A stretch of DNA of 64,000 bases from Opitutus sp. ER46. GTDB lineage: Bacteria; Verrucomicrobiota; Verrucomicrobiia; Opitutales; Opitutaceae. How positions within the stretch are numbered: the stretch's first letter is position 1; every line of letters begins with the position of its first letter. Shown in pieces: positions 1 through 64,000 of the stretch. The notes beneath the pieces were generated by a model, which saw only the letters and a list, made by a program, of their open reading frames with translations, was not told the DNA's origin and searched no databases. Made by a program: the position numbers and the translations under genes. Where the stretch lies: the NCBI RefSeq assembly GCF_003054705.1, contig NZ_QAYX01000025.1, forward strand, positions 496,001 to 560,000, read 5' to 3'.

Positions 1-20
1 CGGGACGGCCGCCGAGTTAA

Positions 21-56
21 CAGGTGGCAGGTGGAAAGGTTGCAGGTTGCGAACCG
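21..56 (+). repeat. Heptad-type intergenic repeat (block 0)
   Basis: Degenerate units of the form GGTTGCA / GGTGGAA follow each other at a spacing of about seven bases. The same family occurs near 8.8, 23.1, 25.6 and 41.7 kb. It lies just before, or inside, the longest possible reading frame of the first gene, so the codons it covers are probably not translated. Confidence 0.7.
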
Positions 57-125
57 GAAGGCGCGAAGCGGGTGGGACGGCGGAGTTGGGTGGGCGCCTT
101 GCTTAAGGATGACACCAACAACAAC

Positions 126-3100
126 GTGGCGGGCTCGGGTGAGCGCGGCAGGCTGTCGCGTCCCGGCGCTTCCCTCTTGCGTACCCTGTTTCACCCACGT
201 CCTTCGCCCCGTCCGCGGCTTTCCTGGCGGGCCAGGGTTGGCGCGGCCAGCTGGCTGATGGTGGTCCTGGCGCTGCCGCTTGGGGCGGCAGGTTGGGCGG
301 ACGAGGACTCCGGACGCTACTTGTTCGAGAATTACGCCGGTACGGCGGGGCTGCCAGGCAGCGTGGTGACGGCGGTGGCGCAGGGACGGGACGGATACAT
401 CTGGGTGGGCACAACCTCAGGCTTGGCGCGGTTTGATGGCGTGCGATTCGTGAGCTTTCGCGCGGCCGACACGCCGGGGTTGGGGGGCGACTTGATCCAC
501 GCCTTGCTGGTGGACGCGGACGGCGCGCTCTGGATTGGCTCGGATGCGGGTCTGACCCGAGTGCGGGGCGGAAAATTCGAGCCGGTGAACCCGACTCCCG
601 TGGCGGTGCGCGCGGTGGCCCGGGGAGCGGCGGGCGAGGTGTGGGCGGGGACGGTGGGACGCGGGTTGTGGGTGGTTCGCGGCGGCGAGTGGAGCCGGCC
701 TGAGATTGCGGGTTTGCCGGCGGAGGCAAAAATCCGCGCGCTGCACGCCGACGCCGACGGCCGCCTCTGGGTCGCGCTGGAGCGCGAACGCGGTGTGTGG
801 CGGGTCGAACGCGGCGTCGCCCGGCCCTACGACGGGGACAATCCGTTCTTCGGGGAAATTCTGACGATCGCCGAACAGCCGCGCGGCACGCTGTGGTTTG
901 GTACGCAGCGCGCCGGGCTGTTTCGGCTGCGCGACGGAGCGCTGAACAGGATCGTTACCGAGGCGGGCGGGGGAACGTTGCCGGTCCGGCAAGTGATGGC
1001 GGGGCGGGACGGAAAGGTCTGGCTCGCGGCGGGCGCGCTCCTGCGCATGGCCGACCCGGCGCAACCGCGGCCTGTGGTCGTCACCGGCGTGCCCAATCGC
1101 AATGTGCGCGTGCTGGCGGAGGACGCCGAAGGCGGACTGTGGCTGGGGGCGGGGGCGGAGGGCCTGGCGCGGATGCACCCGATGCCGTATCGCCTGCTCG
1201 CACGGCCGGAAGGCCTGCCGCAGGAAAACGTGAAGAACGTCGCGCAGGATGCGGCGGGCGACCTCTGGGTCAGTGTGCGCGGCCACGGCATCCTGCGGTT
1301 GAGTCCCGACGGCACGGTGCGCGACGCGGTGGAGGAGGGACTGCCCCAATCGGACCCGGCGGTGGTCTGGCCGGCGCGGGATGGCTCGGTCTGGGCGGGA
1401 ATCAGTTCACACCTCTGGGTGCGGCGGGAGGGGCTCTGGCGGCAGCACACCGACCTGCGTTTCGTGCGCGGGCTCTTCGAGGACGCGGCGGGTGCGATGT
1501 GGATCGGCACCGATGAGATGGGGCTCTTCCGCTGGCGGTACGAGAAGCTGGATGAAGTGCGGACCGCGGACGGCGCGCACATTGCCGCGGCCACGGCTTT
1601 TGCCACGGCGCCGGATCAAACCCTTTATGTCGGCACCTGGCGCGGCGGTCTGTATCGAGTTCGAGGTGACAACGCGGAGCCGGTGCGCATCGGCGGCGGA
1701 GCGCGGGGCGCCGAAGTCCGGGCGGTGCATGTGGACGCGGAAGGTCGCCTCTGGGTGGGCCTGAACGGCCGGGGGCTCGCGGTGGGCGAGGGCGGCCGCT
1801 GGACCAATCCCGCGGCGTTGACGGCGGCGCTGGGCGGGCAGGTTTCGGCCATCATCGAGGATGGCCGGGGCCGGATCTGGTTCGGCACCTTGGCCGGTAT
1901 CCTGTGGGCCTGGAAGGCGGAGTTGCTGCCGTGGCTGCGGGACGGGGGAGGCGCACCGCCGCTGCATGCGATCGCGGCGGGCGACGAGGTACGCTCGCTG
2001 CCCGTGTGGTCGGGCGGGCAGCCCGTGGCGTGGCGGGCGGCGGATGGCGGACTGTTGTTCGCGACCCGGCGGGGCGTGGTGGCAATCGATCCGGCGCGGA
2101 CATTCCGCAACGACGTGCCGCCACCGATCCTGCTGGAACGGGTGCTGGTGGACCGGCAGCCGGCGCCGCCGGGGGCGGCGGTGCGCCTGCCGCCGGGCAT
2201 GCGGTCGCTGGCGTTTGAATACACGGCGCCCAGTTTCGTACAGCCGGAGACCGTGGGGTTCTCCGTGCGGCTCGAAGGCTATGATCCCGACTGGGTGGAC
2301 GTCGGCAATCGCCGGAGCGCGTTTTACGGGGCGTTGCCGCCCGGCGAATACACGTTCCGGGTCCGGGCGCGCAACGGCGACGGCGTGTGGAGCACGCGCG
2401 CCGCCGCGATGCAGGTCGTTCAGTTGCCGCACTTCTACGAGACGCTCTGGTTCCGGGTTCTCGTCGTGGCCGCTCTTGCCGCGGCGGGTTGGGGCGCGTA
2501 CCTCTGGTCCCATCGTCAACTGCGACTGCGGCTGGAGCGGCTGGAGCGCGAGCGGGCGATGGAGGCCGAACGCCGGCGGATCGCGCAGGACCTGCATGAC
2601 GACCTCGGCGCGAGCCTCACGGAGATCGGGCTGTACGCGGAACATGCCCGGCGGGCGCCGGCCGAGGCCGACCGCGGCCTCGAGGCGGTTGGCCAGCGGG
2701 TCCGTTCCCTGGCCGCGTCGCTTGACGCCATCGTGTGGGCGGTGAATCCGGCCAACGATTCCCTGGACCAGTTGGTTTCCTACGTGGCCGAGCTCTTCCA
2801 GGAGCTCTTTCGCGCCAGCGGCATTCGCGCGCGGCTGGAGGTGGTGGGTGACGTGCCACGCTACCCGTTGTCGGCCGAGGAGCGCTCGCACCTTTTCCTC
2901 ACCGCGAAGGAGGCGATGCACAACGTGCTGAAGCATTCCGGCGCGCGGGAAGCCTGGCTGCGGATCGCGTGGCGGGAGGAGCGACTGACGCTCGTGGTCG
3001 AGGACAACGGCTCCGGTTTCGACCCGGCGGCGGGCCGCGCCGGGGGCAACGGCCTCGCCAACATGCGCTCCCGGATTGCGCGGGTCGGCGGCACGATCGA

Positions 3101-3200
3101 CTGGCAGTCCGGGCCCGGCGGCACGCGCGTCATCGTCACGACGGCCTTCCCCGGGCGGAAACCATTGCCGGACTCCGGCTCGCCCCGCTCTTTCTCGTGA
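126..3200 (+). CDS. Two-component propeller sensor histidine kinase
   Basis: Inner-membrane sensor kinase that probably detects a periplasmic carbohydrate signal and phosphorylates the regulator encoded next to it. The long N-terminal part is a series of propeller repeats with motifs such as DGYIWVGT, AWIGSD and RIWFGT. A Y_Y_Y domain lies at about residues 690-765 (FRVRARNGDGVW) and one membrane helix at about 776-795. A HisKA_3 dimerisation domain carries the phospho-acceptor His824 in DLHDDLGASL, and the HATPase has its N-box in EAMHNVLKHSG and G-box in GGNGLANM. This is a split version of the Bacteroidetes hybrid sensors, with kinase and regulator as separate genes. The start is uncertain: the frame is open back to 24, but those codons lie in an intergenic repeat. 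GTG 126 gives an Arg-rich N-region before the hydrophobic segment ending at about residue 58; ATG 258 is also possible. Confidence 0.9.
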   Translation: MAGSGERGRLSRPGASLLRTLFHPRPSPRPRLSWRARVGAASWLMVVLALPLGAAGWADEDSGRYLFENYAGTAGLPGSVVTAVAQGRDGYIWVGTTSGLARFDGVRFVSFRAADTPGLGGDLIHALLVDADGALWIGSDAGLTRVRGGKFEPVNPTPVAVRAVARGAAGEVWAGTVGRGLWVVRGGEWSRPEIAGLPAEAKIRALHADADGRLWVALERERGVWRVERGVARPYDGDNPFFGEILTIAEQPRGTLWFGTQRAGLFRLRDGALNRIVTEAGGGTLPVRQVMAGRDGKVWLAAGALLRMADPAQPRPVVVTGVPNRNVRVLAEDAEGGLWLGAGAEGLARMHPMPYRLLARPEGLPQENVKNVAQDAAGDLWVSVRGHGILRLSPDGTVRDAVEEGLPQSDPAVVWPARDGSVWAGISSHLWVRREGLWRQHTDLRFVRGLFEDAAGAMWIGTDEMGLFRWRYEKLDEVRTADGAHIAAATAFATAPDQTLYVGTWRGGLYRVRGDNAEPVRIGGGARGAEVRAVHVDAEGRLWVGLNGRGLAVGEGGRWTNPAALTAALGGQVSAIIEDGRGRIWFGTLAGILWAWKAELLPWLRDGGGAPPLHAIAAGDEVRSLPVWSGGQPVAWRAADGGLLFATRRGVVAIDPARTFRNDVPPPILLERVLVDRQPAPPGAAVRLPPGMRSLAFEYTAPSFVQPETVGFSVRLEGYDPDWVDVGNRRSAFYGALPPGEYTFRVRARNGDGVWSTRAAAMQVVQLPHFYETLWFRVLVVAALAAAGWGAYLWSHRQLRLRLERLERERAMEAERRRIAQDLHDDLGASLTEIGLYAEHARRAPAEADRGLEAVGQRVRSLAASLDAIVWAVNPANDSLDQLVSYVAELFQELFRASGIRARLEVVGDVPRYPLSAEERSHLFLTAKEAMHNVLKHSGAREAWLRIAWREERLTLVVEDNGSGFDPAAGRAGGNGLANMRSRIARVGGTIDWQSGPGGTRVIVTTAFPGRKPLPDSGSPRSFS

Positions 3201-3847
3201 ATCCGATCACCGTCGCCATCGTGGAAGACAACGCCGCGTTCTGCGCCTCGCTGGAGCAGATCATCAACGCCTCGGCCTCGTGCCGCTGCGTCTGCGCCAG
3301 CCGGAATGCCGGCGATGGGCTGCGCGCCATCGCGCGCCACCGGCCACAGGTGGTGGTGATGGACATCAATCTGCCGGACCTGACCGGGATCGAGTGCACG
3401 GCGCGGCTGAAGCGGCAGCAGCCGGAGCTGCAGATCCTGATTCTCACGGTGTACAACGACGCCCGGCAGATTTTTCGGGCCTTGGAGGCCGGCGCGAGCG
3501 GCTACCTGTTGAAGCGCTCCACGCCGGAGGAGATTGTGCGCGCGATCGTGGACGTGCAGGCCGGCGGCGCGCCGATGAGCGCGGAGATCGCGCGCAAAGT
3601 GGTGCAATCGTTCCAGCAGCCGGCGGCGCGCGCGGAGGAGATCGCGGCGCTCACGCCGCGGGAAAGCGAGATCCTGCAGCTCCTGGCCGAGGGGCATGCC
3701 AGCAAGGAGATCGCGGATGAAATCGGGGTGAGCTACACGACGGTCTGCACGCACCTCGGCAACATCTACGGCAAGCTCCAGGTGCGCTCGCGCACCGCCG
3801 CGGTGGCGAAGTACCTGCAGAGCGACAAGCGGACCTCCGGTGTCTGA
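3197..3847 (+). CDS. LuxR/NarL-type response regulator
   Basis: DNA-binding response regulator of 216 residues, the likely partner of the upstream kinase. The receiver domain has the acidic pair Glu10-Asp11, phospho-acceptor Asp56 in VVVMDINLPD, switch Thr84 and conserved Lys106 in GYLLK. A LuxR-type helix-turn-helix covers about residues 148-212 (LTPRESEILQLLAEGHASKE). The GTG start at 3197 overlaps the kinase stop codon as GTGA, which indicates translational coupling and fixes the start, since the receiver domain begins at once. The TonB receptor and the lyase downstream are natural targets, but this is inferred from position only. Confidence 0.92.
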   Translation: MNPITVAIVEDNAAFCASLEQIINASASCRCVCASRNAGDGLRAIARHRPQVVVMDINLPDLTGIECTARLKRQQPELQILILTVYNDARQIFRALEAGASGYLLKRSTPEEIVRAIVDVQAGGAPMSAEIARKVVQSFQQPAARAEEIAALTPRESEILQLLAEGHASKEIADEIGVSYTTVCTHLGNIYGKLQVRSRTAAVAKYLQSDKRTSGV

Positions 3848-3984
3848 CGGCGGGCGACATCGCGGGGGCGAGGCGCCAGAATCCTTAGGTCTGAGGATAC
3901 CGGCGTGCCCCGGCGGTCGGTAGACTGGGGAGTGCTCCCTGCCCTCGTGGCGCGCCTGCGCCGGTGGGCGTCCCCTTTGACCCC
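3848..3984 (+). promoter_or_regulatory. Intergenic region upstream of the TonB receptor
   Basis: A 137-base gap between the regulator and the receptor. It contains the small inverted repeat ATCCT/AGGAT with an 8-base spacer at about 3881-3898, which could be a short hairpin or an operator half-site pair. No convincing -35/-10 pair is visible. Confidence 0.3.
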
Positions 3985-6201
3985 ATGAACACCAAGTACC
4001 GTACGTACCTCCTCCTGGCGGGCTGTGCCGCGGCCCTGACCACCGCGCGCGCCCAGGGTTCACCGCCCAACGACGAGCCAGTGACGCTTTCGCCGTTCAC
4101 CGTATCCGGCGCATCGGACAAGGGCTACATCGCGTCGGAATCGATGACCGGCACGCGCGTGGCGACGCAGATCAAGGACCTGCCGTTCAGCGTGAACGTG
4201 CTGACGAGCGAGTTCTTCGAGGACTTCGCGCTGTTCGAGCTCAACGAGAACGTCGCCTACATCAGCTCGTTCACGATGCTGGACCAGGGCGGGGCGTACA
4301 ACCTGCGGGGGTTCAACCAGACCTTTCAATTGCGCGACGGCTTCTTTCGGCTCGGGCGATACGGCTCGAGCAACATTGACCGCATCGAGGTGATCAAGGG
4401 TCCGAATGCGTCGATCTACGGCCAGTCGTCGCCGGGCGGCCTGATCAACATGATCTCGAAGCGGCCCAAGAAGCGCACGGCGCAGAAAGTCTCGGTGAGC
4501 GCGGGCAGCTATGACACGAACCGTGAGGTGCTCGAGTCGACCGGGCCGCTGGGCTCGGGCGGACGGACGTTCTACGTGAGCACGCTCGGCTTCTACGAGC
4601 GCGGCTATGAGACCGAGATGGCGCAGCTGCGGAACAAGGAGTTCTTCACGGGCGTGCAGCACTTCTTCCGGGACGAAAGCAGCCTGCTGCTGCAGGTGGA
4701 GTACGTCTTGCGCGAGCAGCATTCACCGCCCGCCGGCGCACCGGAAATCTACGACTCGGTGACGAAGCAATACACCGGCATCGCGCGGAACCTGGGCACG
4801 CTGCAGGAACTTGGGCCGAACAGTGAGCTGAACCGCGGCATGTTCTCGGCGACCGGCGTTTATGAGAAAACCTTCAACCCCGTCTGGAGCCTGCGCGTGG
4901 GCGCGAACTACTTCCGCGCGCGGCGCTGGGACTTCAACCAGAACACGGTGGCAAACCAGCTGACGCTGCCCGCGATGACGATGACGCGCGCGGCGGCGCC
5001 GACGAAGACGGTGACGCGCGAGGAGGGCGGCGGGCTGCAGAGCGACCTGCTGGCGCACTACTGGATGGCGAACCACCGGGTCGAGAACCGCGATCTGCTG
5101 ACGTTCGATTTCAACGACTACTACGCGCACAATCCGCAGTGGGCGGTGGCGGGCACCGATCTCGCGAAATGGACCCCGATCCGCACCTTCAAGGTCGGCG
5201 ATTCGATCCCGTTCTACCTGCTGCCGTTCGACTACGCACAGGCCCGCTACAACCGGAACAACAAGAACCGTACCACGATTTTCGGTGGGCTGTTCCGGCA
5301 CCAGTCGGCGTTCCTCGACGGGCGCGTGCTCTTCTACACCGGCGTACGTTTCGACTACGTGCGCTTCAGCCTGCGCGATCTCGTAAAGGGCGCGAACGCG
5401 CGGTTTCTCTCGCGGGCGTGGTCACCGAACGTGGGCGTCAACGTGAAGGCGACGCGGAACCTCGCAGTGTACGCGAATCGCAGCAATGGCTTTACGCCAA
5501 ACGCGCAGCAGGCGACGGCGTCGAACATCCTGCCGAACGAGACGTCCTACGGCTACGACTACGGCCTGAAGGGTTCGTACCTCGACGACCGGCTCAACTT
5601 CACGGTTGGTGGATTCTACGTCGTCCGCCGCAACGTCGCGGTGACCGAACTCGATGAGCTGGGCCTGCCTCACACCGTCGCTGACGGCAGTCATCTCGTC
5701 CGCGGGTTTGAGGTGGACCTCAACTGGCGGATCACCGAGCCGCTGAGCGTGGGTGGCAGCTGGGGGCACATCGATTCACGCATCACCGATTTCGGCTACC
5801 AGTACATGTCGGTGGGGCGTTCACCCGCGAAGATCTCGCCGGACAACTTTGGCGTGTATGCCAAATACAACTTCCTGCGCGGGCCGTTGACCGGGCTGTC
5901 GAGCAATCTCGGCGTCACCTACGTGGCGGCGACGCCGCTCGAGGGGCCGGCGGCAGGCGACACGTATGTGAATGGCGTGTACACCGGCACGAACAACCAG
6001 TGGCAGCTGAAGACCTGGGCGTACGCGACGGTGAACCTGGGCGTGCACTACGCGTTTCCGCCGGGACGCGGGAAGTTTCGGCACCGGGTCGGGCTGAACG
6101 TGAACAACCTCCTCGACAAGGAGTACATCACGCCGACGAACGTGGCACGCGTGGTGGGCGATCGCCGGTCGTTCTACCTGCAATACACCCTGTCCCACTG
6201 A
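3985..6201 (+). CDS. TonB-dependent outer-membrane receptor
   Basis: Outer-membrane beta-barrel transporter of 738 residues, driven by TonB-ExbBD. A signal peptide (LLLAGCAAALTTARAQ) is followed by a plug domain (QIKDLPFSVNVLTSEF, IDRIEVIKGPNASIYG, SSPGGLINMISKRP) and a barrel ending in aromatic-rich strands (SFYLQYTLSH). No SusD-like lipoprotein accompanies it, unlike Bacteroidetes polysaccharide loci. It lies 137 bases downstream of the response regulator and 84 bases upstream of a PL6 lyase, so uptake of lyase products (oligo-uronides) is the best guess. The plug also resembles siderophore receptors, so the substrate is unproven. ATG 3985 was chosen over GTG 3964 because it starts directly at the signal peptide. 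Confidence 0.88.
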   Translation: MNTKYRTYLLLAGCAAALTTARAQGSPPNDEPVTLSPFTVSGASDKGYIASESMTGTRVATQIKDLPFSVNVLTSEFFEDFALFELNENVAYISSFTMLDQGGAYNLRGFNQTFQLRDGFFRLGRYGSSNIDRIEVIKGPNASIYGQSSPGGLINMISKRPKKRTAQKVSVSAGSYDTNREVLESTGPLGSGGRTFYVSTLGFYERGYETEMAQLRNKEFFTGVQHFFRDESSLLLQVEYVLREQHSPPAGAPEIYDSVTKQYTGIARNLGTLQELGPNSELNRGMFSATGVYEKTFNPVWSLRVGANYFRARRWDFNQNTVANQLTLPAMTMTRAAAPTKTVTREEGGGLQSDLLAHYWMANHRVENRDLLTFDFNDYYAHNPQWAVAGTDLAKWTPIRTFKVGDSIPFYLLPFDYAQARYNRNNKNRTTIFGGLFRHQSAFLDGRVLFYTGVRFDYVRFSLRDLVKGANARFLSRAWSPNVGVNVKATRNLAVYANRSNGFTPNAQQATASNILPNETSYGYDYGLKGSYLDDRLNFTVGGFYVVRRNVAVTELDELGLPHTVADGSHLVRGFEVDLNWRITEPLSVGGSWGHIDSRITDFGYQYMSVGRSPAKISPDNFGVYAKYNFLRGPLTGLSSNLGVTYVAATPLEGPAAGDTYVNGVYTGTNNQWQLKTWAYATVNLGVHYAFPPGRGKFRHRVGLNVNNLLDKEYITPTNVARVVGDRRSFYLQYTLSH

Positions 6202-6285
6202 CGAAAGTGGGTCGCCTTCGCCGGATGCGCCGTGCCAGTGTCGGCGGCGCACCCTGAGCCGGCTGAATTCCCCGCCCCCCCGCCC

Positions 6286-7704
6286 ATGAAATGGTCCTCC
6301 CGATTCCTCATCCCCGTGGCGTTGGCGCTGCTGCTTGCCGTCGCAGCGGGCGCGGCGGAGTACGCCGCGGGCACGACGGCGGAGCTGGCGGCGCTGCAGC
6401 GCCGGCTGGCGCCCGGCGACGTGGTCGTGCTCGCGAATGGCACCTGGCAGAACCAGGCGCTGGTGTTGCGCGGGCAGGGGACGGAGAAGGCCCCGATCAC
6501 GTTTCGGGCGGCGCGCCCGGGCGGCGTGGTGCTGACAGGTACTTCGACGCTGACGATCGACGGCCGCTGGCTGGTGGTGAGCGGGTTCTTCGTGCGCGGC
6601 GGGAGCGGCCCGGCGGCGGGCATCACGCTGCGCGGCGAGCACAACCGGCTCACGGAGACCGCGATGATCGGCGGCACGTACAAGCACTTCGTGCGGGTGT
6701 TCGGGGTGAGAAACCGGATCGATCACTGCCAGTTCGAGGGCAAGACGAGCGGCGAGCCGACGCTGCAGGTGGAGTCCGAGCCAACCGGGCCGAACGAGCA
6801 CCGGATTGACCACAATTACTTCGGTCCGCGGCCGCCGCTGGGGGCGAATGGCGGGGAGACGATCCGGGTCGGCTACAGCGGGCAGTCGATGAACGTGTCG
6901 CGAACGCTGGTGGAGGAGAACCTGTTCGAGGCGTGCGACGGCGAGATCGAGATCATCTCCAGCAAGTCGTGCGAGAATGTGTACCGGGCGAACACGTTTC
7001 GGCGCTGCGCCGGCATGCTGACGCTGCGGCATGGCAACCGCTGCGTGGTGGACGGCAATTTCTTCCTCGGCGAAGGCAAGAAGCACTCGGGCGGCGTGCG
7101 GATCATTGGCGAGGGGCACGTCGTCGTGAACAACTATGTCGAGGCGGTGGACCGCGGCGGGTTCTGGATCACCGCGGGCGTGCCGAATTCGCCGCTGAAC
7201 CGGTACTTCGTGGCGAAGGATTGCATCGTGGCGTTCAACACCGTGGTGGACAGCGCCGGGCCGTATCTCGACCTGGCGAACGGGCTCGGCGAAGGCGGGC
7301 GCACCCTCAAACCGGAGCGGATCACGGTGGCGAACAACCTCTTCGTGCTGGGACGCGGCGCGCAGCTCACGGTGGGGCAGGCGGGTGCGGATTGGCGCTG
7401 GGAGGGAAATCTGGTCGCGCCGGAGCGCGGGACGGAGCACATGGGGCCGGCGATTGCGGCGGGCGTGCGTGGCGTCGCTGACGCCGGCCTCGTGCGAGGG
7501 AGCGATGGGCTGTTGCGACTGCGGGCCGGCAGCGTCGCGATCGACGCGGCGGTCGGGGTGGCGGGGGCGGTGACGACGGATTTCGACGGTCAGTCCCGAG
7601 GGGAGAAGAAGGACGTCGGCGCTGACGAGTTCTCGAACGCGCCGGTCACGCAGCGGCCGCTGACGCGTGCGGACGTGGGGACGGCGTGGAAAGCCGAAGG
7701 CTGA
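6286..7704 (+). CDS. Polysaccharide lyase family 6 (alginate lyase/chondroitinase B-like)
   Basis: Secreted lyase of 472 residues with signal peptide (FLIPVALALLLAVAAGAAE) and a right-handed parallel beta-helix. The PL6 signature is clear: SKSCENVYRANTF supplies the catalytic Lys, and LTLRHGNRCVVDGNFF supplies the catalytic Arg, followed by GGVRIIGEGHVVVNNY. PL6 enzymes cleave alginate or dermatan sulfate by beta-elimination with Ca2+ as charge neutraliser. Length fits a single-domain PL6. ATG 6286 starts the signal peptide. The last codons (Lys-Ala-Glu-Gly) lie inside the left arm of the inverted repeat at 7697-7840, so the extreme C-terminus appears repeat-derived. Alginate is more likely than chondroitin in a bacterium of this kind, but the sequence cannot decide. 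Confidence 0.87.
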   Translation: MKWSSRFLIPVALALLLAVAAGAAEYAAGTTAELAALQRRLAPGDVVVLANGTWQNQALVLRGQGTEKAPITFRAARPGGVVLTGTSTLTIDGRWLVVSGFFVRGGSGPAAGITLRGEHNRLTETAMIGGTYKHFVRVFGVRNRIDHCQFEGKTSGEPTLQVESEPTGPNEHRIDHNYFGPRPPLGANGGETIRVGYSGQSMNVSRTLVEENLFEACDGEIEIISSKSCENVYRANTFRRCAGMLTLRHGNRCVVDGNFFLGEGKKHSGGVRIIGEGHVVVNNYVEAVDRGGFWITAGVPNSPLNRYFVAKDCIVAFNTVVDSAGPYLDLANGLGEGGRTLKPERITVANNLFVLGRGAQLTVGQAGADWRWEGNLVAPERGTEHMGPAIAAGVRGVADAGLVRGSDGLLRLRAGSVAIDAAVGVAGAVTTDFDGQSRGEKKDVGADEFSNAPVTQRPLTRADVGTAWKAEG

Positions 7705-7840
7705 AGGAACGAAGGCTGAATGCTGAACGCTGAAAACTGAACGGAGGCGGGTTCGTGCCTCTCGCGACACCGCCTACAGCCTAAAGCCTACCGCCTACAG
7801 CCTTCCGCCTTCAGCTTTCAGCCTTCGTTCCTTCAGCTTT
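7690..7840. repeat. Heptad repeat block 1 with perfect-like inverted arms
   Basis: The left half has GGCTGAA-type heptads and the right half GCCTACA / GCCTTCA-type heptads. The outer arms 7697-7720 and 7817-7840 are reverse complements over 24 bases with one mismatch. The block lies between two convergent genes and encodes the last residues of both. A bidirectional terminator or hairpin is possible. Confidence 0.8.
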
Positions 7841-8755
7841 TGCTTTCTTGCGGAGGCGGAGGGCGGTGGGGTTGCCCTTCTTGGCGGGGAGACGGACGGC
7901 GTGGCGGATCAGCCATTTGCGTTCGGCGGTGGCGCCTTCAATCCAGCGCTCACAGAGGGCGAACGCGACTTTCGGGTGATCCTTGAGGATGTCACCGAGG
8001 TGGTTGGCGACGCTGCGGCGGACGTAGAGGTCGGGATCGTCCTTGAGCGCCTCGAGGATGGGGAGCGTGGGCGTCGGATCCTTCACGAACGCGGTGAGCT
8101 GCTGACCCCACGGAAGACGCGGACGACTGCCTTCCGAGCACAGGCGGCGGACGTGCGCATCGGGGTCTTGGGTCCACGCGAGCAGTTGCTCGACCGTGCG
8201 TTCCGGCCAGCGGATCAGGAAGGGGCGGATGGCGAACTCGGCGGTGAAGCGGCGGGTGAGTTCGTAGAGCGCGTGCAGCGAAATCTCGAACGGGTCCTCG
8301 CCGTCGTTGTGGGCCGGATCTAGTCCGTATTCGGCGACAAAGCACGTATGTGGCGCGTAAAAGAAACCGCTGTGGCCCTCTTGCGTGACCTCGCTCAGCG
8401 GGGGCGTGAGGGAGCGGAGCAGGACGGCGACGGCGTCGCGGTAGCGCGGCGGCAGATGGCGGCGCAGCACGCGGGCGACGTGCGGACCGCGCTCCATGAT
8501 CGAGAGCGGCTCCAGGCCGGCGAGCGCATCGGCCTGGAAGGCGGGGCCGTCAAAGCCGGGGTAGGCAAGCGTCAGGTTGTGGGCGAGGCACTCGATGGCG
8601 GGTTCCGCCAGCATGGCCTTGAGCGAGACGCCCTTCTCCATGCCGCTGGTGAGCTTCGGCAGGCGGAGGAGCTTGGGGTCGACGGGCGCGGAGGACGCGC
8701 TGGCGCGGACGGTGGTAGCGGGGCGGGTGCGACGGGCGGGGCGGGCGGAAGGCAT
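7811..8755 (-). CDS. DNA alkylation repair-like HEAT-repeat protein
   Basis: Protein of 314 residues made of alpha-helical HEAT-like repeats, resembling the AlkD family of DNA glycosylases. The helix block TPTLPILEALKDDPDLYVRR followed by SVANHLGDILKDHPKVAF is characteristic of the family, and basic segments near the C-terminus (ERKWLIRHAVR) fit DNA binding. AlkD removes bulky or cationic alkylated bases, but whether this member is catalytic is not visible. The start at 8755 was chosen because codons further upstream fall in repeat block 2. The C-terminal tail KAKAEGTKAES is encoded by the right arm of the inverted repeat at 7817-7840. Convergent with the PL6 gene. Confidence 0.75.
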   Translation of the reverse strand: MPSARPARRTRPATTVRASASSAPVDPKLLRLPKLTSGMEKGVSLKAMLAEPAIECLAHNLTLAYPGFDGPAFQADALAGLEPLSIMERGPHVARVLRRHLPPRYRDAVAVLLRSLTPPLSEVTQEGHSGFFYAPHTCFVAEYGLDPAHNDGEDPFEISLHALYELTRRFTAEFAIRPFLIRWPERTVEQLLAWTQDPDAHVRRLCSEGSRPRLPWGQQLTAFVKDPTPTLPILEALKDDPDLYVRRSVANHLGDILKDHPKVAFALCERWIEGATAERKWLIRHAVRLPAKKGNPTALRLRKKAKAEGTKAES

Positions 8756-8759
8756 GGAA

Positions 8760-8955
8760 GGCGGAAAGCTGAAGGCCGAGGCTGAGAGATGCGTTGCAGG
8801 TTGGAAAGTCGCAGGTTGCAGGTCGGGGCGACGGAGAGTCGCGGGGCCGGGCTGGGACATCGTAGGCGCCGCTGCTTGGGCTTTTCCGCCTGCACCGTTC
8901 CAACCTGTGACGTGCCGCCTGGCAACGTTCCAAACCGCAGATTTTCCCTCCCGCG
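8760..8955. repeat. Heptad repeat block 2, inverted halves
   Basis: The left part (8789-8830) contains GTTGCAG/GTTGGAA heptads on the plus strand. The right part (about 8892-8950) contains the complementary CCAACCTG/AACGTTCC type. The two halves could pair imperfectly. It lies in the divergent gap between the HEAT-repeat gene and the first GH13 gene. Confidence 0.7.
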
Positions 8956-9026
8956 GGCTCGGGCATCACGATGCGGAGGGGACGAGGGCTGCAATTATAT
9001 CGATATGTCGTTCGGGAAGTTACGGG

Positions 9027-9064
9027 ATAATGTCCAGATACTCCGGAATAATGTCCAGATACTC
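9027..9064. repeat. Two 17-bp direct repeats, period 21
   Basis: ATAATGTCCAGATACTC occurs at 9027-9043 and again at 9048-9064. Short, closely spaced terminal repeats of about 20 bp are known at IS21-family ends. No transposase gene is present, so this could be a decayed end or an operator pair. Confidence 0.6.
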
Positions 9065-9358
9065 GCCGGATGGTCGGCATGCGGTGCGGCTACCCGCGCG
9101 TGCGCTTTTCGTGAGGCGGGATGGGAGCGTGGTTCGTACGCCTCCGGCGTCGACAACTTGGAGCCGGTGACCCTGCAACTCGCCTAGTCCTTCCGCGACG
9201 GTTCGGTGGCTTCGACGGCGGAGTCAGCCGCCGCCGGGGCTAAGATTTGTCCGGGCCATTTCGGATTGTTCTGGGTTTTTGGGGCGGCAGGCGGGGCGGA
9301 ACTCGTTAACCATTGGCGCATGAGTCGAGTTACCCCCTCCCCAAGTCTGGATCGCGCC

Positions 9359-10747
9359 ATGCGCCGGTTTTCCCTGGCCTGGCGTCTGGGTGCAGCCCTC
9401 CTGGTCGGCCTTACGTGCGCGGCGCTCGGTGTGTCGGCGGCGGAAAAGCCGCAGCCGTGTCCGGAGCAGACCGCGATCGGCATGCCGGACTGGGTGCGGC
9501 ACGCGGTCGTGTACGAGGTGAACATCCGCCAGTACTCGGAGGCGGGCACGTTGGCGGCGGTGACGGCCGACCTGCCGCGGATCCGGGGGCTGGGCGTGGA
9601 TGTTCTCTGGCTGATGCCGATCCACCCGATCGGGGAGCAGAACCGGAAAGGGCCGCTCGGGAGCTACTACTCGATCCGAGACTATCTGGCCGTGAACCCG
9701 GAGTTCGGCACGAAGGAAGATTTCCGCCAGCTCGTGACGGCGGCGCACGCGCAGGGCCTGCGGGTGATCCTGGACTGGGTGGGGAACCACACCTCGTGGG
9801 ACAACCCGATGGCGAAGGAGCATCCCGAGTACTATGTGCGCGACGCGAAGGGAGTCTTCCAGCCGCCGACGGGCTTTGATTGGACGGACGTGATCCAGCT
9901 CGATTTCGCGAACCCTGCGGTGCTCGAGGCGCAGTACGCGCAGATGGCGTATTGGGTGAAGGAATTCGGCGTGAACGGATATCGCTGCGACTTCGCGACG
10001 GGCGTGCCGACTTCGTATTGGGATGCGCTCTTCGCGAAGCTCCGCCAGTTGCGACCGGACCTGTTCCTGCTATCGGAATCCGAGCTGCCGCAGCACCAGC
10101 TGAAGGCGTTCAACGTCAACTATGCTTTTTCGATGGCGGAGACCTTTGACGCCGTGGCGCAAGGGCGGGCGGGAGTCTCCCATCTCGACGACAATCTCGC
10201 GGCGATGCGGGCGACGTTCCCGGCGGGGGCGGCGCGGCTGTACTACACCAGCAATCACGACCGCAACAGTTGGGACGGGACGGAGTTCGAGCGGCTCGGT
10301 GGCGGCGCGGCGCCGCTGGCGGTGCTGACGTACGTCATCGATGGCGTGCCGCTGATCTACAACGGGCAGGAGATCGGCCTCGATCGCCGGCTGCAGTTCT
10401 TTGAGCGCGACCCGATCGTGTGGCGCTCGCATCCGCTGACCGGCTTTTATCGCACGTTGAACCAGCTCAAGCGCACGCACCCGGCGCTCGCGACCGGTGC
10501 GGCGATGCGGCGCATCGCGACCACCCGCAACGATGCGCTCTACGCGCTGGTGCGCGAGGCGCAGGGACAGCGGGTCGTCGCGTTGCTCAACCTCACCGCC
10601 CGCGACGTGAACGACGTGACCGCCTATGATCCCGCGTTGGCGGGAAATTGGCAGGATGTGTTTACCAGCGAGAAGGTGACGTTCAAGGCGACGACGCCGC
10701 TGGCGCTGAAAGCGTGGCAGTTTCGCGTGCTGGTATCCCAGCCCTGA
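9359..10747 (+). CDS. Secreted GH13 alpha-amylase family protein
   Basis: Alpha-amylase family enzyme of 462 residues acting on alpha-glucans or maltodextrins outside the cytoplasm. A signal peptide (RLGAALLVGLTCAALGVSAA) precedes a TIM barrel. Conserved GH13 regions are GLRVILDWVGNH, GYRCDFA with nucleophile Asp211, LLSESE with acid/base Glu240, and YYTSNHDRNS with Asp301. A short C-terminal beta domain follows (RVVALLNLTARDVN). The barrel is compact for GH13, with a minimal domain B. ATG 9359 begins the signal peptide; an upstream ATG at 9320 adds a non-signal-like stretch. It precedes an AraC regulator in the same direction, 184 bases away. Precise specificity (amylase, glucosidase or glucanotransferase) is not readable. 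Confidence 0.88.
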   Translation: MRRFSLAWRLGAALLVGLTCAALGVSAAEKPQPCPEQTAIGMPDWVRHAVVYEVNIRQYSEAGTLAAVTADLPRIRGLGVDVLWLMPIHPIGEQNRKGPLGSYYSIRDYLAVNPEFGTKEDFRQLVTAAHAQGLRVILDWVGNHTSWDNPMAKEHPEYYVRDAKGVFQPPTGFDWTDVIQLDFANPAVLEAQYAQMAYWVKEFGVNGYRCDFATGVPTSYWDALFAKLRQLRPDLFLLSESELPQHQLKAFNVNYAFSMAETFDAVAQGRAGVSHLDDNLAAMRATFPAGAARLYYTSNHDRNSWDGTEFERLGGGAAPLAVLTYVIDGVPLIYNGQEIGLDRRLQFFERDPIVWRSHPLTGFYRTLNQLKRTHPALATGAAMRRIATTRNDALYALVREAQGQRVVALLNLTARDVNDVTAYDPALAGNWQDVFTSEKVTFKATTPLALKAWQFRVLVSQP

Positions 10748-10931
10748 CCCGCAGGGCGATGGTCCCGACCGGCCGTGGAACCGGGCAACCGGCGCGCGGT
10801 CGGTCACTTGCACCTTACGCGTAACCTGCGGCCGGTTTTCGGTTGTATCGGCGGGGCACAACGCCAAGTTCCCCGCCATTCCCCTCCCCAGCGTCTGACC
10901 GTTTGATAATCCGGAAGAGCCGACGTCCCAC

Positions 10932-11915
10932 ATGAACGCCGTTTTCGATGCCCGGGCCTTGAGCCACCAGGATCGCGCCGAGATGCGCCAGATCTTCGAA
11001 CTGTGGATCAAACAGGTGGAGCATGGCCACCTGCGGCTGCGGATTCCGCACGAGGCGCGGCCGGTGCACGACCTCAAGGGAATGCACTATCATTACCGGC
11101 CGGAGATTTTCCTGCAGATCCACGGGCAGACGAATTTTCGGTTTCCACGGGAGCAGTTTGAGGTCGGGCCCGGCGAGATGTGCGTGGTGCCGGCCGGCGT
11201 GCCGCACGGCGAGACGGTGCAGCGCGAGACGGCGCATCCGTTCCGCAATCTGGTCGTGGGCTTCTACAACAACACGATCAGCCTGCATTTCGCGCACGAG
11301 GCGTCGCCCGGGCGGCCGGACATCCAGGCGATCGAGTTCTTCGACGCGCCCAATCTCGACGTCTTTCTCACGCTGACCAACAGCCTGGTCCACGCTCACG
11401 TCATGCAGGCGCCGGCGCGGGCGGCGGTCGTCAAGGGGCTGCTCCTCGCGCTGCTCGGGCTCTTCCGCAACATCGTCGAGACCGGCGCGGGGAGCCTGAA
11501 CAGCGACATCGGGAAGGTTTTCCAGGCGAAGTGCTTTGTCCGGGAGCAGTTCTCCAACGCGAACCTGCGCGTGCAGGACATCGCGGCGAACCTTGGGTGC
11601 TCGGCCGACTACCTGTCGCACCTGTTCCACACCGAGACGAAGGAACGGCTCACGCACTACATTCAGCGTATCCGGATTGAGGGTGCGATCCTCGCGCTCG
11701 AGACCACGGGCCTGAACATCTCCGAGATCGCCTACGCCAGCGGCTTCGCGGATCCGGCGTATTTCGCGCGCGTGTTCAAGCAGCACAAGGGCGTGTCGCC
11801 GCAGGAATTTCGGACGCAGCTCGATGCGCAGCGCAACCGGCGCGAGTCGCAGCCGAAGACCGTGTACGAGGACCGGCTCGACTTCACCCACGGCCAGCCC
11901 TGTTCGGCGCGCTGA
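10932..11915 (+). CDS. AraC-family transcriptional regulator with cupin domain
   Basis: Regulator of 327 residues. The N-terminal cupin-like sensor (HYHYRPEIFLQIHGQTNFRF, CVVPAGVPHGET) probably binds a sugar or metabolite. The C-terminal AraC domain at about residues 205-300 has two helix-turn-helix units: VQDIAANLGCSADYLSHLFH and ISEIAYASGFADPAYFARVF. It lies between the two GH13 genes and before the maltodextrin genes, so control of alpha-glucan use is a reasonable inference. The 184-base region upstream contains a GATAAT -10-like element at about 10904-10909. Confidence 0.88.
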   Translation: MNAVFDARALSHQDRAEMRQIFELWIKQVEHGHLRLRIPHEARPVHDLKGMHYHYRPEIFLQIHGQTNFRFPREQFEVGPGEMCVVPAGVPHGETVQRETAHPFRNLVVGFYNNTISLHFAHEASPGRPDIQAIEFFDAPNLDVFLTLTNSLVHAHVMQAPARAAVVKGLLLALLGLFRNIVETGAGSLNSDIGKVFQAKCFVREQFSNANLRVQDIAANLGCSADYLSHLFHTETKERLTHYIQRIRIEGAILALETTGLNISEIAYASGFADPAYFARVFKQHKGVSPQEFRTQLDAQRNRRESQPKTVYEDRLDFTHGQPCSAR

Positions 11916-12091
11916 GGGTTGGCGCGGTCTCGCGGCGGCCGGAGACGCGACCGGGCGGCGCGAAGGTATGACACGTGGCGCCCGCGGGCCCTGTAACTTT
12001 TCGCGGCGGGGCGGGTATTGAGGGCATGACCACAACGTCACGGCCCATCGGGGGCGGGGCGTTGGGTTGAAACCATCAATCCCTGCCCACC

Positions 12092-12451
12092 ATGTCCAAA
12101 TCCTCCCTGTCCGTTCTCTTCGCCGCCAGCCTGCTGGCGGCCTGCACCGCGTCCGCCCAGTCGCTCACCGCGACCACTTCGGCCAACAAGCCGCCGGCGC
12201 CGGTGTCCGTCGTCAACCCGACCGGCCTGCCGCCTTGGGCGCAGGACATGGTGCTCGAAATCTACGTGACGATCGACGAGCAGGGCGTGCCGCACGACAT
12301 CAGCTTCAAAGGCTGGGTGCCGGACAATCTGCAGGCGCAGCTCCTGCCCGTCTTCGCCAAGTGGCGGTTCTCCCCGAAAATCGAAAACGGCCAGCCCGTG
12401 GCCGGCCGCTTCCTGCTGCCGATCCGGTTGATCACCGCAGAGGCGAGCTGA
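12092..12451 (+). CDS. Small exported TonB C-terminal-like protein
   Basis: Protein of 119 residues with signal peptide (LSVLFAASLLAACTASAQS) and one domain resembling the C-terminal domain of TonB (VLEIYVTIDEQGVPHDISF, LLPVFAKWRFSPKIENG). It lacks the transmembrane anchor and Pro-rich linker of true TonB, so it is unlikely to transduce energy itself. The Cys near the signal cleavage site is not in a clean lipobox. The function is unknown. A role beside the TonB receptor at 14.5 kb is possible. Confidence 0.72.
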   Translation: MSKSSLSVLFAASLLAACTASAQSLTATTSANKPPAPVSVVNPTGLPPWAQDMVLEIYVTIDEQGVPHDISFKGWVPDNLQAQLLPVFAKWRFSPKIENGQPVAGRFLLPIRLITAEAS

Positions 12452-12481
12452 GCTTTCGCCCTACGCGTGCGGCGGCGGCCC

Positions 12482-14170
12482 TCAAGGCGCCCGCCAGCGC
12501 ACGACGTACAGCGTGAGCGGCGCGAGCTCCGCGAGCGGAGCGTACTGGGCGAATCCGCCCTGGGCGTTTGTTTGCACCGCGGCGACCGCTGCGCCCTGCA
12601 GCAGCTCCGTGGCGGTCCAGCCGACCTGGATACAAGAGACGACGGCGGACAACTGCGGGCCAGGCCGGGGGCGCGCCGTGAAGTTGGCGATGACGAGGAC
12701 GACCTCCGCCGGCGTTTGCCGGAGCGTGGCGTACACGGAACGATCGTTCCCAGTCACGGCGACCGGCTGGCCGTGGCGCAGCGCGGGCGAATTTGCGTTG
12801 AGCCGGACAAGTCGCCGGTAAAGCGCGAGCATCGAGTGCGGATCGGCCTCCTGGGTCGCCACGTTCTCGGTGGCGATGGCGGCCGTGAGCGGGTGCCACG
12901 GTGCGACCCCGGCGGGTGTGAAGCCCGCATGGGGCGACTCGGGCGTCCACGGCATCGGCGTGCGCAACTCCGGATCCGGCTTGGCGCCACGGAGCCCAAG
13001 TTCCTCGCCGTAATAGACGAAGGGCACGCCCGGAAGGGTGAACAGCACGGCGGTGGCGAGGCGGGTGCGGGCGAGGTCGCCGCCGAGTTGGGTAATCGCG
13101 CGCTCCTGGTCGTGGTTGGTGAGGATCGTGGCCCAGGGCGCGTCGTTGCCGTAGAGTTGGCCGAGCTGGGTGAGCGCCTGCTGCAGGATGCCGGGCGTTT
13201 CCAGCCGCACGGCCTGGATCGTGGCCTTGGCCAGGTCGAACTCGAAGGCGCTGTCGAGGGAACCACCGCGGAGGTTGCGGGTGACCTCGCGCATGTCCGC
13301 GGTGTTCTCGCCGATGACGAACGCGTCCGGTTTTACCTGGTGGCAGTAGGCGGTGAACTCACGCAGCCATTGCCGCGTCTCCTCGGTGTCCTGCAGGGCG
13401 TCGCCGGTCTCGCAAAAGTAGCGCACGGCGTCGAGCCGGAGGCCGTCTACGCCCACGTCCCGCAGCCAGAAGGCGGCGGCGCGCCGATGGTGGGCGGTGA
13501 CGGCGGGATGGCGGAAGTTCCAGTCGGGCATGTCTGGCGAAAAGACGGCGTAGTAGAAATCCCGGCCGGCCGGATACCACACCCACTGTCCCCAGGGGCC
13601 GGCGAGCTGCTCGGGCAGCGGCGCGAAGCGGAACAGCTCCCGTGCCTTCTGGCCGCCGGGGAGCGTGCCATCGGCCAGCGCGGCGACGAACCAGGGGTGG
13701 GCGGACGAACTGTGGTTGAGGACGAAGTCGATGATGACCCGGATGCCGCGGCGGTGGGCCTCGGCGACAAAGCGCTTCATGAGGGCGATGTCACCATATT
13801 GTGGATTCACGGCGAAGTAGTCGGTTACGTCGTAGCCGTGATAGCTGGGCGATGGGTGGATCGGCATGAGCCAGACGGCATTCACGCCCAGGGAGGTGCC
13901 GGCGGCGCCACGGCCGTCGTTGAGATGATCGAGGCGCTCGATCGCGCCCTGCAGATCCCCGATGCCGTCGCCGGCGAGCGGGCCCGTGCGGGCGTCGGCA
14001 AAGGAGCGGACGAAGATCTCGTAGAAGGTGGCCTCGCGCCACCAGCCGACCGGGGGATCATCCGGCGCCGGGGTTGCACTCAGGGAGGACAAACCGGAGA
14101 CCAGACCGGCTCCGGCGCAGGCGAGGAGGGCGCGGAACGAGGCGCGCCAAGGGGAACGCAGCGAACGCAT
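12482..14170 (-). CDS. Secreted GH13 alpha-glucosidase/amylase
   Basis: Second GH13 enzyme, 562 residues, with a signal peptide (FRALLACAGAGLVSGLSSLSA). The barrel starts with WWREATFYEIFVRSF. Conserved regions are GIRVIIDFVLNH, VDGLRLDAVR with nucleophile Asp247, AFVIGENT with acid/base Glu288, and ILTNHDQERA with Asp354. A C-terminal beta-sandwich of about 80 residues closes the protein. Region sequences resemble the oligo-1,6-glucosidase, trehalose synthase and alpha-amylase subfamilies. ATG 14170 was chosen over GTG 14200 because it starts the basic N-region of the signal peptide. Divergently transcribed from the large TonB receptor. Confidence 0.87.
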   Translation of the reverse strand: MRSLRSPWRASFRALLACAGAGLVSGLSSLSATPAPDDPPVGWWREATFYEIFVRSFADARTGPLAGDGIGDLQGAIERLDHLNDGRGAAGTSLGVNAVWLMPIHPSPSYHGYDVTDYFAVNPQYGDIALMKRFVAEAHRRGIRVIIDFVLNHSSSAHPWFVAALADGTLPGGQKARELFRFAPLPEQLAGPWGQWVWYPAGRDFYYAVFSPDMPDWNFRHPAVTAHHRRAAAFWLRDVGVDGLRLDAVRYFCETGDALQDTEETRQWLREFTAYCHQVKPDAFVIGENTADMREVTRNLRGGSLDSAFEFDLAKATIQAVRLETPGILQQALTQLGQLYGNDAPWATILTNHDQERAITQLGGDLARTRLATAVLFTLPGVPFVYYGEELGLRGAKPDPELRTPMPWTPESPHAGFTPAGVAPWHPLTAAIATENVATQEADPHSMLALYRRLVRLNANSPALRHGQPVAVTGNDRSVYATLRQTPAEVVLVIANFTARPRPGPQLSAVVSCIQVGWTATELLQGAAVAAVQTNAQGGFAQYAPLAELAPLTLYVVRWRAP

Positions 14171-14512
14171 ATCGGGAGGGGGAGTGGGGAGAGCGTGCAC
14201 GAGCGAGGACCCGGGTCAAAGGCCGGCAGGAAGACAAATCATAGGCAGGCTGGAATATTCTTGGGTGCCTGATGCGAGGCGACGGCGCGAAGGGGCGCGC
14301 CAGCCGGCTGGGCTGGGGCGGCATCCAAGATTTTTCCTACCCATCTCAGTTTTCTGTGCCGAAACCGCATGGCGGGGCGCGGGCCGTTGCCGCACGGTTT
14401 GATACTGCCGCGACCCCTGATGCGGCGGTTTTCCAACCAACCAACCAGCCAAGCGCCCGGCTACCCCCGGGCTGTCGTCAGTACCTCCGGAATGGAGAGA
14501 TTCGCACCCCCC
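14171..14512. promoter_or_regulatory. Divergent regulatory region of the maltodextrin locus
   Basis: A 342-base gap between a minus-strand GH13 gene and the plus-strand TonB receptor gene, which must hold promoters for both. Two hairpins precede the receptor: GCCGC/GCGGC at 14407-14426 followed by GGTTTT, and GCCCGG/CCGGGC at 14455-14472. The first looks like a weak attenuator. No clear promoter consensus is visible. Confidence 0.45.
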
Positions 14513-17308
14513 ATGCAAAACCGCACAAGCAAAGCAAACGTACGTCGGCGCCTTCTGCAGGGCGCCGCGCTGGCCATGCTGCTGACGCAGTCGGCCATTA
14601 CGGCCGCAGGGCAGACCGCCCCGGCCGCCACCCCCACAAACGATCCTGCGGCGCCGGCGAAGGAGGCCCCTGCCGCTGAACCCATTGTCAAACTTGACGA
14701 GTACCGCGTGACCGCGGGCTTCGCCAGCAGTCTCACGGTGGCGGCGACGGCCAAGGCCGAAGCGCCCACCATCACGGAAGTCGTCATCGCCGAGGATATC
14801 GGCAAGCTTCCCGACATCAGCATCGCGGATTCGCTGGCCCGGTTGCCCGGCTTGGCGACCCAGCGGCTCAATGGCCGCAGCGAAGTGATCAACATCCGCG
14901 GCCTGCCCGGTGATTTCAGCACGGCCCTGTTCAATGGCCGCGAGCAGGTCAGCAGCGGCAGCAATCGCTCGGTCGAGTTCGACCAGTACCCCGCGGAGTT
15001 GCTGAGCGGCGCCGTGGTGTACAAGACGGCCGATGCCTCGCTGATCGGCCAGGGCCTTTCCGGCACGGTCGACATGCGCACGGTGCGCCCGCTCTCGCAG
15101 GGCAAGCGCACCATCGCGTTCAACGCCCTGTACGAGCGCACGCAGTTCGAGCCGCTCGTCGCGGGCACGGAACGCGACGGCAAGCGCGCGTCGATCTCCT
15201 ACATCGACCAGTTCATGGACGGTAAGCTCGGCGTCGCCGTCGGGTTTGCCCACGCCGATGACCCGGGCCAGGGCAAGCAGTGGAATGCCTGGGGCTATCC
15301 CAACGTCGACGCGTCCGTCGCCACGGGTGCGCCTTACGTGCTGGGCGGCGCGAAGCCGTTCGTGCGTTCGAGCCAGATGAAGCGCAACGGCTTCATGGGC
15401 GTCGTGGAGTTCAAGCCCAACAGTTTCTTCCACACGACGTTCGATCTGTTCCGCTCGAAGTTTAAGGAGGACCAGTCGCTCAAGGGCATCGAGATCCCGC
15501 TGCAGTGGAGCTCCGCGACGCTGCAACCCGGCTTCACCGTTGACCGTGGCGTCATCACCAAGGCGACCTACGGCAATGTCTTCGGGGTGGCGCGCAACGA
15601 CGGCGTGTTCCGCAACAACGACATCTGGGCGCTTGGCTGGAACCTCAAGTTCGGCGACGGCACCGGCTGGACCACGGTCGCGGACCTGAGCTACTCCCGC
15701 ATCTATCGCAAGGACATCGTGCTCGAGACCTATTCGGGCTACGGCGCCAACCAGGCCGGCACGGCGGATCGCCTCACCTACCAGCTGCAAGGCAGCACCG
15801 GCGCGATCTTCACGCCGACGCTCGACTATACCAATGCCACGCTGATGAAGCTCTCGAGCCCGCAAGGCTGGGGTGGCGACGTGGTGTCCGGTGGCCAAGT
15901 CGGCTATCTGAAGTACATCCCGACGACCGACTCGCTCGCGGCCGCGAAGATCTCCACGAAGCACGATCTGAACTTCATCTTCAGCAGCTTTGAGGTCGGC
16001 GCGCACGTGAACCGCCGCACGAAGTCGGAGATCGAGGACGGCTACTATCTCGCGTTGCCGAATGGTGCGGCCACGGCTCCGTTGCCGACGCTGACCGGCA
16101 TCACCGACCTCAGCTTCATCGGCATCAAGGGCCTCGCTTCCTATGACCCGATCCAGGCCCTCAGCAGCGGCACGTACCGCGCGATCAAGAATCCGAATGC
16201 GGACGTGATTTCCGCGGCCTGGAACGTGAAAGAGGAAATCTCGCTGGCGTTCCTGCAGTTGAATATCAACCGGAAGCTCGGCTCGCTGCCGCTGACCGGC
16301 AACCTCGGCGGCCAAGTCGTCAACACCGACCAGAGCTCGACCGGCCTATCGGCGATTCCGATCAACGGCGCGACCCGTACGGTGCCGACCACGGGCGGCA
16401 AGAAGTACACCAACTTCCTCCCGAGCCTGAACCTGACGCTGAAGGTCACGCCGAAGACCCAGGTGCGCATGAGCCTCGCCCGGCAGCTCGCCCGCCAGCG
16501 CATGGCGGACATGGCGGCCGGCATGAACGTCGGTTACAACGCGGCCCTCGCGAACTCCACGGACCCGTACAACAGCGCGTTCAGCGCCTCGGGCGGCAAC
16601 CCCGAGCTGCGGCCCTGGGAGTCGAACTCCTTCGACCTCTCGCTCGAGCACTACTTCCACGACAACAAGGGCTACGTCGCGCTGGCCGGCTTCTACAAGG
16701 ACCTGCGCACGTACACCTACTCGCAGAAGACGATCGCCGACTTCTCCGGCTATCCGACGACCGGCGGCACGCCGGCGACCTTCCTTGGCGCGGTGAACCG
16801 TCCGGCGAACGGCCAGGGTGGCTCGATCAAAGGCCTCGAGACCTCGGTGCAGCTGCCGAGCGAACTGCTGCTGCCCGCGGTGCGCGGCTTCGGTGTCGTC
16901 CTTGGCGGCGCCTACACCGAGAGCGCGATCGCGCCCTATGGCCCGGGCTCGCAGAACACCCCGATCCCGGGCTTCTCCCGCAAGGTCGGCACCGCGACGC
17001 TCTACTATGAGCGCAACGGCTTCTCGGCCCGCGTGAGCACGCGGTATCGCTCCAAGTTCCGCGCCAACATCTACACGTTCGGCCCCCGCGGGGACAACTT
17101 CCAGACCGTCATGGCGCAGAAGTTGATCGACGCGCAGGTGAGCTACGCCTTCCAGAAGGGCTCGTTGAAGGGGCTCACGTTCGTCATCCAGGCCTACAAC
17201 CTGAACAACGAACCTGAGGTCACGTATCAGAACGAGGACTCGCGCCTGGTGACGAACTACCAGAAGTACGGCGCTTGGTACTCGGCCGGCGTCTCGTACA
17301 AGTTCTGA
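14513..17308 (+). CDS. TonB-dependent receptor (maltodextrin-type)
   Basis: Outer-membrane transporter of 931 residues. A signal peptide (LLQGAALAMLLTQSAITAAG) precedes an Ala/Pro-rich segment, then a plug with EVVIAEDIGKLPDISIADSL and LPGLATQRLNGRSE, typical of the Xanthomonas/Caulobacter TonB receptor type. The family includes maltodextrin receptors such as Caulobacter MalA. The barrel ends in VSYKF with the usual terminal Phe. It is followed by GH31, MalQ and a sugar MFS transporter in the same direction, which supports alpha-glucan uptake. ATG 14513 places the signal peptide at the N-terminus; ATG 14492 is an alternative. Confidence 0.88.
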   Translation: MQNRTSKANVRRRLLQGAALAMLLTQSAITAAGQTAPAATPTNDPAAPAKEAPAAEPIVKLDEYRVTAGFASSLTVAATAKAEAPTITEVVIAEDIGKLPDISIADSLARLPGLATQRLNGRSEVINIRGLPGDFSTALFNGREQVSSGSNRSVEFDQYPAELLSGAVVYKTADASLIGQGLSGTVDMRTVRPLSQGKRTIAFNALYERTQFEPLVAGTERDGKRASISYIDQFMDGKLGVAVGFAHADDPGQGKQWNAWGYPNVDASVATGAPYVLGGAKPFVRSSQMKRNGFMGVVEFKPNSFFHTTFDLFRSKFKEDQSLKGIEIPLQWSSATLQPGFTVDRGVITKATYGNVFGVARNDGVFRNNDIWALGWNLKFGDGTGWTTVADLSYSRIYRKDIVLETYSGYGANQAGTADRLTYQLQGSTGAIFTPTLDYTNATLMKLSSPQGWGGDVVSGGQVGYLKYIPTTDSLAAAKISTKHDLNFIFSSFEVGAHVNRRTKSEIEDGYYLALPNGAATAPLPTLTGITDLSFIGIKGLASYDPIQALSSGTYRAIKNPNADVISAAWNVKEEISLAFLQLNINRKLGSLPLTGNLGGQVVNTDQSSTGLSAIPINGATRTVPTTGGKKYTNFLPSLNLTLKVTPKTQVRMSLARQLARQRMADMAAGMNVGYNAALANSTDPYNSAFSASGGNPELRPWESNSFDLSLEHYFHDNKGYVALAGFYKDLRTYTYSQKTIADFSGYPTTGGTPATFLGAVNRPANGQGGSIKGLETSVQLPSELLLPAVRGFGVVLGGAYTESAIAPYGPGSQNTPIPGFSRKVGTATLYYERNGFSARVSTRYRSKFRANIYTFGPRGDNFQTVMAQKLIDAQVSYAFQKGSLKGLTFVIQAYNLNNEPEVTYQNEDSRLVTNYQKYGAWYSAGVSYKF

Positions 17309-17388
17309 GTCAACGCCCGGTTTCCCGCGCATTGAGGTGCGGCCGGCCGGCAGACCGCCGCCGGCCGCATCCTTAACCTCGGTTTTCC

Positions 17389-19869
17389 ATGCTCCTCCCT
17401 CGTCCCTCCCTTTTTCGCGCCCTCGTGATCGCCGTCACGGCGACGGCGGCGTCCTGGCTCCAGGCGGTCGATCTCAGCGCCCTGCGTCCGATTGGCGACG
17501 TGCAGACGGTGGCGCGGCAGGAACGTGGGCTTACGCTGACGTGCGCCGATGGGGCGACCGTGCAGCTGTTGGTGCTGGCGCCGGATCTGGTGCGCGTGCG
17601 CACGCGGTTCGCGGGGCAGCCGGCGGGGCCGGACCACTCCTGGGCGATCGCCCGGACGGACTGGCCGGTGGTGCCGTGGCAGGTGCGGGAGACGCCGGAG
17701 AGTGTCACGCTGACGACGGCGGAGCTGGTGGTGGAGGTGCGGCGGTCGCCGCTGCTGGTGACGTTCCGCGATCCGGCGGGGCGCACGATCAATGCCGACG
17801 AGCGGCCGATGGGGCGCGACGCGGCGACGGGCCGGGTGGGCGCGGCGAAGCGCCTGGGGCTCGATGAGCATTTCTACGGGCTGGGGGAAAAGGCCGCGCG
17901 GCTCGACCGCCGGCGCAGTGAATTTGTCATGTGGAATTCGGATACGCCGGGCTACGTCGAGGGCACGGATCCGATCTACCAGAGCATTCCCTTCTATGTC
18001 GGGCTGGAGGACGGCCGGGCGTACGGGCTCTTCTACGACAACTCGCACCGCACGGTCTTTGACCTGGGGCGGACGACGCAGGAGTACGCCGGCTTCGCGG
18101 CGGACGGCGGGGAGATCGACTACTACTTTTTCCAGGGACCGGGGCTGAAAAAGATCCTCGGCCGCTACACGGAGCTGACGGGCCGGATGCCGCTGCCGCC
18201 ACGGTGGGCGCTGGGCCACCAGCAGAGCCGCTACAGCTATTACCCGGCGGCGATGGTCGAGGAGATCGTTGCCCAGTACCGCCGCCGGGACCTCCCGTTG
18301 GACGTCGTGTACCTGGACATCCACTACATGGACGGCTACCGCGTGTTCACCTGGGATCCAAAGCGTTTTCCGGATCCGGCGGGGATGTCAGCGCGGCTGG
18401 CGAAGCAGGGCGTGAAGGTCGTCACAATCGTGGATCCCGGCGTGAAGTATCAGCCCGAGGGGGGATACGCGGTGTTCGACGAAGGCATGGCGAAGGACTT
18501 TTTCCTGCGGCGGACCGATGGCCGCCCCTACATTGGCGAAGTCTGGCCGGGGAAGGCGGTGTTCGTGGACTACACCCGCGAGGACGCGCGCCGCTGGTGG
18601 GGCGACCTCCATCGCAAGCTGCTCGACGGCGGGGTGGCGGGCATCTGGACGGACATGAACGAGCCCTCGGATTTCCTGGACAAGACCGGCGAGACGCAGC
18701 GCGACGTGGTCTTCGACGACCGCGGGGCGCGGACGCTTTACGGCAAGAACCGAAACACCTTTGCGCTGAACATGGCGCGGGCGACGTACGAAGGCCTGCA
18801 GCGGCTGCGGCCGAACGATCGACCCTTCGTCATCACGCGCGCGGGCTATGCCGGCGTGCAGCGGTACTCGACGGTGTGGACGGGGGACAACAACGCGACG
18901 TTTGAGTCGCTCGCGCTGAACATTCCGATGTTCGCGTCGCTTGGGCTGTCGGGGCAGGCCTTCGTCGGGTCGGACGTCCCGGGCTTCATCGGCCGCGGTG
19001 ATGGCGAACTGCTGGCGCGGAGCTATCAACTAGCCTCGCTGGTGCCGCTGTGCCGGAACCATGGGGCGATCGACAATTACGACCACGAGCCGTGGCGGTA
19101 CGGGGCGCCGTACGAGGCGATCGTGCGCGAGTACCTGAAGCTGCGGTATCGGCTGATGCCCTACCTATACACCACGCTCGAGGAGGCGCACCGGACGGGA
19201 GTGCCGTGGTTCCGGCCGCTCCTGCTCGAGTTCCAGGACGATCCCTCGACGCTGAACCTGGACGACAGCTTCATGGTCGGCCCGGCGCTGCTGGCGGCGC
19301 CCGTGGTGCGGGCGGGCGAGCGGGCGAAGGATGTCTACCTGCCGCGCGGCCGCTGGTACGATTTCTGGACGGGCGAGAGCGTTGAAGGCGGCGAACTTCG
19401 CCGATGCGACGCGCCGCTGAGCCGGATGCCGCTGTTCGTGCGCGGCGGTTCGGTGCTGGTGACCACGGAACCGATGGCGTATGTCGCGGAGAAGCCCTGG
19501 GACCCGGTGCGGTTCGAGATCTACCCGGATGCCGCGGGGGCGGCCGCGGGCTCACTTTACGAGGACGACGGCCAGACGCCGGCATACCTGCAGGGCGCGT
19601 GGCGGCGGACGGCGGTGAGCTGCGTCCGTTCCGGCGCGGAGTTGCGCGTGAGACTAGCGGCGCCGGAAGGTCCCTTCGTGCCCGCGCCGAGGAAATTTGA
19701 AGTCGTGGTGCGCAACGCGGGTCCGGCCAACACCGTCATACTGGACGGCCAGACGCTGCCCGCGACGACCACGGAAGACCTGCCGAACCGGTGGAAGCAC
19801 GACGCAGCCGGCGTAGTGACGGTGATCTTGCCCGACGACTCGCGCCCCCACGAAATCGTCATTCGTTAG
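17389..19869 (+). CDS. GH31 alpha-glucosidase
   Basis: Exported retaining alpha-glucosidase of 826 residues releasing glucose from maltooligosaccharides (or alpha-xyloside/isomaltose linkages in other family members). A signal peptide (ALVIAVTATAASWLQA) is followed by the N-terminal beta-sandwich (LDEHFYGLGEKAARL), the barrel with nucleophile Asp422 in GIWTDMNEPSDF and acid/base Asp500 in STVWTGDNNATF, and C-terminal beta domains (VYLPRGRWYDFWTGE). It lies 80 bases after the TonB receptor and 16 bases before malQ, so the three are probably cotranscribed. Confidence 0.93.
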   Translation: MLLPRPSLFRALVIAVTATAASWLQAVDLSALRPIGDVQTVARQERGLTLTCADGATVQLLVLAPDLVRVRTRFAGQPAGPDHSWAIARTDWPVVPWQVRETPESVTLTTAELVVEVRRSPLLVTFRDPAGRTINADERPMGRDAATGRVGAAKRLGLDEHFYGLGEKAARLDRRRSEFVMWNSDTPGYVEGTDPIYQSIPFYVGLEDGRAYGLFYDNSHRTVFDLGRTTQEYAGFAADGGEIDYYFFQGPGLKKILGRYTELTGRMPLPPRWALGHQQSRYSYYPAAMVEEIVAQYRRRDLPLDVVYLDIHYMDGYRVFTWDPKRFPDPAGMSARLAKQGVKVVTIVDPGVKYQPEGGYAVFDEGMAKDFFLRRTDGRPYIGEVWPGKAVFVDYTREDARRWWGDLHRKLLDGGVAGIWTDMNEPSDFLDKTGETQRDVVFDDRGARTLYGKNRNTFALNMARATYEGLQRLRPNDRPFVITRAGYAGVQRYSTVWTGDNNATFESLALNIPMFASLGLSGQAFVGSDVPGFIGRGDGELLARSYQLASLVPLCRNHGAIDNYDHEPWRYGAPYEAIVREYLKLRYRLMPYLYTTLEEAHRTGVPWFRPLLLEFQDDPSTLNLDDSFMVGPALLAAPVVRAGERAKDVYLPRGRWYDFWTGESVEGGELRRCDAPLSRMPLFVRGGSVLVTTEPMAYVAEKPWDPVRFEIYPDAAGAAAGSLYEDDGQTPAYLQGAWRRTAVSCVRSGAELRVRLAAPEGPFVPAPRKFEVVVRNAGPANTVILDGQTLPATTTEDLPNRWKHDAAGVVTVILPDDSRPHEIVIR

Positions 19870-19885
19870 CAACCCAACCCCTTTC

Positions 19886-21454
19886 ATGTCCGCATCCTCG
19901 ACGACCTGGCTTGATACCCGCAGTGCGGGAGTGCTGGCGCACATTTCTTCGCTGCCGGGGAGGTATGGCATCGGCAACCTGGGCCCGGGCGCCCGTGCCT
20001 TCATGGACCTGCTGGCCGACGCGGGCGTGCGGTACTGGCAGATCTGTCCGATCGGGCCGACGGGCTTCGGCGATTCGCCGTACCAGCTCTTTTCCGGTCG
20101 GGCGGGCAACCCATACTTCATCGACCTGGCGGAGCTGGTGGAGGACGGCCTGTTGAAGGAATCGGAGCTGGCGCCCCTGAGCGCGCTGCCGGCGGAGCGG
20201 GTGGATTACGGCCGGCTATACGAGAATTTCTGGCTGGTGCTCGGCCGCGCGTACGATCGCTTCGCCGATCGGGCAGGGGATGAACTGCCAGGGCTGGGGT
20301 CGTTTGCCGAGTTTCGGCGGCAGAACCAGGACTGGCTGGAGCCGTTTGCCGATTTCATGGCGCTGAAGTCGCACTTCGGCGGGTACCCCTGGACGTATTG
20401 GCCGGCCGAGTACCGGACCTGGCGGCCGTCGATGCGCGCGGTGCTGCCGGGGGCGACGCGGCGGGAGGCGGACCGGCAGGCGTTTTACCAGTACGTCTTC
20501 TTTGGCCAGTGGCAGCGGCTGCGGACGTATGCGCGGGAAAAAGGCGTGGGGATCATCGGTGACGTGCCGATCTTCGTTGCGCTCGACAGCGCCGACACGT
20601 GGCAGAACCGGGCGGTATTCCGCCTCGATCCGGCGGGCCAGCCGGTGGTGGTGGCGGGTGTGCCGCCGGACTACTTCTCGGCGACGGGCCAGCTTTGGGG
20701 CAACCCGCTGTACGATTGGGATTACCTGGCGCAGACCGGGTACGCCTGGTGGATCGATCGGCTCCGCGCGGCGTTCTCGTTGTACGACATCATCCGGCTG
20801 GATCACTTCCGCGGCTTCGACACGTACTGGGAAATCCCGGCGACAGCCTCGGATGCGCGCGGCGGCGTGTGGCGGAAGGGACCGGGGCAGGCGTTTTTCA
20901 CGGCGGTGAAGCAGGCGTTGCCCGAGGCGCGGATCATCGCGGAGGACCTGGGCTACATTGGGCCGGACGTGGTGGCGCTGCGTCAGGCGGCGGGGCTGCC
21001 CGGGATGAAGATCCTGCAGTTCGCGTACGGGCACGATGCGCACAACGTGAACCTGCCGCACTATTTCCGGCCGGGCAGCGTCGCGTACATCGGCACGCAC
21101 GACAACAACACGGCCCGGGGCTGGCTGGAGGCGGTGCCGCCGGAGCTGGCGCAACAGATCGACACGTATTTTCAGCTGCATGGCGAGCGATCCGCGTGGC
21201 CGATGATCCGGGTGCTGCTCTCGACGGTGTCGCGGCTGGCGGTGGTGACGATGCAGGACCTGCTCGACCTGCCGGCGGCGGCGACGCTGAACCGGCCGGG
21301 GACCTGCGAAGGCAACTGGCAGTGGCGTTTCACGATGGTGCAGTTGAATGAACTCCGGCGCGATCGGCTGCCGACGCTGCGCGACTGGATCGGCACGTAC
21401 GACCGCGCGGGCGACCACGCGATCGTCGAGTACAGCGAGCCCATGGCGCGCTGA
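19886..21454 (+). CDS. malQ: 4-alpha-glucanotransferase
   Basis: GH77 amylomaltase of 522 residues. It transfers maltooligosaccharide chains between glucan acceptors and releases glucose in cytoplasmic maltodextrin metabolism. Family motifs are complete: GIIGDVPIFVALDSADTW, VAGVPPDYFSATGQLWGNP, nucleophile Asp306 in IRLDHFRGF, acid/base Glu353 in IIAEDLGYIG, and Asp406 in YIGTHDNNT. No signal peptide. The start at 19886 lies 16 bases from the GH31 stop. The stop codon sits in the loop of a perfect 11-bp hairpin (21441-21466). Confidence 0.95.
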   Translation: MSASSTTWLDTRSAGVLAHISSLPGRYGIGNLGPGARAFMDLLADAGVRYWQICPIGPTGFGDSPYQLFSGRAGNPYFIDLAELVEDGLLKESELAPLSALPAERVDYGRLYENFWLVLGRAYDRFADRAGDELPGLGSFAEFRRQNQDWLEPFADFMALKSHFGGYPWTYWPAEYRTWRPSMRAVLPGATRREADRQAFYQYVFFGQWQRLRTYAREKGVGIIGDVPIFVALDSADTWQNRAVFRLDPAGQPVVVAGVPPDYFSATGQLWGNPLYDWDYLAQTGYAWWIDRLRAAFSLYDIIRLDHFRGFDTYWEIPATASDARGGVWRKGPGQAFFTAVKQALPEARIIAEDLGYIGPDVVALRQAAGLPGMKILQFAYGHDAHNVNLPHYFRPGSVAYIGTHDNNTARGWLEAVPPELAQQIDTYFQLHGERSAWPMIRVLLSTVSRLAVVTMQDLLDLPAAATLNRPGTCEGNWQWRFTMVQLNELRRDRLPTLRDWIGTYDRAGDHAIVEYSEPMAR

Positions 21455-21466
21455 GGCGCGCCATGG
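21441..21466 (+). terminator. Hairpin enclosing the malQ stop codon
   Basis: CCATGGCGCGC (21441-21451) and its exact reverse complement (21456-21466) flank a TGAG loop that contains the malQ TGA. The 11-bp stem is very GC-rich but has no T-tract, so it may stabilise the 3' end or slow ribosomes rather than act as a classic terminator. Confidence 0.6.
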
Positions 21467-21768
21467 AATAGAGAATGCAGAATGGCTCAAGCGGAGCGCT
21501 GAAGGCAGGCGACGGTGAATGCAGGAGGCTGAAAATGATGGGTAACCACGAATGGACACGAAGGTACACGAATGGGATGACTCTCCCCGAGTTGGCTCGG
21601 CGTGGGATGCTGGTTTTCGCTGTCTTCCTTCGCTGCGACCCCTGACTTCCGACATGCGACATCTGACCTCCGGCTTCCGTCCTCCGGCTTTTGGCCTCTG
21701 ACCTCTGACATCTGACCTCTGGTTTCTGGCCTCCGGCCTCTGGCTTCCGGCTTCTGAAACAATACCCC
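21455..21768. repeat. Repeat block 3 (heptads plus decamers)
   Basis: The 314-base gap between malQ and the MFS gene is almost all repeat. It has GCTGAA-type units at about 21490-21535 and a decamer array (CACGAATGGA units at 21547, 21557 and 21567). A long heptad array of TCTGACC / TCTGGCC / TCCGGCT units runs from about 21640 to 21758, directly before the MFS start. Confidence 0.8.
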
Positions 21769-23139
21769 ATGCGCAAGCTCTCGTTACCAGCTATCTGGAA
21801 CATGAATTTCGGCTTTCTGGGCATCCAGTTCGGCTGGGGGCTGCAGATGGCCAACATGAGTCCGATCTACAAGTACCTCGGCGCGGCCGATGAGCAGATC
21901 GCGAAGCTCTGGCTGGCGGCGCCGCTGACGGGGTTGCTGGTGCAGCCGATCGTCGGGGCGATGAGCGATCGCACCTGGGGATGGCTGGGGCGGCGGCGGC
22001 CGTATTTCCTGATTGGCGCGATATTGAGCACGATCGCGCTGCTCCTGATGCCCAACGCCGGGTCGCTGGCGGAGTGGCTGATCCCGCACCTGCCGAAGTT
22101 CTACATGGCGGCGGGGCTGCTCTGGGTGCTCGACGCGAGCATTAACATCTCGATGGAGCCGTTCCGCGCGTTTGTGGCAGACAAGCTGCCCGAGGAGCAG
22201 CGGGGCACCGGCTTCGCGATGCAGAGCTTCTTCATTGGGGTCGGCGCGGTGGTGGCGGGATTGCTGCCGTGGATGCTGCGCAACTGGTTCGGCGTGAGCC
22301 CGGCGGCCGACGGCGCGAACGCACTCCCGTTGAACGTGAAAATCTCGTTCTACGTGGGCGCGGCGGCGTTCCTGACGGCGGTGCTCTGGACGGTGATTTC
22401 AACGAAAGAGGAGCCGCCGGCGGACATGGAGGCGTTCCGGCGGAAGAAGTCGGAGACGAAGGGAATCGGACCGCTGGTGCGGGAGATCGGCAGCGCGCTG
22501 GCGGAGATGCCGACGACGATGCGGCGCCTCGCGGTGGTGCAGTTCTTCACCTGGATGGGGCTGTTCTGCATGTGGCTGCATTTTTCGAACGCGGTGCCGG
22601 TGATCTTTGGCAGCGGCGATCCGAGCTCGGATCTGTTCAAGCGCGGCGCGGAGTGGGCGGGGGTGTGTTATGCGACAAAGGACGCCGTGACTTTCCTGGC
22701 GGCGTTCGTGCTGATGGCGGCGGCGCGGAAGCTGGATCGGCGATGGCTGCATGCCGTGTGCCTCGTGCTCGGCGCGGTTGGACTGCTGGCGGTGGGCTTC
22801 ATCCACGGCGAGGAGCAACGCTTCCTGCTGCTGGGCGCGCTGGCGCTGGGCGGCATTGCGTGGGCGTCGATTCTGTCGATGCCGTATGCGATCCTGTCGG
22901 GTGCGCTGCCGCCGGAGCGGATGGGCGTGTACATGGGCATCTTCAATTTCTTCATCGTGCTGCCCGAGATCCTGGCGGCGTTGTTCTTCGGCGGGATCGT
23001 GAAGCACGTCCTCCATGGGAACCTCGTTTGGGCCGTGATGGCCGGCGGCGGCTTCATGCTCCTGGCCGCGGCGGCGCTGGCCTTTGTGCCGGCCGAGCCG
23101 CGCGCGGAGCCCGCGCAAGGCGCAGGCGTTGCTGGTTGA
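21769..23139 (+). CDS. MFS sugar transporter (SLC45/GPH-like)
   Basis: Integral inner-membrane protein of 456 residues with about 12 helices, resembling the SLC45/GPH group of cation-coupled sugar transporters. The MFS loop signature is SDRTWGWLGRRRPY after helix 2; the N-terminus has the NMNFGFLGIQFGWGLQMAN motif seen in bacterial maltose or sucrose permeases. Placed after malQ, it most likely carries maltose or maltodextrin into the cytoplasm. The ATG follows repeat block 3 directly, so the promoter and leader are unclear. Confidence 0.88.
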   Translation: MRKLSLPAIWNMNFGFLGIQFGWGLQMANMSPIYKYLGAADEQIAKLWLAAPLTGLLVQPIVGAMSDRTWGWLGRRRPYFLIGAILSTIALLLMPNAGSLAEWLIPHLPKFYMAAGLLWVLDASINISMEPFRAFVADKLPEEQRGTGFAMQSFFIGVGAVVAGLLPWMLRNWFGVSPAADGANALPLNVKISFYVGAAAFLTAVLWTVISTKEEPPADMEAFRRKKSETKGIGPLVREIGSALAEMPTTMRRLAVVQFFTWMGLFCMWLHFSNAVPVIFGSGDPSSDLFKRGAEWAGVCYATKDAVTFLAAFVLMAAARKLDRRWLHAVCLVLGAVGLLAVGFIHGEEQRFLLLGALALGGIAWASILSMPYAILSGALPPERMGVYMGIFNFFIVLPEILAALFFGGIVKHVLHGNLVWAVMAGGGFMLLAAAALAFVPAEPRAEPAQGAGVAG

Positions 23140-23330
23140 AGGTGCGAAGGTTGCAGGTTGGTCCGATCGACGGTGGAGCGGATCGATCGGACGGATCTGA
23201 CAGATCAGACGGATCAGTCTGATCACGTGGATCGGCCGGCGGGAGCCGGCCGAGAACGAGAAGGGCCGTGGACCTGCAACCTGCCAACTCTCCAACCTGC
23301 AACCTTCCGACTTTCCAACCTGCGACCGGG
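23128..23330. repeat. Repeat block 4 (heptads around a GATC nonamer array)
   Basis: Between the convergent MFS and ispH genes. GGTTGCA heptads at about 23139-23160 are on the plus strand. A nine-base array has GATC at 23185, 23194, 23203, 23212, 23221 and 23230. A 29-base GC-rich phrase (23234-23262) recurs at 26643-26671. Complementary CCAACCTGCAACC-type heptads follow at about 23271-23326. Confidence 0.82.
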
Positions 23331-23349
23331 GGGCGGCGGCAGCCGCGGG

Positions 23350-25074
23350 CTACGGCTGCTTCAGATTGGCTAAGACGGCGTCGACGGAGCGGAGGGACGC
23401 TGGCGGGAAGAACGCGTTGATGCGGGTGATGACCTGCTGGATGATGCCGTCGGGGCAGCTGGCGCCGCCGGTGATCAGGATGCGTTTCGGAGCGCCCGCG
23501 GGAGCGTCGGTGGGCCAGAGCGGGCGGCTTTCGCAGCGGCCGCTGCCCTTGCCGACGTACACGTAGTGCTTCACCTGTGCGAGGGACTCGATGCTCGACT
23601 CGGACTGGATGAAGAACGCCTTGTCGCCGAGGGACTGCTCGCAGAGGCGGTAGAGCTGGTAGGTATTGGAGGAGTTCTTGCCGCCGATCACGAAGGCGGC
23701 GTCGAGCGGTTCGGCGAGCGCGCGGCTGAGGGCGTCCTGATTGACCTGGGTCGCGTAGCAGAGCGTGTCGCGGCGGCTGGTGCCGCCGACGCGCGTCTCG
23801 TCGCTGAACTTCTCCCGGTACACGCTGCGGAGGTGCTCGATGATCTCGAGCGTCTCGTTCATCAGCAGCGTGGTCTGGTTGACCACCGCGACGCGCTCGA
23901 GGTGGCGCTCGACATCGAACCCCGGCGTGTGGCGGCCGGCGAAGAGCTTTTCGAAGCGGGCAGCGCGGTCGGGGGCGGTGCTCGCCACGATTTCGCCGAG
24001 CTGGCGGGCCTCGTCGAGGTTGCGCACGATGACGGCCGGGGCGTAGCGACGCGTGTTGGAGAACGTGGCCTTGGTTTCCTCGTGCTCGTGCTTGCCGTGG
24101 ATGACGACGGTGAAGCCCTCGCGGCCGTAGGCGCGGGCCGCCTTCCAGACCTTCTCCACCAGCATGCAGGTGGCGTCGTAGTGGTACACGGAGATGCCCT
24201 TGCGGACGAGGCGGCGCTTGTCCTCATCGGTCGCGCCGAAGGCGGGGATGATGACGATGTCCTCCGGGGTGAGCGTATCCCACAGCAGGGGTTGTTCCGG
24301 TGCGGAGGCGGCGCCACCGGCGGTGGTGTACGGGAGGCCCTTTTCGGTCTGCAGGTAGCGGAGGCCGCGGCGCAGGAGGTCCTCGTTGACGAAGGGATTG
24401 TGGATCAGCTCGGAGAGCATGAACACGCGGCGGCCCGGATTCTCGGCGAGGGTCTCGTACGCGCGCTCGATGGCGTTCTTCACGCCGAGGCAGAAGCCGA
24501 AGTGGCTGGGGATGACGTATTGGACGGCGCCGAAATCGAGAGTGACGGGAGCGGCGGCGGAGCGCTCGTGCTGGCGGGCGAGCTCCTTGATGGCGGCGCA
24601 GAGGCGCGACTGGTAGAGCGCGTGGGCGGCGGCGTCCTGGGCGTAGATGGCGATGTTGCGCTCCTGGGCGGGGCGGAACTTGTAGATGAAATCGTTCTCG
24701 CCGAGGTGGAGGTACGGGATCTCGACGAGGTGAGGATCGAGGTCGCGGAGCACACCGGCGAGGGAAGGAGGCAACCACTCGGGGTGTTGTTCGAGCGACT
24801 CGATGGAGGTGAAAACGACCTCGGAGTCGGCGGCCTGCCCGTTCACCTGGGCAAAGAATACGCGGTAGCGGCGGCCACCGGCGTCGGTCTGGAAGTACTC
24901 GGCGGGGGCGGTGTGCTCCTTGAAAGACGACTCGAGCCGGGCAGTGGCCATGGCGAGGTCGGTCCCAGTGAACGCCAGGCCCATCTTGCCGCCGAGCTTC
25001 CGGACGGCGAGTTGGTTGCTGCCGTTGAACGCGAGCAGCGCGATGAGCGAGGGCGGAGCGTTGAGCGTGGACAT
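23350..25074 (-). CDS. ispH: 4-hydroxy-3-methylbut-2-enyl diphosphate reductase, N-terminally extended
   Basis: [4Fe-4S] enzyme of the last MEP-pathway step, making IPP and DMAPP from HMBPP. The catalytic domain covers about residues 186-574. Cluster ligands are Cys195 in HFGFCLGV, Cys303 in YDATCMLV and Cys439 in DTLCYATQ, and the substrate-site motif VVNQTTLLMNE is present. About 185 residues precede it, whereas E. coli IspH totals 316 residues and starts directly with the first Cys motif. The extension has no recognisable signal peptide or known motif. ATG 25074 was chosen because it starts the conserved-looking text just after a repeat-free leader. Confidence 0.88.
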   Translation of the reverse strand: MSTLNAPPSLIALLAFNGSNQLAVRKLGGKMGLAFTGTDLAMATARLESSFKEHTAPAEYFQTDAGGRRYRVFFAQVNGQAADSEVVFTSIESLEQHPEWLPPSLAGVLRDLDPHLVEIPYLHLGENDFIYKFRPAQERNIAIYAQDAAAHALYQSRLCAAIKELARQHERSAAAPVTLDFGAVQYVIPSHFGFCLGVKNAIERAYETLAENPGRRVFMLSELIHNPFVNEDLLRRGLRYLQTEKGLPYTTAGGAASAPEQPLLWDTLTPEDIVIIPAFGATDEDKRRLVRKGISVYHYDATCMLVEKVWKAARAYGREGFTVVIHGKHEHEETKATFSNTRRYAPAVIVRNLDEARQLGEIVASTAPDRAARFEKLFAGRHTPGFDVERHLERVAVVNQTTLLMNETLEIIEHLRSVYREKFSDETRVGGTSRRDTLCYATQVNQDALSRALAEPLDAAFVIGGKNSSNTYQLYRLCEQSLGDKAFFIQSESSIESLAQVKHYVYVGKGSGRCESRPLWPTDAPAGAPKRILITGGASCPDGIIQQVITRINAFFPPASLRSVDAVLANLKQP

Positions 25075-25151
25075 GGAAGCGGGAAACGCTGCGCGAGCGG
25101 ACACGGCGGGGCAAGTCGTCTGCCAAGCTGGCGGTGGAAACCGGCAGGCTG

Positions 25152-25168
25152 GCAGCCAAAATGGCTGC
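25152..25168 (-). terminator. Short hairpin between small gene and ispH
   Basis: GCAGCCA / TGGCTGC form a 7-bp stem with an AAA loop just 3' of the small minus-strand gene. No T-tract follows, so terminator activity is uncertain. Confidence 0.4.
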
Positions 25169-25170
25169 GG

Positions 25171-25422
25171 TCAGTTCTCGTCGTCGTCGTCGCTCTCGAA
25201 GGGGTCGCCGACGAACTCGGTGCCGAAGAAGTCCTCCTCCTCGAGGACCTTCATGACGCCGGCGATTACCTCGGTGCGGTCATCGGGCGACAAGTCCGGG
25301 TAGTCCATCGTGATGACCTCGGAGATGCCGGCGCGGGCCTGGGCGCGGTCGCTCACCTCGGCGAGGAAGTCGTCGGCTTGGTCAGCAATATCTTCGATGA
25401 TGGGGCGCAGGTCGGCGTCCAT
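25171..25422 (-). CDS. Small acidic protein of unknown function
   Basis: An 83-residue, strongly acidic protein (tail ESDDDDEN). It appears helical and soluble, without signal or membrane segment. The ATG at 25422 is the first one outside repeat block 5. It lies upstream of ispH in the same direction, 96 bases away with a small hairpin between. I do not recognise the family. The good codon use, absence of repeats and sensible helical sequence argue that it is real. Confidence 0.6.
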   Translation of the reverse strand: MDADLRPIIEDIADQADDFLAEVSDRAQARAGISEVITMDYPDLSPDDRTEVIAGVMKVLEEEDFFGTEFVGDPFESDDDDEN

Positions 25423-25858
25423 GATGGCCGGAATTGTTGGCGGTCGGAGGGGTTTTGCAACCGCGGCAGCGGATTCCGAAGGTGGGGTGGCGACGGGAGA
25501 ACGGGACGGATTGGGGTGGGTAACTACGAATGCACACGAATGAACACGAATGGGATGGAAGGACGGAGAATCGCGAGAGGGGGCGGAGCTACAGGTGAGG
25601 GAGTTGCAGGTGGCAGGTTTCGAAGCCACGGGGGAACGGGAACCACTGACGGGGGAGAACCGCGAACGGCGCGGAAGAGCGCGAAAACTTGGGGTGGGCG
25701 GCAGGCGAAGGCGGTGGAAGGTGGCAAAGTTACAGGTTCCAGGTGCGCACGTTGCGGGTTTGAACCTCGGACGGACGACCACAATGGGCGGGCCAGGGCC
25801 GCACGGACGTTGGTTTTGCGGGCGCAAAAAACAACGTTTGGGCGTAGGTTCCCGGGCC
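25423..25858. repeat. Repeat block 5 in a 436-base divergent gap
   Basis: Between the small acidic gene and pcm. A decamer array has ACGAA at 25526, 25536 and 25546, matching the array at 21547-21575. Heptad units of the GTTGCAG/GTGGCAG type lie at about 25596-25625 and 25718-25762, all on the plus strand. I see no gene in the gap. Confidence 0.75.
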
Positions 25859-26446
25859 ATGTTTGGCTGGATGCCCAGAGATGTCGTGGCCCGGGCGGCG
25901 CGCGCGGTGCGGCGCGAGGAGTTCCTGCCGGAAGCGCAGCGGGGGCATGCGCGGGAGGACCGGCCGCTGCCGATCGGACACGCGCAGACGGCGTCGCAGC
26001 CGACGCTGGTGGCGGAGATGACGCGTGAGCTCGAGCTGCGGCGGGAGAGTCGGGTGCTGGAGGTGGGGACGGGGTCGGGTTACCAGACGGCGATCCTGGC
26101 GGAGCTGGCGGCGGAGGTGTTCACGATCGAGCGAATCCCGGAGCTGGCGCTCGCGGCGCGCGTGCGGCTGCGCCGGCTGGGGTATGGAAATATCCACTAC
26201 CGCGTGGGCGATGGCGCGGCGGGCTGGCCGGAGGCGGCGCCCTTCGAGGCGATCATCGTGACGGCGGCGCCGACGACGATCCCGCCGGCGCTTGTGACAC
26301 AGCTGGCAGCGGGCGGCAGGATGGTGATTCCGGTGGGCGTGAATCCCGACGATCAGACGCTGGTGAAAGTGACGAAGGACTGCGACGGGCGGGTGACGGA
26401 GCGACCGCTGTTCGGCGTGCGGTTTGTGCCACTCGTGACGAAGTGA
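25859..26446 (+). CDS. pcm: Protein-L-isoaspartate O-methyltransferase
   Basis: SAM-dependent enzyme of 195 residues that methylates L-isoaspartyl residues in damaged proteins for repair. It has the family opening IGHAQTASQPTLVAEMT, SAM motif I VLEVGTGSGYQTAIL, and later motifs FEAIIVTAAPTTIPPALVTQL and GRMVIPVG. Length is close to E. coli Pcm (208). ATG 25859 was chosen, since codons before it lie in repeats. Convergent with alaS. Confidence 0.9.
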   Translation: MFGWMPRDVVARAARAVRREEFLPEAQRGHAREDRPLPIGHAQTASQPTLVAEMTRELELRRESRVLEVGTGSGYQTAILAELAAEVFTIERIPELALAARVRLRRLGYGNIHYRVGDGAAGWPEAAPFEAIIVTAAPTTIPPALVTQLAAGGRMVIPVGVNPDDQTLVKVTKDCDGRVTERPLFGVRFVPLVTK

Positions 26447-26695
26447 AAGTGAAAGTGAGAGTGAAAGTGGGGGCGGAGGGGGACGCGGTGTGGGGGGCGG
26501 TCTTACTCTTACTCTTTCTCTCGAAAGGGCGCGATCGGCGGAACTCGCGGGCCTCGTGCGGTGAGACGACGCGCCTGCGGCCGACGTGAGCGAACGAGGA
26601 ACTCGTGCTGCTGCGCGGTAGGTGCGCGCAGCAGAAGACGGAGGCCGGCGACAGCCGGCCGAGAACGAGAACGAGAACGAGAACGAGAACCAGCG
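26440..26695. repeat. Repeat block 6 (hexads, inverted halves)
   Basis: Between convergent pcm and alaS. AGTGAA hexads at about 26442-26470 face CTTACTCTT-type complementary hexads at about 26503-26523. A second part repeats the 29-base phrase of block 4 (26643-26671) and continues as GAGAAC hexads to about 26691, next to the alaS stop. Confidence 0.78.
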
Positions 26696-26705
26696 TCGGC
26701 CTCGG

Positions 26706-29426
26706 TTACTTCAGCACCTCTGCCAGCTTGGCGACGTCCTTGCCGCCGCCCATGGCGAAGTCGGGCTTGCCGCCGCCCTTGCCGCCGAGCTTTACGCAAA
26801 GCTCCTGGATGATCTTGCCGGCCTGGTGACCGGACTTGATCGCGGCGGGGGAGCAGAAGGCGGCGACGCTGGCCTTTTCGCCAAAGTCGGCGCCGAGCTT
26901 GACCACGCCCTCGCCGAGCTTGCCGAGCACCTGGGCGCCGAGGGAACGCAGGGCTTCGGGGTTCTCGACGCTGACGACGGCGGAGACGAACTTGAGGCCG
27001 TCCTTCTCGACGGCCTTGCCGGCGAGATCGTCCGCGAGACCGGCGGCGGCCTTCTGCTGGAACGCCTTCAGCTGCTTCTCGAGCTCCTTGGTGTGCGCGA
27101 GCACGGACTCGAGCTTCTGCATGACGTCCTGCGGGCCGGCGTTGAGGCGGGCGTTGACCGCGGCGAGGGCGGCTTCGCGCTGGGCGATGAAGTCGTAGGC
27201 GGCGGTGCCGGCGACGGCCTCGATGCGGCGGGTGCCGGCGGCGATGGCCATTTCGGCGACGATCTTGATGAGACCGATTTCGCCGGTGGTGGAAACGTGC
27301 GTGCCGCCGCAGAGCTCGCGGCTGTAGCCGCCCATGTCGACGACGCGGACGATGCGGCCGTATTTGTCACCGAAGAATGCGAGGGTGTCGGCCGGCTTCT
27401 TGTCGAACTCGGTCTCGTAGCACTGGACCTTGGCGTTATCGATGACCTTCTCATTTACCATCCGCTCGATCTGGTGGAGTTGATCGGGCGTGAGGGCCTC
27501 GAAATGGGAGAAGTCGAAGCGCATGCGCTCGGGCGTCTTGGACGTGCCGGCCTGGCGGACGTGGGTGCCGAGGGTCTTGCGCAGCGCCCAGTGAATGAGG
27601 TGGGCGGCCGAGTGGTGGCGGGAGATGGCGCGGCGGCGGGCGAGATCGATGCTGAGCCGGGCCTTGGCGCCGCGGAGGGTGGCGCCTGCGAGCTGGGCCT
27701 TGGCGGCGGCGTCGACCTTGTGCAGGTGGCGGCCGGCCTTGTCCTTCACGCAATCGACGATGGCGATGGTCTGGCCGGCGACGACGGCGGTGCCGGTGTC
27801 TCCCGCCTGGCCGCCCATTTCGGCGTAGAAAGGGGTGCGGTCGAACACGAGGAACGTGTCGTCGCCGCTCGGCACGACATCGGTGACGACGGCCTCGACG
27901 GCGTTGTCGGTGTCGATGAGATAGCCGGTGAAGACGGTGGCTTCGTAGGAGGCGGAGGCGTCGCCTTCGGTGGCGGCGACGATGACTTCCTTCTTCTGCG
28001 CGGCGCGGGCGCGCTCACGCTGCTTTTCCATGGCGGCCTCGAAGCCCTCGGTGTCGACCGTCAGCCCGCGCTCGGTGGCGAGGAGCTGTGTCATGTCCAG
28101 GGGGAAGCCGTAGGTGTCGTAGAGCTCGAATGCGGCGGCGCCGGTGATGGCGCCGGTGGCGGCAGCCTTGTTGAAGATGGCGAGCCCACGGTCGAGGGTG
28201 TGGCCGAAGCTGTCCTCCTCGCTGCGAATCACGCGGCGGACGATGTCCTGCTGCTGCTGGAGCTCGGGGAAGACACGGCCCAGTGACTCAACGACCGGAG
28301 CCACGAGCTGTTCGAAGAAACCGGTGCGGAGGCCGAGCTTCTTGCCGTAGAGAATGCCGCGGCGGAGGATGCGGCGGATGACGTAGTTGCGACCCTCGTT
28401 ACCCGGCAGGATGCCGTCGGCGATGGCGCAGGAAACGCAGCGGGCGTGGTCGGCGAGGACGCGGAACGCGACGTCGATGTTCTCCTGTTCGGAGAGACCC
28501 TCGCGCTTGGTCGGGACCGTGCCCTGGTAGGTCTTGCCCGAGAGCTGGGCGACCTGGCGGAAGAGTGGCGCGAAGACGTCGGCGTTGTAGTTCGACGGAT
28601 CCGCCGAGAAGTTTTTGAAGCCGCCGGTGGTGGCGTAGATGCCGGCGACGCGCTCGAAGCCCATGCCTGTGTCGACGTGCTTGGCGGCGAGGGGGGAGAA
28701 GGAGCCGTCGGCGTTGGCGTTGAACTGGATGAAGACGTGATTCCAGATCTCGATGCAACGCGGAGAGCCGGCGTTGACCAGCTTGCGGCCCGCCGCCTCG
28801 TCGTCGGAGGGCAGCAGGTTGAAATGGATCTCGGAGCACGGGCCGCAGGGGCCGGTGTCACCCATCATCCAGAAATTATCCTTCTTGTTGCCGTAGACGA
28901 TGTGGACCTTGGGATCGAGGCCGGCGCGGGTGAAGATGCCGGCCCAGATGTCGTAAGCCTCCTGGTCGAAGTCGGACGGGTCTCCCTTGTCCTTGTTGGG
29001 CGAGTACACCGTGGCAAACAGCCGCTTGGCCGGGATGCCCCAAACCTTGGTGATCAGCTCCCAGCCCCACTCGAGGGATTCGCGTTTGAAGTAATCGCCG
29101 AAGGACCAGTTCCCCAGCATCTCAAACATCGTGTGGTGGTAGGTGTCGAAGCCGACGTCCTCCAGGTCGTTGTGCTTGCCGCCAGCGCGGATGCATTTCT
29201 GCGTGTCAGACGCGCGCGTGTCCTTGGCGGGCGCGAGCACGCGGTCACCCCAGCGCGACACGTCCGGGCTGCGTTCGCCCAGAAAGATGGGCACGAACTG
29301 GTTCATGCCTGCGTTGGTGAACAGCAGGCCGGGAGACTCCGGCAGCAACGGCGACGATTTCACGATCGTGTGGCCATGCTTCTGGAAGAAATCGAGGAAC
29401 GACTGGCGGATCTCAGCGGAGGTCAT
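26706..29426 (-). CDS. alaS: Alanyl-tRNA synthetase
   Basis: Class II synthetase of 906 residues that charges tRNA-Ala and edits mischarged Ser or Gly. The N-terminal catalytic domain starts SAEIRQSFLDFFQKHGH with motif GMNQFVPIFLG. The editing domain carries the zinc-binding HHSAAHLIH and CGGTHV motifs. The C-terminal DHHA1 part ends GGKPDFAMGGGKDVAKL. Full length and intact. Divergent from the XRE gene. Confidence 0.97.
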   Translation of the reverse strand: MTSAEIRQSFLDFFQKHGHTIVKSSPLLPESPGLLFTNAGMNQFVPIFLGERSPDVSRWGDRVLAPAKDTRASDTQKCIRAGGKHNDLEDVGFDTYHHTMFEMLGNWSFGDYFKRESLEWGWELITKVWGIPAKRLFATVYSPNKDKGDPSDFDQEAYDIWAGIFTRAGLDPKVHIVYGNKKDNFWMMGDTGPCGPCSEIHFNLLPSDDEAAGRKLVNAGSPRCIEIWNHVFIQFNANADGSFSPLAAKHVDTGMGFERVAGIYATTGGFKNFSADPSNYNADVFAPLFRQVAQLSGKTYQGTVPTKREGLSEQENIDVAFRVLADHARCVSCAIADGILPGNEGRNYVIRRILRRGILYGKKLGLRTGFFEQLVAPVVESLGRVFPELQQQQDIVRRVIRSEEDSFGHTLDRGLAIFNKAAATGAITGAAAFELYDTYGFPLDMTQLLATERGLTVDTEGFEAAMEKQRERARAAQKKEVIVAATEGDASASYEATVFTGYLIDTDNAVEAVVTDVVPSGDDTFLVFDRTPFYAEMGGQAGDTGTAVVAGQTIAIVDCVKDKAGRHLHKVDAAAKAQLAGATLRGAKARLSIDLARRRAISRHHSAAHLIHWALRKTLGTHVRQAGTSKTPERMRFDFSHFEALTPDQLHQIERMVNEKVIDNAKVQCYETEFDKKPADTLAFFGDKYGRIVRVVDMGGYSRELCGGTHVSTTGEIGLIKIVAEMAIAAGTRRIEAVAGTAAYDFIAQREAALAAVNARLNAGPQDVMQKLESVLAHTKELEKQLKAFQQKAAAGLADDLAGKAVEKDGLKFVSAVVSVENPEALRSLGAQVLGKLGEGVVKLGADFGEKASVAAFCSPAAIKSGHQAGKIIQELCVKLGGKGGGKPDFAMGGGKDVAKLAEVLK

Positions 29427-29683
29427 GTCGCGGCAAAGAAAGCGAGAGCACAGAGGCGGCTCCGGGCCTTAGCAAGACGTGATTTGGCGGCGGGCCGGGG
29501 CCACCGGGACCCGGCTCTGGCGGTGACGCGTCCCAGAGAACCGGCAAATCCGCCGCCGGCCGCGAACCAAGGCGGGGGAGGGTGGTCTCAGCGGCAGCAA
29601 ATCGACCCGGAGTACCTGGCGATTTGCGGAAGTGCATGTCACTTATCGGCTATTGTTCCCACTGCTAGGATAGCGCCCTTCCC

Positions 29684-29992
29684 GTGCCCAAAAAGTCCCC
29701 ATCCAAAACCAACGAGACTGAGCTCAAGCGCCTCTTCGGAGCGACCATTCGCCGGTACCGCCAACGTCTGGACCTCTCACAGGAGGAACTGGCCTGGCGT
29801 GCCGACATGCATCGCACCTACTTGGCCGATGTTGAGCGCGGCGCTCGCAACCTGTCACTCTCCAGCATCTCGCGCATCGTAGGCGGTATCGGCGTTTCGC
29901 TGTCCGCCTTTTTCACGATGCTCGAGCACACCGAGGCCTCGCCGAACGAGGCAAGTGGTGCTGGCGCCAAGGCAAAGAAGCCGCGCCGCTGA
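29684..29992 (+). CDS. XRE-family helix-turn-helix regulator
   Basis: Small DNA-binding protein of 102 residues with one XRE/Cro helix-turn-helix at about residues 15-75 (RQRLDLSQEELAWRADMHRTY, LADVERGARNLSLSSISRIV). The C-terminal tail is basic. It resembles controller proteins of restriction-modification systems, but no such genes are nearby, so it may be an orphan regulator. The GTG start at 29684 is the only in-frame start close to the domain. A TAGGAT box lies about 20 bases upstream. Confidence 0.82.
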   Translation: MPKKSPSKTNETELKRLFGATIRRYRQRLDLSQEELAWRADMHRTYLADVERGARNLSLSSISRIVGGIGVSLSAFFTMLEHTEASPNEASGAGAKAKKPRR

Positions 29993-30198
29993 AGCGAGCG
30001 TTCCGGGCACGGCGATACGCCGGCGGCGGAACGCGAAGGAAAAGGGCCGCCCGCCGCCATTGGGGCCGGGGCGCGAAGGGAGGAACGTCGAAACGTGATG
30101 GCTACGAAAGCCAAGCACTGAAGCCGGGGGATGGCCGCCCAAGGCGGCCTTGAGGCGCGGGAGTCGGCCAAGCGTCGCCGGGAGGGCTGCAGTGCAGC

Positions 30199-30819
30199 TC
30201 AGGCGTCGGGACGGGAGCCGTTGCGTGGCTGGGAGGCGGTCTCGGACGGCAGGAAGTTCAACGCGAGGAAGTGCACCGCCTTGCGGGCGTCGGCGTACAC
30301 CGACTGGACCTCGGTCTGGAGCGGATCGGTGGCCAGGGCTGACTTCACGGGGCCAGCGAGTTCGGTGAGCGACTCGAGATTGAGCGCGCCGGAGGCGCTG
30401 CCGGTGCCGGCGGTGGCCGCGCCGCCGCCCGGTGACATAGCCGTAAACTCGTGGTCCATTGGCCCCGGACGATCGACGGTCTGGATGAAGGCGATGACGG
30501 CCACGAAACCCGCGGCGGCACCGGCCAGGAGGCCCGGGAGGTGACGCACCTTGCGGCGGGCGGGCGCGGGGACGGCCGAGGTGGTGACCGCCTGCATGAT
30601 GCGGGTGTCGAGCCCGGCGGGGACGTCGGCCAGATGGGCGGACGCGTCGCGGCGCAGGGCCGCGGTAAAGGCATCGGCTCGGGCGAAATGGGCCTGGCAG
30701 GCGGCGCAGTGCTCGATGTGGCGGGCGGCGGTGCCGTGGCGCGGAGGCGCCTCGCTCGACACGGAGACCCAGGCACGAACGAGGCGGCAGGAAAGACGGG
30801 GGGATGGTGGGCGGTTCAT
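30199..30819 (-). CDS. Zinc-finger anti-sigma factor
   Basis: Membrane-anchored protein of 206 residues that probably holds the adjacent ECF sigma factor inactive. The cytoplasmic N-terminal part carries the ZAS motif HIEHCAACQAHF (His-x3-Cys-x2-Cys). One transmembrane helix follows (LPGLLAGAAAGFVAVIAFI), then a low-complexity periplasmic part. The ATG at 30819 overlaps the sigma stop as ATGA and has an excellent AAAGGAG ribosome binding site inside the sigma gene. Confidence 0.85.
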   Translation of the reverse strand: MNRPPSPRLSCRLVRAWVSVSSEAPPRHGTAARHIEHCAACQAHFARADAFTAALRRDASAHLADVPAGLDTRIMQAVTTSAVPAPARRKVRHLPGLLAGAAAGFVAVIAFIQTVDRPGPMDHEFTAMSPGGGAATAGTGSASGALNLESLTELAGPVKSALATDPLQTEVQSVYADARKAVHFLALNFLPSETASQPRNGSRPDA

Positions 30820-31466
30820 GCTTCTCCTTTCATGAGCGTTCGGCGCGCTCGGAACACCAGTACCTTGACGTGAGTTTGGGTCAAACCGACGACGCGCGCG
30901 GTTTCCTCGGTCGACAGCTCTTCGCCGAAGCGGAGCCACATGATCTCGAATTCGCGGGCGGAGAGGACGGCGCGGGCGCGATCCCAGAGGTTGGCGGTGC
31001 GGTCGCTGACCTCGGCGGCGCGGGCGGGCGACAGGCCGCCGCCGGCGGTGTCCTCTGGAATTTCGCTCCATCGCTTGGTGTCCCGAAAGTGGTTGATGGC
31101 GGAGTGGCGGGCGATCGTGAGCAGCCAGTTGATGAGGGGGCGCTGCGGATCGAAACGGCCGAGGTTGTGGTAGGCCTTGATGAACGTTTGCTGCGTGAGG
31201 TCTTCGGCGTCCTGGCGGTGCCGCGTCATCTGGTGGAGAAAGTTGTAGACGCGGCGCTGGTGGGTACGGACGAGCTCGCCGAAGCTGCGCGAGTCACCGC
31301 CGGCGGCGGCGCGGATCAGGGCGGCTTCGGCCGCGAGGTCGGGTGTCGCGGGATCCGGCAGGCGCGCGGACGGCGCGAGCGCGGTGTCGGAGGAAGTGAC
31401 GGGAGGCGTGGACAAGATAACGGAAACCGGCGCCGGGAGTGAACCGGCGCCGGGGTGGAAGGCCAC
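30816..31466 (-). CDS. ECF RNA polymerase sigma factor
   Basis: Sigma-70 family ECF factor of 216 residues. Region 2 is in FGELVRTHQRRVYNFLHQMT, the aspartate-rich DAEDLTQQTFIKAY and LINWLLTIARHSAINHFRD. Region 4 is in LSAREFEIMWLRFGEELS and VVGLTQTHVKVLVFRARR. The GTG start at 31466 is 3 bases after the preceding gene, and the stop overlaps the anti-sigma start. Expression is probably tied to the secreted protein gene directly upstream. Confidence 0.92.
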   Translation of the reverse strand: MAFHPGAGSLPAPVSVILSTPPVTSSDTALAPSARLPDPATPDLAAEAALIRAAAGGDSRSFGELVRTHQRRVYNFLHQMTRHRQDAEDLTQQTFIKAYHNLGRFDPQRPLINWLLTIARHSAINHFRDTKRWSEIPEDTAGGGLSPARAAEVSDRTANLWDRARAVLSAREFEIMWLRFGEELSTEETARVVGLTQTHVKVLVFRARRTLMKGEA

Positions 31467-31469
31467 GGA

Positions 31470-33005
31470 TCAGGATTTCGGCTCGGTCGCCGGGGTGGCC
31501 GGGGCGGCGTCGGCAGAGGGTTCGGGCTTGGGCGCGGCGGGGTGGAGGACGCTGACGGCGTAGGAGGCCTTGCCGGTCGGGTCGTTCACGTAGGTGACCT
31601 TGAGCGTGTAGGTCCCGTCGACGCCGGGGAAGCTCAAGATCTGGTGGCTCTCATTGGGCCCGCCGCGGCGCATCAACTCGGAGCGGAACAGGAGCGGCGC
31701 GCCGCCCTCGGTGGCGACGATCTCGACGCGTTCGAAGCGGATGCGGCGGTCGCCGTGGCTGTTGCGGGCGAGGGTGATGCGGGTGCCGTTCTTGAGGGTG
31801 ACCTTCTCGAGCGTGCGGGTCGCGGTGGTGGTCGCCAGCGGCGCGGGCTTGGCGTCGGGGGCGGTGTTGGCGGCAGTCGCGGGTTGGGCGGCGGCGGGGG
31901 AAGCCTCGGCCTTCCATTCGGCGACGAGCAGGCCGACGACGAGCGGGTTGCCGGACGGCTTGCGCGGCTCGGGGGCCGCAGACTTCTGCGAGAGGCTCTT
32001 GATCATCTCGAGCAGGCGGTCGCTCGAGTAGCTGAGGTCGAGGGTGACGAAGCGCGAGTCGCGTTCGACCTTCACCGAGTTGATGAACTCGGAGAGCTTG
32101 GCGTCGCTGGTCTCGGCGAGCGACAGCATGGCGGTCATGCCCTCGAGAATCTTCATGAGCTTGTCGGCCATGGCGTCGGAGGACGCGTAGAGCGTGGCGT
32201 GGGCAAAGGTGTTGGCGCCGCGTTCGCCGAGGGAGATCGCGCCCGAGTTCGCCATCTTGAGGATGCGGGCCTGCGGCTGGTTCTCCGGCAGGGCGATATC
32301 GGTTGGGACGAGGCTGGCGGCGACGATGCAGGCGTCACCCGAAGCCTTGAGCAGTTCCTTGAGCGGGGCGTCGGACGATTTGGCAATCGTGGGGATGGAG
32401 CCGCGGAACGCTTCGCGTGCCTTGAGCAGCTGGGCGCGGGACTTGGAGACGAGGACGACGTTCTCGGGCGGGAACGCGACGATCACGCCGAGAGGTTCGG
32501 CGGCGGGAACCTTGGGCGCAGCGGCAGGAGCGCCGTTGGCGGGAGTGCCGTTCGCGGGAGCGGCGGGCGCCTTCGGCGGCGGGGCCTTGAGGCTGTAGGC
32601 CGGGAAAGGCAGGTCGGTGATTTCGGCCGCAACGTCGGGCGAGGCGATGGTGGCCTGGAGCAGCAGGCTTTCGGCGATCTTGCGGAGGTCGGCCGAACCT
32701 TGGAGGACGAGGGTGCCGTCGAGGGCCTTCGGGTCCTGACTGAAGTTGGAGCCGTAGGCGGTGACGCTGCCGACGGTCGCCATGACCTTGGCGATATCGA
32801 TGCCGATCTTGGCGTCCTTCTGGGCCTGTTCGGCGACGGTGACGAGTTCCTTGCCCAGCTTGCTGGCGCGAAGGGCGTTCAGGTCGGCGTAGATGGTCCA
32901 GCGGGCGTCGGCGGGAATGATGGCGGGGTTGACGGCAGCGACCCCGGGCAGGGCGGGCGCGGTGGCGAGCGCGGAAAGGAGCAGGAGTGAAGTGAACTTG
33001 TTCAT
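31470..33005 (-). CDS. Secreted protein of unknown function
   Basis: Exported protein of 511 residues with signal peptide (SLLLLSALATAPALPGVAA). The N-terminal region (WTIYADLNALRASKLGKELV) resembles large secreted proteins of PVC bacteria that lack assigned function. A linker rich in Ala/Pro with near-repeats (ANGTPANGAPAA) lies at about residues 150-170. A C-terminal beta-sandwich-like region (GTYTLKVTYVNDPTGKASYA) ends before an Ala/Pro tail. It is 3 bases before the ECF sigma gene, so it may feed into or be controlled by that system. I do not recognise a catalytic motif. Confidence 0.75.
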   Translation of the reverse strand: MNKFTSLLLLSALATAPALPGVAAVNPAIIPADARWTIYADLNALRASKLGKELVTVAEQAQKDAKIGIDIAKVMATVGSVTAYGSNFSQDPKALDGTLVLQGSADLRKIAESLLLQATIASPDVAAEITDLPFPAYSLKAPPPKAPAAPANGTPANGAPAAAPKVPAAEPLGVIVAFPPENVVLVSKSRAQLLKAREAFRGSIPTIAKSSDAPLKELLKASGDACIVAASLVPTDIALPENQPQARILKMANSGAISLGERGANTFAHATLYASSDAMADKLMKILEGMTAMLSLAETSDAKLSEFINSVKVERDSRFVTLDLSYSSDRLLEMIKSLSQKSAAPEPRKPSGNPLVVGLLVAEWKAEASPAAAQPATAANTAPDAKPAPLATTTATRTLEKVTLKNGTRITLARNSHGDRRIRFERVEIVATEGGAPLLFRSELMRRGGPNESHQILSFPGVDGTYTLKVTYVNDPTGKASYAVSVLHPAAPKPEPSADAAPATPATEPKS

Positions 33006-33061
33006 GAGTGAGCGGTGTCTGCTCGGTGATACACAGGATTCCGGGGGCGGGTTACAAAAGC

Positions 33062-33862
33062 TCAGGATTCATTCGCGCGGCTGAGTTCGCGCAGGTGAAA
33101 GAGCGTGGCGGCGGCGGCGAGGGTCACGAGCGCAAATCCGAGGAGGGCGGCGGTCGTAAGCAGGGGGCTGGCGGCGCTCGCGATGTTGGCGGCTTCGGCG
33201 GTCGGGATGACCGGCTGGAGCATGGACTTCACCTGTTGCGTCATGGAGAGCCGGTTGATCTGCGTGGGGATGTGGCCGACGCCGATCTCGACGATGGCGC
33301 CGTAGATGACGCCGATGACAACGAAGCGCCCGACGATCGCGCCGCAGAGGAAGCCGAAGGCGGTGAAGGCGAAGACGACGAGCACCTGGGCGAGGAGCAG
33401 CAGCGGCAGGGCGGCGGTGAGGCCTTCGGCGTGGCGCCAGGTGCCGACGGCAAACAGGACGCCGAGCGCGAGCAGAAACTGGATCTGGGTACCCAGGACG
33501 TGGGCCACGTACTTGAAGCCGACGAAGGCCGGGCGCGGTACCGGGCGGGTGAGCACGTAGTCGACCGTCCCCGGCTTCATCTCGTCGCGGATAACGCCGC
33601 CGCCGGTGAGGAATGCCACGACGGGCACGAGGAACGTGAAGTACACCTGGACGAGCCAGCCGACGTAGTCGTGTGCGCCGCCGTTGGAGCCCAGCATCGC
33701 GTAGGCGATGAAGCCAACCAGCACCAGCGCGCCGACGAGGGCGAGGAGGTGCGTTGGGGTGAAGAACCGCGGAACGGTGAGCCGGCAGACGCCGAGAAAA
33801 GCGCGGCCCAACGACGGGACGGGCGCAGTCGCGGGGGGGGAGATGGAGACAGGGGCGCTCAT
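33062..33862 (-). CDS. ABC-2-type transporter permease
   Basis: Inner-membrane permease of 266 residues with about six helices (LLALVGALVLVGFIAYAML, VYFTFLVPVVAFLTGGGVI, LLLLAQVLVVFAFTAFGFL). The segment DEMKPGTVDYVLTRPVPR is typical of ABC-2 permeases. The start overlaps the stop of the upstream ATPase gene by 4 bases, so the two form a transporter pair. The substrate is unknown; gliding, lipid or drug export types look alike. Confidence 0.82.
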   Translation of the reverse strand: MSAPVSISPPATAPVPSLGRAFLGVCRLTVPRFFTPTHLLALVGALVLVGFIAYAMLGSNGGAHDYVGWLVQVYFTFLVPVVAFLTGGGVIRDEMKPGTVDYVLTRPVPRPAFVGFKYVAHVLGTQIQFLLALGVLFAVGTWRHAEGLTAALPLLLLAQVLVVFAFTAFGFLCGAIVGRFVVIGVIYGAIVEIGVGHIPTQINRLSMTQQVKSMLQPVIPTAEAANIASAASPLLTTAALLGFALVTLAAAATLFHLRELSRANES

Positions 33863-34827
33863 GGGTGGGCGGCGGGTTCGATGGCTTTCTCGAGAAACGT
33901 GGTTGTGGCCTGGACCTCGTAGATGGCGACGCCGCTCTCGAGCAGCAGTTGGTGAAAGTCGCCGTAGAACTGCCGCGGGTCGCGCCAGCGGACGTGGAGG
34001 GTCTGCTTCTCGGCGACGATGTCGCAGCCGCGGACGAGCTCCTTGGCGAAGAGAAAGCGGGCGAGCTGGTCGGGATCGGCGCAGCGGAAGGTGGTCGATT
34101 CCGGCCAGCGGCCGCGGGCGTCGGCGGAGGCGGCCTCGTTGAGCGAGCGCGGGATGCGACCCCAGCGGAGCAGGAGGAAGTCGGCGCAGAGCGCCTCAAG
34201 GTCGTGGAGAATATGGCTGGAGATGAGGACGCTGGTGCCCTCGAGGGCGAGCTGGCGCAGGATGACGGCGACGTCCTCGCGGCCCATCGGGTCGAGCCCG
34301 TTCATGGGCTCATCGAGGATGACGAGGCCGGGATCATGGAGCAGGCACTGGGCGAGCTTCACGCGCTGCTTCATGCCCTTCGAATAGGCAGTGACGCGCT
34401 TGCGCCAGTGTTCCTCGCCGAGCTTCACGCGGGTGAGGGCGCGGCGCGCGCGGGCGTCGGCCTCGGCGGCGGAGAGGCCCGAGATCATGCCGAGCCCGGT
34501 GAGCCACTCGAGCGGGCGCAGGCCGGCGGGGACGTGTTCGCCTTCGGGGCAGTATGCGATGCGCGACTGCACGGCGGGGTTGTTCCACGGCGCGGCGCCG
34601 AAGACGCGGAGCGAGCCCGAGCTGGGGCGGATCTGGCCGAGGAGCAGGCGGAACAGCGTGGTCTTGCCGGCGCCATTGGGCCCGACGATGCCCGTCAGGC
34701 CGGGCTGGATACGGAAGCTGACGTTGTTCAGCCCGAGGACCATGCCGTAGAACCGGCTGAGGTTCTCGGCCTCAATGATCGCGGGGGCGGCGGGAGCGGG
34801 GGAGAGCACGGACGAAGGAGTGGTCAC
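33859..34827 (-). CDS. ABC transporter ATP-binding protein
   Basis: ATPase of 322 residues. Walker A is GIVGPNGAGKTTLFRLL, the signature helix is AYSKGMKQRVKLAQCLLHDP (KGMKQ in place of SGGQ, as in many ABC-2 exporters), and Walker B is LVILDEPMNGLDP. A C-terminal extension of about 90 residues follows the NBD. Pairs with the permease at 33062-33862. Confidence 0.9.
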   Translation of the reverse strand: MTTPSSVLSPAPAAPAIIEAENLSRFYGMVLGLNNVSFRIQPGLTGIVGPNGAGKTTLFRLLLGQIRPSSGSLRVFGAAPWNNPAVQSRIAYCPEGEHVPAGLRPLEWLTGLGMISGLSAAEADARARRALTRVKLGEEHWRKRVTAYSKGMKQRVKLAQCLLHDPGLVILDEPMNGLDPMGREDVAVILRQLALEGTSVLISSHILHDLEALCADFLLLRWGRIPRSLNEAASADARGRWPESTTFRCADPDQLARFLFAKELVRGCDIVAEKQTLHVRWRDPRQFYGDFHQLLLESGVAIYEVQATTTFLEKAIEPAAHP

Positions 34828-34847
34828 GGGGACGGTGGGGCAGGCGG

Positions 34848-35846
34848 TTACCGGTCGCCCTCGGGCTTGAGCCGGCGGAAGAAGACGAAGGAGGAGAGGA
34901 CGACGAACACGCCGAGGCCGGCGAGCGCGCCCCCGACGTCCTCGGCGGCGGCCCTGCGGCCGGCGGCGCTGAGGTTGGCGGCAAAGTGGCGGTCAAGGAG
35001 CGGCAACTCGGCGCCGGCGCGGGTGAGCGCGGTGTCGATCCGCAGGACCTCCTGCCGGACCTGCTTGAGATCGTGGGTGAAGCTGGCGCGCTTGAGCCAC
35101 GCGGGCGCTCCCGGCGGCGCAGCGAGGGCACTGGCGACGAACCAGAGCGCGATCCACACCCCCGTGGTCATGCGCGACGTCTTGCCGAGGGCGGAGACCC
35201 CGAGCGCGATGGCGGCGAGTGCGACAAGGCTGATGCCGTTGAAGAGCAGGGCGCGACCCAGCGGCTCGAGCGAGTACCAGATGAAGTCGGTGTTGGTCGC
35301 GAACAGCATGCTGACGAGCCACCCGAAGAGCAGGGGACCGGTCCAAACGAGGAGGATCATGCCCACGATCATCCCGAGTTTGCCGAGCAGGTAGTCGGTC
35401 GTGGTGAGCGGGCGGGCGAGGTAGATGACGAGCGCGTTGCTGGCGCGGTCGTGGGTGATGAGCCGCGGGATCATGCCGGTGAGGGCGAGCAGCGCCAGGA
35501 ACAGGCCGACAAAGGAATGCACCCAGAAGATCAGGCCGAAGATGCCGCCGATGCAGATGTCGGGGTAGAGGGCAACGAAGCCGCTGAGCGCGGTGACGAT
35601 GGCTTCGAAGCGTGGCCCGAGCCGGGTGGCGAGGCTCTCGAGCACGCCACCGCTGGAAATGGCCTGGCTGAACGTGAATCCGAGCACCGCAATCATGAGC
35701 CCGGAGCTCCAGGCGGCGCCGAGCAGGATCCGGTAGAAACGATTGCGCAGAAGCAGGTCGAGGCCGCTCCGGAGAATGCTCCAGCGGCGATAGCCCACGC
35801 CGCGCGGCGTCTCGCGCCAGCGACTGAGGTCAAGGGTTGCGTCCAT
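34848..35846 (-). CDS. ABC-2-type transporter permease
   Basis: Permease of 332 residues with about six helices (LDLLLRNRFYRILLGAAW, SFVGLFLALLALTGMIPRLI, DYLLGKLGMIVGMILL). The motif DRASNALVIYLARPLTTTDY is ABC-2-like. A large extracytoplasmic loop lies near the C-terminus. The start lies inside the 3' end of the upstream ATPase gene (17-base overlap), which couples the two. Confidence 0.82.
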   Translation of the reverse strand: MDATLDLSRWRETPRGVGYRRWSILRSGLDLLLRNRFYRILLGAAWSSGLMIAVLGFTFSQAISSGGVLESLATRLGPRFEAIVTALSGFVALYPDICIGGIFGLIFWVHSFVGLFLALLALTGMIPRLITHDRASNALVIYLARPLTTTDYLLGKLGMIVGMILLVWTGPLLFGWLVSMLFATNTDFIWYSLEPLGRALLFNGISLVALAAIALGVSALGKTSRMTTGVWIALWFVASALAAPPGAPAWLKRASFTHDLKQVRQEVLRIDTALTRAGAELPLLDRHFAANLSAAGRRAAAEDVGGALAGLGVFVVLSSFVFFRRLKPEGDR

Positions 35847-36849
35847 GGTCGGCGGAGATGGCGGCGATGAAGAGTTCGTGGAGGGCGTCGGGATTGGCGA
35901 CGATTTCGGCGGGCGGCAGGCCCTGCTGGCGCATGAGGTCGAGCAGCCACTCGATCGAGTCGGAGTCGGACTGGAGGCGGAGGCGGCCGTTGGAGAGGGC
36001 GGTCACCTGGTGGCCGGCGGCGGTGAGGGCGGTGATGAAGCGGTCGCGCTCGCTGGCGGGGGCGACCTCGACGATGCGCCGGTGGCGACTCTTGAGGGCG
36101 GCGATGGTGTCGTGTTCGAGGACGCGCCCGTGGCCGATGATGATGACGCGGTCGCAGACCCGCTCGATGTCGTGGAGCAGGTGGGAGGACATGATGACGC
36201 TGACGCCGAGCTCGCGCCACAGGGAGCCGATGAGCGTGAGGATGTGTTCGCGGCCGGACGGATCGAGGCCGTTGGTCGGCTCGTCGAGGAAGACGATGTC
36301 GGGGTCGTGGACCAGGGCCTGGGCGAGCTTGATGCGCTGCTTCATGCCCGTGGAGTAGGTGTCGACCGGGCGGTAGCGCTCCTGGCCCATGCCGACGAGG
36401 TCGAGAATCTCGTGCGTGCGCTGGCGGGCGACGCGGAAGGGCATGCCGGAGAGCTGGCCACAGTAGGTGACGTACTCGCAGCCGGCCATGCCGGGGATCT
36501 GGCAATCCTGCTCCGGGCTGTAGCCGACGCGCTCGCGGGAGGCGCGATTGCTGGCGCGGATATCGACGCCCAGGACCTTGGCGGTGCCGGACGTGGGCGT
36601 CTCCAGATTCAGGAGACACTTGATGAGCGTGCTCTTGCCGGCGCCATTGGGGCCGAGGAGGCCGATGTTGCCGGCGGGCACGGAGAGGTTGACGTCGGCG
36701 AGCGCGCGCTGGGCGCCGAAAAGCTTGGTGAGCCCCTGCACCTCGATGATGGGGCGTTGCGGATCGATACGGTGAGGCGGGGCGGTGCGCGGAGGGGAGG
36801 TAAGGGCGTTCAAGGTGGCGGCGGGTGGCGAGGTGCTGGGGTCATACAC
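35830..36849 (-). CDS. ABC transporter ATP-binding protein
   Basis: ATPase of 339 residues, first gene of the minus-strand transporter run. Walker A is GLLGPNGAGKSTLIKCLL, the signature helix is YSTGMKQRIKLAQALVHDP and Walker B is IVFLDEPTNGLDP. It is a paralogue of the ATPase at 33859-34827, so the locus holds two exporter pairs or one four-gene complex. GTG 36849 was preferred over the adjacent TTG 36852. Confidence 0.9.
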   Translation of the reverse strand: MYDPSTSPPAATLNALTSPPRTAPPHRIDPQRPIIEVQGLTKLFGAQRALADVNLSVPAGNIGLLGPNGAGKSTLIKCLLNLETPTSGTAKVLGVDIRASNRASRERVGYSPEQDCQIPGMAGCEYVTYCGQLSGMPFRVARQRTHEILDLVGMGQERYRPVDTYSTGMKQRIKLAQALVHDPDIVFLDEPTNGLDPSGREHILTLIGSLWRELGVSVIMSSHLLHDIERVCDRVIIIGHGRVLEHDTIAALKSRHRRIVEVAPASERDRFITALTAAGHQVTALSNGRLRLQSDSDSIEWLLDLMRQQGLPPAEIVANPDALHELFIAAISADHGRNP

Positions 36850-36852
36850 CAA

Positions 36853-37165
36853 GCGGGGCGGGGTGGTTACAAAATTGTATGGACGGCGAGGGCGGCCGAC
36901 CGAGCGGGGCGGAGAGGAAGTCCGGGAAGTGGCCCGGGAACGGGGAGCGGCAAGCGTGCCAACGGCGAGAGGGCGGGCGGCGAGACCGAGGTGGGGAGGG
37001 CGGTGGGGGGCGGCGGCGGAACGAGAACGAGAACGATGGGAGGGCGGCTGCGATATCCGGGGACGGCCCTCAATCCCTCAATCCCTCAATCCCTCAATCC
37101 CTCAATCCCTCAATCCCTCAATCCCTTGCGAGTAAGAGAAAGAGGAAGAGCAAGAGAAAGACCGG
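36853..37165. repeat. Repeat block 7 with a seven-copy octamer array
   Basis: A 313-base gap. GAGAAC/GAACGA hexads lie at about 37018-37036. CCCTCAAT is repeated seven times without error at 37067-37122. AGAAAG-type hexads follow at about 37135-37160, up to the cyclophilin stop. The rest (36853-37017) must hold the transporter promoter, but I see no consensus. Confidence 0.85.
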
Positions 37166-37780
37166 TCAGCGAGGGGGCGGGGTCGGGGCGGATTCGACGC
37201 GGATCTTGCGGATGACGAGAGGGGTCTTGGGTTTGGTCATGCGACCGTCGACGCCGCGCTCGGTGGGCGTGTCCATCAGCGCGTCGACGACTTCCATGCC
37301 GCGGCTGACCTGGCCGAAGATGGTGTAGTCGGCGGGCAGCGGGTAATCCCGCTGCACGATGAAGAACTGGCAGGCGTTGGTGTTGGGGCCGGTGTTGGCC
37401 ATTGCGACGGAGCCGCGTTTGTAGCCCGTGCGGTAGAGGGGAGACTTGCGATCGATCTCGTCGGCGAACGTGCCGCCCCAGGCGCTCTCGCCGCCGAAGC
37501 CGGTGCCGAGCGGATCGCCGCCCTGGATCATGAAGTCCTTCACGATGCGGTGGAACGTCAGCCCGTCGTAGAAGCCGCGTTCGGACAGCAGGCGGAAGTT
37601 CTCCACGGTCTTGGGCGCGACGGTGGGGAGCAGGTTGATGTGGATCGCGCCTTTGTCGGTTTCGATGACCGCGACGACCGAAGGCTCGGCCACGAGCTTG
37701 CCGCGCTTTTCGGATTTGGCGCACGCGGTGAACAGGAGGCTGAATCCGAGAACCACGGCGAGGAGAACACGGGAGTGCAT
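37166..37780 (-). CDS. Cyclophilin-type peptidyl-prolyl isomerase lipoprotein
   Basis: Peptidyl-prolyl cis-trans isomerase of 204 residues that assists folding in the periplasm. The lipobox LLFTAC at about residues 15-20 predicts a lipid anchor. The cyclophilin core has TVENFRLLSERGFYDGLTFH, IQGGDPLGTGFGGESAWGG, SVAMANTGPNTNACQFFI and a final GRMTKPKTPLVI segment. Divergent from the membrane protein gene at 37.9 kb. Confidence 0.93.
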   Translation of the reverse strand: MHSRVLLAVVLGFSLLFTACAKSEKRGKLVAEPSVVAVIETDKGAIHINLLPTVAPKTVENFRLLSERGFYDGLTFHRIVKDFMIQGGDPLGTGFGGESAWGGTFADEIDRKSPLYRTGYKRGSVAMANTGPNTNACQFFIVQRDYPLPADYTIFGQVSRGMEVVDALMDTPTERGVDGRMTKPKTPLVIRKIRVESAPTPPPR

Positions 37781-37782
37781 GG

Positions 37783-37900
37783 GGAAAGGGCTAAAGGGCG
37801 AAAAGGCTTAAGGGCTGAAAGGGAAGATGCTGAAGGTCTGAAATCCCTCAATCCCGCTCTGAGGAGAAAGAGAAAGAGGATGAGTAAGAGAAAGAGAGGT
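37783..37900. repeat. Repeat block 8
   Basis: Purine-rich short units (AAAGGGC, GGGCTGAAAGG, AGAAAGAGG) fill most of the divergent gap between the cyclophilin and the membrane protein. One and a half CCCTCAAT octamers lie at about 37846-37857, linking this block to block 7. Confidence 0.65.
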
Positions 37901-37962
37901 GGAAACCGTTGAAATTGCCTTGAGTGGGGGAGGGGCGAACGGAGAGCTTGGGGGGCTTGAGT

Positions 37963-39516
37963 ATGTTCTCTCGCCGGATGGTTTTGCGCGGGGCGGGTGT
38001 GGCGCTCGCCGTGCTGTTTCTCGGCATGGTGAGCCGCTTCTGGCACCCGTATTATGGATTCACGCGGTTCATTCAGATGGATGAAAGCGATGAGCGCGTC
38101 GCGGTGTCGGCGGTGAAATCGGGGGCCGTTTTCGTCTATGCGGGAAGCAATGGCTACGATGGAGCGACATACGCGCAGATCGCGGTTGATCCTTCGCTGC
38201 GCGATCGGGAATTGCCCCAGGCGATCCAGAATCTGCCGTATCGAGCGCGGCGGATTCTCACGAGTTTTGTGGCGTGGACCGTGGCGGGAGGACGTCCGGC
38301 GGCGATCGCGCCCACCTATGCCGCGCTGAACATCGCGGTGTGGCTGGCGCTCGCGCTGGTGGGCTGGCGGCTGTTGCGCGTGGACGATGCGCGCAGCTTC
38401 GCGGTATGGGCGGGTTTTCTTTGCTCGGCGGGAGTGTTGCACTCGGTGCGACTGGCGCTGACGGATGCGTTTGCGACCCTGCTCTTCGCCTGGGCTTTGA
38501 CGGCGGCGGAGCGCGGACGTTGGCGCTGGGGCGCGGCGGTGCTCGGCGTGGCGGGGCTGGCGCGGGAGAGCATTCTCGCGACCGCGCTCGCGTTTGTGCC
38601 GCCCGCGGCGGTGCGGGCGCGACGGTGGCGCGAGTTGCTGTTCGCCGGGGTGGTCGTTTGCGCGCCGCTCTCCGTGTGGCTCGTGTACGTGACCCTCACG
38701 GTGGGCAATGCCGGCGAAGGCTGGGGCAACTTTTCGGCGCCGCTGGTCGGCCTGTTTGGGAAACTCAAAGAGGTGGTGACCGGGCTCGATCCGCGGGAGC
38801 CCTGGTGGCTGCTGCGGTTCGGCACCGCGATCTCGTTCGTCGCGCTCCTGAGCCAGGCGGCGTATGTCTTGCGGCATCGCGATCTGGAGGATCGCTGGTG
38901 GCGAAGCGCGTTGGGCGGCCTGGCGATGATGGCGTGCTTTGGCACCGCGGTGTGGGAGGGAAATCCGGGCGCGGCGACGCGCGTGTTGCTGCCGCTGTCG
39001 CTGGCGGTGGCGGTCCTGATCGTACGGCGGCGCAGCGGCTGGCATTGGGTGGTGCTCACAAACCTCACGGTGCTGAGCGGCGTGCTGGCATTCGTCCATG
39101 TCCCTCGGCACGCGAACGAATTTACGGCGGGCCGCGCGGGCGGCCTCGGCTACGTGGCGGAGCTGCGCTCCGGCTGGTACGGCCGCGAGGAGGCGGGGCG
39201 GCATTTCTGGACGTGGACCGCGGGCGGCGGGGAGATCGCGATGCGGACGACGGCGGGCGCGCCGACGGCGGCGACGCTGACGCTGCGACTGCGCGCGTTG
39301 AGTCCGCGGCGGGTTACGCTGCGGGTGAACGGCCTGGAACGCTGGGCCGGGGAGGTGGGAACCGAGGCGATCCCGGTGACGGTGCCGGTGCAGGCGACAC
39401 GCACGCTGCGGTTGGAGCTGGCGTCGGAGGCCGCGCCTGTGACGGAAGGGGCGCGAGCCGATGCGCGCCTGCTCGGGTTTGCGGTGTACGATCTCGGCCT
39501 CGCGGCGGCGCGGTAA
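37963..39516 (+). CDS. Multi-pass membrane protein, possible GT-C glycosyltransferase
   Basis: Integral membrane protein of 517 residues with about ten helices (VLRGAGVALAVLFLGMVS, APTYAALNIAVWLALALVGW, LLFAGVVVCAPLSVWLVYV and others). The first periplasmic loop (IQMDESDERVAV, GSNGYDGATYAQIAVDP) has an acidic Asp/Glu motif of the kind used by GT-C glycosyltransferases for a lipid-phosphate sugar donor. The last about 130 residues are soluble and beta-rich (RVTLRVNGLERWAGEVG). Exact activity is not readable. ATG 37963 was chosen; GTG 37924 is possible. Confidence 0.7.
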   Translation: MFSRRMVLRGAGVALAVLFLGMVSRFWHPYYGFTRFIQMDESDERVAVSAVKSGAVFVYAGSNGYDGATYAQIAVDPSLRDRELPQAIQNLPYRARRILTSFVAWTVAGGRPAAIAPTYAALNIAVWLALALVGWRLLRVDDARSFAVWAGFLCSAGVLHSVRLALTDAFATLLFAWALTAAERGRWRWGAAVLGVAGLARESILATALAFVPPAAVRARRWRELLFAGVVVCAPLSVWLVYVTLTVGNAGEGWGNFSAPLVGLFGKLKEVVTGLDPREPWWLLRFGTAISFVALLSQAAYVLRHRDLEDRWWRSALGGLAMMACFGTAVWEGNPGAATRVLLPLSLAVAVLIVRRRSGWHWVVLTNLTVLSGVLAFVHVPRHANEFTAGRAGGLGYVAELRSGWYGREEAGRHFWTWTAGGGEIAMRTTAGAPTAATLTLRLRALSPRRVTLRVNGLERWAGEVGTEAIPVTVPVQATRTLRLELASEAAPVTEGARADARLLGFAVYDLGLAAAR

Positions 39517-39591
39517 ATTTCCGGCGCGGACGTGGCGCTGTCCGGGACGGTTTTCGTCGGGGATTCGGCACGCGCTTTCGACCCAAAGAAA

Positions 39592-39620
39592 ACGGCCGCC
39601 GGAGAGCATCCGGCGGCCGT
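39592..39620 (-). terminator. Strong intrinsic terminator of thrS
   Basis: A perfect 11-bp stem (ACGGCCGCCGG / CCGGCGGCCGT) with a 7-base loop, followed on the minus strand by TTTTCTTTG. It lies 27 bases after the thrS stop and also faces the convergent membrane-protein gene. Confidence 0.88.
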
Positions 39621-39646
39621 GAGAGGTGGTAGCTGCGGACCGGTCT

Positions 39647-41560
39647 TTATGCCTTTTTCTTTTCGGGCAGGGAACGGGATTGGGCCTCGGCCTTGACCTT
39701 GGCCACGTAGGCGTCGGCGGTCATCACACCCTCGTCGCCGCGGGCGCGGGAGCGGACGGACACGCTGTTGGCCTCGGCCTCCTTCTGGCCGATGACGATC
39801 GTGTACGGGACCTTGTCGATCTCGGCGCGACGGATCTTGGCGCCCAGCTTGTCGCTGTGCTCGTCGAGCGTGGCGCGGAGCCCTTCGGCGCGGAGCCGGT
39901 TGAGGAGGCCGCGGGCGTAGTCCATCGTCTTGTCGCTGATCGGCACCAGGCGAATCTGCTCGGGGGCGAGCCAGACCGGGAAGTCGCCGGCGAAGTGCTC
40001 GATGAGCACGCCGCAGAAGCGCTCCATGGAGCCGAACGGCGCGCGGTGGATCATGACCGGGCGGTGCGGCTGGTTGTCGGCGCCGATGTAGGACAGGTCG
40101 AACCGGATGGGCAGGTTGTAGTCGACCTGCACGGTGCCGAGCTGCCATTCGCGGCCGATGACGTCCTTGACCACGAAGTCGATCTTCGGGCCGTAGAACG
40201 CGGCCTCGCCGGGCTCCTCAGTGAAGGGCACGCCGAGAGTCTTCGCCGCCTCGCGGCAGGCGTTTTCGGCTTTGTCCCAGTTCTCCTTGTTGCCGGTGTA
40301 CTTCGTGGAATCCGGATCCCGCAGGCCGACGCGCACGCGGTAGTCCTGCATGCCGAGCGTGCTGAGCACGATCTTCACGAGGGAAAGGCAGCCGAGGACC
40401 TCCTGGGCGACCTGTTCCTCGGTGCAGAACAGATGGGCGTCGTCCTGGGTGAAGCCGCGGACGCGCGTCATGCCGTTGAGCTCGCCGCTCTGCTCCCACC
40501 GGTAGACGGTGCCGAATTCCGCGAGGCGGACCGGCAGGTCGCGGTACGAGTGCGGCTGCGAGGCGAAGATCTTGATGTGGTGCGGGCAGTTCATCGGCTT
40601 CAGGAGGAAGCCGTTGAGGAGTTGCTCGTCGGGCCGCACGCGATCGGGGGTGATCACCTCGCGGCCGGTGCGGTTGTTGACCTGTTCGCGGAGATTGTTC
40701 GAGACCGCGTCGAGCCGGGCGAACGCCTCGGCGCAGGAGCAGTTTTCACCCAGCGCCTTGGCCAGGGAGTCGTTCTCGAAGATCGGGGAGAACTGAGAGT
40801 CCTTGTAGTACGGGAAGTGGCCGGAGGTCTTGTAGAGCTCGAGCTTGCCGATGTGCGGCGTGAACACCTGCGAGTAGCCCTGCTTGCGCAGTTCCTCGCT
40901 GATGAACGTCTGCAGCTCCTGGCGGATGATGGCCCCGTTGGGCGTCCAGAGGATCAAGCCCTGGCCAACGTCCTCATCGATGTGGAAGAGCTTCAGCTCG
41001 CGGCCGAGTTTGCGGTGGTCGCGGAGCTTGGCCTGTTCCTGCTGGGTGAGGTAGTTGGCGAGTTCGTCCTTGGAGGCGAAGGCGGTGCCGTAGATGCGCT
41101 GGAGCTGCTTGTTCTTCTCGTCGCCGCGATGGTACGCGCCGGCAATGGAGAGCAGCTTGAAGGCCTTGATCTGCTTCGTGTACCGGACGTGCGTGCCGGC
41201 GCAGAGGTCGATGAAGTCGCCGTTCTGGTAGAACGAGATCTTCTCGCCCTCCGGAATGTCGGACAGGCGGCCCAGCTTGTAGCGCTCCTGGCCGATGCGC
41301 TTGATGATCTCCGTTGCTTCCTCGCGCGAAACCTCGGTCCGGCGGAACGGCTGGTTCTCATCGATCACCTTCTTCATCTCCGCCTCGAGCTTCGTGAGGT
41401 CCTCGGCGGTGAGTTTGTGATCGAGATCGATATCGTAATAGAACCCGGTGTCCGTCGGGGGGCCGATATCGAGCTTGGCATCGGGGAAGATGCGCAGAAT
41501 CGCGGTCGCCAGCACGTGGGAGCACGAGTGGCGAATTTCTTCAAGCGGAGTCATAGCCAT
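39647..41560 (-). CDS. thrS: Threonyl-tRNA synthetase, TGS domain absent
   Basis: Class II synthetase of 637 residues that charges tRNA-Thr and removes Ser. The usual N-terminal TGS domain (about 60 residues) is missing; the protein begins with the editing domain (HSCSHVLATAI, IDLCAGTHVRYT). The catalytic core has FLLKPMNCPHHIKIF, motif 2 YRWEQSGELNGMTRVRGFTQ, and AAFYGPKIDFVVKD, and the anticodon domain starts VWLAPEQIRLVPIS. Between HFPYYKDSQF and FLLKPMNCPHH there is an extra segment of about 45 residues (about 257-315) absent from E. coli ThrS. ATG 41560 lies at the natural N-terminus. Confidence 0.93.
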   Translation of the reverse strand: MAMTPLEEIRHSCSHVLATAILRIFPDAKLDIGPPTDTGFYYDIDLDHKLTAEDLTKLEAEMKKVIDENQPFRRTEVSREEATEIIKRIGQERYKLGRLSDIPEGEKISFYQNGDFIDLCAGTHVRYTKQIKAFKLLSIAGAYHRGDEKNKQLQRIYGTAFASKDELANYLTQQEQAKLRDHRKLGRELKLFHIDEDVGQGLILWTPNGAIIRQELQTFISEELRKQGYSQVFTPHIGKLELYKTSGHFPYYKDSQFSPIFENDSLAKALGENCSCAEAFARLDAVSNNLREQVNNRTGREVITPDRVRPDEQLLNGFLLKPMNCPHHIKIFASQPHSYRDLPVRLAEFGTVYRWEQSGELNGMTRVRGFTQDDAHLFCTEEQVAQEVLGCLSLVKIVLSTLGMQDYRVRVGLRDPDSTKYTGNKENWDKAENACREAAKTLGVPFTEEPGEAAFYGPKIDFVVKDVIGREWQLGTVQVDYNLPIRFDLSYIGADNQPHRPVMIHRAPFGSMERFCGVLIEHFAGDFPVWLAPEQIRLVPISDKTMDYARGLLNRLRAEGLRATLDEHSDKLGAKIRRAEIDKVPYTIVIGQKEAEANSVSVRSRARGDEGVMTADAYVAKVKAEAQSRSLPEKKKA

Positions 41561-41669
41561 GATGTGTAGTGATTGTGGCCTGCCTACGATTGCAGGGCCG
41601 GAACCGTGTAGAGCGCCGGGAAAACGCGTGGGTGTCAACCCGGCGGCGCGCCGCGGCGCCGGCGCGCTG

Positions 41670-41715
41670 CGGTTCCAGGTTCAAGGTTGGAAGGTTACAG
41701 GTTCGGAAACCGCCG
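41670..41715 (+). repeat. Heptad repeat block 9
   Basis: Units GGTTCCA, GGTTCAA, GGTTGGA, GGTTACA and GGTTCGG follow at 7-8 base spacing. It lies in the 256-base divergent gap between thrS and the arginase-like gene. The rest of that gap shows no gene. Confidence 0.75.
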
Positions 41716-41816
41716 GAGGAAGGAACGAGGCGAGTCGGCGGTGTTGGGCGCGCCGTGGCGGGGTGCGGCGCTTTGACACCGGGGCTAGAATCGGCGGTCA
41801 CGCAAAGGACACGCAC

Positions 41817-42584
41817 ATGAGCCTGATCGATCGCCGGGTGAGGTTTCTCCGTTTTGACGCGGTGTACGCGGAGCAGCCGGAGCTGCAGGCGCGGTACCAG
41901 CATCGCTCGGTCGATCTCCGGCGGTTGCGCGGGACGAGCCTGTACTGCTCGGTGGATGCGTTTGGTGTGATCCGTCGGGCGTTGGCGGAGGTGCCAGGTG
42001 GCATCACGCTGATCGGTTCTGGTGACCATCACTACGTGGCGCTGGCCTGCATATCGCGGTTGGAGAGGCCCTTCACGCTGGTGGTTTTCGACCGCCATAC
42101 GGACAGTGCGGAAGGTGTGATCCCGGGACTGGTTTCCTGCGGCTCGTGGATCCTGCATGCGGTGCGCGCGCTCCCGAATCTACAGCAGGTGATCTTGCTT
42201 GGCGTGCCGGAGGAGGCGGGGGCGCGCCTGCCGGCGGCGCTTCGCGGACGCGTGACAGCGTTTCCGGCCAAGGCGATGCCGACGGCGGATCAACTGCTGG
42301 CGTTGGTGCCAACGGGTGACGTCTATCTCAGCATCGACAAGGACGCGTTTGACCGAACGGTCGCGGTGACGAACTGGGACCAGGGCAGCCTGACGCTGGA
42401 CGGGGTACGGCCGCTGCTGCGAGCACTGGTGCGGGAGCGCGTGATTCGCGGCGTGGATATTTGCGGCGAATTGGCGGCCAGCCCGGTCGAGCTGCTGAGG
42501 GCGGACGTGCACGAAGCCATCCGCCGCAACGAGCGGACGAACGAGGCGCTGCTCGACCTGCTGCTCGATACGGCGCGGAACTAG
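41817..42584 (+). CDS. Arginase/agmatinase-fold protein
   Basis: Protein of 255 residues with the ureohydrolase metal-binding pattern in altered form: GSGDHHYVAL, VVFDRHTDS and LSIDKDAFD stand where arginases have GGDHS, DAHxD and DVDxxDP. Most metal-binding Asp and His residues are kept, so a di-metal site is likely, but the substrate may not be arginine or agmatine. It is shorter than typical arginases (about 300). Convergent with cysS, with a GC-rich hairpin between. Confidence 0.68.
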   Translation: MSLIDRRVRFLRFDAVYAEQPELQARYQHRSVDLRRLRGTSLYCSVDAFGVIRRALAEVPGGITLIGSGDHHYVALACISRLERPFTLVVFDRHTDSAEGVIPGLVSCGSWILHAVRALPNLQQVILLGVPEEAGARLPAALRGRVTAFPAKAMPTADQLLALVPTGDVYLSIDKDAFDRTVAVTNWDQGSLTLDGVRPLLRALVRERVIRGVDICGELAASPVELLRADVHEAIRRNERTNEALLDLLLDTARN

Positions 42585-42615
42585 CGGGCGGAGGCAGGGC
42601 CCTGGGCACGCCCGC
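42584..42615. terminator. Possible bidirectional hairpin between convergent genes
   Basis: GCGGGCG and CGCCCGC are separated by 18 bases that include the palindrome AGGGCCCT. It is placed between the convergent arginase-like gene and cysS. No T-tracts. Confidence 0.4.
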
Positions 42616-42623
42616 GGCGCGGG

Positions 42624-44003
<1,380 letters not shown>

Positions 44004-44138
44004 GACGCGGCGGTGAAGGGACGCAGCTAACAGGTTTTCCGGTGGAGCGAAACCTGGTTTTTGGAGGTTTTTGCCGGGCAGGTGCATGAGCGTTAACGAG
44101 GGGGCGCTTTGTGCCGATGAGGACGAGGTCGGGCCCAA

Positions 44139-46214
44139 ATGGAATTTCCTCCAGATCGATTGCCTCCGTCGCCGGGTAGTCCCGGTCCGGCGGCGACTGG
44201 ACGGCGCGTCGCGCCGACAGTCGCGCGTCGGACGGTGTTTGGCTTTGGCATGCGGGAGGTGGGCATTGCGACGGTGGCGGTGGCGGTGCTGGCGGCGACG
44301 GGACTTTGGCTGCGGCAGCGCGCGCGCAGTCAGGATGCGGCGCGGGCGGAAGTGCGCATGCAACTGGCGATGCGCGAGGACGCGGCGGAGGTCTACCGCG
44401 ACCAGTTTGCGGCGGTGCGGGCGAAGGCGGCGCGCTTGCGGGCCGACGCCGACGGCCAGACGGTGGAGCCGGGACGGACCTGGGCGCGGGAGCGGGCGAA
44501 GCGGTTCGAGGCGCTGCTCGCGAAGGTGGACCGGGAGGCGGAGGCGAGGAGCTTTGCGCAGGTGCGCCGGACGGTCGCGCAGTTGACGGCGAAGGGGAAG
44601 GTGGACGAGGCGAGGGTGGCGCTGGCGTCGGCGTCGGCGCCGGAGTTTCCGACGCCGGCGGAGTTCGAGCGGCTGCGGCGGGAAGTCTATGAAGAGCCGC
44701 TGACGGAGTTCAGCCGGCAGAATCCGGCGCTTTACCGTGAGTTCCGGGAGCATGAAGCGGAGATCGCGCAGCGGGATGAACAGGCGCTGCGGGCGGAAAT
44801 CGCGGGGCTGGGGTCGAGCAACGTGACGCCACAACTGATGCTGAAGGTCGACTTGCTGGCGGCGGTGGCGGCGCCCGACGACCCCGTGGTGACGGAGTGG
44901 TCGGCGCTGGCGTCGGCCTTGGACTATTTTGAGGAGCCGGATGGCGAGACACTTGCGCGGTGGCGGCGGGCGCAGCAGGCGCAGCGGCGAAATGACTGGG
45001 GCACGGCCACCGCGGAGATGCAGGCAATTCTGAAAGCGAAGGTGCGGACGCGGCAGCCGTTTCGGGCGACGCTGGGGCGCACGTTGCTGCGGCAGCGGCC
45101 GGACCAACCGGACGAAGCGTATCCCTACCTCGCCGAGGCGGCGGCGGCGGGCGACAAGGCGGCGCGGGCCTGGGTGGCAAAGGAGGACTACAGCAAAGGT
45201 CGCGCGGCGCAGGCGGAGCGATGGCTCGAGGCGGCGGTGGCGGACGGCGAGTTCGACGGCGTGCCGATGCTGCTCGACCTCTATGACAAGCACGGCGCCG
45301 CGAAGGACCCGTCGCACAAGATCGGGGTGTTGGAGCGCGTGACCGACCGGCCGGAGGCGCCGGCGGAGGCGTTCCTTTTCCTGGGCCGACTCTACGAGCG
45401 GGTCGATCCGCCGGGCGCACGGCCCAGCCGGGCGTTTGCGCAGTACCAGCGGGCGGCGGCCAAAGGCTCGGGCGCGGGCGAGGCCGAAGTGGCGAGGTGC
45501 GCCTTGCGTGGGAAAGGCACGGCGCAGAACTCCGACCTCGCGCGGGATGCGGCGTGTCGGGCATATGGGCGCGGCGAACGAGCCGTGTCGGTGCCAGTGT
45601 TGAAGGAACTCATGGAAGACATGCCGGAACGTGCGGCCGGGGCGGTGCAGGCGATGTTTGACCAGGAGAGCGTCTCGGGCGGCGGTGGCTACATGGAGTC
45701 GAGGACGGTCGAGGGACCGGGAGTAATCGAGTTGAAGGCGCTGCTGGCGCGCTACTTGGACCGCATTGGCCAGTTTGGACAGGCGGCGAAATTCTATCAG
45801 GCCTCACGCGATCCGGCCGCGGCGAAGCGTCACGCGGAGCTGACGGCCTCACACCCGTGCGAAACCTGCGGCGGCAAAGGCAAGGTACTGGAATCGGCCC
45901 CGTGTCCGACGTGTGGTGGCAAAGGAAAACAGATCTGCAGCGTGTGTGGGGGAATCGGCTTCAGCTATGTGCCTGGCACGCCGCCATGTTCGGCGTGTGG
46001 CGGCTCGGGGACGATGGTGCAGGACCGGAAGACGGTGTCGTGCAGCACCTGTGGCGGGTCGGGCAAAGGGAAGGGCAGCGTGGTAAAGCAGGATTGCCCA
46101 ACGTGCGATCACGGCCAAGTGCGCTGCGTAGCCTGTGAGGATGGCTCGATCAAGGTGCCGAAGGAGTGTCCCGAGTGTCACGGGAAAGGGGCTTGGAAGC
46201 TGTCGGACCGCTAG
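44139..46214 (+). CDS. Membrane-anchored repeat protein with DnaJ-type zinc-finger tail
   Basis: Unusual protein of 691 residues. A proline-rich N-terminus leads to one membrane helix (REVGIATVAVAVLAATGLWL), then a long helical, Arg/Ala/Glu-rich region. TPR/Sel1-like repeats (EAFLFLGRLYERVDPPG, AFAQYQRAAAKGSGAGEAEV) lie at about residues 310-560. The last 115 residues (from Cys574) hold eight CxxC motifs, several as CxxCxGxG (CETCGGKG, CPTCGGKG, CSVCGGIG, CSACGGSG, CSTCGGSG, CPECHGKG), like the zinc-binding domain of DnaJ but longer. There is no J domain. A chaperone-like or protein-binding role is possible. A hairpin follows the stop directly. Confidence 0.78.
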   Translation: MEFPPDRLPPSPGSPGPAATGRRVAPTVARRTVFGFGMREVGIATVAVAVLAATGLWLRQRARSQDAARAEVRMQLAMREDAAEVYRDQFAAVRAKAARLRADADGQTVEPGRTWARERAKRFEALLAKVDREAEARSFAQVRRTVAQLTAKGKVDEARVALASASAPEFPTPAEFERLRREVYEEPLTEFSRQNPALYREFREHEAEIAQRDEQALRAEIAGLGSSNVTPQLMLKVDLLAAVAAPDDPVVTEWSALASALDYFEEPDGETLARWRRAQQAQRRNDWGTATAEMQAILKAKVRTRQPFRATLGRTLLRQRPDQPDEAYPYLAEAAAAGDKAARAWVAKEDYSKGRAAQAERWLEAAVADGEFDGVPMLLDLYDKHGAAKDPSHKIGVLERVTDRPEAPAEAFLFLGRLYERVDPPGARPSRAFAQYQRAAAKGSGAGEAEVARCALRGKGTAQNSDLARDAACRAYGRGERAVSVPVLKELMEDMPERAAGAVQAMFDQESVSGGGGYMESRTVEGPGVIELKALLARYLDRIGQFGQAAKFYQASRDPAAAKRHAELTASHPCETCGGKGKVLESAPCPTCGGKGKQICSVCGGIGFSYVPGTPPCSACGGSGTMVQDRKTVSCSTCGGSGKGKGSVVKQDCPTCDHGQVRCVACEDGSIKVPKECPECHGKGAWKLSDR

Positions 46215-46244
46215 CAGCCTTTCGGACTTCGTCCGCAGGCTGCT
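46213..46244 (+). terminator. Hairpin after the zinc-finger protein gene
   Basis: AGCAGCCT pairs with AGGCTGCT, and inside them CGGAC pairs with GTCCG around a TTC loop. It overlaps the stop codon by two bases. Only a short TT follows. Confidence 0.6.
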
Positions 46245-46745
46245 TAACAAAATGGCTGCGCCATTTTGGTTGCGGGGGGCCGCGCGGGACGGCGATCTGC
46301 GGGCGAAAGCGATGCCGGCGCGAGCGTTACGGGCGATCAAGCGGGCCGCGGCGTGATCCAGCCCGCAGCGCGATTGTACTCTCAGAGCCCAAATTTCGGG
46401 CCGAAACGCCTGTGCGAGCGGAAGTCGTCAAGCGAGTTTTATAAAACACTAATATAAAGGTAATTGCGGAATTCTCGTTCGGCGCTTCCCGAGGAGCGTC
46501 AAGACTCATGAGGTCGGGCCCCCTCAACTTAAAAGCCAAACTTTTAGCACCTTTCGGGAGGAACCTCGGCCGGGTGGCTTGTAAGCAGTTCATTAATAAT
46601 ATATTGTATATCCATGTCTCAGAAATGACCCACCATCCCCGAGACTTTCTGACTCAGCCCAACTTATAAGTCTTCTCTTTTACCCTCGGCCGCGCGGGTC
46701 GACGCACTCGGACGCCGGAGCGCCTAACGCTAACGTAGAGGGCAA
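46215..46745. other. 531-base gene-free region with AT-rich stretch
   Basis: After the two hairpins the sequence becomes much richer in A/T than the rest of the window, above all at 46430-46470 and 46590-46690 (runs such as TTAATAATATATTGTATAT). I see no convincing gene. It may hold the promoter of the GNAT gene, or mark a transferred segment. Confidence 0.55.
46248..46268 (+). terminator. Second downstream hairpin
   Basis: CAAAATGG / CCATTTTG form an 8-bp stem with a CTGCG loop, four bases after the first hairpin. The A-rich left and T-rich right arms make it able to work as a terminator in both directions. Confidence 0.6.
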
Positions 46746-47321
46746 ATGAACTTCCAGCCACTCGATGCTGAGCGCCTGCGTACCACGCAGCAGGTCGCCG
46801 CTGAGTTGTTTCCTTGGGAGCGCGAACACCAAGTCGCGCTGGCCGCCGCGCTCTCCCCGACGGAGCACGCCGGCTTCTTCGGCTCCCATCGTTTGGCTTC
46901 CGTTCGCTGCTGGACCGCGCACATCGGCCACGGGCCTGTTTGCGGTCTCGCGACTCTCTACGGCTATCAGGCTCAGCCCGACGAGCTCTGGCTCGCGTGG
47001 TTCGGACTCTTGCCTGATTCCCGGGGCTTCGGACGCGGCGCCAAGATGCTGGACTGGATCATCTCCACAATGCGCGCCGAGGGCCGTCACACGCTCCGGC
47101 TTTGGACGACCGACGAGCAGGAGTACGCCAAAGCCACCCAGCTCTACCTCCGCCGTGGATTCACTCCCGAGGAATACCCGGCCCACCCGGATGAAGACTG
47201 GAAGACGCTGGTCTTTTCGCTCGGTCTGGACGGACACAGCCCAATCCCGTGGTCGGCCGTTCTCGATCGGGGCGAACTCTGTGGCCGCGAGCTTCCGACT
47301 GCGGCCGCTGCCGCCGCGTAA
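46746..47321 (+). CDS. GNAT-family N-acetyltransferase
   Basis: Acetyl-CoA-dependent acetyltransferase of 191 residues with substrate unknown. The GNAT core has FGLLPDSRGFGRGAKMLDWI (the R/Q-x-x-G-x-G/A acetyl-CoA loop, here RGFGRG) and YAKATQLYLRRGFTPEE near the C-terminus. Codon use differs from its neighbours, with more CTC, TCC and TTC-rich text. Together with the AT-rich leader this suggests acquisition by transfer. Convergent with fba. Confidence 0.82.
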   Translation: MNFQPLDAERLRTTQQVAAELFPWEREHQVALAAALSPTEHAGFFGSHRLASVRCWTAHIGHGPVCGLATLYGYQAQPDELWLAWFGLLPDSRGFGRGAKMLDWIISTMRAEGRHTLRLWTTDEQEYAKATQLYLRRGFTPEEYPAHPDEDWKTLVFSLGLDGHSPIPWSAVLDRGELCGRELPTAAAAAA

Positions 47322-47468
47322 CCTGCGCGGCCACCCGCGTCAGGGTAGGGAGGGCGACTTATAGGGAGGGCCAGCGCAACGGCGCCGAACTGACGCCTTG
47401 GGGCATTGGCCGGGCGTCTGCCGCGCGCCCGCCCGACAGGACGCGGTTTGATTCCCGAATTCGGGCGC

Positions 47469-47499
47469 AAAAAAAACGGCCGCCCCGAGAGGCGGCCGT
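47469..47499 (-). terminator. Strong intrinsic terminator of fba
   Basis: ACGGCCGCC / GGCGGCCGT form a perfect 9-bp stem with a 6-base loop, followed by eight T residues on the minus strand. It lies 27 bases after the fba stop. The stem core is the same as in the thrS terminator. Confidence 0.92.
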
Positions 47500-47526
47500 G
47501 AAAGGGATCGGACGCGGAGCTTCCGA

Positions 47527-48477
47527 TTACTTGCCGAGGTTCTTGCGGAGGTCTTCGAGCTGGCCCTCGCTGCCGAGGAGGTGATTCCGGCTCGCGATGA
47601 ACTTCGCGTATTCCTCGATGAAGATCTTGCCCGGCGGGCGGAAATCGAACTCCTGCGGCTTGTCGCGGAAGAACTCGCGGTGAACGCGGGTCCAGACCAG
47701 GCGGCCGTCGGTATCGATGTTGATCTTGGTGACGCCCAGCTTGGCGGCCGGGAGGTACTCGTTGACGTCGACGCCGACCGCGCTGCCGAGCTTGCCACCG
47801 GCGGCGTTGATGCGGGCGACCTCATCCTGCGGCACCGAGGACGAGCCGTGCATGACGAGCGGGTAGCCCGGCATGATGTGCTGGATCTTCTTCAGCACGT
47901 CGAAGTGGAGGGACTGCTTGCCCTTGAACTTGTAGGCGCCGTGGCTGGTGCCGATCGCGCAGGCGAGGGAGTCGCAACCCGTGCGGGTGACGAAATCCTT
48001 GGCCTCGTCCGGATTGGTGAGAGTGGCATGGCCGTCCTCGACCTTGATGTCTTCCTCGACGCCGCCGAGCTGGCCGAGTTCGGCTTCGACCGAAATGCCC
48101 TTCTTGTGGGCTGCTTCGACGACGCGCTTCGAGATCTCGATGTTCTTCTCGTAGGTCTCGTGCGAGGCATCGATCATCACCGAGCTGTAGAAGCCCGAGT
48201 TGATGCAGTCGTAGCAGGTTTCCTCGTCACCGTGATCCAGGTGAACGGCGAAGATCGCCTCGGGGAAAATGTCATTCGCGGCGCGAATGATGGCCTCGAG
48301 CATCTTCTTGTCGGTGTACTTCCGCGCGCCCTTGGAAATCTGGATGATGAACGGGGCCTTGGACTGGATGCAGCCCTTGAACAGGCCCATGGCCTGCTCC
48401 GCGTTATTGATGTTGTATGCGCCCACAGCGTACTTGCCGTAAGCGTGTTTGAACAGCTGCGCAGTGGTTACGATCAT
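47527..48477 (-). CDS. fba: Class II fructose-bisphosphate aldolase
   Basis: Zinc-dependent aldolase of 316 residues converting fructose-1,6-bisphosphate to DHAP and glyceraldehyde-3-phosphate. Motifs are AVGAYNINNAEQAMG, the zinc and substrate site FAVHLDHGDEE, SVMIDASHETYEKN, EAELGQLGG, CAIGTSHGAYK, YPLVMHGSSSVP and TKINIDTDGRL. ATG 48477 opens the conserved N-terminus. A TAATAAT -10-like element lies about 75 bases upstream on the minus strand. Confidence 0.95.
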   Translation of the reverse strand: MIVTTAQLFKHAYGKYAVGAYNINNAEQAMGLFKGCIQSKAPFIIQISKGARKYTDKKMLEAIIRAANDIFPEAIFAVHLDHGDEETCYDCINSGFYSSVMIDASHETYEKNIEISKRVVEAAHKKGISVEAELGQLGGVEEDIKVEDGHATLTNPDEAKDFVTRTGCDSLACAIGTSHGAYKFKGKQSLHFDVLKKIQHIMPGYPLVMHGSSSVPQDEVARINAAGGKLGSAVGVDVNEYLPAAKLGVTKINIDTDGRLVWTRVHREFFRDKPQEFDFRPPGKIFIEEYAKFIASRNHLLGSEGQLEDLRKNLGK

Positions 48478-48664
48478 AGGCGTAGAATGACAGGGTCGAA
48501 CCTTTCGCCCGGGCCAACCTATCCGCAAGGCATTTCTCTATGCATTATTAGCGAAGCCCTACGCGCACCTTGTGCCGCAGAAGCTGCGCTCAACCAACGG
48601 GTCCGCGAGGCCGGGCGGGCCGGCTGCGCGATGGGCGTTGCGGGCTGCGAATCCGGGCGACGAA

Positions 48665-49693
48665 TCAACCCCCACCGCCGCGTCCACCGCGAGTGGAGCC
48701 GGCGGCGCCGCGGATGAGTTGCTGGAGCTGACGCGCGTTCTGTTGCTGCTGCTGGAGCTGCTGGAGGGCGGCGAGCTGCGAAGCCGAGAGAACGGTTTGG
48801 GCCTGGGCGAGGGCGGCGGAGCTGATGGCCGCCGAGCTGGGGCCGACGACCCCGCCTGCGCCACCGCCGCCGAAGAGCATACCGCCGCCGGGGCCGCCGA
48901 AATCACCGCGAGGCGGGGGCGGTGCGTCCGCGGCTGCATCCGCGGTAGTCGACGCCGACGCGGCTAGAATATCGACGAGTTGTTCGACCTGGCTGCTGGT
49001 GAGCGGGCTGTCGCTGGAAATGAGCTGCTGTTGCAGGGCGTTGACGACGTTTCGCTGTGGGAGCGTCTGCTCGTAGTTGACGAGTTGGGAGTAGCCGGTG
49101 TCGCCGAGGAGGGACTTGATGCTGGCGTCGACGGTGCTCTGGGCGTCGGCGACGAGTTTGCGGATGCTGTCGCGATCGTTGCGAAGATCGAGTCCTTGCT
49201 CGCGCGCGGCGGTGAGGACGTCCTGCATCGTGCTCTGGCGATCGAGCAGGAGCGCACTCAGTTTGCTGCTCTGGTCCGGCGTCAGGCCCAGCTTCCTGAA
49301 GAGTGCGGCGTAGCGCGAATCCAGCATCGACTTCTGGGTCGCGGAGAGGAGGGCCTGGGCCTCCGGCTTCGCCATCAGCTCGCGGAGCGCTGCGAACTGG
49401 GGGCCGCGGCCGCGGAACGCGCGCGGGCCGGCGTTTTCGGCGTCGGGGGCGCTGGCGAGTTCGCCTTCACCTTCGGCGGCGCGCGGGGAGGTGCGGGCCG
49501 CGGCGAGTTTGGTGCGCAGGTCGCGGTTCTCGTCTTCGAGCCGGCGGATGCGTTTGAGAAGATCGGCGCGCTCGGTCTCACCCAAGGCGGCGAGCCGAAG
49601 CTCCTGGATCTGCTGGCGCTGATGCCAGACGAGCACCGAAGCCCCGACGACGGTCAGGACGAGGAGGGCGGTGACGAAGGTTTTGTAGTTCAC
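48665..49693 (-). CDS. Membrane-anchored coiled-coil protein with Gln-rich tail
   Basis: Protein of 342 residues. An N-terminal membrane helix (TALLVLTVVGASVLVW) is followed by a coiled coil (IQELRLAALGETERADLLKR). The segment LFRKLGLTPDQSSKLSALLL resembles LTxxQ motifs of the Spy/CpxP periplasmic chaperones. Low-complexity Gly and Gln runs end the protein (LQQLQQQQQNARQLQQLIRG). GTG start at 49693. The function is unknown; an envelope-stress or scaffold role is only a guess. Confidence 0.65.
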   Translation of the reverse strand: MNYKTFVTALLVLTVVGASVLVWHQRQQIQELRLAALGETERADLLKRIRRLEDENRDLRTKLAAARTSPRAAEGEGELASAPDAENAGPRAFRGRGPQFAALRELMAKPEAQALLSATQKSMLDSRYAALFRKLGLTPDQSSKLSALLLDRQSTMQDVLTAAREQGLDLRNDRDSIRKLVADAQSTVDASIKSLLGDTGYSQLVNYEQTLPQRNVVNALQQQLISSDSPLTSSQVEQLVDILAASASTTADAAADAPPPPRGDFGGPGGGMLFGGGGAGGVVGPSSAAISSAALAQAQTVLSASQLAALQQLQQQQQNARQLQQLIRGAAGSTRGGRGGGG

Positions 49694-49900
49694 GGTTGCC
49701 TGCGCTAGACGCGACTGTCGCCGACAAGTAACAGCGGATCCGGCGCCGCCGATGCCGGCAGGCGACCAAGCGCCGGGACCTGCGGGCGAGGGAGGGGGGC
49801 TCCCGGTGGACCGGGGTGATTCTGATACGAGCGCTCTCGCGCGGCCGCCCCGAGGCGAACCGCAGCGACGAGCGGGAGCAGGCCGGGCGGAGACCGCCGC

Positions 49901-52699
49901 TTACCGCGGGGGAAACTCGAACTCGGCTTTGGCGCCGGTGGGCGAGAGCACGAGGAAGGCGCCGAATGGCTGGCCGCGCTTCGACATGAAGCCCTCGATC
50001 AGGCCGGAGCGGCCCTCCTCGAACATCGGCTTGAGTTCGTCGAGCGAGAGCTTCCGGCCGCAGAGCTCCTTCTTGAGCGTCATGACCACGCGGTTGTCCT
50101 GGTCGGGTCGGCGCACGTAGAAGGCCTCAGGCGTTTCCAGAATCTCGGCGTCCTTGTGCATCTTGCTTCGACCGACGACCGTGGCCTGCGAGAGATCGGG
50201 GGGAGTCTTGGCTTTGCGGGCGATGGGCTTGCCGTCCTTGCCCAGCTTCGGGGCGCGGGGCGGAAACTCCCAGGCGATGCGGGCGTTCTCGCGTTTGAGA
50301 AAGGCATCGAACGGGCGGCCCTTCTTGGAGATGAAGCCCTTGATGAGCTCGGTCTTGCCGGTGGTGACGAGCTGGATGGCAGCTTCGCGCGGGATCGGCT
50401 TCTGGCACATCAGGCGGCCGACGCGGAAACTCTGTTTCCAGGCGTCGCCCTCGCGTTCGCGCAGAATGTAGCTGGAACCGTTCTCGCAGAGCTCGGCGCC
50501 GCTCGCGGGATCCGTCCAGAAGGGCTCGAGGGTCCCGATGTCCTGTTTGTCGCCGAAATCGTACTCGGCTTTGTACTTCCCGGCCTCCTCGTCCTTGGTG
50601 AGCTTAAGCGTGGCGGCGAAGCGGGCGCGGGTCTTGGCGGAGATGAAGCCGTCGAGCGGACCGACGACGCCCTTCTCGACGAGTTCCTTGACCTCGTGCG
50701 GCTCCATTTTGCGGCCGCCGATGACCTTGTACACGGTGAGGACGCCGTCCTGGGACTTGTAGCCGCGGAGCATCTCGCGCATCGGCTTCTGGTCGGTCGG
50801 CGAAATGATGTCGGTCTCGGGCGCGGCGGACTCATCCTCCTCGAAGCCCTTGACGCGCTCGACGATGCCCTTGGTGGTGGCGGCGATCTCCGCCATGAAC
50901 TGCTCGCGCGTGAACTTGCCGTGCTCGATCTGGCGCAGCTTGTACTCCCACTCGCCGGTGAGGTCGGGCTTGGTGAGTTCCTCGGCCTTCACGGCGCCGA
51001 TGAACTGGAGGAGCTGCTCAGCCTTGGCGCTCGGCACCAGCTCGCGCTGGTTGCGATCCATGTACTTCTGATTGATCAGGCCGTCGATCGTGTCGGCGCG
51101 GGTCGCCGGGGTGCCGAGACCGCGTTCCTTCATGGCTTCGGCGAGTTCCTCGTCGTCGACGAGTTTGCCCGCACCTTCCATGGCGGAGAGGAGCGTGGCT
51201 TCCGTGTAGCGGGGTGGCGGCTTGGTCTGCTCGGCGTGTTGCGTCGCCTCGATGGTCTTGGCGCGCACGGGCGAGCCGTCCTCGCTGGAAAGCGCCGGCA
51301 GCGCCTTCGAATCGGTGGAGCCCTCCTCGACGGTGGTCTTGCCGTACACGGCGAGCCAGCCGGGGGAGGTGAGCACCTTGCCCTCGGTGCGGAACTCGTG
51401 GCCGCCGACCGTGCTGGTGCGCGTGGTGATGTCGAACTCGGCCGCCGGAAAGAACACGGCGACGAAGCGGCGGGCGATCATGTCGAATACCTTGGCCTCC
51501 ATGTCCTCGAGGTGCTTGGCCTCGTGGGTCGTGGGGATGATCGCGAAGTGGTCCGAAATTTGGGCGTTGTTGAAGATGCGGCGGTTGGGCACGACCCAGC
51601 CGGAGTCCAGTACCTGTTGCGCGAAGGGTTCCAGGTGGCCGCCGTGGAGGTTGCGCAGTGTCTCGCGCACCGTGGGAATATAGTCCTCGGGCAGCGCGCG
51701 GGAATCGGTACGCGGATACGTGATCATCTTGTGCCGCTCGTACAGTGCTTGCGCGATCTGGAGCGTGCGGCGGGCGGGCAGGCCGTAGCGGTTGTTAGCC
51801 TCGCGCTGGAGCGTCGTTAGGTCGTAGAGGCGCGGAGACGCCTGCGTGCTGGCCTTCTTCTCCTCGGTGACCTGCGCGAGCGGCTGCCCCTGGCAGGCGG
51901 CGAGCACGGCGTCGGCCATGGCTTTATCCCAAATGCGGTCGACGCGGTCCTGGTCGTCATTCTCGGCGCGCTTGAAGTTGGGACGCTGATACACGCCCTC
52001 GTAGCTGCCCTTGGCGACCGCGAAGGTGGCGGTGACGCGCCAGTAATCGCGCGGCTTGAAGTTCCGGATCTCCTGCTCGCGGGCGTACACGATCGCGAGG
52101 GTGGGGGTCTGCACGCGGCCAACCGAGGCCACGTTGCCGGCACGCGAGCCGAACATGCGCTTGGTGAGGGCGCGCGTGCCGTTGATGCCGATGAGCCAGT
52201 CGCTTTCGCTGCGGCAGCGCGCCGCCGCCTCGAGCCCGCGCATCTTCTCGCCCTCGCGCAGGTGCTGGAAGGCTTCGCGGATGCCCTCAGCGGTCATCGT
52301 CTGCATCCAGGCACGTTTCACCGGCAACTTGCACTTGGTAAGCTGATACAGGTAGGCGAAGATTAGCTCGCCCTCCCGCCCGGCGTCGCAGGCGTTGATG
52401 ACCTGGTCGATGTCCTTGCGGGCAATGAGCTTCTTCAGGGCGGTGAAGCGGTCCTTGGAATCCTCGACGGGCTTGAGGCCAAACTTCTCGGGAATGATCG
52501 GCAGCGTCTCCAACCGCCAGAAACCGTACTTCTTCTTGTCAATGTCCTCGGGCATCTCGAGTTCCACGACATGACCGAGCGCGTACGAGATGACGTAATC
52601 GTCGTTCTCGTAGTGATCAGCCTTCTTGGGAATCTTCCCGAGTGCGCGCGCGAGATCGGCCGCCACGGACGGCTTCTCGGCGATGACAAGTGACTTCAT
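49901..52699 (-). CDS. topB: DNA topoisomerase III-like type IA topoisomerase
   Basis: Type IA topoisomerase of 932 residues. The Toprim domain starts KSLVIAEKPSVAADLARALG and has INACDAGREGELIFAYLY. The active-site Tyr is in HKMITYPRTDSRALPEDYI. The C-terminus has three copies of a topoisomerase III-type repeat, each with a GFIS/GFMS-K-GRPF-like motif (IKGFISKKGRPFDAFL, IEGFMSKRGQPFGAFL). E. coli TopB has 653 residues, so the tail is longer. The long GVxR motif SVGRVQTPTLAIV is intact. ATG 52699 gives the exact Toprim N-terminus. Confidence 0.93.
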   Translation of the reverse strand: MKSLVIAEKPSVAADLARALGKIPKKADHYENDDYVISYALGHVVELEMPEDIDKKKYGFWRLETLPIIPEKFGLKPVEDSKDRFTALKKLIARKDIDQVINACDAGREGELIFAYLYQLTKCKLPVKRAWMQTMTAEGIREAFQHLREGEKMRGLEAAARCRSESDWLIGINGTRALTKRMFGSRAGNVASVGRVQTPTLAIVYAREQEIRNFKPRDYWRVTATFAVAKGSYEGVYQRPNFKRAENDDQDRVDRIWDKAMADAVLAACQGQPLAQVTEEKKASTQASPRLYDLTTLQREANNRYGLPARRTLQIAQALYERHKMITYPRTDSRALPEDYIPTVRETLRNLHGGHLEPFAQQVLDSGWVVPNRRIFNNAQISDHFAIIPTTHEAKHLEDMEAKVFDMIARRFVAVFFPAAEFDITTRTSTVGGHEFRTEGKVLTSPGWLAVYGKTTVEEGSTDSKALPALSSEDGSPVRAKTIEATQHAEQTKPPPRYTEATLLSAMEGAGKLVDDEELAEAMKERGLGTPATRADTIDGLINQKYMDRNQRELVPSAKAEQLLQFIGAVKAEELTKPDLTGEWEYKLRQIEHGKFTREQFMAEIAATTKGIVERVKGFEEDESAAPETDIISPTDQKPMREMLRGYKSQDGVLTVYKVIGGRKMEPHEVKELVEKGVVGPLDGFISAKTRARFAATLKLTKDEEAGKYKAEYDFGDKQDIGTLEPFWTDPASGAELCENGSSYILREREGDAWKQSFRVGRLMCQKPIPREAAIQLVTTGKTELIKGFISKKGRPFDAFLKRENARIAWEFPPRAPKLGKDGKPIARKAKTPPDLSQATVVGRSKMHKDAEILETPEAFYVRRPDQDNRVVMTLKKELCGRKLSLDELKPMFEEGRSGLIEGFMSKRGQPFGAFLVLSPTGAKAEFEFPPR

Positions 52700-52877
52700 G
52701 GGTTGCGAGCGGTTACGCAGCGCACCAACGAAGTGCAAGAAATTGTTTTGGCGAGCGGCGCTGAATGCTCATGCCGGCCCGCTTCGGGCGCGCGAGACGG
52801 CTCCGACCGTTTCGGGGGGCGCCCCACGCCGCGCTTGGGGGCTGCGGTTTCGGCCTTCAGGCGGCTTCCGAAGCCGT

Positions 52878-53411
52878 TCAGCGGCCGGCGCCTGCGACCA
52901 CGATCTTCGACGTCACATGGTGCACGCCATCGGTGTCGAGCGCGTGCGCCACCGCCTTGCCGACGAGATTCTCCGCGGCGACCTGGCCGCCGAGCGTGAC
53001 GCGGCCGTCGGTGCTCTCGACGGTGAGCGCGGTGGCCGAGAGGTCGCGGTCGAGGACGTACTTGGACTTGATGACCGCCACGATGCGCAAGTCGGAGACC
53101 TTGTCGCGCGCGCGGGCGGCGTTTTCGCGGGCGACCTGGCCGCTCTTGGACAGCTCCTGGCGAATCTCCTCGGGCGTGAGGTGCCATTCGCGCATTTTCT
53201 CGCTGAGCGCATCGGAGAAGTCGGAGGCCGCCGCGCGCGATTTCTGGAGCGCGCGGTCGGCGGCATTGCGCGCGCCGGAGCCGGTGACACTGCTGTTGCC
53301 GGTGCCGGCGCGGACGGTGGCGTTACCTGCCGCGACCGGTTGGTCGAGATAGACGTGCATGCCGACCGCGCCGATCAGGACGCCGAAGATCAAACCGAGG
53401 ATGAAGCGCAT
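52878..53411 (-). CDS. BON-domain protein
   Basis: Protein of 177 residues with an N-terminal membrane or signal segment (FILGLIFGVLIGAVGMHVYL), a helical middle and a C-terminal BON domain (LSATALTVESTDGRVTLGGQ, GVHHVTSKIVV). BON domains bind phospholipid membranes, as in OsmY. It is 75 bases downstream of the cytochrome b gene and may be read through from that operon. Confidence 0.82.
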   Translation of the reverse strand: MRFILGLIFGVLIGAVGMHVYLDQPVAAGNATVRAGTGNSSVTGSGARNAADRALQKSRAAASDFSDALSEKMREWHLTPEEIRQELSKSGQVARENAARARDKVSDLRIVAVIKSKYVLDRDLSATALTVESTDGRVTLGGQVAAENLVGKAVAHALDTDGVHHVTSKIVVAGAGR

Positions 53412-53486
53412 GGTGGAAGAAGGGGCCGGACCGCAGGATGCGGGGGCCGGCGCTTCAGATACAACATCGGCGTGGCTGGTTCCACG

Positions 53487-54962
53487 TCACGGCTGGTTTG
53501 CCTCGGGCACGCGCGGGGGATTGCGCACGTCGCTCGGGACGTGGGCCTCGTAGGGCGGGCCCTTGAGGCGGTGGCGCGTCTCGAGGAAGGCGACGATGGC
53601 GTCCAGCTCACCGGGCGTGAGCGTGTTGCCATAGGCGGGCATGTTGGTGCCGCCGTTGACGATGCGGATGATGAGGTCAGCCTGCGAGAGGCGCTCGGCA
53701 ACCACGGTGAGATCGGGGCCGCGGCGGCCGCCGTGCCCGGCCACGAGGTGGCAGTTGAGGCAGGCGCGCTGGTGAAACAGGCGGGCCCCCTCCGCGACGA
53801 GCCCGCGGTCGGTGCCGACGACCGCCAAGGGCAGCGGCTTCGCCTCGAAGTTGGGAGACCACGGAGCCTTGGCTCCCTGAATCCAGAGCGAGCCGATCAT
53901 GAGGACGGCAACGAGCACGACGCCGATCGCCCAGGGACGGCGCGACCAGTGCCGCTCGCCGCGGTTGCCGAGGATTGGCGCCAGCAGGAGAAGGATGCCG
54001 ATGAGCACGGGCGCGGCGATCATGACGACGCCCTCGATGCGTTCGGGAATCAGCGCGAGCACCGCGAAATACCAGAGCAGGTACCAGTCTGGCCGCGGGT
54101 CGGCCTGCAGGATGCTGGGATCGGGCGGCATCTCGATCGGCGGTGGGCCGAACACGAGCGCGAGCACCGCAATCACCACGATCATCGCGGTGCCGAAGAC
54201 GAAGTCGCGCCACGCGCCGTCGGGCCAGAACGGCACGCCGGTGCGCTCGAGCTGCGCGTGGTACTCCTGCTTGTAGGTCTGCGGATCGACGGGCTTGCCG
54301 GGCACGGGCGGTTCGGAAATGCCGTGACGCAGGACGAGCCAGAGATGGAGGCCGATGAACGCGAACATGAGGGCCGGGATCACGAACACGTGGATCGCGA
54401 AGAACCGGCTGAGCGTCGCACCGCCGATCGTGGTGCCGCCCAGGATGAACGTGGCGAGCCATTCACCGACGAAAGGCACCCGGCCGGCCTGCTCGGCGGC
54501 CACCACGACCGACCAGGCGGCGGTCTGGTCCCAACGGAGCAGTTGTCCGGTGAACCCCATGACCAAAGTGAACCCGAGCAGGAGCACGCCGGTGCCCCAG
54601 CTCATTTCCCGCGGGTACTTGTAAGCGCCGAAAAGGAAGGTCTGCGCCATGTGGGCACCGACCATCAGCACCATGGCGGACGCGCCGAAGTAGTGCATGC
54701 CGCGGAGGAAGCTGCCGAACGGCGCCTCGTCGCTGATGAAGCGTAGCGTGTCGAACGCCTGCGAGGAGGACGGCACGTAGGAGAACGCGAGCGCGACCCC
54801 GGTGACGATCTGGACGATGAAGGCGGCGAGCGTGGCGCTGCCGAACACGTACCACCACTTGGCGTCGCGGGGCACGAGGTGCTTCAGCGACGGCCCGAGC
54901 AGGTCGGACAAGCCGAGCCGGTCGTCGACCCAGTTCCAGGTGCGGTTGAAGAAGCCTCTCAT
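53487..54962 (-). CDS. Cytochrome b fused to a C-terminal cytochrome c domain
   Basis: Membrane subunit (491 residues) of a menaquinol:cytochrome c reductase (bc-type complex). The four haem-b ligands fall in [20 protein letters not shown] and [20 protein letters not shown]. About eight helices are predicted. After about residue 380 a soluble domain holds one c-type haem site, [11 protein letters not shown], with a distal Met likely in TNMPAYG. Such fused b-c subunits replace a separate cytochrome c1. Last gene of the respiratory operon that starts with ctaC. Confidence 0.9.
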
Positions 54963-54987
54963 GGACGAAGGGGGAAGCGGGCGGGAT

Positions 54988-55533
54988 TCAAAGGGTCGTG
55001 GTGATCGGGATCGGCGCGGCCTTCACCTGAACGTTGCCCGCGAGCACGCGAACATCGTAGCGGAACAGCGGCAGCGGGGGCGGGCCCGCGGCCACCGTGC
55101 CATCGGCGTAATAGACGCCGCCATGGCACGGGCACATGAAGAGGTTGGCGTCGGGCATCCAGCGGACTGGGCAGCCCAGGTGGGTGCAGTGGACGGAGAA
55201 GGCGGTGAACGTGTCGTTCGGCTCGCGCCGCAGCCAGGCGCCGGCGCGGGCGGTGACGCCGGCCCAGGGGAGCGGAGACGGGTCCTCGAAGGTGACGTTG
55301 ATGGTCTTGCCGACATCGAAATCCTTCGGCTGGCCCACGGTGCGCCAGGCGTACGGCGCGCGGCGGAACAGCGGCGCGACCGTGAACGCGAGGGCGGGCG
55401 CGCCCACCACGCCAGCGCAAGCGGCGCCCAGCGTGAGCGACATCCGCGACAAGAACTGCCGGCGGCTGGCCAACTCGGCGTCGCCGGGAGTCGGGACGGC
55501 GCGGGCGGGGTCAGGAGTGGTGTTTTCGTTCAT
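54988..55533 (-). CDS. Rieske iron-sulfur protein
   Basis: [2Fe-2S] subunit of 181 residues of the same bc-type complex. A twin-arginine motif ([10 protein letters not shown]) at about residues 23-32 precedes a membrane helix. The cluster ligands are in HCTHLGCPV and CPCHGGVY, with the disulfide-forming Cys of each. The start overlaps the 3' end of the upstream gene by 23 bases, so translation is coupled. 25 bases before the cytochrome b gene. Confidence 0.93.
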
Positions 55534-55789
55534 GGCGAATGTCTTTGATCCAGCCGCCGAGGGAGACGGCGAACAGCCCGAGTCCAATCACGAGGATCAC
55601 CCAGGACGAGATGAGGCCCCAGAAGAGGAACGTGATCGCGAGGGCGAGCCCGGCGGGCCAGAAGGTCGGCGCCGGCAGATGCTCGAGCGGGAGCGGAGTC
55701 CAGCCCGATGGCACGTCGGCAGCGGAAGGGCCGGGCACCGGCGGAGTGGGGGGCGCGGGCGGTTGGGGCGGACGTGGGGCGGCGCTCAT
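55511..55789 (-). CDS. Small membrane subunit, cytochrome oxidase subunit IV-like
   Basis: A 92-residue protein with a proline-rich N-terminus and two membrane helices (PAGLALAITFLFWGLISSW, VILVIGLGLFAVSLGGWI). Size, topology and position after ctaG suggest a ctaF-type subunit of a caa3 oxidase. Sequence identity to the family is low and not checkable here. The start overlaps the ctaG stop as ATGA. Confidence 0.65.
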   Translation of the reverse strand: MSAAPRPPQPPAPPTPPVPGPSAADVPSGWTPLPLEHLPAPTFWPAGLALAITFLFWGLISSWVILVIGLGLFAVSLGGWIKDIRHERKHHS

Positions 55790-56595
55790 GCGGAGCCTTT
55801 GGGGGCGGGGAGGTGAGGCGCGGTGCGGCCGGAGCCGAGCCAGCGCGTGAGTTCGAGGACGATGGCGGCGACGTACACGAGGCACATGGGGACCCACATC
55901 AGGAGGCCGCCGAGTTGCTGGTCGCGGCGGAAGGTCAGGCGCTCGCGGAGATCAGCCCACAGGCTCGGAGCAGTGGTGGGCGCGGTGAACGCAGCGCAGA
56001 CCTCGAGGGGCGAAAGCGTAATTAGGATGCCGAGGGCGGAGCAGCCGAGACACGCGGTGAACAGGTAACCCACGCCAAAGCCGGGGTTGAGGCGTTGGCT
56101 GGAGCGGGGGGCCAGAATCGGCCACCAGAACAGCGCGCCCATCGTGATCAACGAGAGCGACTGCAGCGCGTGAATGGGCGGGCGCGTGGCTGCGAGGTTG
56201 CAGACCTGCGGCAGGTGCCAGAACCACATTGATCCCACGCCCAGCACCCAGCCGAGGACGGCGAGGGGGCTGGTGGGGCGAAGAGCGCCGGCGGCGGCGG
56301 GCTCAGGACGGAGGCGGGCAGGGGCGCTGGCAGGCAGGCTGAGGAGCACCAAGCCCGGGACGAACAGGAGCAGGAGAATGTGCTGCGCCATGTGCGCGCT
56401 GAAGAGGACGCCGTTCGCGAGCAGGTTGAGCGGGGACAGCAGGGCGACTGCGACGACGAGCAGCGCGGCGACGAAGCAGACGGGGCGGCCACGGCGACCA
56501 AAGCGCCAGACGTAGACGGCGCCGGCGAGGAGGAGCGTGACGAGAACGGCCGGGTTCCAGTTCCAGCCCTGGAAGAAATAGGTGAAGAGACTCAT
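55786..56595 (-). CDS. ctaG: Cytochrome c oxidase assembly factor CtaG
   Basis: Integral membrane protein of 269 residues of the caa3_CtaG family, which helps place copper in the oxidase. Typical motifs are LLANGVLFSAHMAQHILLLL, FWHLPQVCNLAATRPPIHAL and LGILITLSPLEVC, with about seven helices. The start overlaps the stop of the ctaD-ctaE gene as ATGA. Confidence 0.88.
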   Translation of the reverse strand: MSLFTYFFQGWNWNPAVLVTLLLAGAVYVWRFGRRGRPVCFVAALLVVAVALLSPLNLLANGVLFSAHMAQHILLLLFVPGLVLLSLPASAPARLRPEPAAAGALRPTSPLAVLGWVLGVGSMWFWHLPQVCNLAATRPPIHALQSLSLITMGALFWWPILAPRSSQRLNPGFGVGYLFTACLGCSALGILITLSPLEVCAAFTAPTTAPSLWADLRERLTFRRDQQLGGLLMWVPMCLVYVAAIVLELTRWLGSGRTAPHLPAPKGSA

Positions 56596-58805
56596 AGGAA
56601 ACGCGGCAGAATGTAGGCGGCCAGGAGCACGAAAACCCAGACGACGTCCACAAAATGCCAATACAGGCCGATGGCCACGAGCGGGGAGCGCCGACTGCCG
56701 AAGTCGCGCCCCAGCGTGAGACCCAGCATGATGAGCAGGGCGACGAGGCCGGCGAAGACATGGAAACCATGGAAGCCGGTGAGCAGGAAGAATGAGGCGG
56801 CGAAGTTGTTCACGCTCACCGTGACCCCATGCTGATAGAGCTCCCAATATTCGTAGGCCTGGCCGCCGAGGAAGATCGCGCCGAGCAGGACGGTGAGGCC
56901 GAGCCGGCCGGCGGTCCCGCCGCGGGAGCCGGCGCGCTCGGCGGCCTCCGCGCGCCAGAGGGTGAAGCTGCTGGCGAAGAGGCAGACGCTGAACCCGAGC
57001 GTCCGGCCCAGCTCGAGCACCGAGGCGTTCGGGCCGGGCGCCGGGTGGATGTTCAGGTAGAGAAAGACGAACAGGAGCGTGCCGAAGAAGCCGGCTTCGG
57101 ACGCGATGAGCGTCCACACGCCGGTGTGCGCCCGGTTGGGCACGGCGATGGCGTCCTGGCCGACGACCGGATCGGGACGCGTGGGATTGGCGTCGTCCCA
57201 CAACGGGCGGCGGCTGTGCAGCGGTGGGAGGGCGTCGAAGTTGTGCGGCGGTGGCGGCGAAGGCGTGGCCCACTCGAGCGTCCAGGCCTGCCAGGGGTTG
57301 GCGCCGGCGGATTTGCCGCGCAGGAGGGCCCGGGCGAGGTTGATGACCAGCAGGACGGCGGACACGCCCATGAGGCAGGCGCCGATGGTCGAGACCAGGT
57401 TCATCCAGCCCCAGTTGGGGAAATCCGGATACGTGTAGACGCGCCGCGGCATGCCGACGAAGCCGAGGAAGTGCTGGATGCCGAACGTGCCGTTGAAGCC
57501 CAACACCATGAACCAGAAACCCCACTTGCCGAGGCGCTCGGAGAGCATGCGGCCGCTGATTTTGGGAAACCAGTAGTGCAGCCCGGCGAGGATGGCGAAG
57601 ACCACGCCGCCGACGGCGACGTAGTGGAAATGGGCCACGAGGTAGTAGCTGTTCTTGGTCTGCCAATCCAGGGCCGCCTGGGCGTGCGTGACGCCGCTGA
57701 GTCCGCCGGCGGTGAACTGGATCACGAACGCGATCGCGTACAGCATGGGCACGGTGAAGTGGATCCGGCCCTTGTACATGGTGGCGCTCCAATTGAGCAC
57801 CTTCACGCCAGTCGGGATGGCGATCAGCATCGAGGCGATGACGAAGAACGTGTCCGCGACATGGCCCATGCCGACGGTGAACATGTGGTGGGCCCACACG
57901 CCGAAGCTGAGCAGCGCGATCGCGACGGACGAGACGGCCACGAACTCATAGCCGAAAATCGGCTTGCGTGAGAACACCGGGATGACCTCCGAAATGATGC
58001 CGAAGGCGGGCAGGGCGAGGATGTACACCTCCGGGTGGCCGAACGCCCAGAAGAGGTGCTGCCACAGGACCGGCGAGCCGCCGGTGCCGTAAAAGAAGTG
58101 GGCGCCGAGCTGGCGGTCCATCAGCAGCATCACGAGGGCGACGTTCAGGATCGGCAGCGCGAATAGGACGATGAACGCGTTGACGAAGTTGATCCACGTG
58201 AAGAGCGGCAGCCGGCGGAGCGTCATGCCCGGCGCGCGCATGCAGAGCACGGTGGCGATGATGTTCACGGCGGTGGCCACGGAGCCGATGCCGAGGACGA
58301 CGAGGCCGAGAATCCAGTAGTCCACACCGAGTCCGGTGCTGTACGGCGCCTCGCTGAGCGGCGTGTACGCAAACCAGCCGGTCTTCGGGAGCCCGATGAA
58401 GATGGAGAAGTGCATCAGGGCCGCCCCGAGCGGGATGACCCAGGCGCTGAGGGCGTTGAGGCGGGGAAACGCCATGTCGCGCGCGCCGATCTGGAGGGGA
58501 ATAAAGTAGTTCGCCAGGCCGAAGAGCGCCGGCATCGCGACGAGGAAGATCATCGTCGTGCCGTGCATCGTGAACAGCGCGTTGAAGGTGTCCGGGCCCA
58601 CCAGCGTGTTGTTGGGCACCGCGAGCTGGAGCCGGATGAACAAGGCTTCGAGTCCGCCGACGACGAAGAACAACAGCGCGAACAGGAGGTACAGGATGCC
58701 GATGCGCTTGTGGTCGACGGTGGAGAGCCAGGCCAGTTTCCAGTGCGCGTGCTCCTCGGCGTTGAGGATCTCGGGGGCGATGGGAGAAGTGCGCGCGATG
58801 TTCAT
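56592..58805 (-). CDS. ctaD-ctaE: Cytochrome c oxidase subunits I and III, fused
   Basis: Single polypeptide of 737 residues that joins the catalytic haem-copper subunit I (about 1-545) and subunit III (about 560-737). Subunit I has MHGTTMIFL with haem-a ligand His, WAFGHPEVYILALP (Cu-B His and the cross-linked Tyr), WAHHMFTVGM and YYLVAHFHYVAVGG. Subunit III has HTGVWTLIASEAGFFGTLLF, FFLLTGFHGFHVFAGLVALL and YWHFVDVVWVFVLLAAYILP. I/III fusions are known in some caa3 oxidases. ATG 58805 lies 28 bases after ctaC. Confidence 0.95.
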   Translation of the reverse strand: MNIARTSPIAPEILNAEEHAHWKLAWLSTVDHKRIGILYLLFALLFFVVGGLEALFIRLQLAVPNNTLVGPDTFNALFTMHGTTMIFLVAMPALFGLANYFIPLQIGARDMAFPRLNALSAWVIPLGAALMHFSIFIGLPKTGWFAYTPLSEAPYSTGLGVDYWILGLVVLGIGSVATAVNIIATVLCMRAPGMTLRRLPLFTWINFVNAFIVLFALPILNVALVMLLMDRQLGAHFFYGTGGSPVLWQHLFWAFGHPEVYILALPAFGIISEVIPVFSRKPIFGYEFVAVSSVAIALLSFGVWAHHMFTVGMGHVADTFFVIASMLIAIPTGVKVLNWSATMYKGRIHFTVPMLYAIAFVIQFTAGGLSGVTHAQAALDWQTKNSYYLVAHFHYVAVGGVVFAILAGLHYWFPKISGRMLSERLGKWGFWFMVLGFNGTFGIQHFLGFVGMPRRVYTYPDFPNWGWMNLVSTIGACLMGVSAVLLVINLARALLRGKSAGANPWQAWTLEWATPSPPPPHNFDALPPLHSRRPLWDDANPTRPDPVVGQDAIAVPNRAHTGVWTLIASEAGFFGTLLFVFLYLNIHPAPGPNASVLELGRTLGFSVCLFASSFTLWRAEAAERAGSRGGTAGRLGLTVLLGAIFLGGQAYEYWELYQHGVTVSVNNFAASFFLLTGFHGFHVFAGLVALLIMLGLTLGRDFGSRRSPLVAIGLYWHFVDVVWVFVLLAAYILPRFL

Positions 58806-58833
58806 GCGGAGCGGGGCGGTGGGAGCGCGGGGT

Positions 58834-59766
58834 TCATTCCAGCGAGTGCAGGTAGGCAAGCAGGTCATCGAGCTGCTCGTCGGTGAGTTTGAAGTTGGGC
58901 ATCTTCACGCCCGGTTTCACCTGCTGGGGATCCGACAGCCAGCGGCGGAGGTTTTCGGGCGTGTTGGGCAGGATGCCGGAGCCGATCTGACGCCGCGTGG
59001 CGAGATGCGTGAGATCGGGACCGGCGTTGGGCGCGCGATCGCTGTCGCGGACCGTGTGGCAGTTCACGCACGTCATGTCGCGGAACAGCCGCTGGCCGCG
59101 GGCGGCGGCGCCGGCGGGCGGGCGGGCGGCGGACTGCTGGTGCCGGACCCAGGCCGCGTAGTCCTCGGGCGATTCCGCTACGACCTGAAAGCGCATCCAG
59201 GCGTGTTGCGTGCCGCAGAACTCCGAACACACGCCCTCATAGACGCCGGGCTTGTCGGCCTGCATCCAGACATGGTTTCGCGCGCCCGGGACGGTGGTCA
59301 TCTTGCGGGTGAGCTGGGGCACCCAGAACTCGTGGAGCACATCGGTGGCATCGAGTTCGATGGAGATGGGCCGACCGACGGGAATGTGGATCTCGTTGGC
59401 CGTGACGAAGCCGTTCTTGGGATCCCGGACTTCCCACCACCACTGGTGGCCAACAACGATCAGGTCCGGGTTGCCGCTCGGGGGCGGGTCGGAATGCTGC
59501 ATGGCCCGGACGGTCAGGCCGAAGAGCAGGAGCACGATGAGGAAGGGGATGACGGTCCAGACAATCTCGAGCTTCTTGTGGCCGGCGGTCTGCTCTGGCT
59601 CGGGCGTGCCCTCGCGCCAGCGGTAGCGGAACAAGCTGTAACCCACGAGTCCCGCGACGATCGCGAAGATGACCGCGCAGATCCAAAGCGAGATCACGAA
59701 CAGGTCGGTGATGGCTTGGGCGTGCGGGGAGACGGGACTGAAGATGGAGCCGGAGGAGCCGGTCAT
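58834..59766 (-). CDS. ctaC: Cytochrome c oxidase subunit II with cytochrome c domain
   Basis: caa3-type subunit II of 310 residues. Two N-terminal helices (DLFVISLWICAVIFAIVAGL, IVWTVIPFLIVLLLFGLTV) precede the Cu-A domain (VGHQWWWEVRDP, VLHEFWVPQL, VCSEFCGTQHAWM with both Cys, His and Met ligands). The C-terminus is a fused cytochrome c with CVNCHTVRDSD and distal Met in GVKMPNF. First gene of the operon. Its promoter must lie within 59767-59950. Confidence 0.95.
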   Translation of the reverse strand: MTGSSGSIFSPVSPHAQAITDLFVISLWICAVIFAIVAGLVGYSLFRYRWREGTPEPEQTAGHKKLEIVWTVIPFLIVLLLFGLTVRAMQHSDPPPSGNPDLIVVGHQWWWEVRDPKNGFVTANEIHIPVGRPISIELDATDVLHEFWVPQLTRKMTTVPGARNHVWMQADKPGVYEGVCSEFCGTQHAWMRFQVVAESPEDYAAWVRHQQSAARPPAGAAARGQRLFRDMTCVNCHTVRDSDRAPNAGPDLTHLATRRQIGSGILPNTPENLRRWLSDPQQVKPGVKMPNFKLTDEQLDDLLAYLHSLE

Positions 59767-59950
59767 GCGGCACAGTGTGTGCCGGGGTCAGGCTAACAAC
59801 CGCTTTGGCCCAAGGGACTTCCCGAAAACCTTCCCGGGAAATTCCCGAGGATTGTCACTCGATTGTGTCGGCGGCCGCGACGCCGGAAAAATACCAAGAA
59901 TAAGCAGTGTTCCCGTTTGACGGAGGTGGGGCCGAAACTACCTTTTTGGC
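59767..59950. promoter_or_regulatory. Divergent promoter region between ctaC and the RNA candidate
   Basis: On the plus strand TTGACG (59917-59922), a 16-base spacer and TACCTT (59939-59944) end 7 bases before the predicted 5' end of the RNA at 59951, a good match for a housekeeping promoter. The ctaC promoter on the minus strand is not clear. Confidence 0.55.
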
Positions 59951-60128
59951 GACACCCTGCAGTGTTCGAGGTGCTTTCAATAACTGCTCTTTGCCTTAGA
60001 TACATTACGGGAGCTGAACCCCCGCGGAAGATGCCAGGCCGTAAATCGGAAGGCTGAAGCTGCGGGGAGGCGCCCACCTAAATCTAAAAAGGTTTGAGCC
60101 TTTGGGCATACGGCACAGGCGGAGTGTC
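59951..60128 (+). ncRNA. ssrS: 6S RNA candidate
   Basis: A 178-nt segment that folds like 6S RNA, the regulator that mimics an open promoter and binds sigma-70 RNA polymerase. The closing stem pairs GACACCCTGCAGTGT at the 5' end with GGCACAGGCGGAGTGTC at the 3' end, with small bulges. A central bubble follows, narrowed by CCTTAGAT with ATCTAAAAAGG, and a small GCCTTTGGGC hairpin sits on the 3' side. The long apical arm pairs GGGAGC with GCGCCC, CCCCGC with GCGGGG, then GCC-CCG with CGG-GGC around a TAAAT loop. The 5' text CCCTGCAGTGTTCG looks like known 6S 5' ends. Length (about 180 nt) fits, and a promoter is placed correctly upstream. I inferred this by hand folding without a covariance search. 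Confidence 0.7.
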
Positions 60129-60187
60129 ATTTATCTCTTTGCAGAGGCGGGAAAAATGGAAACGGTGTGCGGCCAATCCCCCACACC

Positions 60188-60535
60188 ATGTCGTTGTTCG
60201 AACTGAATCTCCTCCACGTCCTGCACGTGGCGTCCCTCGTCGTCCTGCTCGCGTTCACCGTGTACGCGTTTGCGGCCCAGCCTGAGAGCCGGAAGCGGGT
60301 GATGATCATCACCGGCATCGCGACACTGCTGGCCTTGGTTACGGGCATCCGCATGTGGCAGGGGATGTTCGGCTTCGTGATGGCCACCTGGGTGATCGTG
60401 AAGCTCGTCTGCTGGCTGGCGCTGTCGGCGCTCGCCGGCATCGGCTACCGCAAGCGGAACAGCGCCGGGGCGTTGATCAGCGTGATCCTCGGCATCGCCA
60501 CGCTCGCGCTGGTGATGGTCTACTGGAAGCCGTAA
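60188..60535 (+). CDS. Small four-helix membrane protein
   Basis: Integral membrane protein of 115 residues with four predicted helices (LLHVLHVASLVVLLAFTVYA, VMIITGIATLLALVTGIRMW, FVMATWVIVKLVCWLALSAL, ALISVILGIATLALVMVYW). It resembles small SirB2-like or DUF-type proteins of unknown function. It lies 59 bases after the 6S-like RNA and might be transcribed with it. ATG 60188 was preferred over the upstream start because it begins just before helix 1. Confidence 0.75.
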   Translation: MSLFELNLLHVLHVASLVVLLAFTVYAFAAQPESRKRVMIITGIATLLALVTGIRMWQGMFGFVMATWVIVKLVCWLALSALAGIGYRKRNSAGALISVILGIATLALVMVYWKP

Positions 60536-60683
60536 GGCGCGGAGACGCAGACGTGCGGCGGCACCGGTTCAGCTCTTCAGGTGGCGCTGGCCGGGCACCC
60601 GCGCGGGCTGCATTCGGCGGAGCGATGCGGGTGGGCGCCCACGCGAAAGGGCGGGGCGCGCCGGCAGCGGGAGGCGAGCGCCC

Positions 60684-62873
60684 ATGAACGGATCCGTCTG
60701 CGGCGTATGGGTCGATGACGACGGTCGCGTGCACCTTACGGTGGAGGACGCCGCCGGTCGGCGCGAGGAGCGGCTGGATACGTTCCGGCCCTTCGCTTGG
60801 CTCAACGACACCCCGCCGGAGGCGCATCTCGTCGGACTTTCGTTGGAGCGGCTGGCGGGGGATGGACCGTACAACCGGCTGGTGCACGCGGACGATCGCG
60901 GAGCGTTCGAGCGCTACGCGAGCCAGGCGCGCAGCTCCGGCATCGGCTTCGATGCGATCCGGCCGTTCGAGAGCCAGTATCTGCTGCAGCACCGCTTGCG
61001 GCTATATCGGGAACTGAGTTTCGCGCAGCTGCGCCGGCTGCAACTCGACATCGAGGTGGCGTCACCCGACGGCGGTTTCCCCGACGCCGAGCGGGCGGAG
61101 GATCGCGTGCTCGCCATCGGGCTGCGCTTTCGTGGTCAGCCTCGGTTGCTGTTGCTCGAGGAAGCAACCGATGCGGCGGAGAAGCGGTTGCTCGAGTCGC
61201 TGAACCAGGCGCTGGCGGAACTGGATCCGGACGTCATCGAGGGGCACAACCTCTTCAAGTTCGACCTCGAGTACCTGCGGCAGCGGTGCCGGCGGCACCG
61301 CGTGCCGTGTGCGTGGGGACGCTATGGTCAGAAGGCGCGGTTCCGGAGCAGCCGGCTGAAGGTGGCGGAACGGTGGATCGATTTCGTGCGCTGCGACCTG
61401 GCCGGACGCGCGGTGATCGACACCTATCTGCTGGTGCAATTGCACGACATCTCCACGCGCGAGATGACGTCCTACGGGCTGAAGGAGGCGGCGATCTACT
61501 TTGGCGTGACGCCGGAGGACGGGGCGGATCGCACGTACATCGAGGGTCGGCAGATCCAGCACGTGTTCGCCCAGGACCGCGTCCGGTTTTGCGCCTACCT
61601 CGAGGACGATCTGCGCGAAACGCAGGGGCTCGCGGACCAGTTGCTGCCGACTTACTTCGAGCAAACGCGGACATTTCCGACGCTGCTGCAAGAAGCGACG
61701 CTGCGCGGGGCAACCTCGAAGATCGATCTGCTCTTTCTCGAGGAGTACTACCACGGCCGGCAGGCGTGTCCGCTGCCGCCGGAGGTGAAGCCCTTTGAGG
61801 GAGGTTATACGCGGAGTTTCCAGGAAGGCGTTTACCGGCACGTGCTGCACTTCGACGTGGCGTCGCTGTATCCCAGCCTGCTGCTCCACATCGGCCGCAA
61901 TCCGCGCAACGACACGCTCGGCGTGTTCATCCCGCTGTTGCGCCAGCTGCGCGAGTACCGGTTGAAGTACAAGCTGCTGGCGCGCACGGCGCCGCAGCCG
62001 GAGGAGCGGGCGGAGGCGCAGGCGCGGCAGGCGAGCTTCAAGATCCTGATCAACTCGTTCTACGGGTACCTGGGTTTCTCCGGGGCGCGGTTTGGCGATG
62101 GCGAACTCGCGGCGGAGGTGACGCGTCGCGGGCGGGAGCTGCTGCAGGCGTTGATCGACGAGTTTGCGAAGCACGGCTGCACACTGCTCGAGGCGGATAC
62201 GGACGGCATCTACCTGTCCTCCGACCGGTACTTTGACGACCCGGACGCGCTGCTGGCGAAGGTGGTGCCGATCCTGCCGGAGGGTATCGAGCTCGAGTTC
62301 GACGGCCGGTATCCGGCGATGTTCTGCTACAAGGCGAAGAACTACGCGCTGTTCGACGGAGAGAAGATCATCCTGCGCGGCAGCGCGCTGCGTTCGCGCG
62401 GCACCGAACCTTACCTGAAGAAGCTGACGGACGAGATGATCGCGTACCTGCTGGGCGCGGCAAAGGAGTCGCCGCTCGCGCTGGCCGAGGAGTATCGGCA
62501 GAAGTTGCGGCGCCGCGCGCTTCCCGTGGAGGCGTTGGCCAAGAGCGAGTCGCTGAGTCAGAACCTCGAGGCGTACGAGCGGTTTATCGCGGAGGGCGGG
62601 AAGCCGCGGCGGGCGTCGGCAGAGGCGGCACTGAAGTTGTCGCCGCGGCCGCGCATGGGCGACCGCGTGGTGTACTACATTTCCGCGATCAATCAGGGCC
62701 GCGGCAGCGACTGGCAGCGTGCGCGGGCGCTGTCGCTGTTCGATCCCGAGGCCGCGCCGTACGACGCGGAGTATTATCTCGCGAAGCTGGACGACTGGCT
62801 GACGCGGTACGGGCCGTACCTCGGCGTGAAGCCCGAGGAGCCGCACGGCGTGCAGGGCGAACTCGGGTTCTGA
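60684..62873 (+). CDS. Family B DNA polymerase
   Basis: DNA polymerase of 729 residues related to bacterial Pol II and archaeal/phage family B enzymes. The 3'-5' exonuclease is intact: Exo I LQLDIEV (Asp122, Glu124), Exo II EGHNLFKFDLEYL, Exo III YLEDDLRET. The polymerase domain has motif A HFDVASLYPSLLLH (Asp391), motif B KILINSFYGYLGF and motif C LEADTDGIYL (Asp505, Asp507). It is shorter than E. coli PolB (783). A role in lesion bypass or repair is likely. A GGGAG ribosome binding site lies 10 bases before ATG 60684. The palindrome array begins 25 bases after the stop. Confidence 0.9.
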   Translation: MNGSVCGVWVDDDGRVHLTVEDAAGRREERLDTFRPFAWLNDTPPEAHLVGLSLERLAGDGPYNRLVHADDRGAFERYASQARSSGIGFDAIRPFESQYLLQHRLRLYRELSFAQLRRLQLDIEVASPDGGFPDAERAEDRVLAIGLRFRGQPRLLLLEEATDAAEKRLLESLNQALAELDPDVIEGHNLFKFDLEYLRQRCRRHRVPCAWGRYGQKARFRSSRLKVAERWIDFVRCDLAGRAVIDTYLLVQLHDISTREMTSYGLKEAAIYFGVTPEDGADRTYIEGRQIQHVFAQDRVRFCAYLEDDLRETQGLADQLLPTYFEQTRTFPTLLQEATLRGATSKIDLLFLEEYYHGRQACPLPPEVKPFEGGYTRSFQEGVYRHVLHFDVASLYPSLLLHIGRNPRNDTLGVFIPLLRQLREYRLKYKLLARTAPQPEERAEAQARQASFKILINSFYGYLGFSGARFGDGELAAEVTRRGRELLQALIDEFAKHGCTLLEADTDGIYLSSDRYFDDPDALLAKVVPILPEGIELEFDGRYPAMFCYKAKNYALFDGEKIILRGSALRSRGTEPYLKKLTDEMIAYLLGAAKESPLALAEEYRQKLRRRALPVEALAKSESLSQNLEAYERFIAEGGKPRRASAEAALKLSPRPRMGDRVVYYISAINQGRGSDWQRARALSLFDPEAAPYDAEYYLAKLDDWLTRYGPYLGVKPEEPHGVQGELGF

Positions 62874-62897
62874 CGCGCGCCCCGCGGCAGCGAAAAC

Positions 62898-63064
62898 TGT
62901 CACACAATACGTGACACTGGCCCGGGGGCCGCGCGCGCTGGAAGTGTCACGCAATACGTGACACTGGCGACCGGCCCACGAGGGAACGGCGCGAAAAACT
63001 GTCACGTATTGCGTGACAGTGGGCCGCAGGGCGGTGACGCGGAAGTGTCACGTATTGCGTGACC
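62898..63064. repeat. Four-copy 19-bp palindrome array
   Basis: Near-identical palindromes TGTCACG-N5-CGTGACA at 62898-62916, 62945-62963, 63000-63018 and 63046-63064. The central five bases read CAATA in the first two copies and TATTG in the last two, so the pairs face each other. Copies 1 and 4 each have one arm mismatch. Start-to-start spacing is 47, 55 and 46 bases. It may be an operator array, a set of hairpins ending the polymerase transcript, or a REP-like element. Confidence 0.88.
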
Positions 63065-63111
63065 GTGCGCGGGGGGACGCACCGGCGACCGCGCGCGCGG
63101 TCTAGCGGCGG

Positions 63112-64000
63112 ATGCAAACGCGGCTGGCTCGCTGGTCGAGGATGGGGAGGGCGGAGCTGTGGCGCCGCGGGTGGTGGCCTTCCGGCGCCGCGACCGCGGC
63201 GGTGTCGCGCGGCGGGTGCGACGCCGAGGCGGAGCGCCGCCGACCAACGCAGCGGGCGTGGCGCGGCTGGTTGCTGGTCGGGTTGCTCCTGTTTCCGCTC
63301 GGCGTGTACGCGCCGGCGGTGTTCCACCGGTACGGGTTTCGTGATGATTACGCGGTGCTGCGGGAGGCGCGGGAGGAGTCGGGCAAGGTGTTTCAATTTT
63401 GTGCGGCGCAGGCGCGGCCACTGCTTGGGTGGCTGCAGGAGCATTCGTTCCGGTTGGCGGATGGCATCGACGACCTGCGCTGGTTGCGGCTGACGGGCAC
63501 GCTGCTGCTGGGAGTGGTGACGGCGACGCTGTTCGTCCTGCTTCGGCGGGCCGGGTGGGCGGCGGTGGAGGCGATGCTCGTGGCGGCGCTGATCGTGGTG
63601 CTCCCGAGTGCGCAGCTGATCGCGAGTTGGGCGGTGGCGTGGCCGCTGGCGGGGGCGGTGCTGCTGGCGCTCGCGGCTTTTGCGTGGGCGGAGCGCGGGT
63701 TGGGGCGGCGGGAGGGACGGGCGTGGGCGCTCGGAGGCGCGGTGGTCTTGATGGCGGCGAGCGCGCTGACCTATCAGCCGAGCGCGCAGTTTTACTGCGT
63801 GGCAATGGTGGCGGTGGCGGTGACGCGCGCCGGGCGGCCGCAGGAGACCTGGCGTTGGCTGGCGGGGCATGGCGTGGTGGCGGGAACCGGGCTGGCGCTG
63901 GCGTTTGGACTCATGCTCGCGGTGTTTGCAGCAGGCTGGCTGCCGGAGTCGAAACGCGTGGCGGTGGAGGCCGATATCCCCGGCAAGCTGGCGTGGCTGG
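63112..64000 (+). CDS. Multi-pass membrane protein, truncated at window end
   Basis: An open frame runs from ATG 63112 to the end of the window without a stop, so only the first about 296 residues are visible. A basic N-terminus leads to helix 1 (GWLLVGLLLFPLGVYAPAVF). A periplasmic loop has YGFRDDYAVLREAREESG, where the Asp-Asp pair recalls the acidic motif of GT-C or GtrII-type glycosyltransferases. At least five more helices follow (LLLGVVTATLFVLLRRAGW, AMLVAALIVVLPSAQLIASW, WALGGAVVLMAASALTYQP). A sugar transfer role in cell-surface polysaccharide is possible. ATG 63142 is an alternative start. Confidence 0.65.
   Translation, partial: MQTRLARWSRMGRAELWRRGWWPSGAATAAVSRGGCDAEAERRRPTQRAWRGWLLVGLLLFPLGVYAPAVFHRYGFRDDYAVLREAREESGKVFQFCAAQARPLLGWLQEHSFRLADGIDDLRWLRLTGTLLLGVVTATLFVLLRRAGWAAVEAMLVAALIVVLPSAQLIASWAVAWPLAGAVLLALAAFAWAERGLGRREGRAWALGGAVVLMAASALTYQPSAQFYCVAMVAVAVTRAGRPQETWRWLAGHGVVAGTGLALAFGLMLAVFAAGWLPESKRVAVEADIPGKLAWL

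Follow-up and report, generated by a model that had tools for sequence, protein, structure and literature searches.

Fixed-step tandem arrays between genes of Opitutus sp. ER46 as probable arms of short intergenic insertion units

The closest known system to the units described here is the intervening sequence (IVS) of 23S rRNA. In Coxiella, tandem heptamers precede the S23 gene of the IVS and their number varies by strain, according to the available text of the IVS paper (PMC4990558), which is also where heptamers were found mentioned when the open-access literature was searched for PF05635 together with repeats. Like the IVS, the units have inverted ends able to form a stem, and those of the four-helix type contain the S23/IVP gene (PF05635), which is absent from those of the GxxExxY type. 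Whereas the IVS lies in an rRNA helix, the units examined with their neighbours lie between protein genes; in addition, a genome carries several copies of them, their words are many, and another gene family, unrelated to the first, follows the same plan. The Avd protein of diversity-generating retroelements has been reported as a PF05635 homologue in the part of the literature available (PMC10053308). For GxxExxY genes, no paper linking them to repeats was found in the accessible open-access literature, subscription papers lying largely outside the search.

Cyanobacterial STRR are intergenic tandem heptamers. Others have been described with a patchy distribution over phyla, such as TAACTGA in Beggiatoaceae and GGGAATC in Xanthomonas and Nostoc, in the available portions of two reports (PMC4679880, PMC4692102). 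The accessible text on these heptamers (STRR, TAACTGA, GGGAATC) names no linked gene or inverted partner, and the likeness is one of description; PF05635 genes on Nostoc and Calothrix plasmids were found here to have heptamer arms. REPIN/RAYT systems, in the descriptions accessible, resemble the units in being short palindromes located between genes, either next to a gene of their own or without one, but the units have a different protein and no linked Y1 (HUH) transposase, and RAYT flanks showed no tandem step here apart from 2 of 54. As in MITEs, short geneless copies are internal deletions of a gene-bearing parent with the inverted ends kept, although the parent unit has no DDE or other known transposase. 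Simple slippage repeats differ in that the present arrays are tied to gene families and inverted partners.

The window analysed is a stretch of 64,000 nucleotides (NZ_QAYX01000025.1, positions 496,001 to 560,000), in which the first-pass annotation had described ten gaps carrying degenerate, mostly intergenic tandem arrays, each with a fixed step of 6 to 10 bases and a drifting word. Its 38 gaps were scored for tandem step against 500 dinucleotide shuffles per gap. Seven of the ten named gaps exceeded the shuffles (p ≤ 0.006), contrary to the possibility, also raised there, that shuffled sequence would give the same steps: 7690-7840 and 21470-21765 at step 7, 23128-23330 with best step 9, 26440-26695 at step 6, 37018-37160 with best step 8 and 37783-37900 with best step 6 (p = 0.002 each), and 25515-25765 at step 10 (p = 0.006). 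The gaps holding 21-56 (p = 0.357) and 41670-41715 (p = 0.096) and the gap 8760-8955 (p = 0.507) did not exceed chance in this test. One further gap, 14093-14575, outside the ten, contained a step-4 CCAA run (p = 0.002). The steps and words of the annotation were also listed by TRF, the fixed step with a drifting word was borne out for the set, and a standard name for the mixed set was likewise not found. The intergenic location was also borne out across 855 kb of this genome, 15% of it intergenic: at a TRF score of at least 36, intergenic arrays were 43/43 for step 6, 32/33 for step 7, 17/21 for step 8, 11/23 for step 9, 12/16 for step 10 and 21/80 for step 12. The pattern CCCTCAATCCCTCAAT had 158 matches in the genome, compared with 0 when read backwards. 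At gathering scores, the sole Rfam match in the window was 6S RNA, with no rRNA.

Two clear inverted pairs, and only two, were found among the window arrays (p = 0.010 each), most arrays being single arms or composites. One is a geneless palindrome with a degenerate GGCTGAA word of step 7 and a pair score of 57, with its left arm at 7697..7748 (+) and its right arm (GCCTACA/TTCAGCC) at 7786..7840 (−); the step-7 array of the right arm spans 7769-7825. The other (pair score 38) has a left arm with the GGTTGCA/GGTTGAA word of step 7 at 23128..23161 (+) and a right arm with the inverted GGTTGCA word, identified by the inverted-pair test, at 23292..23326 (−). Between these arms lies a GATCNGACN array of step 9 (23176..23225, +), the partner word of which belongs to the four-helix-suffix unit C18:305.3k. 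The inverted-pair test also gave a weak pair with a GGTTGCA-type word of step 7 at 8797..8815 (+) and 8889..8907 (−), at p = 0.050 and in a gap not significant for tandem step. Inverted pairing of arrays was absent from the first-pass annotation.

Single arms comprise the CACGAATGGA word of step 10 at 21547..21575 (+), which is also present around GxxExxY pieces in other genomes, a long TCTGACC arm of step 7 at 21644..21754 (−), partner word of the four-helix unit C25:191.5k, and the ACGAATGAAC word of step 10 at 25526..25552 (+), detected by TRF and the tandem-step test. Three arrays of step 6 follow: AGTGAA at 26441..26469 (+), partner word of the four-helix unit C23:470.4k; TCTTAC at 26501..26521 (−), partner word (AGAGTA) of the four-helix unit C18:331.8k; and CGAGAA (GAGAAC) at 26660..26690 (+). 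A four-word composite at 37019-37161, which recurs in the genome in one word order, has a GAACGA array of step 6 at one end (37019..37036, +) and a GAGAAA array of step 6 at the other (37130..37161, +); it includes 7.5 copies of CCCTCAAT at step 8 (37067..37126, +), cousin words of which flank four-helix genes in genomes G003, G012 and G023. Then come a AAAGGGCT array of step 8 at 37785..37823 (+), partner word of the four-helix unit C18:353.0k, another GAGAAA array of step 6 at 37864..37897 (+; TRF and tandem-step test), and a possible worn GGTTNNA arm of step 7 at 41671..41704 (+), not above shuffles (p = 0.096). Words of the window arrays thus recur at gene-bearing units in other parts of the genome, while for GAGAAC and GGTTGCA no such partner was found in the 29% of the genome that was covered. 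None of 156 domain queries gave a convincing PF05635 or PF13366 gene in the window itself (best E = 0.002, 21% identity). An exact 29-mer of one word was found in 38 stretches from 31 genomes; in viral contigs, the CACGAATGG 29-mer gave 0 stretches.

A gene-bearing unit consists of one short gene with a degenerate tandem arm of some 30-40 nt on either side, the two arms being inverted relative to each other, and each unit has its own word, common to both arms. The gene belongs either to the four-helix-bundle 23S rRNA intervening-sequence proteins (23S_rRNA_IVP/S23, PF05635) or to the unrelated GxxExxY family with a PD-(D/E)XK nuclease fold (PF13366), in which the catalytic residues are kept (E in 57, D in 57, E in 55 and K in 58 of 58). 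Inverted arms exceeded far-flank controls at 79 of 96 PF05635 loci and 48 of 58 PF13366 loci. By set, PF13366 arms were above the far-flank maximum at 29/33 loci (all loci of the first set counted, including two that had failed a motif rule) and 19/25 (30 loci minus L242, L243, L254, L255 and L256, fragments or weak), and PF05635 arms at 26/30 and 18/26 (30 loci minus L213 and L227, below the cut-off, and L205 and L219, with short flanks), the second sets being drawn from 18 of the 31 genomes holding the 29-mer. A third PF05635 set, 40 loci hand-picked from a longer list, gave 35/40 above the limit of 28 from the first PF05635/PF13366 arm comparison, or 29/34 without six loci picked knowing of nearby arrays. 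Housekeeping loci showed inverted arms in 1 of the 31 used out of 36, those with short flanks being dropped. Against mismatched loci, a harder control since words are shared, the 99th percentile was exceeded at 21/33 PF13366 loci and only 7/30 PF05635 loci. When arms were ranked within the own genome, where the gene caller overlooked three known PF05635 genes, genes from other families reached scores equal to those of these two. Mirroring of the arms unit by unit was not supported for four-helix units (p < 0.05 in 4 of the 46 tested; Fisher p = 0.26), and only one GxxExxY locus qualified for this test.

On named plasmids, inverted arms exceeded the far-flank maximum at 16/16 PF05635 genes (chiefly cyanobacterial; 16 of 28 records with a four-helix match, several of them related), while GxxExxY arms were weaker and clear in 3/8 genes, all 8 records with a match being used. 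Strand-specific wobble was set aside as a clue to mechanism: arm mismatches lean to the antisense wobble type in the relatives, with no such lean in the plasmid set (18 vs. 17), and no mechanism is drawn from it.

Step is associated with gene family, and word with closer protein kinship. The best step was 7 in 69/111 PF05635 flanks compared with 3/102 far flanks, and 9 or 10 in 34/116 PF13366 flanks compared with 4/106, the L218 flank including a masked N run that its step score took as matches. PF13366 steps are 9-10; PF05635 steps are mostly 7 and less often 6, 8 and 9, with 10 step changes on the protein tree against a shuffled mean of 17.3 (0/500 shuffles as low). Protein identity tracks word similarity in both families (0/300 permutations each), so word and protein are inherited jointly. 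Median arm lengths were 30-40 nt for steps 6, 7 and 8 (PF05635) and 9 and 10 (PF13366). Pooled lag counts for GxxExxY showed no clear peak, we think because the spacing alternates between 9 and 10.

Units are present, absent or internally deleted at orthologous junctions. Among 24 congeneric genomes, the gatA|gatB junction is bare in some, while others have full units, one that is internally deleted, palindromes lacking a gene or a unit belonging to the other family, states that could also arise by loss and replacement, and one junction carries different words in different species. Geneless, internally deleted copies with the ends kept were found in G019 (gatA|gatB), G011 (rmlD|rmlB) and G002 (rmlB|rmlA). 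Insertion accompanied by a target duplication was not observed; the junctions are too diverged to fix borders. Beside the peptidyl-prolyl isomerase gene, an array score of at least 12 was found in 2/24 congeneric orthologues, one of them a GC-rich run; since synteny is not kept there, this comparison is not a strict empty-site test. The pcm|alaS gap of G017 had no array.

Taken together, the arrays are most probably the arms, in many cases solitary, of short insertion units located between genes, and we infer that these units are mobile. Gene-bearing units lie mostly between co-directional genes, and in co-directional gaps the unit gene has the same direction as both neighbours (PF13366 21/22, PF05635 60/63); hence the units probably ride on the transcript of the host operon. 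The unit protein would recognise the arms of its own unit; such recognition would maintain the likeness of the two arms and allow geneless copies to spread in trans, while slippage would alter the copy number. For GxxExxY units, we think it likeliest that movement starts with a cut made by the nuclease and that copying takes place in the repair that follows. A much wider reading is conceivable, although we lean against it: a class of mobile elements present in nine or more phyla and served by two small proteins unrelated to each other, a four-helix bundle and a PD-(D/E)XK nuclease. Each protein would recognise a tandem word peculiar to its own inverted ends, with the step as a family code, copying into junctions between co-transcribed genes would proceed in the sense direction, possibly through RNA, and geneless remains would be a main source of unexplained 6-10-base intergenic repeats in many bacteria. 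If the arrays are indeed arms of insertion units, the units would account for the excess of short intergenic repeats that has long been noted in bacteria, and heptamers reported piecemeal and unexplained would fall under a single, testable type of element with two candidate proteins. It would also give a role to the GxxExxY and four-helix-bundle genes and a reason why they sit wedged in operons (gat, rml, cas, fab), and the origin of the 6-10-base repeats would become directly testable.

Of the other explanations, RNA-level parasitism survives best, though it is unlikely. Here the units would be intergenic cousins of the IVS whose arms pair in the host mRNA; RNase III would excise them, which would make the insertion tolerable, and the tandem step would only give a slippage-proof stem. 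Stems of 30-40 nt are of the length cut by RNase III, which the arm medians suit, and the sense orientation between co-directional genes also fits. The protein family, inverted ends and heptamers are common to the Coxiella IVS as described in the accessible text (PMC4990558). However, arm mismatches favour wobble on the antisense strand (216 vs. 151, p = 0.0008; 66 vs. 33 loci), and the GxxExxY nuclease is left unexplained.

Host regulatory hairpins (terminators, mRNA stabilisers or attenuators) piling up by chance near small genes are quite improbable. The arrays do make palindromes, and convergent gaps are the richest in them (32/125), but the arrays are not conserved at orthologous gaps, as in the peptidyl-prolyl isomerase and G017 comparisons, and words differ between species at one junction. 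Transcription ends, as proposed in the first-pass annotation, fail as a general account because arrays also occur in divergent (26/179) and co-directional (66/484) gaps and gene-bearing units mostly lie in co-directional ones. DNA structure elements, its second suggestion, fit the palindromes but give no origin.

Its third suggestion, replication slippage, is very improbable in pure form, from chance seeds. Copy number is free to vary, with GAGGGATT ranging from 2 to 9, and slippage is a likely contributor; as the sole cause it is contradicted by the same word standing inverted on both sides of a small gene, by the ties of step to gene family and word to protein kinship, by the exact 29-mer in so many genomes and by recurrent word order, 11 of 12 GAGGGATT arrays coming after a CTCTTT array. 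REP/REPIN-like palindromes moved by RAYT (Y1) transposases are the least credible source and were set aside as tandem steps are so rare in RAYT flanks (27 of 30 Y1 loci, short flanks dropped) and the genes bracketed by stepped arms are PF05635 and PF13366, even though the genome has 13 PF01797 hits, inverted flanks score over 30 at 16/27 RAYT loci and one RAYT of the genome (C25:1664-2641) has an inverted flank that resembles heptamers. Finally, three gene calls of the window, with ends at 7704, 23139 and 26446, take their stop codon from an array.

The tandem arrays are probably the arms of small units, in which one small gene lies between two inverted arrays with a common repeat word; geneless and internally deleted copies also occur. 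In 1.65 Mb of the Opitutus sp. ER46 genome, 60 inverted array pairs with partners at most 1.6 kb apart were found, and two clear ones are in the window. An exact 29-mer of the step-10 word (step being the repeat unit length) occurred in 38 stretches from 31 genomes and at least nine phyla, counted by accession prefix and record title, respectively; most are metagenome bins, so misbinning is possible. AAC stood directly before the first match in 26 of the 38 stretches, and an inverted end lay within 400 nt in 21. In several, as we read the sequence, a piece of a GxxExxY gene (PF13366, PD-(D/E)XK nuclease fold) appears to lie between or beside the arms; therefore, gene families were tested for arms. 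In the Clostridiales MAG Nc350_bin216, a geneless CACGAATGG palindrome is present as three near-alike copies (L069, L079, L086) within a longer common stretch, which suggests recent spread.

For the arm score, the 260 nt preceding each gene domain were compared with the 260 nt following it, taken as reverse complement. For PF13366 (median 44), 29 of 33 loci exceeded the largest value of 30 far-flank controls (median 19.5), as did 26 of 30 loci of the four-helix family PF05635 (23S_rRNA_IVP/S23; median 40.5) relative to 25 controls (median 19). The 99th percentile of mismatched locus pairs was exceeded by 21/33 and 7/30 loci, respectively. Among 40 additional PF05635 loci, 35 scored above 28, or 29 of 34 without six picked in the knowledge that arrays were close by. 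In 18 genomes reached via the 29-mer, 19/25 PF13366 and 18/26 PF05635 loci were above control, a frequency biased by the choice of genomes holding this word. On named plasmids, PF05635 arms were above control in 16 of 16 loci (15 of them cyanobacterial; step 7 in 13, step 8 in 3), and PF13366 was weaker, with arms in 3 of 8. Housekeeping controls (peptidyl-prolyl isomerase and pcm orthologues) gave one value above 30 in 31; RAYT-type transposases, with known inverted flanks, gave 16 in 27, with tandem steps in only 2 of 54 flanks. An ER46 transposase of this type, at C25:1664-2641, has an AAGGTAA-like inverted flank. When 1222 genes of the ER46 genome were ranked by arm score, genes of the two families and four-helix-suffix genes took ranks 2, 4, 6, 11, 15, 18, 26 and 44, the gene finder having missed three known PF05635 genes. 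Genes of other kinds scored equally high, perhaps through geneless arrays in both adjoining gaps. Arm mismatches in relatives favoured antisense-wobble types (216 vs. 151), and those in plasmid loci showed no such lean (18 vs. 17).

The window, at C25:496001-560000 of the 5.7-Mb genome, has a GC content of 0.67; hits to a sucrose symporter and a TonB receptor would fit a verrucomicrobium. Of ten gaps for which the first-pass annotation described tandem arrays, seven went beyond dinucleotide shuffles (p ≤ 0.006) and three failed the test. Its placement of arrays between genes was mostly borne out: over 855 kb, with 15% of bases intergenic, 43/43 step-6 and 32/33 step-7 arrays were intergenic. 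An array was present in 124 of 788 gaps of at least 60 nt (1.65 Mb). Three successive AGAGNA words were found at 42 intergenic and no coding loci, with 4 intergenic matches for the pattern read backwards; GAGAAC and CCCTCAAT each gave 13, 0 and 0. AGTGNA was found at 31 intergenic and no coding loci, and its backwards control (26) was uninformative because the word is nearly the same when reversed. GGTTNNA was the weakest word (16 intergenic and 6 coding vs. 5 and 3 backwards). At 37019-37161, and at 11 other places in 1.65 Mb, words recur in a composite order: a CTCTTT array, a GAGGGATT array, a short spacer and finally arrays of CACTTT, CGTTCTC or both. CTCTTT precedes GAGGGATT in 11 of the 12 cases, as if a single composite ancestor had been copied.

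Within the window, no stretch convincingly matched PF05635 or PF13366. Gene-bearing partners of its words lie elsewhere in the genome: TCTGACC/GCCAGAA at C25:191.5k (step 7), AGAGTA at C18:331.8k and AGTGAA at C23:470.4k (both step 6), AAAGGGCT at C18:353.0k (step 8), and GATCNGAC at C18:305.3k (step 9), the last with a four-helix-suffix protein bearing a topoisomerase-type zinc ribbon. For GAGAAC, no gene-bearing partner was found in the sampled part of the genome. The CCCTCAAT cousins GAGGGACT and GAGGGAGT are arms of four-helix genes in the congeneric genomes G003, G012 and G023; on the tree, the proteins of these genes cluster with the AGTGAA-unit protein. At rmlD|rmlB, G002 carries GGTTGCA in a palindrome without a gene.

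Orthologous junctions were then compared. At gatA|gatB, read in 24 congeneric genomes, complete GxxExxY units were present in G000, G003, G008, G017, G018 and G021, and geneless palindromes with differing words in G001, G013, G014, G016 and G023. G019 lacked the gene middle and kept both arms and the two gene ends; G002 had a four-helix unit with AGTAGCG arms instead. Inverted arms in these 13 genomes were unmatched by base shuffles (0/15 or 0/60). The other 11 had no such arms; G004 and G011 were bare, and by our reading some of the 11 retain one worn arm. At rmlB|rmlA (21 genomes), a four-helix gene was present in G000, G012, G014, G018, G021 and G026 and an internally deleted one in G002; we read G008 and G019 as geneless palindromes of GxxExxY type, and the remainder were short or bare. 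At rmlD|rmlB, G000 had a complete GxxExxY unit and G011 a deleted copy. One ER46 rml operon (C19:88.4k-90.4k) bears both kinds: a GxxExxY unit separates an rmlD-like gene from rmlB, and a four-helix unit stands between rmlB and rmlA. The 259-nt pcm|alaS gap of the window holds three arrays and that of G017 none, G017 alone being read as syntenic among 12 other pcm loci. What these states demonstrate is gain or loss at fixed positions, and deletion of a unit's interior while its arms stay; taken alone, they fall short of showing transposition.

Between co-directional neighbours in relatives, the unit gene pointed the same way in 21/22 PF13366 and 60/63 PF05635 loci, as judged by codon usage (judgeable in 23/33 and 66/70 loci). 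Plasmid units occupied cas6/cas4, cas10/cmr3 and fabD/fabG junctions. From this arrangement, we read the units as probable passenger cistrons using the host's transcript. Three causes would each produce the same-direction bias: selection favouring expression, removal of antisense insertions by selection, or insertion by an RNA route.

The step is a family trait and the word a lineage trait. Step 7 was best in 69/111 PF05635 flanks vs. 3/102 far flanks, step 8 was best in 7, and further loci showed step 6, 8 or 9; step 9 or 10 was best in 34/116 PF13366 flanks vs. 4/106 far flanks. The PF05635 tree (98 domains, 75 called steps) required 10 step changes vs. a shuffled mean of 17.3, and none of 500 shuffles reached 10 or fewer. 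Words were compared between opposite arms of different loci (common at a score of at least 30). At 80% protein identity or more, the word was common to 93% of 15 four-helix pairs and 3/3 GxxExxY pairs; below 45%, to at most 3% of pairs. The step therefore outlasts the word. Both arms of a locus carry one word, but do not match unit by unit.

Of known elements, the units come nearest to 23S rRNA intervening sequences, which have the protein family of the four-helix units and inverted ends and are excised by RNase III; in Coxiella, heptamer repeats precede the S23 gene (PMC4990558). A bacterial heptamer excess has been remarked on, with no detailed study (PMC4692102), and TAACTGA repeats, for which no mechanism was evident, are described in Beggiatoaceae, cyanobacteria and Bacteroidetes (PMC4679880). 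The strangest part of the units is the second family: nothing tying GxxExxY to repeats was found in the open-access literature searched. The units are classed as an intervening-sequence-related variant with a second gene family.

The PD-(D/E)XK residues are kept in 55-58 of 58 GxxExxY sequences, which makes cutting plausible. S23/IVP proteins, the family of the four-helix protein, are reported to be homologous to Avd, the reverse transcriptase partner in diversity-generating retroelements (PMC10053308), which makes nucleic-acid handling by the four-helix protein plausible. Anatomy and distribution are what was observed, and the mechanism is a proposal: the protein would recognise the inverted ends of its unit, the unit would be copied into gene junctions, geneless copies would spread in trans, and slippage would alter repeat copy number.

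Three further features were noted in the window. A 21-base direct repeat, CGGAATAATGTCCAGATACTC (9023-9064), has a step of about 21, outside every family described here, and a related intergenic array at C25:270121-270152. A step-4 CCAA array in a divergent gap (14433-14452) beats shuffles (p = 0.002). The sole Rfam match is a 6S RNA at 59951-60129.
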